Under the pieces are notes generated by a model. It was not told the DNA's origin, ran no database searches, and worked only from the letters and a program-made list of their open reading frames with translations. The position numbers and the translations under genes are program-made. A stretch of DNA of 30,138 nt from a virus: the IMG/VR virus record IMGVR_UViG_3300020174_001390, positions 1 to 30,138 of that record; one strand, given 5' to 3'. The first letter of the stretch is position 1; each line of letters starts with the position of its first letter. This document shows, piece after piece, positions 1-30,138 of the stretch.

Positions 1-3000
1 CTTTTTCTTTGTCTAAAATCTTATCTGCTTGCTGTTCCGGTCTTTGAATCACACTTTGAGCAGAGAAACCAGTATACAAATCAGATATAAAAGACTCTAC
101 TCTTACAGATAGTGGAATTTCTTCGGTAACATTATTAGCGCTGTTAATATTAGTAAGATCGTAATACTGACTGTGATCGAATCTAACGTAAGGTTTTACT
201 CGATAACCTTGAGTTAAAAACTCTACAGCATTTGGAACAATCCTATTTTTATTGGAAATGCCGCTTGCATACATCGTCCAGTCAAAAAATCCGCCTTGTG
301 GTTCTGGTTTATAGTTATGCTCCCATAGACCGTCCATTTGATTCCAATTACTTCTAAGTGCGCCCTCGCGATATTGTAATCTTTCATCAATATTATCATC
401 GTTCTGTAAAAAGTGATGAAAATCTTCTTTATTTAAATAATCGCTAGTTGTGTTTTTGTTTTTAGGATCGTATAAAGATGCTGGAGGAAAAGCTCCATTG
501 GGGACATTTTTTCTAGCATCATTATATCTTGGAGGAAAACCGAAAGGACCAGAATCTACCCATGTATAAGTTCCAGCACTTAAATCCAGCGGACCGATTC
601 TGTGTTTGTAATTAACATTGGTGTATCGAGGCATCTTTACTAAATATGTTTTTCCCAAATGTTTATCAGCAACACCTTTCAGCCACTCATATACCTTTTG
701 AGCATTTTTCATATTTAACTCAATCGCCTTCGTGGCAGCTTTTGCTACTTCAGCATTAGACGCACCACGGTCTCTCAAGGTTAAGAAATTTTTATATCTA
801 CTAGAAAACAACTGATTAACCAAATCATTATAATGGTTAGCACCGAATTCTGATTCACGGCTTTGAAGTATTTCTAACTTTTCTATTAATTTTTGCGCAA
901 CCTCTAGATCTTTCTTATATTTTTCTAATTTTTCTTCATTAAGAGAAGTGGGGTCTCCATTTTTAATGCCGTACCTTTCATTAATTTTTTTTACTTCTTT
1001 GTTAAGAGTTTCATAGAAAGAATTTATCATTGCAGGTTCGATGATTATTCTACCTTGATCGTCTTTTTTCTCAAAGGTTTGCATTGTGATACCATTAGCA
1101 TCCCCAGCCTGAAGTAAATATTTAAGTTCTGGGTCTTCTTCTAGCATCTGTTTGTACATATTCTCTTGAGAACTCTGCACATCTTTTACTTCTTGTAAAA
1201 TTTCTACATAACCGCCGCCGCCAAGTCCAAGTCTTTCGGCACGTTTATAATAAAGAGGATAACCGTAGGGGGGAGAACATGGATCTAAAGCAAGACCATA
1301 ATTATTAACAGCGGGTGTTGCTGAACTAAAAGCGCACCTTGGAACAGAACATGCTTCTATTCCTTCATAATAATCGTATTCATTAGGACTTTCGGCATCA
1401 ACGCTCTTTGTCTTAAATGAAGACCAATGACGATTAGGAGTTGTACCTATATTACCCTTTTTCTCGAAAATTTCTCTTATAAAATTACCCGCTATCTTAT
1501 CTGCATCATGTATCTTATCTACATATTGTGGAGTATAACGAACCTGCCCATTTCCAATATCCTCTCCAATAATTGGTATATATGTATTAAATAACTCAAT
1601 GTATCTTTCATTGTAGTATTTTAGAAATTGATACCAAGCGTTGAAGGATATAGACGCTGCTCTTAGTTCCATTTCAGTTGTGACATAATAATCTCCAACG
1701 TTTTTGGCAGCAACCTTGCTAGAATCTAACATTATTTGTTGAAATGGACCAAATCCTATAGGAATTGTAACTGCATTTTTACCTAAAAAACCGTAAAATG
1801 GAACAACCTGCTGCTTTAGCATTGTGCTGATATCCCACATATCAACATCTCTTAATTTTTCATAACCATCATCTTCGTCATCTTCGTTCTGCTTTTTTAG
1901 ATATTTTCGGTATAGACCATCTTTGCATCTAGAAAAAGCATACATATTAACTTCTTGAGCGCCAACAACAAATCTGTCTGTAACTTCGTTAGAAAGATCA
2001 TAACCTATATTTTTAGATTCGATATATTTCCTGTCTTCTGGATTATCAATTTTCCTAGTGTCAACGGGGTAATTTTCATTTCTGTATCTATCAGTTAGGA
2101 TATTAATATATTTTTCAACAGATCCCGGTTCAGGAACCACGGACTTATCTATTGTGTCAATTCGTATAATACCAGTAATAATATCGCCAAACCTACCAAG
2201 TTGCATCATGTTTTGGTTATATTGATATAGAAACTTGGTTGGGGGTAAGTCTAATACGGGTAATAGAGAAACAAAATAGTCATGATTAATTGTCTCACAC
2301 AACTCTTGAATATAAGACAATAAATCTATCTGAGAAGCCTCTATATTATATAAGGGTGGTATCTTCTCAAATGGTATACCGGTTAAGTCTACAACATAAT
2401 TATAACCTCTAAAATCTACAGGTCCGCCAAAACCCCCATCAATATGCTCCTGCCACATCCTGCCGTAGTAATGGAACATAGTAACAAGAGCTTGATTAAT
2501 CCTATAAACTGGCATACCAATTTCAGATCTTCTAGAAAATCCCTGACCCGTCATTGGATAAACTTCTGGCCCATAAAGAAGAACCCCCTGTAATGGGTCT
2601 ACAGGTTGATCTACTGGCGGGGGCATCAAATTTGTTAAACTTAATTTTGGTAGCGTATAGGTGTCATTACCTGTAAAAGTTCCGTTTGGACCTCTAACGA
2701 GAGGGTTAGATGATATAATGTGCGGCTTAACTTGGTCCATAAACTTTTTAGAGAAGTCATACTCTAAAAACCCACAAACATTGTATAGATTTTTATTGTT
2801 AAAAGTTGTACCTTGATAATCGTTTAAAACAAGCGTAACGTTGCTGAGAATTTCTCTTGGGTCAGTCACGTTAACTGAGTATGTTTTAGAACTACCTACA
2901 GATTGAGAAACGCTAGAAAGAATACCGCCAAAAACAAAGTGATCCCAACCTATGAGGTCTGGATCAGTACCCGGAATTGGTTGGGTTACACCTTTACCAT

Positions 3001-3778
3001 TATAAAATTGGTTTGGGTCAAGATTAGCTATATTTTGAACATTGTCATCTTCCCAAAAGAAGACTGGATCATTCCCTGTATCGTGTTTTATATTTAAGTA
3101 TTGTAAGTTTTTAGACTTAGAAAAATCTAAATAAGCACCCTCACCCCTTCTATTAAAAGTGTTAGTTGTATAATAATTCTTACGTCTTGGATCTACCCTG
3201 CCATTACCATATTTTTGATAGTATGTTTTTAGCCATGCTTGAGCAACCGTAGCGTGGTGTCTGCCAAATTTAAAAAACACAGGAGTTCCAACGGTGGGCG
3301 GAATAAACTGATCGCCATACGCCAAATCCCCAAAACCACCCCTATGGTAAACATCATCGCCAGAGCCGTACCAAGTGCCATCAGAACGATTGTGTTCATC
3401 GTTAACAAGCGTTACACTAAGACTACTACTAGAATTTCCGAATCCAGTATTTATATTAAAATTTGTTATACTTGCTCCGAGAAAGGTTTGTTGAGCAAAA
3501 CCCTCTGCATTTTTAGTCCAACCCGCAGAAGAAATTTTCCCTTGGAACCCTTGAGGTAATGACGGACCAAGCGTTGGTGGTAGTCCATCTTGCTCGGCCA
3601 TCATATAATTCGGCCATTGCCTATCATACACGCCGGTAGAAGGAACTACAGAATAATGCTTATCAGCATCAACGGGAGCGTCTCTAATCGCTTTATCTAG
3701 TGGGGGAAAAGGAGGATTTCCGGCTCGTTTACCGGCTTTTCCTATTTCGTATGGATTTACATGATTATTATCTGTCAT
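1..3778 (-). CDS. Putative tail hub / baseplate protein, 3' end cut by window edge
   Basis: The frame is open from the ATG at 3776-3778 to the left edge: 1,259 codons, no stop seen. The start is supported by an AGGA four bases upstream and by the preceding stop 12 bp away. After a Pro-rich N-terminus, residues about 85-330 are beta-rich and look like the first barrels of the gp27/gpD/VgrG hub fold: a strand pair SSSLSVTLV, a G-TPVFFKFG strand, then FGGILSSV (about residue 282) and YSVNVTDPREIL (about 306), the usual 'F-G-x-L ... Y-x-V-x-x-D' pattern of hub proteins. An acidic EDDEDDG run lies near residue 633, and a likely coiled coil of Glu/Lys heptads lies around residues 915-980. A role at the tail tip is inferred from this pattern and from lying in the operon of a tape measure gene. 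It could instead be another large baseplate protein; the hub call is tentative, the virion role more secure. Confidence 0.55.
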   Translation of the reverse strand, partial: MTDNNHVNPYEIGKAGKRAGNPPFPPLDKAIRDAPVDADKHYSVVPSTGVYDRQWPNYMMAEQDGLPPTLGPSLPQGFQGKISSAGWTKNAEGFAQQTFLGASITNFNINTGFGNSSSSLSVTLVNDEHNRSDGTWYGSGDDVYHRGGFGDLAYGDQFIPPTVGTPVFFKFGRHHATVAQAWLKTYYQKYGNGRVDPRRKNYYTTNTFNRRGEGAYLDFSKSKNLQYLNIKHDTGNDPVFFWEDDNVQNIANLDPNQFYNGKGVTQPIPGTDPDLIGWDHFVFGGILSSVSQSVGSSKTYSVNVTDPREILSNVTLVLNDYQGTTFNNKNLYNVCGFLEYDFSKKFMDQVKPHIISSNPLVRGPNGTFTGNDTYTLPKLSLTNLMPPPVDQPVDPLQGVLLYGPEVYPMTGQGFSRRSEIGMPVYRINQALVTMFHYYGRMWQEHIDGGFGGPVDFRGYNYVVDLTGIPFEKIPPLYNIEASQIDLLSYIQELCETINHDYFVSLLPVLDLPPTKFLYQYNQNMMQLGRFGDIITGIIRIDTIDKSVVPEPGSVEKYINILTDRYRNENYPVDTRKIDNPEDRKYIESKNIGYDLSNEVTDRFVVGAQEVNMYAFSRCKDGLYRKYLKKQNEDDEDDGYEKLRDVDMWDISTMLKQQVVPFYGFLGKNAVTIPIGFGPFQQIMLDSSKVAAKNVGDYYVTTEMELRAASISFNAWYQFLKYYNERYIELFNTYIPIIGEDIGNGQVRYTPQYVDKIHDADKIAGNFIREIFEKKGNIGTTPNRHWSSFKTKSVDAESPNEYDYYEGIEACSVPRCAFSSATPAVNNYGLALDPCSPPYGYPLYYKRAERLGLGGGGYVEILQEVKDVQSSQENMYKQMLEEDPELKYLLQAGDANGITMQTFEKKDDQGRIIIEPAMINSFYETLNKEVKKINERYGIKNGDPTSLNEEKLEKYKKDLEVAQKLIEKLEILQSRESEFGANHYNDLVNQLFSSRYKNFLTLRDRGASNAEVAKAATKAIELNMKNAQKVYEWLKGVADKHLGKTYLVKMPRYTNVNYKHRIGPLDLSAGTYTWVDSGPFGFPPRYNDARKNVPNGAFPPASLYDPKNKNTTSDYLNKEDFHHFLQNDDNIDERLQYREGALRSNWNQMDGLWEHNYKPEPQGGFFDWTMYASGISNKNRIVPNAVEFLTQGYRVKPYVRFDHSQYYDLTNINSANNVTEEIPLSVRVESFISDLYTGFSAQSVIQRPEQQADKILDKEK

Positions 3779-3782
3779 TTTT

Positions 3783-3786
3783 TCCT
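3783..3786 (-). promoter_or_regulatory. Ribosome binding site of the hub-like gene
   Basis: AGGA on the minus strand, four bases before the ATG at 3778. It lies in the 12-bp gap after the TAG of the preceding gene. A second in-frame TAG (3785-3787) overlaps it, so the upstream reading frame is closed twice before this start. Confidence 0.6.
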
Positions 3787-3790
3787 AATC

Positions 3791-4573
3791 CTATCTGTAT
3801 GGACTACTGTTATTAGTAGAATATTTGTAATCTGCTAAGAATTTTATGTAAACCGCAGCGTTTAAAGGTTCAAATGGTATATAATGTATGTAGGGGGTGA
3901 ATATATCTTGTATCAGAGTGTCTCTTTGTACCGGAACATAATCCCTAATTTGCCTAATCTTTCCTTTTGCAATCTCTACCTCAAGAGTTCTTTCAGCATT
4001 GCTATATTGACTTTGAGATAGTCTATCTCTGTTTAATCTATTTCCATATATGTCCTCCCACCCATTTATACCACTGCCTGCCTCAAAGAATGTTTTATCA
4101 TAATGAAGTATGCCGCTTTGTTTTACTGCGTGGCTTAATTCCCATTTAGATTCTGGATATGTTAAGTATACGCCAGACTTGGTTCCTATTCCATTACTAT
4201 CACTCTGGAGAAGAACCCACTCTGTAAACTCTGTTGGGTCTGAAGGGACACTTCCAAACTTATCTTCAAAATAAGTTCTTAGATGCTCAAAATCACCGCT
4301 AGGATAATATGCGTTTATACCAGAGGGACCAGTACCCTCAGTCCAAACGCGCTCGTCGTAAGAATGAGACTGAGAAGTATCAAAAAAATTCGCCTCGCCA
4401 GAAGGAAGTAGACCACCCGAACCATTAGGATACGGTTGTGTATCGTCCGTTCCTCCGTACATAGCATGAACCCCATCGCCATGCAAAGGAACTTTATATT
4501 CTCTTTGGTAGTCAATGGGTTGTTCATTGTTAGGGGTCTTGTTTGGACCATATTTTGTTGAATTATATGTCAT
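3791..4573 (-). CDS. Hypothetical phage protein, 260 aa
   Basis: I do not recognise this family. I place the start at the ATG at 4573, giving 260 residues beginning MTYNSTKYGPNK, rather than 33 bp further upstream at 4606. The 4573 start has AGGGG five bases upstream and begins 8 bp after the preceding stop, while the 4606 start would overlap the preceding gene and add an uncharacteristic basic leader. The protein is rich in Gly, Ser, Tyr and Pro in its first half. It becomes more regular in its last 70 residues, with an Arg/Lys-rich helix-like stretch followed by aromatic strands ending in YKYSTNNSSPYR. No signal peptide or membrane segment is visible. It ends in TAG, and the next gene starts 12 bp later in the same frame. 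Position between likely tail proteins suggests a small baseplate or tail-tip component, by context only. Confidence 0.7.
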   Translation of the reverse strand: MTYNSTKYGPNKTPNNEQPIDYQREYKVPLHGDGVHAMYGGTDDTQPYPNGSGGLLPSGEANFFDTSQSHSYDERVWTEGTGPSGINAYYPSGDFEHLRTYFEDKFGSVPSDPTEFTEWVLLQSDSNGIGTKSGVYLTYPESKWELSHAVKQSGILHYDKTFFEAGSGINGWEDIYGNRLNRDRLSQSQYSNAERTLEVEIAKGKIRQIRDYVPVQRDTLIQDIFTPYIHYIPFEPLNAAVYIKFLADYKYSTNNSSPYR

Positions 4574-4578
4574 ACTAA

Positions 4579-4583
4579 CCCCT
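4579..4583 (-). promoter_or_regulatory. Ribosome binding site that decides the start of the 260-aa gene
   Basis: AGGGG on the minus strand, five bases before the ATG at 4573. It overlaps the TAG stop (4582-4584) of the 627-residue gene, so the stop and the Shine-Dalgarno share bases. This arrangement favours translational coupling and argues against the longer start at 4606. Confidence 0.75.
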
Positions 4584-6465
4584 ACTGATCTAATTCGTAA
4601 GTCCAAGAAATATTTAAACTATATTGACCTTCTTTGGGATTCCAGCTTTCTGAGGGTGGTGATATAAAATATTTTCTAATTCCATATTCATTTGCTGGAC
4701 TCATCTCTATAATAAGTTCATGTAACTGTTGTGCCATTGGTTGAACAATGCTAGGTTTTTTAAGTAACAGTGGATTTCTTTCTTTTCCGTATGGGACTTT
4801 CGTATAGTCCAAGGTAAGATTAATAGATAGATCTCTTCTATATTCTGTTCTTGTTCCCATGTATTGAAGAACGGGTCCAGTCGCCCTACCTAAAACGGGG
4901 ATGGTAGCAAAAACATCTCCGGGATATGTATCATTTACGCTAATGGTTTCACTCAATACCCCAGATATTATATTGGTAGGTCTATTGTCAAAAGATAAAC
5001 TATAATTTATTTCACCAGTAAATTCATTTACACCAAGTGTGATGCTTTTTGGTTGTGAATTAAGGGCAACCGCAACACTATTATTAGCGCGTTTATAAAG
5101 ATCACAACCTATTCCGAACCTACCGCTATTAGAAACCTGATTGTATTTACCTATAGCGTGAGTATATGCAGTTTTTTCAGATAGTGGAGAAATTTGATCG
5201 TAGCGACTATATTGTTGATAACCACTTGGAGAAATGTCTGCAAGACCCTTAATAGTTCCATTCATGCTAACGCTAACAAATGGATTATCAGTGCTGGAAC
5301 TTATATCTAATGTATAGTTTTCATAAGAGTTCCCGCTGGCCAATAAAAACGTTTCGGTACAACTGTAACTACCTGCTCCCTTGTCTATATTCTCGGTTCT
5401 AGAGTGATTATAACCTCTATACTGTGGAATTAAATTAAAAATTCCTGTACCAAGAAGACCGGGGGCATTGGGGTAAACGCCGCTAACATTACCCCTGTGA
5501 TTATCTGTATTTGTATCGTCTTTTAATATTGCAGCATCGGCATCGTGTATTAATCTACCTTGAACAAACTTTTTAGCTTCATACCATGCATCCGTCTTAA
5601 CAACTTGAGGGTTTTCAACATCTCCCGTTGGTCTATAGTGACTTTTACCTGTCGCGCTTAAATTGTGTGTAACCCTGTATGTTTTAGGTAAAAATGGATC
5701 AACACTTTCAGGTTGTGCGTCGTCTTCTTCAATAGACCAAGACTCACTATAATCTTGAATAAATGCACCACTTAAAGCGCCTACTAGTTCTGCTTCTTTT
5801 ATTCCGGTTCCCGTGAACTTTATATTTTGATAATCCTGTGGGAGAAAAATGCCAGAATTACCATCATGACATGAATTAGAATATAATGTTGATATTTCTT
5901 CAAGGTTAAGTAAATTATCTAAAAGTGTATCTGCTTCCAAGGTGATAGTATAATCACAAGTATCTACGTATATACCTTCAGTGAAAGATATATTTGTAAC
6001 CCTTGGAAAACAAACAATACTAACCTCTTCTGTCTCGTCGTCCCAGTCGCTTATTTCTAACTTTTGACCGTCCAAAGCAAATAGGGCTTTTAGTGATGCC
6101 TGTTTAGATAAGATAGCATCTAGAGCATTTCTTATGTCAATACTCTGTTTTGGCGGCGTGGGGCGTGGGTTTCCTATATCATGACCTATTATTCTATCAA
6201 AAGCCTCATATGGACCGCAATAAATCAGCGTTGGGGGATTTCCGAATGGAGCGATGGGATATTTAGGATTTCCGTCCGTTTTCTTAAATGCATATGGTGT
6301 ACCCTGATCGGCAATTAATTTTCCAGTCAGAGTGATACTGTAAGTAACACCGTAAGCATCTCCAGCGCCAGTCTTTAAGATATTGGTATCTATTGTAACC
6401 AACGGTGTTGGCCTAATTGTACAGATTTGATCTGATATATTTTTATATAGAACTTTTACTGGCAT
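4582..6465 (-). CDS. Putative tail/baseplate structural protein, 627 aa, unknown fold
   Basis: The ATG at 6465 shares its A with the TAA of the giant gene (TAATG), and AAAGGG sits six bases upstream, inside that gene's last codons. The product is soluble-looking and beta-rich, with no signal peptide or membrane span. Residues 1-200 alternate strands such as VTYSITLTGKL with a helical segment around residues 105-130 (RNALDAILSKQASLKALF), then CDYTITLEADTLL. The C-terminal 250 residues contain long beta stretches: NYTLDISSS, VSVSMNGTIKG, GEINYSLSFDNRP, then IPVLGRATGPVLQYMGT and RRDLSINLTLDYT. The motif 'G-x-I-x-Y-S-x-S-F-D-N-R-P' followed by 'IPVLGR-x-x-GPVLQ' looks like a conserved signature of a phage structural family, but I cannot name it. 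Its place between the giant adhesin-like gene and a hub-like gene suggests a tail-tip or baseplate part. Confidence 0.7.
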   Translation of the reverse strand: MPVKVLYKNISDQICTIRPTPLVTIDTNILKTGAGDAYGVTYSITLTGKLIADQGTPYAFKKTDGNPKYPIAPFGNPPTLIYCGPYEAFDRIIGHDIGNPRPTPPKQSIDIRNALDAILSKQASLKALFALDGQKLEISDWDDETEEVSIVCFPRVTNISFTEGIYVDTCDYTITLEADTLLDNLLNLEEISTLYSNSCHDGNSGIFLPQDYQNIKFTGTGIKEAELVGALSGAFIQDYSESWSIEEDDAQPESVDPFLPKTYRVTHNLSATGKSHYRPTGDVENPQVVKTDAWYEAKKFVQGRLIHDADAAILKDDTNTDNHRGNVSGVYPNAPGLLGTGIFNLIPQYRGYNHSRTENIDKGAGSYSCTETFLLASGNSYENYTLDISSSTDNPFVSVSMNGTIKGLADISPSGYQQYSRYDQISPLSEKTAYTHAIGKYNQVSNSGRFGIGCDLYKRANNSVAVALNSQPKSITLGVNEFTGEINYSLSFDNRPTNIISGVLSETISVNDTYPGDVFATIPVLGRATGPVLQYMGTRTEYRRDLSINLTLDYTKVPYGKERNPLLLKKPSIVQPMAQQLHELIIEMSPANEYGIRKYFISPPSESWNPKEGQYSLNISWTYELDQ

Positions 6466-9400
6466 TACTTACCCTTTGTCCTGAATTTTAATGATTTTTC
6501 AATTCCACCAATACCACTGGTAACAAAACCTAGTGAATTATTAATTATCACGGGTTCTCCATCGTAAAGATATCTATATACCTCAGATGATACTATTCCT
6601 TCATCATTATTATACACAAATAAAGGCATCACAGCGCTTGCTTCTGGAGGTTTACCTATAGTAAACATTTGTAAATTATCGTCAGTTTCAGTTCCAGAAA
6701 TATACTCTCCGTAAATAGATTCAACGTATGGTCTCTGTGAGACAAACCCCTTGTCAGCTGGATCATACCCAGAAACTTCTAGGAATATAGACCCTTCTGG
6801 GGAGGTATTGATGATACCGCTAACTCTATATGTTATAGAACTTCCCTCGCTATTTTGGTAGAATAATCCAGAAACCGAACCATATCTCTGCTCACCCACG
6901 GTATCTCCGTAAACGGTAGGCATGATGTAGCTTTCTTGACTTGGTATAGCATTTGGTTGATGTCTTAGCATTGCGTCATATGTATAAGCAGAACCGGCAC
7001 CAGATATCTCTATGGAGAAATGATTACCGCTAGTTGGGAACTTATGTTGAGGAGAACCAACAATCATTACGTAGTCACTGTCTGAACGGCGCGCTTGATG
7101 CAATGCCACGGAATAACCAAACATATCATTTTCACAACCGCTCGTTGCGGACAGTTCTGTATTTCTGTCGCTAAAACCTTGCGCAACAATCTTTTGTGCA
7201 AAATTCCAAGTTTTGTTTCTATCTTGGTAATTATCAACATCGTGCCTAAAGGTGTAAACTGCACCATTATTTAAAACCATCTGACCGCTTCCGGGGTACT
7301 GATCTCTTACAGTTCCGTCGCCTAGATCGTACATCTCATGCGTAGGAATATCAAATTCATAATTAAATTCTTTTCTGATAAATGCTGCGGAACCACTGTA
7401 AATATGGTTATGTAAAGTTTCATAATCATGGGCAGGAGCGCCAACCGCAATAAAATCAGATTCAACGGAAACCGACCAACCAAACATATCTGGAACCCAA
7501 CCAAATGCTTGAGCAAAATCATCTGGAAGGTTGTGATTACCTTTCAGGGTTGTCAAGTCACTAGCAGTAGCATTATCAATTCCAACATTTAGACTATCGG
7601 AAGGTTTGATTTTCTGCTTGTACTCCCAAGGTAAAAATTCTTTAATAGCATTTTCACCACGACCCGTTCTTTCAAAGTAGAACGCTGCACCAGCACCACC
7701 TCTACCACTTAGGTTAAGACCAGAACCAACATCTCCAGCATTGTATGTTTCTATAATTCCAGACCAAGACACAACATCTTCGTCGTGATAAGCATTGAAC
7801 GGAGTGCCTATAACTAGTTTATTTTTATAAATATCAACAGAGAATCCGAACAAATCTCCCGGATAACCAGAATATAATACATCATAATCTAGATAATCTT
7901 TACCTGTTCTCTCCATGAACTTGGACACTCCACCGTTCATATTTGAGTCTACCCAGTGATTTACTTCTCCCACTTGATCGTCATAGAAATTACCGCTGAA
8001 TCTTGGATATGTTCCATATTCAGGTACTACGTCTACACCGAATCTTTCGATTTCTTGGTCAATCTTAATTTTCTCAAATGGTGAGAATCTTCTAAATACA
8101 TCCCCTAAAACAAAATTATCTTCTTGATCTGTGTAGTTTTCAACCTGACCGGCAGCGCCTGTTTGACCAAATTTTTCAACTAGCAACTGATTTCCAGAAT
8201 TTGCAAAGTATTTGGATGGACTTCCTTTTTCTGGGGCTCTTAGTTTCTGGGTAAATTCAAATTTAGTACCTTTCTTAGAAATTAGTGCGTCTTGATCCGA
8301 AGAGAAATACGATTTATCAGGACTTTCAGGATAAAGACTTCTAATAAATCTAACATTAGGACTGGTTACGTCATATCTGTAATGGTCGTTAAATCCTTGT
8401 ATCATAGATGAGTCTGTAACAAGAACTATTCTTGATCTTCTATTTCCAGTAGAGAAGTCGCTGAAGTGTTCTAGTTCGTCAGCAACAATCACTGGGCCGT
8501 CTTCAACATCTAGTTCTGGATCATATTCACTACATATGAGCGCGTCAGGATCGCAGTACTTGACATGATTTGTTGAAATGGGTCTAAACAAAGGCGGTAC
8601 AGTAATTTCTCTTTCAGGAGTAAACCACGGAACGCCAGAACATTCTGTAATGTAAATTTTCTTTTCTTTGGTCTTAGTTGTCTCATGATATGTTTCAATG
8701 ATTGGCAGAGGATATCCATAAACACCCAATATTCTTGGTGTATACGGTCTATCTCCAGCAATGTCTTCAGACTTGATAGTTCTCCATTGATTTGTATCAA
8801 ATTTAACAGTTATAGAATTTTTACCATCTTTAACCCTGAAGTCAACAGCATGTCTATTTGAGATAAACTTTGTAGTTTTACCAAGGTCTTTTGGTGAATC
8901 AGGACTGTAACCCTCACCTTCTGGATCAGCAGAGAACGATACATCCTCACCATCAATTTGGAATGTAATATCATACAGTTCATTATCTGTCTCAGATATC
9001 CAATCAACAAAGAGTCTATAACCAGAAGTAGGTATAACGGGGAACTGAATAGATGCATCTCCATCTATTCTCCAGTATGTATCAGGGGTTGACCAAACCT
9101 TATCAAATACTGGGTCGTTCATCTCTACAACAACGCTAGTTCTAGAACCTCCAACCTTGATTGGTATGTAAGCATAACCATCATAACCGTCTGATTGTGG
9201 GTCTCCAGCAACCTCACTATCATTCAAAGTAAGCGGACTTGCGGTATTAGGTATTGCTGAGAGTTTATCTATTTTTGTGGAAATAGTATTATTCAAGTCC
9301 ATTCCTGTCCACTTGTAACCACTATCACAACCCTTGATAACGGGATTAGATTCATCTAGAATCTGTAATCTATCTGGCCCAACGGCATCAACTGGACAGC

Positions 9401-12400
9401 AAGAACTCAAGGCAGAATTCTTTAGAACTTCTGTGTCTTGAACATAGTATTTCGCTTGGTTTGTCAAGAAAAATGGTCTTGTCTCCATACCAAATCTTTC
9501 TAGAGTCAAGTCTACATTCGTTGCAATTTGCTGATCTCTATTGTAGGTTATGATAAGTTTTTTGTTTCCAAGTTTCATCCAGTTCTTGATTGGTTGAACG
9601 TAATTTACTGGAATTGCTTGCTCTGGATTTGCAATCCATATTACGGTCACGGAGTCTGGAATAATAGAACCTTCATTGTAAATAACATTTGTATTTATGA
9701 TATGGTTATAATTCTCTAGACTGGTTTTTATAACAGAATCTTCAAACGCATCTACAAAAGAGGTTTTTCCGGTCCAACCGCCTAGTTGAGCAATTCTAGC
9801 ACGATTGCTACAATCTGTCATAACTAGATTATTATAGAAAGCGATGTTCTGGTCATTGTTTCTTGGGTCGTACTCATCGCCAAACCTTGCTCCCATACTC
9901 CAAGCGTTTTCAGGAAGTTGAGAAGCGATCAAGTAAACCTTGGATGACTCTTCTTCTTCAAACAATTCTTCAGTAACGTATGGTGAAGTATCCGCAACCT
10001 TAACTGTTTGCAAGAAAGACTGACCGGCATAGTCTGTTCCAACACCTTGTAGTATAGCATCTCTTCCGTTTTCTTTTTGTGGATTAGCAAATTTATCTCT
10101 GTTGAAGGAAGTGTATGTTCCAACAGCTTGATTGCCACTATCTATTAAGTTAAATTGAAGGTCATTGAGGTGATCTTCTGCGAAATCGTAGGTAGTAGTG
10201 CCAGTAGTAATTGTTGTCTTAATAATTCCAGACAGTGAAGTTGTACATTTTTCTTCTTCTCCGCTGGCAGCAGGAATAATAATAGATTTTTGTGGTACAT
10301 ATTCGGCAGCAGTAAGAACAGGTGTTATCTCTTCGTCAGGTCTTACAACATAAGGTTTAACAATCTGCGGATAGAACTTACAACTTTGACCCGGATTTGC
10401 GGTATCAAAATGGAACGCCCAGTTTGTATAGAATTCTATTTTATCAAAACATGCAGATGCCCACTCCGAACGTAAATCTCCAGAGTGCTGAATTGGAGGA
10501 ATACATCTATCCAACTCTGGATTATTTGGATCGCAAGGTGAATATAGTTTAAGAGATTCTAACCCTAAGTCAGATAGGTCAATCTTAATGTCTGCTACAC
10601 CACTGGCGTACATATTTTCTCTTATGGCATCTGACTCGTGCATGTATTGAGGTAAGTGGGCAAGTGTAACATTAAACTTACCATCTAGTATTTCACTTTG
10701 ACTCATACCAGCAATCAAAGATTCTTTTTGGTTTCTAGCGGCGGTAATGCGCATCCTAGAACCTAACTTTCTTAGAATCTTATTAATAATCTCGTTAGAC
10801 TTTCTGTAAATACCACCCTGTTTCCATTTTGGATCATTACCAACAAGAACCAAGGTTCTATCTCCAAGCGCAAGCCAAGATTTAATATTATCTATTATCT
10901 CGTCACTTGCCGCATCCAACTCTGGAGTTATAATAAATGCAAGACCAGCATCTTTAGGTATTTCAATTTCATCAAACTGAGTTCTTTCAAACGAGATGTT
11001 ATCTACCGCAAAGTACGAACCGAGTTTTTCGTAGGCATTTACTACCCCTTGATTTGCTAAATTCTCTGCATTAACAGATCTATCTAGGTTTCCAAATTTA
11101 TAAAATTCAACAGTTTTATTGTGACTATGGTAAGACCTAGACTCAAAAATTCTAACCGCACCGGCGTTGGTGTAAGATGCCCACGTATTGTTTTCTGGAT
11201 AGTTCGCGCCAGTAACGCCGCCATACCAAACATTCATGTCGTCAAATTCATTGAACGAATCTGTAGGTGCGCCAAACGCGACGGTTTTTCCGTCTTCACT
11301 AACGGACGTACTAAACCCAAGTCTAGAAGTACCCGCGAACTCGTAAGGGATTATATTAAACGATCCGGTATATTGAATATCGGTGTAGTGATATTTGTAT
11401 ATCTTATCGTATAGTTTAATGTTCTTGTTCTTTCTAAGCAAGAATCTATCCTTCTTGCTCATTTCTTTATAAACCTGTGTTCCAACCTCTATCTTTCCAG
11501 AACCAGCAATCAACTCATTGTATCTGTCAATTAAATCTTGAAGTGGATAGGCATACTCGTCGTTAGTTTCTACCAACCAATCGTAAACAGAGTTATACAT
11601 CAATGTATTAGCATCTTCATCTCTCTCAAAGATTTGACATGCCTCTGCGGAATAAGGAGACCCAACAGAAATGATATTGCAGTTTTCACTAATACCAACT
11701 GAGTGGCCGTATCTATCAACTGGATTTCTTTCTGCGTATATCAAGTCAGAGTTTTGATCGTCATATGCAGGTTCGTAATCTTCCAGAGGAGAAACAAACT
11801 CTTGAACGAGGTTCCACTCTCCAAACTCTTTCTCGAATACAAATACTCTACCGCCAGACTCAGGTGGCATCTGGAACTCGCCAGCATCATCTCTTGCGTA
11901 CTCTTGACCAATACCCTCAGTAATATATTTTAGATTGTTAGTTTTTATGAGATTGCCAGTAGATAATGTTTCGTTCATCAGGTTGATAGTTGCTTCGTTC
12001 CAAACAAAAGCATCATCGAAAATTTGCTCTACATAACCACGGGTAGGAACATCTGCTACCATATCTCTTACGCCACTTGCGTAAGCATACTCTTCATAGT
12101 AATCTACAAAACCATCTAAAATTTCCAAGAAAGATTGTTTATTATGAGTTGAGAATGTGTCGTCACCAAATACGCCAACAATAGGAGGTATACCACTGTA
12201 TATATTATTATTGTGTGGGAAGATTTGGTTAAACTTATTTATAACAGTATCTAGACCTTCTGTTAATAAATCGTCACTTGACCTGCTACTATCTTTCAAG
12301 CTATTAATGTAAACATGGTTGAACCAGTATGGAGCAGCGCCCCTATTTTTTCTATAGTCTGGAACGTTTGGTAATTTATCAATATCTTCACTGTTGTATA

Positions 12401-15400
12401 CTTGACATATCAATAGGTGTACGTCTAATTCTGGATGCCAAATATCTGGATCTACACCCCAAGGTTTAGAGAAGTATTTGTATAGTAGGTCGTACCTTTT
12501 TGCAGTATTTCTTATGTTTAGAAGTTTTGTTTTGTTATATGTAAACTTATCTGTGAAGATTGTCATAAGAACCGGGATTCCAGAAGTTGTAACCTCTGGG
12601 AATTGTCTAGTCCACTTTGCTCCGGGAGCGCCGACCACAACGACTTCTTTTCCATCAACAGAACCGACATCAACAGAATGACCAAACTCTCTACCCTCTT
12701 GACCAATCGCCCACTTGTTGCCACCTATGCTTAGGTTAGGCGGATAGGTGATAAATGTTCCGTATTCTCTTGCTATGTAATCCCTTCTGGTTCCCTCTGG
12801 CATAAGAAGTTTTTCCTCTAGATACCAAGAAGCTTTCTTGCCCGCCTCTTCTTCGTTTCTTCTGTATAAGAATACAGCGCCCGCATCTTCGATCAATTCG
12901 TTGCCGGAGTCTAGTATTTTATGGAATGGAGCGCCAACCGCGATTAGATCTCCATGACACGCGCTAGAGAATCCATACTTGTCACCCTCTTGTCTACCGG
13001 AATCTAAAGTGAATTCAGAAGCAAGAGAAGCATCGCCACTTAGATAAGGATAATCTGCGATTAATTTTATACCTGAGAAATTTAGACTTTGGTCGCAGTC
13101 TGGAGTACAGCACTCACCCTGTGTGGTATCAACACCACATATGCCGTATTCCCACTCTTCCCATTCTCTAGGTACAGGAATTGGGGTTGTGTCACCAGTC
13201 TTAATTGTCATGCTAACAAAGTATGGTCTAACTGGTTTTAGATCTGTATATTTTCTTATGCCGTAGTATTGATCTTCGTAACCAGCATCTTCATTTGTAT
13301 ACGTGTTCGTTGCTCTAAATATACCAGCGTCGTTACAGACTTTTTCACGCCATACGATATCATCTGTAATAAACTGTTGGTCAAATGCCTTGTCTGTGCT
13401 ATCGCTATCGCAGTCGCCATATCCAAATAGATCTACTCCTCTAATCTCGTCATTCGCAGGTATGGATGCATATTGCTCATCATTTAGATCAATACCCTCT
13501 CCGTAATTTTGACCATCCCAGACAAAGTTAAGTCTACCGGGAATATTTGGAAGATAGTTATTAACGCCGTTGTTTCTCAACATTAATCCTATTTGTCCAC
13601 TTTCTTCTACGGGTTCTGGGTTTGCATCAAGAATTAGTGGCATTGCTGCATCAATTTTTGTTTCTAGCGGAGCAACAATAAACAACGACATAGATTCTTT
13701 AGATCTAAACCTTCTTTTAAGTGTCTCTACGCCAGATATATTAAAGTTAATTGATGAGTTAATATCTCCAAATGACTCAAACGACTCAGCATCGTTATAG
13801 AGATTCATAACCATCTCAGACCTAGTTCCACTACTACCCAAGCTAGATGCAAAAACGTTCAAAGTAAGTTGACCAGTGGACTGTAATCCAAAATCCTGAT
13901 TATTGATGAATAGATTTATCTGTTCCGTAGAAACTCCAATACCCTCTGTGAGCATGGATAATGAACCACTAGCATCAACTGGGACTGGCGGCGTTCCGCC
14001 AGAAGTTAACATTTGCAACCCTTTAACGCCATCCCCGACTATGAACTGGTCAAAGTCAAAGTTGGATTGCCAATAACCATCGCCAGAGTCTCCATCGGAA
14101 GTATTAAATGATCTTTTGTTAAGAGTTAATAATCCAATAGATTCATTAATTGGATAACTTCCAGAAGTCAAGAAATATATTTCATCGTTAATCTCTGTAG
14201 AGATAACACCACTCGTAATGAAACCTATATATGGGTCAGATACTTCTATCCCTGAAACGGCAGGTATATAAAGTTCCAGTTGACTATTCTCGACAATGTT
14301 TCCACTAGATAGCAGATTCATTGTACCAGAGGTGGGTTCTGGTTTAATTATTGCATCTTCAGCTCTAACATGTATAGCATGAATACTTAATTCAGATGTA
14401 AATGCGGGTCCAGAAGGATAAACCAAATCCAACTGCAAGAACATCTCATCGACATCTTTAGAGAAATATTTCTCATTAAACTCAGAAAGCTTAGTTTCTT
14501 CTGGGAATAGCGCCCATTGCTCACTATCATCACAGTAGTCTTGATAAGTAAATTTACTCTCGAATTTCTCTAAACAACTAGATGGACTAATATAGTGCGC
14601 CTTGCGATTAATAAGACCCCAGTTTGGTTCATCGGTTTGATAGTAAGGTTCTTGATTCCTTGTGTACAAACTTACGATTAACTTAGGGCCAACCTGTTCA
14701 TTACAATCCCAAGTAAATTCTCCGCTAGATATATGCTCGTAGACTGTATCAACAACAAGAGAATTTTCACCGAAATCATAACCTCTAGGTAAACTTTTTG
14801 TGACTCTCTTTCTAATAGCATGGAAACTATCTAAGGTATCACTAAGAGGGAGTCTCAAGAAATCGTTTTCTATTTGGGTGTGATATGCAACCCCAGAGTC
14901 TATTGTCGATGGAATATCACTATCTACGCTATCGTAATATGACGTTCCATCATGAGATATACAGAAAATTATTTCGTCATCTCTTTCTGTGGTGTAACTT
15001 CTTTTACCTAGCGCCTGATTGTTAATACTGTCAAACTGCCAGTTGAAATCGCAACCTCTAAATGCACCAAGATACCACTCAGCAGAAGGTGAGGGGGATG
15101 TATTCTCGTCAACATACGACCAAAGCATACTGGTATCATTAGCATAACTTTCATTTGGATCAAAGAACTTTTGTCTTATATTGTTAAAGAACTGAGTTGC
15201 TGTGATCTGCTTATCCGTTAAAGAAGAATTCTCATTTACAATATTTGCGCCACTAACAGTTTCTAAACCGTCAGAGAATCCAAATTCAGTTACAAGCATT
15301 GGTAAACCAGAAGTGTTATTATTTCCAGCAAACCCAAACCGTAACGTTTCATTGTAATCGTCTAATGATATTGCATCGCTAGTGTCTCTAAGATTAGTGA

Positions 15401-18400
15401 ACTGACCCTCCCAACCTTCATGGTCGGTGTAAAGTCTAATTTTGTTGTCTGCGTGTTCACTATAAGTAACAAGAACAGAAAGTGGATATTGATATTCGTT
15501 AAATGGTATTGAGTCAATTACAGAAGCTGTGTCGCCGTAAGAGTTTTGCCCAGAAGCAAGTAGATAACCGCCAGAATATCCAACAAAGATACCCGTGTTA
15601 CTACCCTGAGTGGTAGACGCAATCAAAGTACTCTTATCGTAGAAATTGTCCTGATCTACACCTGTAGCGTTTATGTCTGGTATAAATCTTATGAAGTAGG
15701 AAAGACCGCTTGCAGGATTCACATTTGAAAACTCTGCGGTAGTCTTGTTTCCAAATCTAGCAACCCTATCGTAAGCATCTGCAATTTTACCATACATTAC
15801 ATCATTAGTATAGTTGCTACCGCCATTTGATAGAGCTGTCCAGTCTGCCGTTCTGTAACTACTTGAATAACCGGGGGCAAGAGCGCTAAACATATCCTGA
15901 TTTCTAAATCTAGCGCCAAAGTTTTCATAAACTTCTGGAGTAGCACTTGAACCATTTTCTAATAGAGTGGCGCTTTTGTTTTGCCAAGCAAACTTAGAAT
16001 TTAGAGTATTACTTGTAATATCTGAGAAATCTATCCAAGCGCTCAATAGAGGTCTTTGTAGTTTTCTGCCTCTATCATAAGCATAATTAAATTGCTTTAA
16101 GTTAAATGCTCCAAGACCTATGCCATCGACACCTCTCCATCTTCTCGCATAGTTTGTTTTGATTGTACTAGGAGTAGTGTATGCATGAGGTATATCTTCG
16201 ATTAATGATAGTGGTTGATAACCAGAACCAGCATTAAATATAAGGTCACTACTTCCCATCGGTCTTGGGTAGAAAGAACCCTCACGTCTTCCATCTTGTA
16301 TTTTTACATATTCTCCACCCTCTGTTACCATTTCTAGTCCAGCGGAAGGTCTATGCCTAACTGCTAATTCAATGCCAGCAATATTAGCACCGCTAGGTAG
16401 TGCGTAAATATCTACATAAAGTTTTTCTAGTAATGTGCTGAAATTATGCCTTCTAGATCTACCTAATTCAACGTCGTCGTCATAAGCTCTTAGTTTAATT
16501 TCATACCATCTAAAATCTGTAGAATTAACAACTGGATAATTAGATAAAGCGTGGTGATCTCCACCGTCATTATTTGTAGAATTTGACTCAAAGTATTGTA
16601 TCTTATCTGATATTGATTCGGCGGAAATTCCAAGATCGTTAATTTCGCTAAATCCAGAGGATAACGGTATTGTACCTTGTGGGTAGTATTCGTCAATAGA
16701 CTCTGTTGAGTAATTATATATAAATTCGCCAGATACATTTTGCAAGAACCCGCCGACCCTAGATGTTCTATTCATTATACAGTCGTCGCTGTAACCAACG
16801 ATGTCAAGTGAATAATCTCTAGCGTCTGTGTTTTTACTAGCTAAAACTCTAAGTACCACGCTATCAAACTCAAAGAATGAATCTTGAACTTTGTACTCTT
16901 TGTCTTCTTTGTTGTATATCTTTTGGATTGGGTCAAACCAGCGGTTGAACATAGAACCAAAAGCGCTATCGAATTGACCCGGATCATACAAGTAATAATC
17001 GTCAGAACTATCAAGACCAAATCTTAATATAAGTTTACCAGAGTCATTATATACATGGTTTGATGTAATCCAACTACCGGAAGAATCGTTACTTATTATT
17101 TCTAATAATTTAGATGCACCGTCACAATCTTCGTTTGTGTATACGTCTGAATTGTCTTGCCACAACCAACCGGATGGATTGGACAAACCCGACAATGCGG
17201 GGTGGATATTTGTGTCGAATGTATTGAATAAGAATTCTTTAGGTTTAATTATTCTTTCAAATCTCTTACCAGTTTTCTGTCCGGGAACAAAGAATCCTAC
17301 GAAGTCTTCTCTAAACGGCACAATGCGACCACTATTGTAAATCTCTATTGCAGATATTCTTAGCGTTGGGTTATAACCGCTAACGGAATAGAACGTATCA
17401 AATACCTCATCCCCACCTTGGAAATCATTGTCTATTGCCCAACCAAAGTCAAAAGCACTAGGTCTATAAGGATTGCCTCTATCTTCAGATCTAACATCAA
17501 ACGTTAGCATATAACCAGATGGTCCATCTAGGTTTGAATAACCATCTTGCCACTGATATTTTGTAGACGTGTTTAATACTGGAGCAAGAGAGTATGTTGT
17601 ATACCCCGGATCTTCTAAATATTGGTCTGAGTCACCAACAAAGTTAAAGTCTTCATATCTTATTACGGTTTCGCCGGAGGCATTTTTCAAGAAGATATTA
17701 GAGAAATAGAATTTGGGAGATATCTGTGATTCAAAATTACTCTTAGGGCCAGACAGTCTGATTCTTAGTCTACTTTCAGCAGGAGTGGTTATGGGATCTG
17801 ACAACCAGAAAGCACAAAAACCATCAAATTCTGTATTAACGGCAGACGCTTGAATATAACTAGCAGAGTCGTCAGATATAGAACCTTGCGAACTTCTATA
17901 GTCACCACCTACAAAAACACCTTCGTTAATAGAATCAAACAATATTCCTGACAATCTTGGTTGATTGCTATTATCAAGGAATAACAATCCAGACTCTTGA
18001 GCAGATATTAAACTAGGAGATAATTCGTATAAATCTATTAAGTATTGATTGTTTGTTCGACCCTGTTCGTTCACAAATAAATTGTTTCCAGATTCTCCAA
18101 CAGGGTATAGTATGTCCGTTGCGCTCCAGTCTACAAAATTTCCATGATATTTATCTAACCATCTACTGCTGATATCCGCTGCTTTGTTTAGTGTTTGAGA
18201 TAGATTAAACTCCATTGTCCCTCTTCGTGATATGAGTTCTCCAATCATATCAAGTTGAGAATGAGGCCCTAAATCTAAATTAGCAAAACACTTGGAAAAA
18301 GAACCATCTACAAACAAGTACTGATTCAGATCTCTAGGTGGATTTTCATCCCCAACCACAAAGAAATTGCTTGCAAATATATTAATATTTGTTTGCGTAT

Positions 18401-21400
18401 CTTCTTCGATAAACTCATAAGGATTTACTGGAACTTTTACATCATCTAATGAAAGTTCATTATTATAGGTTGGTCTTTCAGAACCTCCAAAGGTTTTTGT
18501 GTATGTCACCCTTGGTCTTTTAGTATAAAAACAAAACTTTAACTGCGCATCTAAAATACACTCTGAATCAATTATTCTACCACAATCGTCAGTATAATTA
18601 ATATTTGTGCAAAACTCTTTAATTGGTATGTCTAGATAGGTACTATCATAAAACTCTAATTCAAACTCATTGCCTTTAGCAGAATTGATGTCATATCTAT
18701 ATGTATCATATCTAAAAGCAAGTTTTCTATGATTAGCAAGTTTAAATATTTCATTTCTAGAGAGTAGTCTGTTAAATACCCTAACGTCATCTAAAATCTG
18801 TTTCTTCTGCGCAGAGTTTAAACCGAATCCGCCAATGTAACTTTTTTCAGTAGAAACTACAAAATCTTGTATATTCTGGGATTTAAATGTTTCGTGAAGT
18901 TCACCGGCGATGTATAGTTTAAGGTATTTTTCTTCCGTGTCAAATAATAGTGCAAAGTGAAATAATTCGTCAAATTGTAATGACGTTATGCTCAACTTTT
19001 TAAAGGAATGAGAAAATCCAGTGCTAGTATCTGTAAATTTAAGTTTAACATCTCTACCCGTCTGAGTGGGTTGAGAAAGAATATTGATGTTATATTTTCC
19101 CCATCTAATAATTTTGTCTTCTGTGGATCTTTCGTCTACGTCAGACCAAAACGCAAAGGTCATTTTTGCACTAGTAGATCTATCGCCAATAGCCATAGAT
19201 TGATATTCGCCGTATTTCTTAGGTGTGTTATTATTAAACAGTATGTCATCTTTCGTTAAGACAAACTGAGAGTATTCACCAGATTTTTGGATACTAGAGT
19301 TGAAGTGCGATATATAAGATTCACCAAGATAATCATAGTCGTGTCTTTCATCTTCCTTGGTGTAATCTACCTTGTAGACATTGTGTGCATAATGTCTGTT
19401 TTGAACAGCGTCTACATTGATAAATGCGGTAGATATAGTAGATCCTTCTTCATCCATGTGTGCAGATAAAAATCTATTAGGACTACTAAAATCTTGATCT
19501 TTATTAAAGAATGTTGGGAATGTAGGATTATCATACTGGTCAATCTTTGTAATCTGCGACCAACTTGAAGTTCCGTAACCATCTGTAAATGGTTCATAAA
19601 CATTTATACTATCTCTAGATGAAATTAAAAGTTTGTTTCCGTCTTTTGAAAGGGATACATTTTCACCAAACAGGTTTGAATATGTCCAATTATCTGAAAC
19701 GCCACTAACTTCAACGTTGTCATCTAAGAATATAAATGGAGATTGAGTAATTCTACCATTAGCATGAAACTGTTTATCTTCGTCTGAGTATTTAAATATA
19801 TTGACTTCGCCGTTATTGGTATTTACGTCTGACCCAGTGAATTTACCTGAACAGGCAGTACCAATCGCGAGCGTTGTACCGCTTGCGTCAATAGCTAAAT
19901 AATTATTAATTTTTAATCCGTAATCACCATTGATGAATGGGATTTGAGGATCATGACCCTTTGGTAATTCTACGTTCTGTATTTTTTGCCATATGTTATC
20001 TTCTTGACTGTAGTCAAAAATAGCGACAGTGTTTTTCTGTTCATTTTCAAATTTACCATCAGGTTTTGCAATAATTTTTTGTATGTTTTCCTGACTGAAA
20101 ATTCTGTTTCCAGCATAGTTCATTTTTACGGTTCTGCCGAAACTAATTCTACCGTCATTCTTTGTGAATGAACCTAGTATAGTCTCTCCGAGTCTTTTCC
20201 ATTTTGATTCTCCAACAAACCTTTTGAAAACCTTTACGGAACCGGTATATGCGTTATTGAGGTAAGATTTTTTTCTATTTCCAGATACTAGAGACTCACC
20301 CCTAAAATCCAAATCAATAGAATGACCGATTCCATAATGCTCTCTTTTTCCGTAGATACCAACTGCTTCTGGTCCAACAAGTCCTACGCCATAATTTAAA
20401 TCAGGATTACCCCAAACAACAATAGAATTATCCTGACGTACAGCCATAAACCCTAACCTAGCAGAATACACGCTTAATACAGGATTTTCTGCATCAGAAA
20501 GAGATGTGTCTCCACTTGAACTTGCAACATTATTAGCAATGTCGCCTCCAAAATTTTCATGACCCCAAGCAATAACCCTGCCGGTAGAAGTAAGTGCGGC
20601 AAAAGCAAAAACAGAACTATATAATTTAGTAACTGTTTCGCCTTCTGCTAAATCAAAGTCTGGAGCATCACCGCCATACCCCTTCAATCCCCAACTGATA
20701 ACAGTACCATCTGTTTTAATCGCAGTGAACGCATGGTAATTAGGAACAACAGCGGAAACGCTTTTAAGATCTGTCTCCGTTGTAAATGAAAGATAATCAT
20801 TTTCTTCAACGTTTTCGTTTAGATTTACTACTTCTAGTAAAATTAGTTGTGACTGACCGCCATTCGTTATGGTTTCAAAATTTGCAGGACTACCATCTAT
20901 ATTTTTAACAGTAATAGTGGCGCCGTCTATGCTTATTATTTCATAGTCACCATCTCCATACTGACCACCGTCGCTATATATTCTAATGTATTTATATGTT
21001 CCGCCATCTGATAGAGGTGGTAAAAATCCATTATCAATAGTAAAAGTATTTCCAGAGAAAGAAAGTACGACGGCGCTAGTGTTATCGGTCTCAGTTATTT
21101 CAAATATATCTCTATAAGCCCTACCGCCATGAAGGGTATCTCCCCACGATACCGCAAACCCATCCTCTCTGAGTGCAGTAGACGCAAAAGCATTTGAATA
21201 AATATTAGTAAATTTACTTTTCTTGTCTGTAGATGACTGCGGTTGATCTTCCAGTTGGAAAAAGTTTGCAACTCTAACGTCGTACCTAGAAAGGTATTCG
21301 TGATCTGTGCCAGTTCTATCTGGTTGTGATGGATCAATAGACTTAAAGTTTTTGTTTAATACTTTCTCTTTCTCAGAGTTTGGTAAGTCATTGTAGTTAA

Positions 21401-23261
21401 AGTTTTCTAGTACTCTATCTATAACACCCCAAGTTGATATAGTACCGTTATTATTTATAGCAGAAAAATAATTAAGTCTTGGGTAGATATGTTTTACAGA
21501 ATTCAAATTTCCAAATTTATTCTGATTTACATCTGAACCATAAGTGGTGTTTCCCCAGCACACTACAGATGAATCTTGCTTTACGGCAGCATAAGCACCC
21601 TTGGTGGCATAAACTTTAGATATGTTAGATAATTCTACAAATGAATTTGTTACTAGTTCATCGCCATCAAATATGTACGGACTACCGCCATACTTTGATC
21701 CTGCCTCGCTAGAATAGGGGACGGCGGTATTGTCTGACTTTAACGCTACGTAAGAATTAGAGTTGGCATATATTACATCTACGGATTCTGGAGATACGGA
21801 AGTGAACTCGTTAGTCTCAGGATTAAACTGAGTTTGATTTACACCGCCCCACGTTATAATTGTCCCATCTAGAAGTACAGCGGAAAATCCGAACTCTGAA
21901 GGTGTCACATCTTTTACAGAACTTATTGTATTTTTTTGTATTCCAAATCTACCGCCAAGATTTATGTCACCCCACGTTACAATGGAGTTGTTTTCCGTGA
22001 GTGCGCAAAAAGCGTCAGAAGCTCTTAGGTCAGTTGCTATATAAACACCCAAGTCATTATCAGCAGATGCGCTGAAATTTTCAGTACTGGTGCAGAATAC
22101 TTTTTGATACCTCTCTGATTTTTCTAACGCAACTTCCTGAAATTCATCAAAGGTAAATAATGTTCTACCTATAGACACAACCTCTTCGTCTTCTCTTTTT
22201 ATCAAGAAGTTTTCTGGTGTTTTGAACTTGTCTTCTGTATAATTTCTTTGATATGAAGTAGGATTAGAAGTGCTTTTAAATCTAGGGTCATAACCGATTT
22301 GGTCAATTCTCACGTAGTTATCATCTACAGAGTTATATCGCCATATCTTTACTCTACCATTGTTAGTAAATATACTATCCTCTTCTTGATTAGATACAGC
22401 AACGGTATTTCCATCATAACTTATAGATAGACCGCCAGACAAGACCTTAACATCTCCGTCTGAGTAATCAGTATATCCTGTAGCAATCTTATAGGATAAA
22501 ACCCACTCTACTATACCATCTTTTTCTTTCTTTTTAAATATAGCTACGTAGACTTGTGGTACGGAAGGTTCATCGGCAAATGATAGGTCGTCATCTACTG
22601 CCCAGTCTGGCAATCTGCGTGCTTCTTCGCAACTTTGCGGTGGAGTTTGACTAACACCTATTTCATCAGAACCAACCATATTAAGGTAAGCAAACGCATA
22701 GGTCTTTCCGTCTTTACTTAATTTAGAGTCTAGGACTTTGGGTGTTTGAAATTCAGGCGCAACATCTAACTGAGAAATATAATACGCTAGGTCGAATTGC
22801 TTTTCGTGGTTTTTTTCTGGACCATCTGGAAAACCCCAGAACTTTTCACCTCCAAGCGGTTCCCCAAAATAAGATGGTTCTACACCAATCCTATATTCTA
22901 TCTCCGCAGAACCCTGATTTACTATAAATTCTAAATGTTCGTCGTCTATGCGTCCGTCTATTGTATTACAGTAATCATAATTATATGTATAACCATAGTT
23001 ATCTACAACGCCCGACGTAAAGCAATTTTCAATGTCTAAAGGGTCTAGCTTAATTTTATAAAGTGGTCCTTCTCCGACGGCTGATACAATGCCAATTTTT
23101 GGCAGACATTTTTTGTATCTCTTGTTTACAGGAGAACCAACCTTACCTTTAGCAAGTAGTTTTTTCCTATTACCCATCGTAATAGAGGGTTTAGCGCTAA
23201 TAACACCAACCCCTACTGGAAATGCCTTATCTGGTAAACATCCACATTTTAGTTCGATCAT
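6465..23261 (-). CDS. Giant multidomain tail-tip / adhesin-like protein, 5,598 aa
   Basis: One uninterrupted frame. The ATG at 23261 directly follows the TAA of the tape-measure gene; the next Met (residue 29) lacks a better ribosome site. Domains in order, read by eye: Cys-containing N-terminus (1-170); propeller units 1-2 (about 170-330); RCC1-like propeller, about nine repeats (415-956); propeller units 3-7 (975-1305); LamG-like domain (1360-1515); unrecognised beta-rich region (1515-2400); second lectin-like domain opening with LSAWIDFSD (2400-2700); 'LxLFI' repeats (2975-3230); Cys cluster (3374-3391); seven-unit FG-GAP propeller (3425-5430) with insertions of about 250, 90 and 1,065 residues; a tail ending in SLKFRTKGK. 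There is no transmembrane segment or cleavable signal, as expected of a virion protein. Propellers and lectin folds are typical of surface binding, and the gene sits between tape-measure and hub-like genes, so I infer a receptor-binding tail-tip or side fibre. A catalytic role is not evident. The size is far above ordinary tail fibres. Confidence 0.85.
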   Translation of the reverse strand: MIELKCGCLPDKAFPVGVGVISAKPSITMGNRKKLLAKGKVGSPVNKRYKKCLPKIGIVSAVGEGPLYKIKLDPLDIENCFTSGVVDNYGYTYNYDYCNTIDGRIDDEHLEFIVNQGSAEIEYRIGVEPSYFGEPLGGEKFWGFPDGPEKNHEKQFDLAYYISQLDVAPEFQTPKVLDSKLSKDGKTYAFAYLNMVGSDEIGVSQTPPQSCEEARRLPDWAVDDDLSFADEPSVPQVYVAIFKKKEKDGIVEWVLSYKIATGYTDYSDGDVKVLSGGLSISYDGNTVAVSNQEEDSIFTNNGRVKIWRYNSVDDNYVRIDQIGYDPRFKSTSNPTSYQRNYTEDKFKTPENFLIKREDEEVVSIGRTLFTFDEFQEVALEKSERYQKVFCTSTENFSASADNDLGVYIATDLRASDAFCALTENNSIVTWGDINLGGRFGIQKNTISSVKDVTPSEFGFSAVLLDGTIITWGGVNQTQFNPETNEFTSVSPESVDVIYANSNSYVALKSDNTAVPYSSEAGSKYGGSPYIFDGDELVTNSFVELSNISKVYATKGAYAAVKQDSSVVCWGNTTYGSDVNQNKFGNLNSVKHIYPRLNYFSAINNNGTISTWGVIDRVLENFNYNDLPNSEKEKVLNKNFKSIDPSQPDRTGTDHEYLSRYDVRVANFFQLEDQPQSSTDKKSKFTNIYSNAFASTALREDGFAVSWGDTLHGGRAYRDIFEITETDNTSAVVLSFSGNTFTIDNGFLPPLSDGGTYKYIRIYSDGGQYGDGDYEIISIDGATITVKNIDGSPANFETITNGGQSQLILLEVVNLNENVEENDYLSFTTETDLKSVSAVVPNYHAFTAIKTDGTVISWGLKGYGGDAPDFDLAEGETVTKLYSSVFAFAALTSTGRVIAWGHENFGGDIANNVASSSGDTSLSDAENPVLSVYSARLGFMAVRQDNSIVVWGNPDLNYGVGLVGPEAVGIYGKREHYGIGHSIDLDFRGESLVSGNRKKSYLNNAYTGSVKVFKRFVGESKWKRLGETILGSFTKNDGRISFGRTVKMNYAGNRIFSQENIQKIIAKPDGKFENEQKNTVAIFDYSQEDNIWQKIQNVELPKGHDPQIPFINGDYGLKINNYLAIDASGTTLAIGTACSGKFTGSDVNTNNGEVNIFKYSDEDKQFHANGRITQSPFIFLDDNVEVSGVSDNWTYSNLFGENVSLSKDGNKLLISSRDSINVYEPFTDGYGTSSWSQITKIDQYDNPTFPTFFNKDQDFSSPNRFLSAHMDEEGSTISTAFINVDAVQNRHYAHNVYKVDYTKEDERHDYDYLGESYISHFNSSIQKSGEYSQFVLTKDDILFNNNTPKKYGEYQSMAIGDRSTSAKMTFAFWSDVDERSTEDKIIRWGKYNINILSQPTQTGRDVKLKFTDTSTGFSHSFKKLSITSLQFDELFHFALLFDTEEKYLKLYIAGELHETFKSQNIQDFVVSTEKSYIGGFGLNSAQKKQILDDVRVFNRLLSRNEIFKLANHRKLAFRYDTYRYDINSAKGNEFELEFYDSTYLDIPIKEFCTNINYTDDCGRIIDSECILDAQLKFCFYTKRPRVTYTKTFGGSERPTYNNELSLDDVKVPVNPYEFIEEDTQTNINIFASNFFVVGDENPPRDLNQYLFVDGSFSKCFANLDLGPHSQLDMIGELISRRGTMEFNLSQTLNKAADISSRWLDKYHGNFVDWSATDILYPVGESGNNLFVNEQGRTNNQYLIDLYELSPSLISAQESGLLFLDNSNQPRLSGILFDSINEGVFVGGDYRSSQGSISDDSASYIQASAVNTEFDGFCAFWLSDPITTPAESRLRIRLSGPKSNFESQISPKFYFSNIFLKNASGETVIRYEDFNFVGDSDQYLEDPGYTTYSLAPVLNTSTKYQWQDGYSNLDGPSGYMLTFDVRSEDRGNPYRPSAFDFGWAIDNDFQGGDEVFDTFYSVSGYNPTLRISAIEIYNSGRIVPFREDFVGFFVPGQKTGKRFERIIKPKEFLFNTFDTNIHPALSGLSNPSGWLWQDNSDVYTNEDCDGASKLLEIISNDSSGSWITSNHVYNDSGKLILRFGLDSSDDYYLYDPGQFDSAFGSMFNRWFDPIQKIYNKEDKEYKVQDSFFEFDSVVLRVLASKNTDARDYSLDIVGYSDDCIMNRTSRVGGFLQNVSGEFIYNYSTESIDEYYPQGTIPLSSGFSEINDLGISAESISDKIQYFESNSTNNDGGDHHALSNYPVVNSTDFRWYEIKLRAYDDDVELGRSRRHNFSTLLEKLYVDIYALPSGANIAGIELAVRHRPSAGLEMVTEGGEYVKIQDGRREGSFYPRPMGSSDLIFNAGSGYQPLSLIEDIPHAYTTPSTIKTNYARRWRGVDGIGLGAFNLKQFNYAYDRGRKLQRPLLSAWIDFSDITSNTLNSKFAWQNKSATLLENGSSATPEVYENFGARFRNQDMFSALAPGYSSSYRTADWTALSNGGSNYTNDVMYGKIADAYDRVARFGNKTTAEFSNVNPASGLSYFIRFIPDINATGVDQDNFYDKSTLIASTTQGSNTGIFVGYSGGYLLASGQNSYGDTASVIDSIPFNEYQYPLSVLVTYSEHADNKIRLYTDHEGWEGQFTNLRDTSDAISLDDYNETLRFGFAGNNNTSGLPMLVTEFGFSDGLETVSGANIVNENSSLTDKQITATQFFNNIRQKFFDPNESYANDTSMLWSYVDENTSPSPSAEWYLGAFRGCDFNWQFDSINNQALGKRSYTTERDDEIIFCISHDGTSYYDSVDSDIPSTIDSGVAYHTQIENDFLRLPLSDTLDSFHAIRKRVTKSLPRGYDFGENSLVVDTVYEHISSGEFTWDCNEQVGPKLIVSLYTRNQEPYYQTDEPNWGLINRKAHYISPSSCLEKFESKFTYQDYCDDSEQWALFPEETKLSEFNEKYFSKDVDEMFLQLDLVYPSGPAFTSELSIHAIHVRAEDAIIKPEPTSGTMNLLSSGNIVENSQLELYIPAVSGIEVSDPYIGFITSGVISTEINDEIYFLTSGSYPINESIGLLTLNKRSFNTSDGDSGDGYWQSNFDFDQFIVGDGVKGLQMLTSGGTPPVPVDASGSLSMLTEGIGVSTEQINLFINNQDFGLQSTGQLTLNVFASSLGSSGTRSEMVMNLYNDAESFESFGDINSSINFNISGVETLKRRFRSKESMSLFIVAPLETKIDAAMPLILDANPEPVEESGQIGLMLRNNGVNNYLPNIPGRLNFVWDGQNYGEGIDLNDEQYASIPANDEIRGVDLFGYGDCDSDSTDKAFDQQFITDDIVWREKVCNDAGIFRATNTYTNEDAGYEDQYYGIRKYTDLKPVRPYFVSMTIKTGDTTPIPVPREWEEWEYGICGVDTTQGECCTPDCDQSLNFSGIKLIADYPYLSGDASLASEFTLDSGRQEGDKYGFSSACHGDLIAVGAPFHKILDSGNELIEDAGAVFLYRRNEEEAGKKASWYLEEKLLMPEGTRRDYIAREYGTFITYPPNLSIGGNKWAIGQEGREFGHSVDVGSVDGKEVVVVGAPGAKWTRQFPEVTTSGIPVLMTIFTDKFTYNKTKLLNIRNTAKRYDLLYKYFSKPWGVDPDIWHPELDVHLLICQVYNSEDIDKLPNVPDYRKNRGAAPYWFNHVYINSLKDSSRSSDDLLTEGLDTVINKFNQIFPHNNNIYSGIPPIVGVFGDDTFSTHNKQSFLEILDGFVDYYEEYAYASGVRDMVADVPTRGYVEQIFDDAFVWNEATINLMNETLSTGNLIKTNNLKYITEGIGQEYARDDAGEFQMPPESGGRVFVFEKEFGEWNLVQEFVSPLEDYEPAYDDQNSDLIYAERNPVDRYGHSVGISENCNIISVGSPYSAEACQIFERDEDANTLMYNSVYDWLVETNDEYAYPLQDLIDRYNELIAGSGKIEVGTQVYKEMSKKDRFLLRKNKNIKLYDKIYKYHYTDIQYTGSFNIIPYEFAGTSRLGFSTSVSEDGKTVAFGAPTDSFNEFDDMNVWYGGVTGANYPENNTWASYTNAGAVRIFESRSYHSHNKTVEFYKFGNLDRSVNAENLANQGVVNAYEKLGSYFAVDNISFERTQFDEIEIPKDAGLAFIITPELDAASDEIIDNIKSWLALGDRTLVLVGNDPKWKQGGIYRKSNEIINKILRKLGSRMRITAARNQKESLIAGMSQSEILDGKFNVTLAHLPQYMHESDAIRENMYASGVADIKIDLSDLGLESLKLYSPCDPNNPELDRCIPPIQHSGDLRSEWASACFDKIEFYTNWAFHFDTANPGQSCKFYPQIVKPYVVRPDEEITPVLTAAEYVPQKSIIIPAASGEEEKCTTSLSGIIKTTITTGTTTYDFAEDHLNDLQFNLIDSGNQAVGTYTSFNRDKFANPQKENGRDAILQGVGTDYAGQSFLQTVKVADTSPYVTEELFEEEESSKVYLIASQLPENAWSMGARFGDEYDPRNNDQNIAFYNNLVMTDCSNRARIAQLGGWTGKTSFVDAFEDSVIKTSLENYNHIINTNVIYNEGSIIPDSVTVIWIANPEQAIPVNYVQPIKNWMKLGNKKLIITYNRDQQIATNVDLTLERFGMETRPFFLTNQAKYYVQDTEVLKNSALSSCCPVDAVGPDRLQILDESNPVIKGCDSGYKWTGMDLNNTISTKIDKLSAIPNTASPLTLNDSEVAGDPQSDGYDGYAYIPIKVGGSRTSVVVEMNDPVFDKVWSTPDTYWRIDGDASIQFPVIPTSGYRLFVDWISETDNELYDITFQIDGEDVSFSADPEGEGYSPDSPKDLGKTTKFISNRHAVDFRVKDGKNSITVKFDTNQWRTIKSEDIAGDRPYTPRILGVYGYPLPIIETYHETTKTKEKKIYITECSGVPWFTPEREITVPPLFRPISTNHVKYCDPDALICSEYDPELDVEDGPVIVADELEHFSDFSTGNRRSRIVLVTDSSMIQGFNDHYRYDVTSPNVRFIRSLYPESPDKSYFSSDQDALISKKGTKFEFTQKLRAPEKGSPSKYFANSGNQLLVEKFGQTGAAGQVENYTDQEDNFVLGDVFRRFSPFEKIKIDQEIERFGVDVVPEYGTYPRFSGNFYDDQVGEVNHWVDSNMNGGVSKFMERTGKDYLDYDVLYSGYPGDLFGFSVDIYKNKLVIGTPFNAYHDEDVVSWSGIIETYNAGDVGSGLNLSGRGGAGAAFYFERTGRGENAIKEFLPWEYKQKIKPSDSLNVGIDNATASDLTTLKGNHNLPDDFAQAFGWVPDMFGWSVSVESDFIAVGAPAHDYETLHNHIYSGSAAFIRKEFNYEFDIPTHEMYDLGDGTVRDQYPGSGQMVLNNGAVYTFRHDVDNYQDRNKTWNFAQKIVAQGFSDRNTELSATSGCENDMFGYSVALHQARRSDSDYVMIVGSPQHKFPTSGNHFSIEISGAGSAYTYDAMLRHQPNAIPSQESYIMPTVYGDTVGEQRYGSVSGLFYQNSEGSSITYRVSGIINTSPEGSIFLEVSGYDPADKGFVSQRPYVESIYGEYISGTETDDNLQMFTIGKPPEASAVMPLFVYNNDEGIVSSEVYRYLYDGEPVIINNSLGFVTSGIGGIEKSLKFRTKGK
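6472..6477 (-). promoter_or_regulatory. Ribosome binding site of the 627-aa gene
   Basis: AAAGGG on the minus strand, six bases before the ATG at 6465. It is embedded in the last codons of the giant gene, whose TAA overlaps the ATG by one base. Confidence 0.65.
7880..11085 (-). other. About 1,065-residue insertion between FG-GAP units 4 and 5
   Basis: Residues about 4060-5125 of the giant protein. A segment at about 4090-4195 has the order 'strand AGLAFIITP, helix, IKSWLALG, strand TLVLVGND, then ILRKLG'. A second at about 4533-4600 repeats it: VTVIWIANP, helix, IKNWMKLG, KLIITYN, LERFGM. Both fit the Rossmann-like class I glutamine-amidotransferase-like/DUF4350 pattern. At about 4941 a strand RIVLVTDSSM resembles the C-terminal strand of such modules. 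Between the second segment and this strand is a beta-rich, carbohydrate-binding-like stretch. No Cys-His-Glu triad can be assigned, so binding or scaffolding is more likely than catalysis. Confidence 0.45.
11862..12605 (-). other. About 250-residue insertion inside FG-GAP unit 2
   Basis: Lies between the VGAPGAKW strand (ends near residue 3551) and the GGRVFVFE strand (near 3802) of the same unit. It is mixed alpha/beta, with two similar strand-helix elements: IFTDKFTYNK followed by LLNI and YDLLYKYF, and VFGDDTFSTHNK followed by FLEIL and VDYYEEY. A compact inserted domain at this place in an integrin-like propeller recalls the integrin I domain. The resemblance is positional; the D-x-T-x-S (DDTFS) is only a weak hint of a metal site. 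Confidence 0.4.
13090..13143 (-). other. Cysteine cluster before the C-terminal propeller
   Basis: Residues about 3374-3391 of the giant protein read CGVDTTQGECCTPDCDQ: four cysteines in fifteen residues, unusual for a virion protein otherwise sparse in Cys. It joins the repeat tract to the FG-GAP propeller and could bind a metal or form a disulfide-locked hinge. Confidence 0.5.
13560..14360 (-). repeat. Short 'LxLFI' beta-repeat tract
   Basis: Residues about 2975-3230 carry recurring short strands spaced roughly 20-35 residues: LELYIPA, IGLLTLN, GSLSMLTEG, INLFINNQ, LTLNVFA, MVMNLYND, MSLFIVA, MPLILDANP and IGLMLRNNG, often preceded by S-G. The same kind of unit returns near the C-terminus as VMPLFVYNN and LGFVTSGIG (nt about 6520-6640). 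Such repeats would suit an extended fibre shaft between globular domains. Repeat boundaries are approximate. Confidence 0.45.
15150..16060 (-). other. Second concanavalin/LamG-like domain of the giant protein
   Basis: Residues about 2400-2700. It opens with LSAWIDFSD and FAWQNKSA, close to the 'LxLWLDASD ... W-x-D-K-S' opening common in bacterial and viral LamG/ConA-like lectin modules. Strands SYFIRFIPD, TGIFVGYSGG, YPLSVLVTYS, KIRLYTDHEG and LRFGFAGNN follow in the expected jelly-roll order. Likely carbohydrate or surface binding. Confidence 0.55.
18720..19180 (-). other. First LamG-like domain of the giant protein
   Basis: Residues about 1360-1515. The order MTFAFWSDVDE, FHFALLFDTEEKYLKLYIAGEL, SYIGGFG, ILDDVRVFNRLLSRNEI matches the classic LamG/ConA signature 'FWF ... 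W-H-x-A-x-x-xD ... x-L-Y-x-x-G ... iGg ... G-x-lDDVriYnraLs-xEI'. The LDDVRVFNRLLSRNEI ending is especially typical. Likely sugar binding. Confidence 0.75.
19340..22745 (-). other. N-terminal seven-unit propeller, interrupted by the RCC1-like domain
   Basis: Units of the form 'S-x-D-G-x-T-x-A ... G-x-V-x-I-(W/F)-x-Y ... W' occur at about residues 174 (LSKDGKTYAFAYLN), 272 (LSISYDGNTVAVSN, GRVKIWRYN), 977 (GHSIDLDF, GSVKVFKRF), 1040 (GRTVKMNYAGN, NTVAIFDYS), 1110 (LAIDASGTTLAIGT, GEVNIFKYS), 1190 (ENVSLSKDGNKLLIS) and 1265 (MDEEGSTISTAF). Two units precede and five follow the RCC1-like block, which together make a standard seven-bladed count. Unit calls 6 and 7 are weaker. Confidence 0.5.
20395..22020 (-). 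repeat. RCC1-like repeats, about nine copies
   Basis: Residues about 415-956 repeat 'A-x-x-A-(I/V/L)-x-x-D/N-(G/N)-x-(I/V)-x-x-WG' every 40-60 residues. The WG positions are near residues 428 (IVTWGD), 470 (IITWGG), 567 (VVCWGN), 609 (ISTWGV), 704 (AVSWGD), 856 (VISWGL), 897 (VIAWGH) and 946 (IVVWGN), with a degenerate copy near 510. Several are followed by a Y/F-GG turn. A beta-rich insertion of about 110 residues separates the copies at 704 and 856. RCC1 repeats form beta-propellers; here a binding role on the virion is inferred. Confidence 0.8.
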
Positions 23262-26200
23262 TTATACCGTTCTCTCTAAGTTTCCTAATTGATTTAATTT
23301 AATTTCCGAAACAACAGCATTTAGAACAATTTCTTTAGTTTGTTCTGTAAGTTCTGATAACATAGGTCCAATAACATTTACATTGACACTGGTTGGTGCT
23401 AGGTCTACACTAAGTTTCATTTGAGATAGGTTTTCTACGCTTTTTGCAAATGTTCCAAAAGCGCTACCTAACTGACCAATTGCTTGACTGAATCCTGTCA
23501 CAAACTCTCCCATCCCTCCAGCTACTTGTCCGCCCTCGTTGAAGTAACCAACCATTCCGCCTGCGGCCATCTGAGCAGTACCGCCACTTGAAGGTGCTGG
23601 TGCGCCATTACTTGCAGTATCACCGCCATTCATCGCTCTAAGTAATTGCAGGTTATTGCCACGTTGTACGGCAGCACGATTTACAACAAATTCTCCGGGG
23701 GTCAACATGGCAGGTACTGTGTCTGTTCCTTTAGGAATAAACATTCCACGGGAAGCATATATAGTTCCGCCCTTTTTCCTAAACAAAGAACCGTAATTGT
23801 CAGTATGTGCGCCACCACCGTAATGTACACCTCCGTCAATTTCATCATTATAAATACCTCTTATACCCTCCCAGAAACCCGGACCGTCTTCGACCGACCT
23901 CATGCTTCCTCCGGCACGAGTTCCCCCTTGGTCTGCCCTTCTTTGTGCTGATCTAGCGTCTGTCCCACCAGCATAAGTAGCAAAATTATTCTGATCAATG
24001 TTTAAACTTTGATCTTGCTGCCTCATCGCGTCCATTTGCTCCTGAATCGCTTGTTCGTACTCTTTTGTTCCTTCTTCATAATTTAGCATAACATCGGTCT
24101 CGGAGGCGCGCTGTCTAAGTTGTTTGTTATACTCTTGGTCACGTCTCTTGGCTATTGCCTCTGGGGAGTTGTCTTCAGCGGCAGTTGCCGCTTCATCAAT
24201 CGCTTGATTTGCTTCTTCTTGCGCCTGTTCAAACTTAATTTTTGCTATTTCATTTAGATTCTTTGCAGCTGCTTCTGCTGCATTTGCTAAATCTACCTGT
24301 TTATCTCCCGATTGAGCAATGATCTCTGCGTACATCTTACCTTCTTCTTGCAGTTTTTGTATTTCTGGAGAAGTACCCGATGCGGCATCTGCAAGACCAG
24401 ACGATAAACCTAAAGATTCCAATGTTCCCGCTGATGCTGCTTTTTCCTCATCTGTAAGCGAATCAAAACCAGTAGCAAGAGCTTCGCCGCTTAAACCCTG
24501 TAGTTGTGCGGTATCCCCCATTCTAAATGCTGAAGCAGCAATTGAAGCGTTTGTGCTTTCTGCGAATTTTGATACATCTCCAGATAGCAATGCTTTTGCG
24601 GCATCTTGATCTAATTTTAATCTTTGTTTAGCAGCAGCAATCTCTTGTTGATAAATTTTCACACGCTCTCTAGCGTATGCTAATATCTCGTCGTTTTCTC
24701 GTGTCCTGTCTTCTAAGTTTGTCTTTTCATCTTGCTGTTCCTGAGATGATAACTGCGGCTTAGATTCATCTTTAACAATTTCGCCGGTTGTAGGATCTAT
24801 CCTTTGCCCACTTCTAGAAAGTTTATCTTGAGAGGTAATAGCAGACTGAGTGTTGGCTTCTAGTCTAGCAGACAGACCAGAAGCAGAAGTGTCCGTAATC
24901 CCAGAAGTAGCTAAACTTTGATCCGCAAAACCAACTTGTTCACTAGCAGTTAGCGTCTTGTCACTAAACTCTGCTATAATAGAAGCGGCCTCTTTCTGTA
25001 GGTTAATCGCATTTTTTTCCGCCTCTATCCTACTTCTTGTTGCGTCAGTAAGTTGATTTTGAATTGACAAGTAGTCTTTTTGAGCAGAAACCAAACTGTT
25101 CAATATTGGCTCTAACTCTTTAAATACTTCTCCACCTCTCTCCTCAAGTTTTTTCAATACTGGTTCAAAATTTCCATTAGCAATACTTGCTAAATCACTG
25201 TCAGAAAGTGTTAAATCAGCAAGTAAATTTCTAAGTATATCTTTGCTTCCTTCGTCTGCACCGGATAGCATCGACTCAATAAATCTATCTGTAAATTCGT
25301 CGGCAGTTGCGCTCTTGATTCCAAAAGTTAATAAATCGTTTCGTAAACTATCTAATGCGCCTCTTGCTCCACTGAAACCTCCCTCAAGTGCAACCAAGGT
25401 GTCAGAAATTTTACCAAATCCAGCACCACCAAAAGCCTCTAATTCGTTAGTAACTACATCTAATGCGGATTTAAAAGTGGCGTCTGATACCTTGGCGCCA
25501 GTTGCAACTGCTTTAAGTATATTACTAGCATCCGCAAGAGTATTGTAGGAACCAGAAGCAACTTTAGAAAGTTTATCCATTTCGGCACTTACGCCCTGTA
25601 TCGCGTATGCCAAAGGTCTTGTTCCAAGATTCATTGCTTGGAAGACTTTTTTATTTTCTTCCATGACCTTTCTTGTGTTTTCAAAAGATCTTGAAAGTTT
25701 TCTCATTTGCTCGTCAGTAAAATTGACATCGGGGAAGAGTTCTTGTAATGATCTTTTAAAATCATCAAGATTTCCACCCGTAGATATCAAACCCCGTGAC
25801 ATAGAATCTATAACCGGAAGGGATTGTGACAATGCCTTATCAAAGTTGGCATCTGCCTCTTTTTTGAGTTGTTCGTTTTCAGTGTCTATTCTTTTATTTT
25901 TTGTTCCAGAACTTTCACCTAGCACACCGCCAAGAGTAAGGATATTACGACCAGTAATAAGACCTTCGCCGGATTTTTGTTCTTCATTTGCTTTAATTGC
26001 TTCGTCTGTAGCATTTTTTGCTTCAGCGAAGTTTCTTATGTTACTACCTGCCGCGCCAGCTAGTGCGTCATATGCAGTTATTGATCCAGACTTCAAGTCT
26101 TCAAGCGCTTCAGATGCAAGTTCAGCGTTTTTCGCTTGATCTAGATTGGCTTTAGCTGTCAAAGCAGACGATTTGGCTATTGCCCTTGCAGCATCACCGC

Positions 26201-29200
26201 TCGCACCACGCAAAGAAAGGAAAATATCTCCAGCTCCTGATCCAAAAACTTCCACAAGACCTTGTTCTATTCCAGTTAAATCTTTAGAAACCGCATATCG
26301 CTCAGCTTCAGCGACATTACCCTCTTTAATTGCTTTATTATATTTGTCTTGAATTGCAAGACCAGCTTTAAGAAAAGTACTCACGAGACTTATTGTCTGA
26401 ATCACTCTACCGATTATTGGAAGTTTACTTAAAAGTTTTGGTCCAATTTTACTAATAATCTTACCAAGACCTTTAAATTTTCCACCAAGATTTCCAAGTA
26501 ATTTTCCGGTTTTGCCGCCTCTTCTACTTCCCATATCTGAAAGTTTATCACCAAAATTTCCTATACCTTTAGAAACTTTATCTCCAGTACTTCCTTTTCT
26601 GAACATAGCAACTTCTCTTTTTTTACCTTCCTTATCTGTAAAAGTTCTTGTTTTTACATTTTCGTTAATTCTATTAGTCATCTCGCGCAAAGCGGCATCA
26701 GTTACAACATACTGATTTGCAGCGGTAGACAACGCATTTGCAAGAGCGAAACCCTTATTTGCGGCTTCTTCTCCAGAGACTGTAAAATTACTAAGAACGG
26801 CATTGATACCAAAAAGTTGTGCGCCAAGATTGCCTAAGGCTCCTAAATTCTGTCTAGATTCATCAGTACCACTAGCAAGCGAATCCGATTTTTTGTTGTT
26901 TATTTTCGGTTCTTTTTTTTCCTCAGTACTAGTAGAACCACCACCTAATTTCTGAGCAATTAATCTAGCAATATCCCCGGCAGTTTTCCTAATAACTGCT
27001 ATATTATTATCTATTGATTGTAATAAGGAACATTCATCACAATCTGACGTTTTTTCTGAAACAGAACCGCCACCTTTTGCAGCGCCACCTTTTACAGCGC
27101 CAATCAAAGCGCTCATCTGATTATCTATTGATTCTAATAACTTATTGTCAGAAACTTTTGCTGGAGACTTACCAACGTTAAATGTACTCTTTAAATCATT
27201 ATCTTGTTGCTCTTTCTTCTTCGCTCCTATTATCTTCGTAGCGGTTTTACTAAATTCCCCAAAAGAAGATTGAGTTCCCGTTTGACCTGCCGCCGTTGCA
27301 TCCATTTGAGCAGAAGTATTTATACTTTGTTTTAGTGAAGTTCTACGAGCTACTATTTGCTCCTCTAGTGTCTTTTTCAGTTCTTCTCGTTTTTTTAGTA
27401 ACTCTGTTTCCGAGTCCTCTGCTGCAAGAAGTGCTTCTACGACCCTGTCACGAGCAGCTTCTTCTAGTTGCATCTGCTTTGCTAGTTCTTGTGCAGGTTT
27501 TTCGCTCTCTGCTATCTCACCTTCTCTTTTTGCAACACCATCTTGCAAATTGCCTTTTTCTCTAAGTAATGCCGAGCGTTTTTCATCAGAGAGGTCTCTT
27601 TTATTCAAATTTGAGTTAATCTCTTCAATTCTGCCTTTTCTACTATCAATCCCCCCCTGCTCTTGACGCTTTACAGCTTCGCTCTGGGCGGCAGCCTGCT
27701 CGTATGCTTTCTTTGTTTCCATGAGTGCGGCATTATTATTCCTATTCTCTTGCTTCAAGGTAGCCATCACCTGATCGTTAGCCGTGACCGCGCTAGTGTT
27801 ATCAACTAGAGCAGAAGCTAATCCAGAAATTTCAGGAGAAACATTTTTATCGTTCGCAAGCGCTTCCTGTGACTTTGTTGTTCCGGCTAATTCAGAGGAT
27901 CTACCGGTAAGCGCTTTTAATTCTTCAACTTTTGCTTGCTTTGCGGCTGCTTCCGCAGTTTCTTTTTTTCCTGCTTTTTCATCGAAACTCAATGGATCAA
28001 AATCTTTTGGGATGGTGCTAGAAGCACGTTTCTGCTCAATACCTTCCTCTTCAAACAAATCGGTCTCTCTACGATTTATTTGTGGTTTCTCTTCAACGGT
28101 GGGTGCTTTAAAACCCGTTGGAGGACCTACTGTAAACCCTGCCGTTTTTCCAAAACCTTGCTTTATCTTGCTGGGGTCGGCAACGTTCCTGCTTTTTTCG
28201 CCAGAGATAAAACTTGCAATTTGAGTATCAGAAGCAGGTTTTGCAAATTGACTAGCGCCCTTTCTTACCTTGGTTGAAAAAGCTTCACTCTCAGGGCGTT
28301 TACGAACAGGAGCAGAAACCTTTTTAATATTAGGAGAAAAAGTAGCGCGATCAATTTTTTCAAAGATATTTCTAAACGCCTCTTCGCCGGATTTATTAAT
28401 TGTATCTACAAGATTTGATACTCTGGCAACGATGGGTTCAGTTTTCTTTTCGGGACCGCCCTGTGCGGGAGTGTCCTGTGTTTCTTCATCTTTTGGCGAT
28501 CTAGCGAAGAAATCTTGGAATGTGGGTGGAGAATTTATTATTTCCTGTTCTTTTTTTTGTATTTCTTCTCTTTTTGCGGCAGCTATCCCACTCGGTAACT
28601 TTTTCTTTTCTTTCTCTTCTGCAATTTTCTCATTAGCATTGTAGTCATCACTAATCCGAGCGCCGTTCTCATGAAGCGTCTCAGAGAGGCTTTGCATCAT
28701 ATCGCGTGTGTTCAGAAGACTGTCACCAAACTGCTTTACGATAGCGGGTACGTCTTTTACCGACCCAAACAATTCATCTAAACCGGACTCCAGAGTAGCC
28801 ATAGCAATTTCTGGGGTCGTTATGCCCGAAAAGTCTAACCCACCAACTTCTTCCCACGAAAAAGGATGTTCATCTCCGTTCCTAAAAGTTTCCCCGCTTA
28901 TCTTTTGAATCTTACTGGGATCACCAAAGTAACTATCCCCGAAGTTAATTTTCTCGGAGAATTGCATACTCTCGTGTTCTCTTGCCGCCTTTCCCGCCGA
29001 AGAGCCAGGACGGTAATCCTTTGACCTTTGGTCAAACTTATAATTTTCAAAACCTTGGTGGACGCCGGGGGTGTTAGATTCATCTTGATTATAAGGTATC
29101 GAAGATGATTCAGGTTTAGGTATGGCTTTGCTGGCATTGGCGAGGAGTTCAATCACTTCTTCAGCGATGCCTTTTGCTGCCGGTGAACCATAAGTATGTC

Positions 29201-30138
29201 TACCTCTAGTAACCTGCCCTCCAGCAGCAAATCCAGCAACCCCATGCTTATTCATTCTATCTAGATTTGCTTTACCGATACTTGCGGCAGCCTTTTCGTT
29301 AACAACAAACTCGCCCGGCGTTAAAAGCGCAGGAACAGTATCAGATGGAGAACCGCCCTTGGCAAATTTTTGAATAGCACCGCCAAAGAATTTTTTTCCC
29401 GCTTTCCCCTTTTGCGTTTTAGGTTCAGTCTTTTTCTCTAAGACTCTTTCATCTTGAATTAGATTAATCGTACCAAAATCCATAGTGTTAGGACCATGAG
29501 TTAATCTTTTATTTGTTAATATACCAGCAAGTTCTTGGTCAACTTCAGACTTTGGAAAAATAGCACCGCCAATAACTTTGTTGCCTATTTCATTTTCTCT
29601 AACTTTGTCTTTCCTGCTTTTTACTTCTGCTAACTGACCGTTTAAAAGACCATCCAATCTTGAACTAGTGGCATCCTTTCCTGATTTTGTTTTAGCGCCT
29701 GTAATAACCTTGGCTGCCTTTAACAGATTCTCAAATTTTATACCTCTAATTCTATTATCTTTTTCATCAATGTATTCTTTATATTCTACTGGTGCTTTAT
29801 CTTTATAGTCCTCTGGGTTTAATTGTAACCTGTTTAGGGTAAATTTAACTTTATCATCTGGATTAAACCTTGTAGCAAATTTTTTCCCGGAAGGTTGTTT
29901 GAAAAACGGAGACTTAGCATTTTTATAAAACGTCTCTTGACCTGTTTTTATATACGGTGAAGAAGAATCATATTCTGAAACTTTTCCTCCATCATTATAC
30001 CTGTTCTCATTCATTGCGGCAAGAGTGCTAGTACCAATCTTGCTAACACTGCTCTTACGTATAACAAACTCGCCCGGAGTGAGCATAGCAGGAACAGTAT
30101 CGCGATTACCCGCTCCGGGAACAACACCGCCCGCAGCA
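23262..30138 (-). CDS. Tail tape-measure-like protein, 5' end cut by window edge
   Basis: The frame is open to the right edge (2,291 visible codons). The first ATG in the window (30086) is not the true start: upstream codons already encode GNRDTVPA, the first half of a repeated motif. Three DTVPA-(M/L)LTPGEFV motifs lie near the two ends; this Gly-rich 'PALLxPGEYV'-type signature is common in tape-measure proteins. The middle is helical and Ala/Glu/Lys/Gln-rich, with a long coiled coil (nt about 27310-27730) and a hydrophobic Gly/Leu/Ile segment (nt about 26345-26470), as expected for a protein filling the tail tube and possibly entering a membrane. A PD-(D/E)xK-like stretch lies at nt 29607-29744. 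It ends NLERTV-TAA, directly followed in frame by the giant gene. The role, setting tail length and aiding DNA ejection, is inferred from family features. Residue numbers in related entries count from the Met at 30086. Confidence 0.8.
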   Translation of the reverse strand, partial: AAGGVVPGAGNRDTVPAMLTPGEFVIRKSSVSKIGTSTLAAMNENRYNDGGKVSEYDSSSPYIKTGQETFYKNAKSPFFKQPSGKKFATRFNPDDKVKFTLNRLQLNPEDYKDKAPVEYKEYIDEKDNRIRGIKFENLLKAAKVITGAKTKSGKDATSSRLDGLLNGQLAEVKSRKDKVRENEIGNKVIGGAIFPKSEVDQELAGILTNKRLTHGPNTMDFGTINLIQDERVLEKKTEPKTQKGKAGKKFFGGAIQKFAKGGSPSDTVPALLTPGEFVVNEKAAASIGKANLDRMNKHGVAGFAAGGQVTRGRHTYGSPAAKGIAEEVIELLANASKAIPKPESSSIPYNQDESNTPGVHQGFENYKFDQRSKDYRPGSSAGKAAREHESMQFSEKINFGDSYFGDPSKIQKISGETFRNGDEHPFSWEEVGGLDFSGITTPEIAMATLESGLDELFGSVKDVPAIVKQFGDSLLNTRDMMQSLSETLHENGARISDDYNANEKIAEEKEKKKLPSGIAAAKREEIQKKEQEIINSPPTFQDFFARSPKDEETQDTPAQGGPEKKTEPIVARVSNLVDTINKSGEEAFRNIFEKIDRATFSPNIKKVSAPVRKRPESEAFSTKVRKGASQFAKPASDTQIASFISGEKSRNVADPSKIKQGFGKTAGFTVGPPTGFKAPTVEEKPQINRRETDLFEEEGIEQKRASSTIPKDFDPLSFDEKAGKKETAEAAAKQAKVEELKALTGRSSELAGTTKSQEALANDKNVSPEISGLASALVDNTSAVTANDQVMATLKQENRNNNAALMETKKAYEQAAAQSEAVKRQEQGGIDSRKGRIEEINSNLNKRDLSDEKRSALLREKGNLQDGVAKREGEIAESEKPAQELAKQMQLEEAARDRVVEALLAAEDSETELLKKREELKKTLEEQIVARRTSLKQSINTSAQMDATAAGQTGTQSSFGEFSKTATKIIGAKKKEQQDNDLKSTFNVGKSPAKVSDNKLLESIDNQMSALIGAVKGGAAKGGGSVSEKTSDCDECSLLQSIDNNIAVIRKTAGDIARLIAQKLGGGSTSTEEKKEPKINNKKSDSLASGTDESRQNLGALGNLGAQLFGINAVLSNFTVSGEEAANKGFALANALSTAANQYVVTDAALREMTNRINENVKTRTFTDKEGKKREVAMFRKGSTGDKVSKGIGNFGDKLSDMGSRRGGKTGKLLGNLGGKFKGLGKIISKIGPKLLSKLPIIGRVIQTISLVSTFLKAGLAIQDKYNKAIKEGNVAEAERYAVSKDLTGIEQGLVEVFGSGAGDIFLSLRGASGDAARAIAKSSALTAKANLDQAKNAELASEALEDLKSGSITAYDALAGAAGSNIRNFAEAKNATDEAIKANEEQKSGEGLITGRNILTLGGVLGESSGTKNKRIDTENEQLKKEADANFDKALSQSLPVIDSMSRGLISTGGNLDDFKRSLQELFPDVNFTDEQMRKLSRSFENTRKVMEENKKVFQAMNLGTRPLAYAIQGVSAEMDKLSKVASGSYNTLADASNILKAVATGAKVSDATFKSALDVVTNELEAFGGAGFGKISDTLVALEGGFSGARGALDSLRNDLLTFGIKSATADEFTDRFIESMLSGADEGSKDILRNLLADLTLSDSDLASIANGNFEPVLKKLEERGGEVFKELEPILNSLVSAQKDYLSIQNQLTDATRSRIEAEKNAINLQKEAASIIAEFSDKTLTASEQVGFADQSLATSGITDTSASGLSARLEANTQSAITSQDKLSRSGQRIDPTTGEIVKDESKPQLSSQEQQDEKTNLEDRTRENDEILAYARERVKIYQQEIAAAKQRLKLDQDAAKALLSGDVSKFAESTNASIAASAFRMGDTAQLQGLSGEALATGFDSLTDEEKAASAGTLESLGLSSGLADAASGTSPEIQKLQEEGKMYAEIIAQSGDKQVDLANAAEAAAKNLNEIAKIKFEQAQEEANQAIDEAATAAEDNSPEAIAKRRDQEYNKQLRQRASETDVMLNYEEGTKEYEQAIQEQMDAMRQQDQSLNIDQNNFATYAGGTDARSAQRRADQGGTRAGGSMRSVEDGPGFWEGIRGIYNDEIDGGVHYGGGAHTDNYGSLFRKKGGTIYASRGMFIPKGTDTVPAMLTPGEFVVNRAAVQRGNNLQLLRAMNGGDTASNGAPAPSSGGTAQMAAGGMVGYFNEGGQVAGGMGEFVTGFSQAIGQLGSAFGTFAKSVENLSQMKLSVDLAPTSVNVNVIGPMLSELTEQTKEIVLNAVVSEIKLNQLGNLERTV
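23621..23732 (-). repeat. TPGEFV motif, copy 3 (C-terminal)
   Basis: Near residue 2127: KGTDTVPAMLTPGEFVVN followed by RAAVQRGNNLQLLRAMNGG. A Gly/aromatic strand (GGTIYASRGMF) precedes it. It shares the whole layout of copies 1 and 2: Gly-rich lead, DTVPA, TPGEFV, then a helix ending in A/R-MN. Confidence 0.85.
26345..26470 (-). other. Hydrophobic segment of the tape-measure protein
   Basis: Residues about 1206-1247 are the longest hydrophobic stretch, containing LSKLPIIGRVIQTISLVSTF and KAGLAI, preceded by a Gly/Lys-rich run. Such segments in tape measures are thought to contact or cross the host membrane during ejection. It is amphipathic enough that a coiled helix is also possible. Confidence 0.45.
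26985..27145 (-). repeat. Duplicated LLxSIDN element around a CDEC motif
   Basis: LLESIDNQMSALI and LLQSIDNNIAVI lie about 38 residues apart, separated by a Gly/Ala/Lys linker and the acidic pair DCDEC. This looks like an internal duplication of a short helix in the tape measure. Confidence 0.55.
29250..29357 (-). repeat. TPGEFV motif, copy 2
   Basis: Residues 244-279: SDTVPALLTPGEFVVN followed by EKAAASIGKANLDRMN. It is preceded by FFGGAIQKFAKGG. Confidence 0.85.
29607..29744 (-). other. PD-(D/E)xK nuclease-like stretch within the tape measure
   Basis: Residues 115-160, between TPGEFV copies 1 and 2. GIKFENLLKAAKV resembles the leading helix with its conserved Glu (E119). SRLDGLLNGQLAEVKSRK supplies a D (145), then E-x-K (E154, K156) on the next strand. 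This order and spacing fit the PD-(D/E)xK core. The motif is short and no downstream helix is diagnostic, so it may be a degenerate or chance match. Confidence 0.4.
30009..30110 (-). repeat. TPGEFV motif, copy 1 (N-terminal)
   Basis: GNRDTVPAMLTPGEFVIRK followed by SSVSKIGTSTLAAMN, preceded by Gly-rich codons up to the window edge. It crosses the first in-window ATG, which shows that the gene begins further right. Confidence 0.85.

Follow-up and report, generated by a model that had tools for sequence, protein, structure and literature searches.

A 5,598-residue protein encoded beside the tape-measure gene of an uncultured tailed phage, with a conserved core and variable N-terminal arms

Introduction

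What use might a tailed phage have for a single protein of 5,598 residues? The question is raised by a virus fragment of 30,138 bases (IMG/VR record IMGVR_UViG_3300020174_001390, the whole of which is called the window below), where one open reading frame (ORF) on the minus strand predicts a product of about 628 kDa. An initial annotation, made from the letters alone, read this giant as a chain of propellers and lectins and proposed a multi-ligand tail-tip adhesin.

Results

The reading frame and its family

The ORF starts with ATG and is unbroken within the window. When the window was shuffled 200 times the stop-free runs reached 225 codons at most, as compared to the giant's 5,598, and in the remaining five frames within the gene the longest such run was 113. 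The relative G002, 5,387 aa long and encoded on a different contig, can be aligned to nearly the entire giant, collinear over residues 1–5598, with an identity of 29% in residues 1–718 and 48% from residue 826. Judged from the sequence, the single frame claimed by the initial annotation is real and coding, since more than 100 IMG/VR stretches carry a related gene, one of them collinear from end to end. The giant is not a one-off.

A query with the C-terminus first gave two relatives, and profile queries then gave 102 and 75 IMG/VR stretches. Single-chain members are usually 3.6–4.4k aa, and the window's giant is the largest seen. The closest relative seen (L171, 61% identity) has a giant that runs past the end of its contig. 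A tblastn search of INPHARED with two non-overlapping pieces covering nearly all of the giant gave no matches, and segments of the core compared with Pfam, PHROG and PDB sequences matched only the domains named below. A PHROG or INPHARED counterpart of the family and its arrangement was thus not found in the sequence searches made.

A scan of GTDB genomes gave no matches with one query (A1) and three MAG contigs with a second (A10), binned in GTDB species genomes (L244 and L245, SAR202 MAG OSU_TB57; L246, Verrucomicrobiales MAG SP5). Every gene on their 23.5-kb stretches has homologues in these phages, and one of the three is ~98.5% identical in the giant. We rejected these contigs as pointers to a host, since with phage-homologous genes only they are probably mis-binned phage DNA. 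MAG TB57 contains two different phage contigs, probably as contamination.

Gene neighbourhood

The minus-strand gene order in the window is tape measure, giant, a gene of ~600 aa, a 271-aa gene and a gene of at least 1,259 aa (Table 1). The tape-measure call comes from PF10145 in the equivalent gene of all six larger relatives checked (E 1e-24 to 1e-29), together with the GEFV motifs in the window's own copy, which is incomplete and has no PF10145 match. Its stop codon directly adjoins the ATG of the giant, and the stop of the giant overlaps the start of the ~600-aa gene by 1 nt (TAATG); these junctions suggest that the translation of the three genes may be coupled. Among 77 loci surveyed, the giant lay immediately ahead of the ~600-aa gene at every locus reaching that far, and the core evolves much as this neighbour does, with 53% as compared to 56% identity to the same relative. 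The gene of at least 1,259 aa had no Pfam or PHROG matches and no INPHARED matches by tblastn; by appearance alone, and as an impression only, its product is hub-like.

The 162-kb relative record G005 also contains a large terminase, a head protease and tail-fibre genes. This terminase has its nearest counterparts in the Bacillus phages Slash, Stahl and Staley and the Microcystis phage MaeS, and weaker ones in SPbeta-type phages. The contractile sheath PF04984 was absent from the six records searched, which are possibly incomplete, and since no sheath was found there it is likely that the phage has a long non-contractile tail. The siphophage tip proteins Dit (PF05709) and Tal (PF06605), which would have anchored a map of the tip, had no Pfam matches in the window and six relatives. 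On the contig of G002 we observed two adjoining DUF1501 genes (L012:11071-13574), an unusual cargo with ORFs of the same size at the equivalent place in G005, and a DNA polymerase III alpha in pieces (L012:3035-6921), where the PHP/NTPase and finger genes are separated by a 225-aa ORF.

Table 1. Features of the giant and of its neighbouring genes. Positions are those of the window. For the home-made HMMs the E-values refer to small sets.
Feature	Position	Strand	Basis
Tape-measure gene, cut by contig edge, 2,291+ aa	23262..30137	-	three VPA(M/L)LTPGEFV motifs; PF10145 in relatives' equivalents
Giant tail protein gene	6465..23261	-	open frame; full-length homology to 5,387-aa relative; family survey
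N-terminal cap (res 1-60), conserved in armless relatives too	23082..23261	-	N-termini compared by eye
N-terminal propeller, first part (res ~160-330)	22272..22784	-	blade HMM res 276-322, E 2.7e-9
RCC1 region within N-terminal propeller (res 400-965)	20367..22064	-	RCC1_2 1.3e-10, WD40_RLD 2e-17; eight motifs
N-terminal propeller, remaining blades (res 970-1240)	19542..20354	-	blade HMM res 1196-1238, E 2.8e-9; sub-threshold 978-1030, 1122-1160
LamG domain 1 (res 1352-1505)	18747..19208	-	Laminin_G_3 2.7e-8
Core start, mostly beta (res 1669-2400)	16062..18257	-	matched in 20/20 giants; AF2 partial confidence
LamG/ConA-like domain 2 (res ~2405-2665)	15267..16049	-	AF2 pLDDT ~70-82; Foldseek; presumed place within model
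Conserved domain (res 2700-2970)	14352..15164	-	conserved in all giants
Repeat shaft (res ~2973-3286)	13404..14345	-	'..SG.L.L..' pattern read directly from sequence
FG-GAP blade 1 (res 3420-3484)	12810..13004	-	HMM 4e-17
FG-GAP blade 2 (res 3519-3588)	12498..12707	-	HMM 5e-16
FG-GAP blade 3 (res 3841-3883), after ~250-residue insertion	11613..11741	-	HMM 1e-8
FG-GAP blade 4 (res 3974-4047)	11121..11342	-	HMM 5e-15
~1,080-residue insertion (res 4048-5130)	7872..11120	-	spacing shared by all giants compared
GldG/DUF4350-like Rossmann module 1 (res ~4090-4175)	10737..10994	-	relatives' DUF4350 matches; conservation; AF2
Rossmann-like module 2 (res ~4471-4590)	9492..9851	-	AF2 pLDDT ~90, alternating helix/strand
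Beta-sandwich, probably CBM35/CBM4-like jelly roll (res ~4708-4860)	8682..9140	-	AF2 pLDDT mostly 75-90
FG-GAP blade 5 (res 5131-5201)	7659..7871	-	HMM 1e-11
FG-GAP blade 6 (res 5256-5315)	7317..7496	-	HMM 2e-17
FG-GAP blade 7 (res 5373-5453)	6903..7145	-	HMM 2e-19
~600-aa gene (627 aa), conserved, next after giant	4582..6465	-	53-57% identity to relatives
271-aa gene	3791..4606	-	ORF
1,259+ aa gene, cut by contig edge	2..3778	-	38-40% identity to 1,580-1,811-aa relatives

The conserved core

A core of ~3,900 residues (~1669–5598) is common to all relatives, and was matched in all 20 giants compared. Two AF2 models were made, both of the core, with mean pLDDT of 68.9 and 53.8, and only their well-scored parts were used. 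The modelled LamG2 region matched LamG/ConA-type folds with a Foldseek probability of 1.00, a best E of 2e-6 and ~9–16% identity. By sequence it had no matches to Pfam, PDB sequences or the LamG1 profile, and when the LamG1 and LamG2 profiles were compared, a common ancestry found no support. A toxin reading of LamG2 was considered and rejected: the fold matches to clostridial neurotoxin binding domains reflect a shared lectin-like fold only, and no further toxin-like feature was found in the giant.

A blade HMM, trained with the window left out and giving a best reversed-sequence match of E 0.97, found exactly seven C-terminal FG-GAP blades with 2 + 2 + 3 spacing in the window and in 20 of 20 giants; some more distant relatives had five or six at the survey threshold. 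In Pfam the propeller appears as FG-GAP_2 at 1e-7 and 2e-13, with blades 1, 6 and 7 each at more than 23 bits, above the cut-off, and blade 5 at 21 bits; blades 2–4 were detected by the family HMM alone. The gaps in the spacing are insertions of ~250 residues between blades 2 and 3 and ~1,080 between blades 4 and 5. Blades 4 and 5 were not seen packed together in the AF2 model, where those ends have a pLDDT of ~30–50. The seven blades may close one ring around the insertion.

The larger insertion contains two alpha/beta modules with a pLDDT of 80–93 in AF2. In the relatives, Pfam matched DUF4350 here in 13 of 19 (best 1.9e-7) and ABC_transp_aux/GldG in 4 of 19 (best 1.1e-5); the window's own DUF4350 score, 0.021, is below the cut-off. 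Conservation within the core is highest in the first Rossmann module. The jelly roll that follows had Foldseek probabilities of 0.98–1.00 with E of only 5e-3 to 1e-2, its place within the model is presumed, and its modelled likeness to CBM35/CBM4 is suggestive.

The N-terminal arm

A long N-terminal arm is found in 7 of 69 tree members, the window and six relatives, all larger than 4.8k aa. It looks like an insertion behind the cap, since the cap resembles that of the armless relatives. The FG-GAP-type propeller of the window's arm has no Pfam matches, and since the C-terminal blade HMM also fails to recognise its blades, an HMM trained on the N-terminal blades of two relatives was needed. This found two blades in the window at ~3e-9 and two sub-threshold, with a cross-match to a C-terminal blade at 5e-4. 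Within this propeller, RCC1_2 scored 41.2 bits, above its cut-off of 22, while the full WD40_RLD model, at 64, is below its cut-off of 150; the eight RCC1-type '...WG' motifs lie at residues 417–950. Laminin_G_3 in LamG1 scored 34.6 bits against a cut-off of 27.6.

The Pfam modules of the arm differ by relative: RCC1, LamG, Calx-beta, Cadherin_5/Cadherin or Big_9. The arm label changes three times on the tree. In the first arm-bearing pair the identity is 58% in the arm as compared to 85% in the core, with dN/dS of 0.53 and 0.29, and in the second 48% as compared to 82%, with dN/dS of 0.19 and 0.06 at synonymous sites near saturation. In these two closest arm-bearing pairs the arms are, by sequence comparison, diverging faster than the cores.

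G005 encodes a separate 898-aa protein of the structural region (L055:6519-9215) with RCC1 repeats and an apparent dockerin-like motif, whereas the giant's arm of G003, which is near-identical to G005, had no Pfam RCC1 match, suggesting an exchange of modules between tail genes. In L148 the first ~110 residues of a 4,337-aa ORF (8849-21862) look, by eye, like a cupredoxin domain with a CDVHGSSM-type copper-ligand pattern; a long linker rich in Thr, Ala and Pro comes next.

Split forms of the gene

At no fewer than 13 loci the core is encoded by two genes. The break points lie just before the shaft (~residue 2973) or just after it (~3284–3288), both being module borders, and on a quickly built tree the split label requires four gains or losses. 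At L104 the gene break has a ATGAGTGA-type overlap, and a programmed frameshift may act where breaks overlap. In another locus (L127:13471-20954) the C-terminal half is apparently broken into two or more ORFs, 425 and 1,729 aa long, about 1 kb apart. The natural split forms mark where the giant could be cut for expression and structure work.

Discussion

Profile searches do find propeller and LamG matches, and the parts listed by the initial annotation are largely borne out: two FG-GAP-type propellers (the C-terminal one by Pfam and the seven-blade HMM, the N-terminal one by the relatives' blade HMM only), the RCC1-like propeller, two LamG-like domains (the second a predicted one, by fold likeness only), the repeat shaft, and the Rossmann-like modules, through the relatives' Pfam matches and AF2. 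The image of a simple string of domains did not survive, as the RCC1 region sits within the N-terminal propeller and the ~1,080-residue insertion breaks up the C-terminal one. Separate shorter products, which would have spoken against a single giant, are encoded for the core at the split loci, but in the window the frame is a single one. Concerning the multi-ligand tail-tip adhesin, the position beside the tape measure fits a tip, and adhesion would best suit the arm and the LamG/CBM-like modules, whereas the core looks structural.

We consider it reasonably likely that the giant is a scaffold and adhesin of the tail tip, with a structural core and swappable arms that would bind ligands. It would then be the chief large part of the tail tip in an uncultured phage whose tail is probably long and non-contractile. 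The shared core would form the scaffold, consisting of the LamG-type sandwich, the shaft and the seven-bladed propeller, whose blade 4–5 loop would have grown into a module with a pair of Rossmann units, both GldG/DUF4350-like, and a jelly roll. It would be held at the tip beside the end of the tape measure, together with the adjacent ~600-aa protein. The arm, an FG-GAP/WD40-like propeller with RCC1 inserted and then a LamG domain, would project from this scaffold as a swappable and faster-evolving adhesin, and together with the LamG/CBM-like modules it may bind host-surface glycans or proteins. Glycan binding is typical of LamG- and CBM-like folds. The sequences show the frame, the domains, the gene order, the conserved core, the variable arms and the gene splits; location at the tip, copy number, adhesion, ligands and the closing of the propeller around the insertion are what we infer here. 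Recognition by the arm cannot be essential to the family, since most relatives are armless, and against a role in adhesion stands that at least one of the phages has separate tail-fibre genes, which are possible alternative carriers of host recognition.

The main rival is that the giant is purely a scaffold of the tail tip or baseplate, where propellers and lectin folds join subunits and separately encoded fibres bind the host. Conservation of the core, with LamG2 and the Rossmann modules, does indeed resemble that of a structural protein, the arm is absent in most relatives, and G005 has tail-fibre genes in the same module as well as the separate protein with its own RCC1 repeats. We nevertheless find this rather unlikely, as the arms, built of recognition-type domains, are exchanged and change at a higher rate. 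The repeat shaft, the many beta domains and the huge length could also bring to mind a side tail fibre of great length that is anchored at one end and reaches outward. But conservation covers the two termini and most of the length, the gene has the tape measure on one side and a conserved tail gene on the other, and there is little repeat-fibre sequence beyond ~310 residues, which makes such a fibre improbable.

That the Rossmann modules (GldG/DUF4350, GATase-like) act as an enzyme on a surface polymer at entry seems more improbable still. The top conservation of module 1 is what would be expected for an active site, or equally for a key interface, but the module has no evident set of invariant catalytic residues (Cys or Ser/His), the invariant Cys being downstream of it, and DUF4350 is a name without an assigned activity. 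An artefact of assembly or annotation, a chimera or fused genes, could be imagined from the separate modules of arm half and core half and from the relatives that encode the core as two genes. It is refuted by the collinear 5,387-aa relative on another contig and by the many single-frame relatives of 3.6–5.4k aa, and we regard its probability as negligible.

If the scaffold and adhesin of the tail tip is the right reading, it may be carried further, although we hold this extension to be doubtful: a new class of tail tip in which one giant chain replaces a multi-protein baseplate. Such a tip would have an integrin-like propeller chassis, a GldG-type Rossmann module grafted into the ring, and nested RCC1-in-FG-GAP propellers as exchangeable ligand readers in a fixed site behind the cap, the chain being split or fused at the shaft. 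The family is widespread, yet the searches gave no PHROG and no annotated-phage match for it, and in Pfam its generic domains only; a map of conserved scaffold and swappable arm is of the kind needed for the host range of uncultured phages.

Comparison with known systems

Large phage proteins, and lectin or propeller domains in phage tails, are already known; what is new is the family, with its plug-in arms and a constant core that has a GldG-type module and an FG-GAP propeller with interruptions. The searched core segments had no sequence match to a solved structure or an INPHARED phage record. Like the seven-bladed propeller of the integrin-alpha type (FG-GAP_2, PF14312), the giant has seven FG-GAP repeats in order, and a weak profile match to integrin alpha-IIb was obtained (E ~0.95). 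Unlike the integrin propeller it is interrupted by the two insertions, and a pattern search found no integrin-like calcium DxDxDG loops in the window's blades. GldG/ABC_transp_aux and DUF4350 (GATase-like) are from bacterial membrane-associated proteins, and it is these families that the insertion module matches by sequence, in 13 of 19 relatives for DUF4350; a literature search gave no paper tying DUF4350 to a phage tail.

Huge phages are described as encoding giant proteins of up to 7,694 aa, some tentatively structural (PMC7162821). These and the window's giant are both phage-encoded and are likened by description alone, the relevant part of that source giving no domain-level account. Among phage receptor-binding proteins with propellers are phi11 Gp45 (5-bladed), PRD1 P2 and phiKZ gp131C (7-bladed) (PMC4901313); as in the giant the propeller is in a tail or host-recognition protein, but each of these chains has one propeller domain. 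Laminin_G_3 lectin domains occur in tail proteins of jumbo phages, on fibres and other virion components (PMC7824862), and in both cases a ConA fold is part of a tail-region protein, in the giant inside a chain of more than 3,600 residues. By analogy, the propellers and LamG domains of the giant would have their precedents in phage host-recognition proteins (PMC4901313, PMC7824862).
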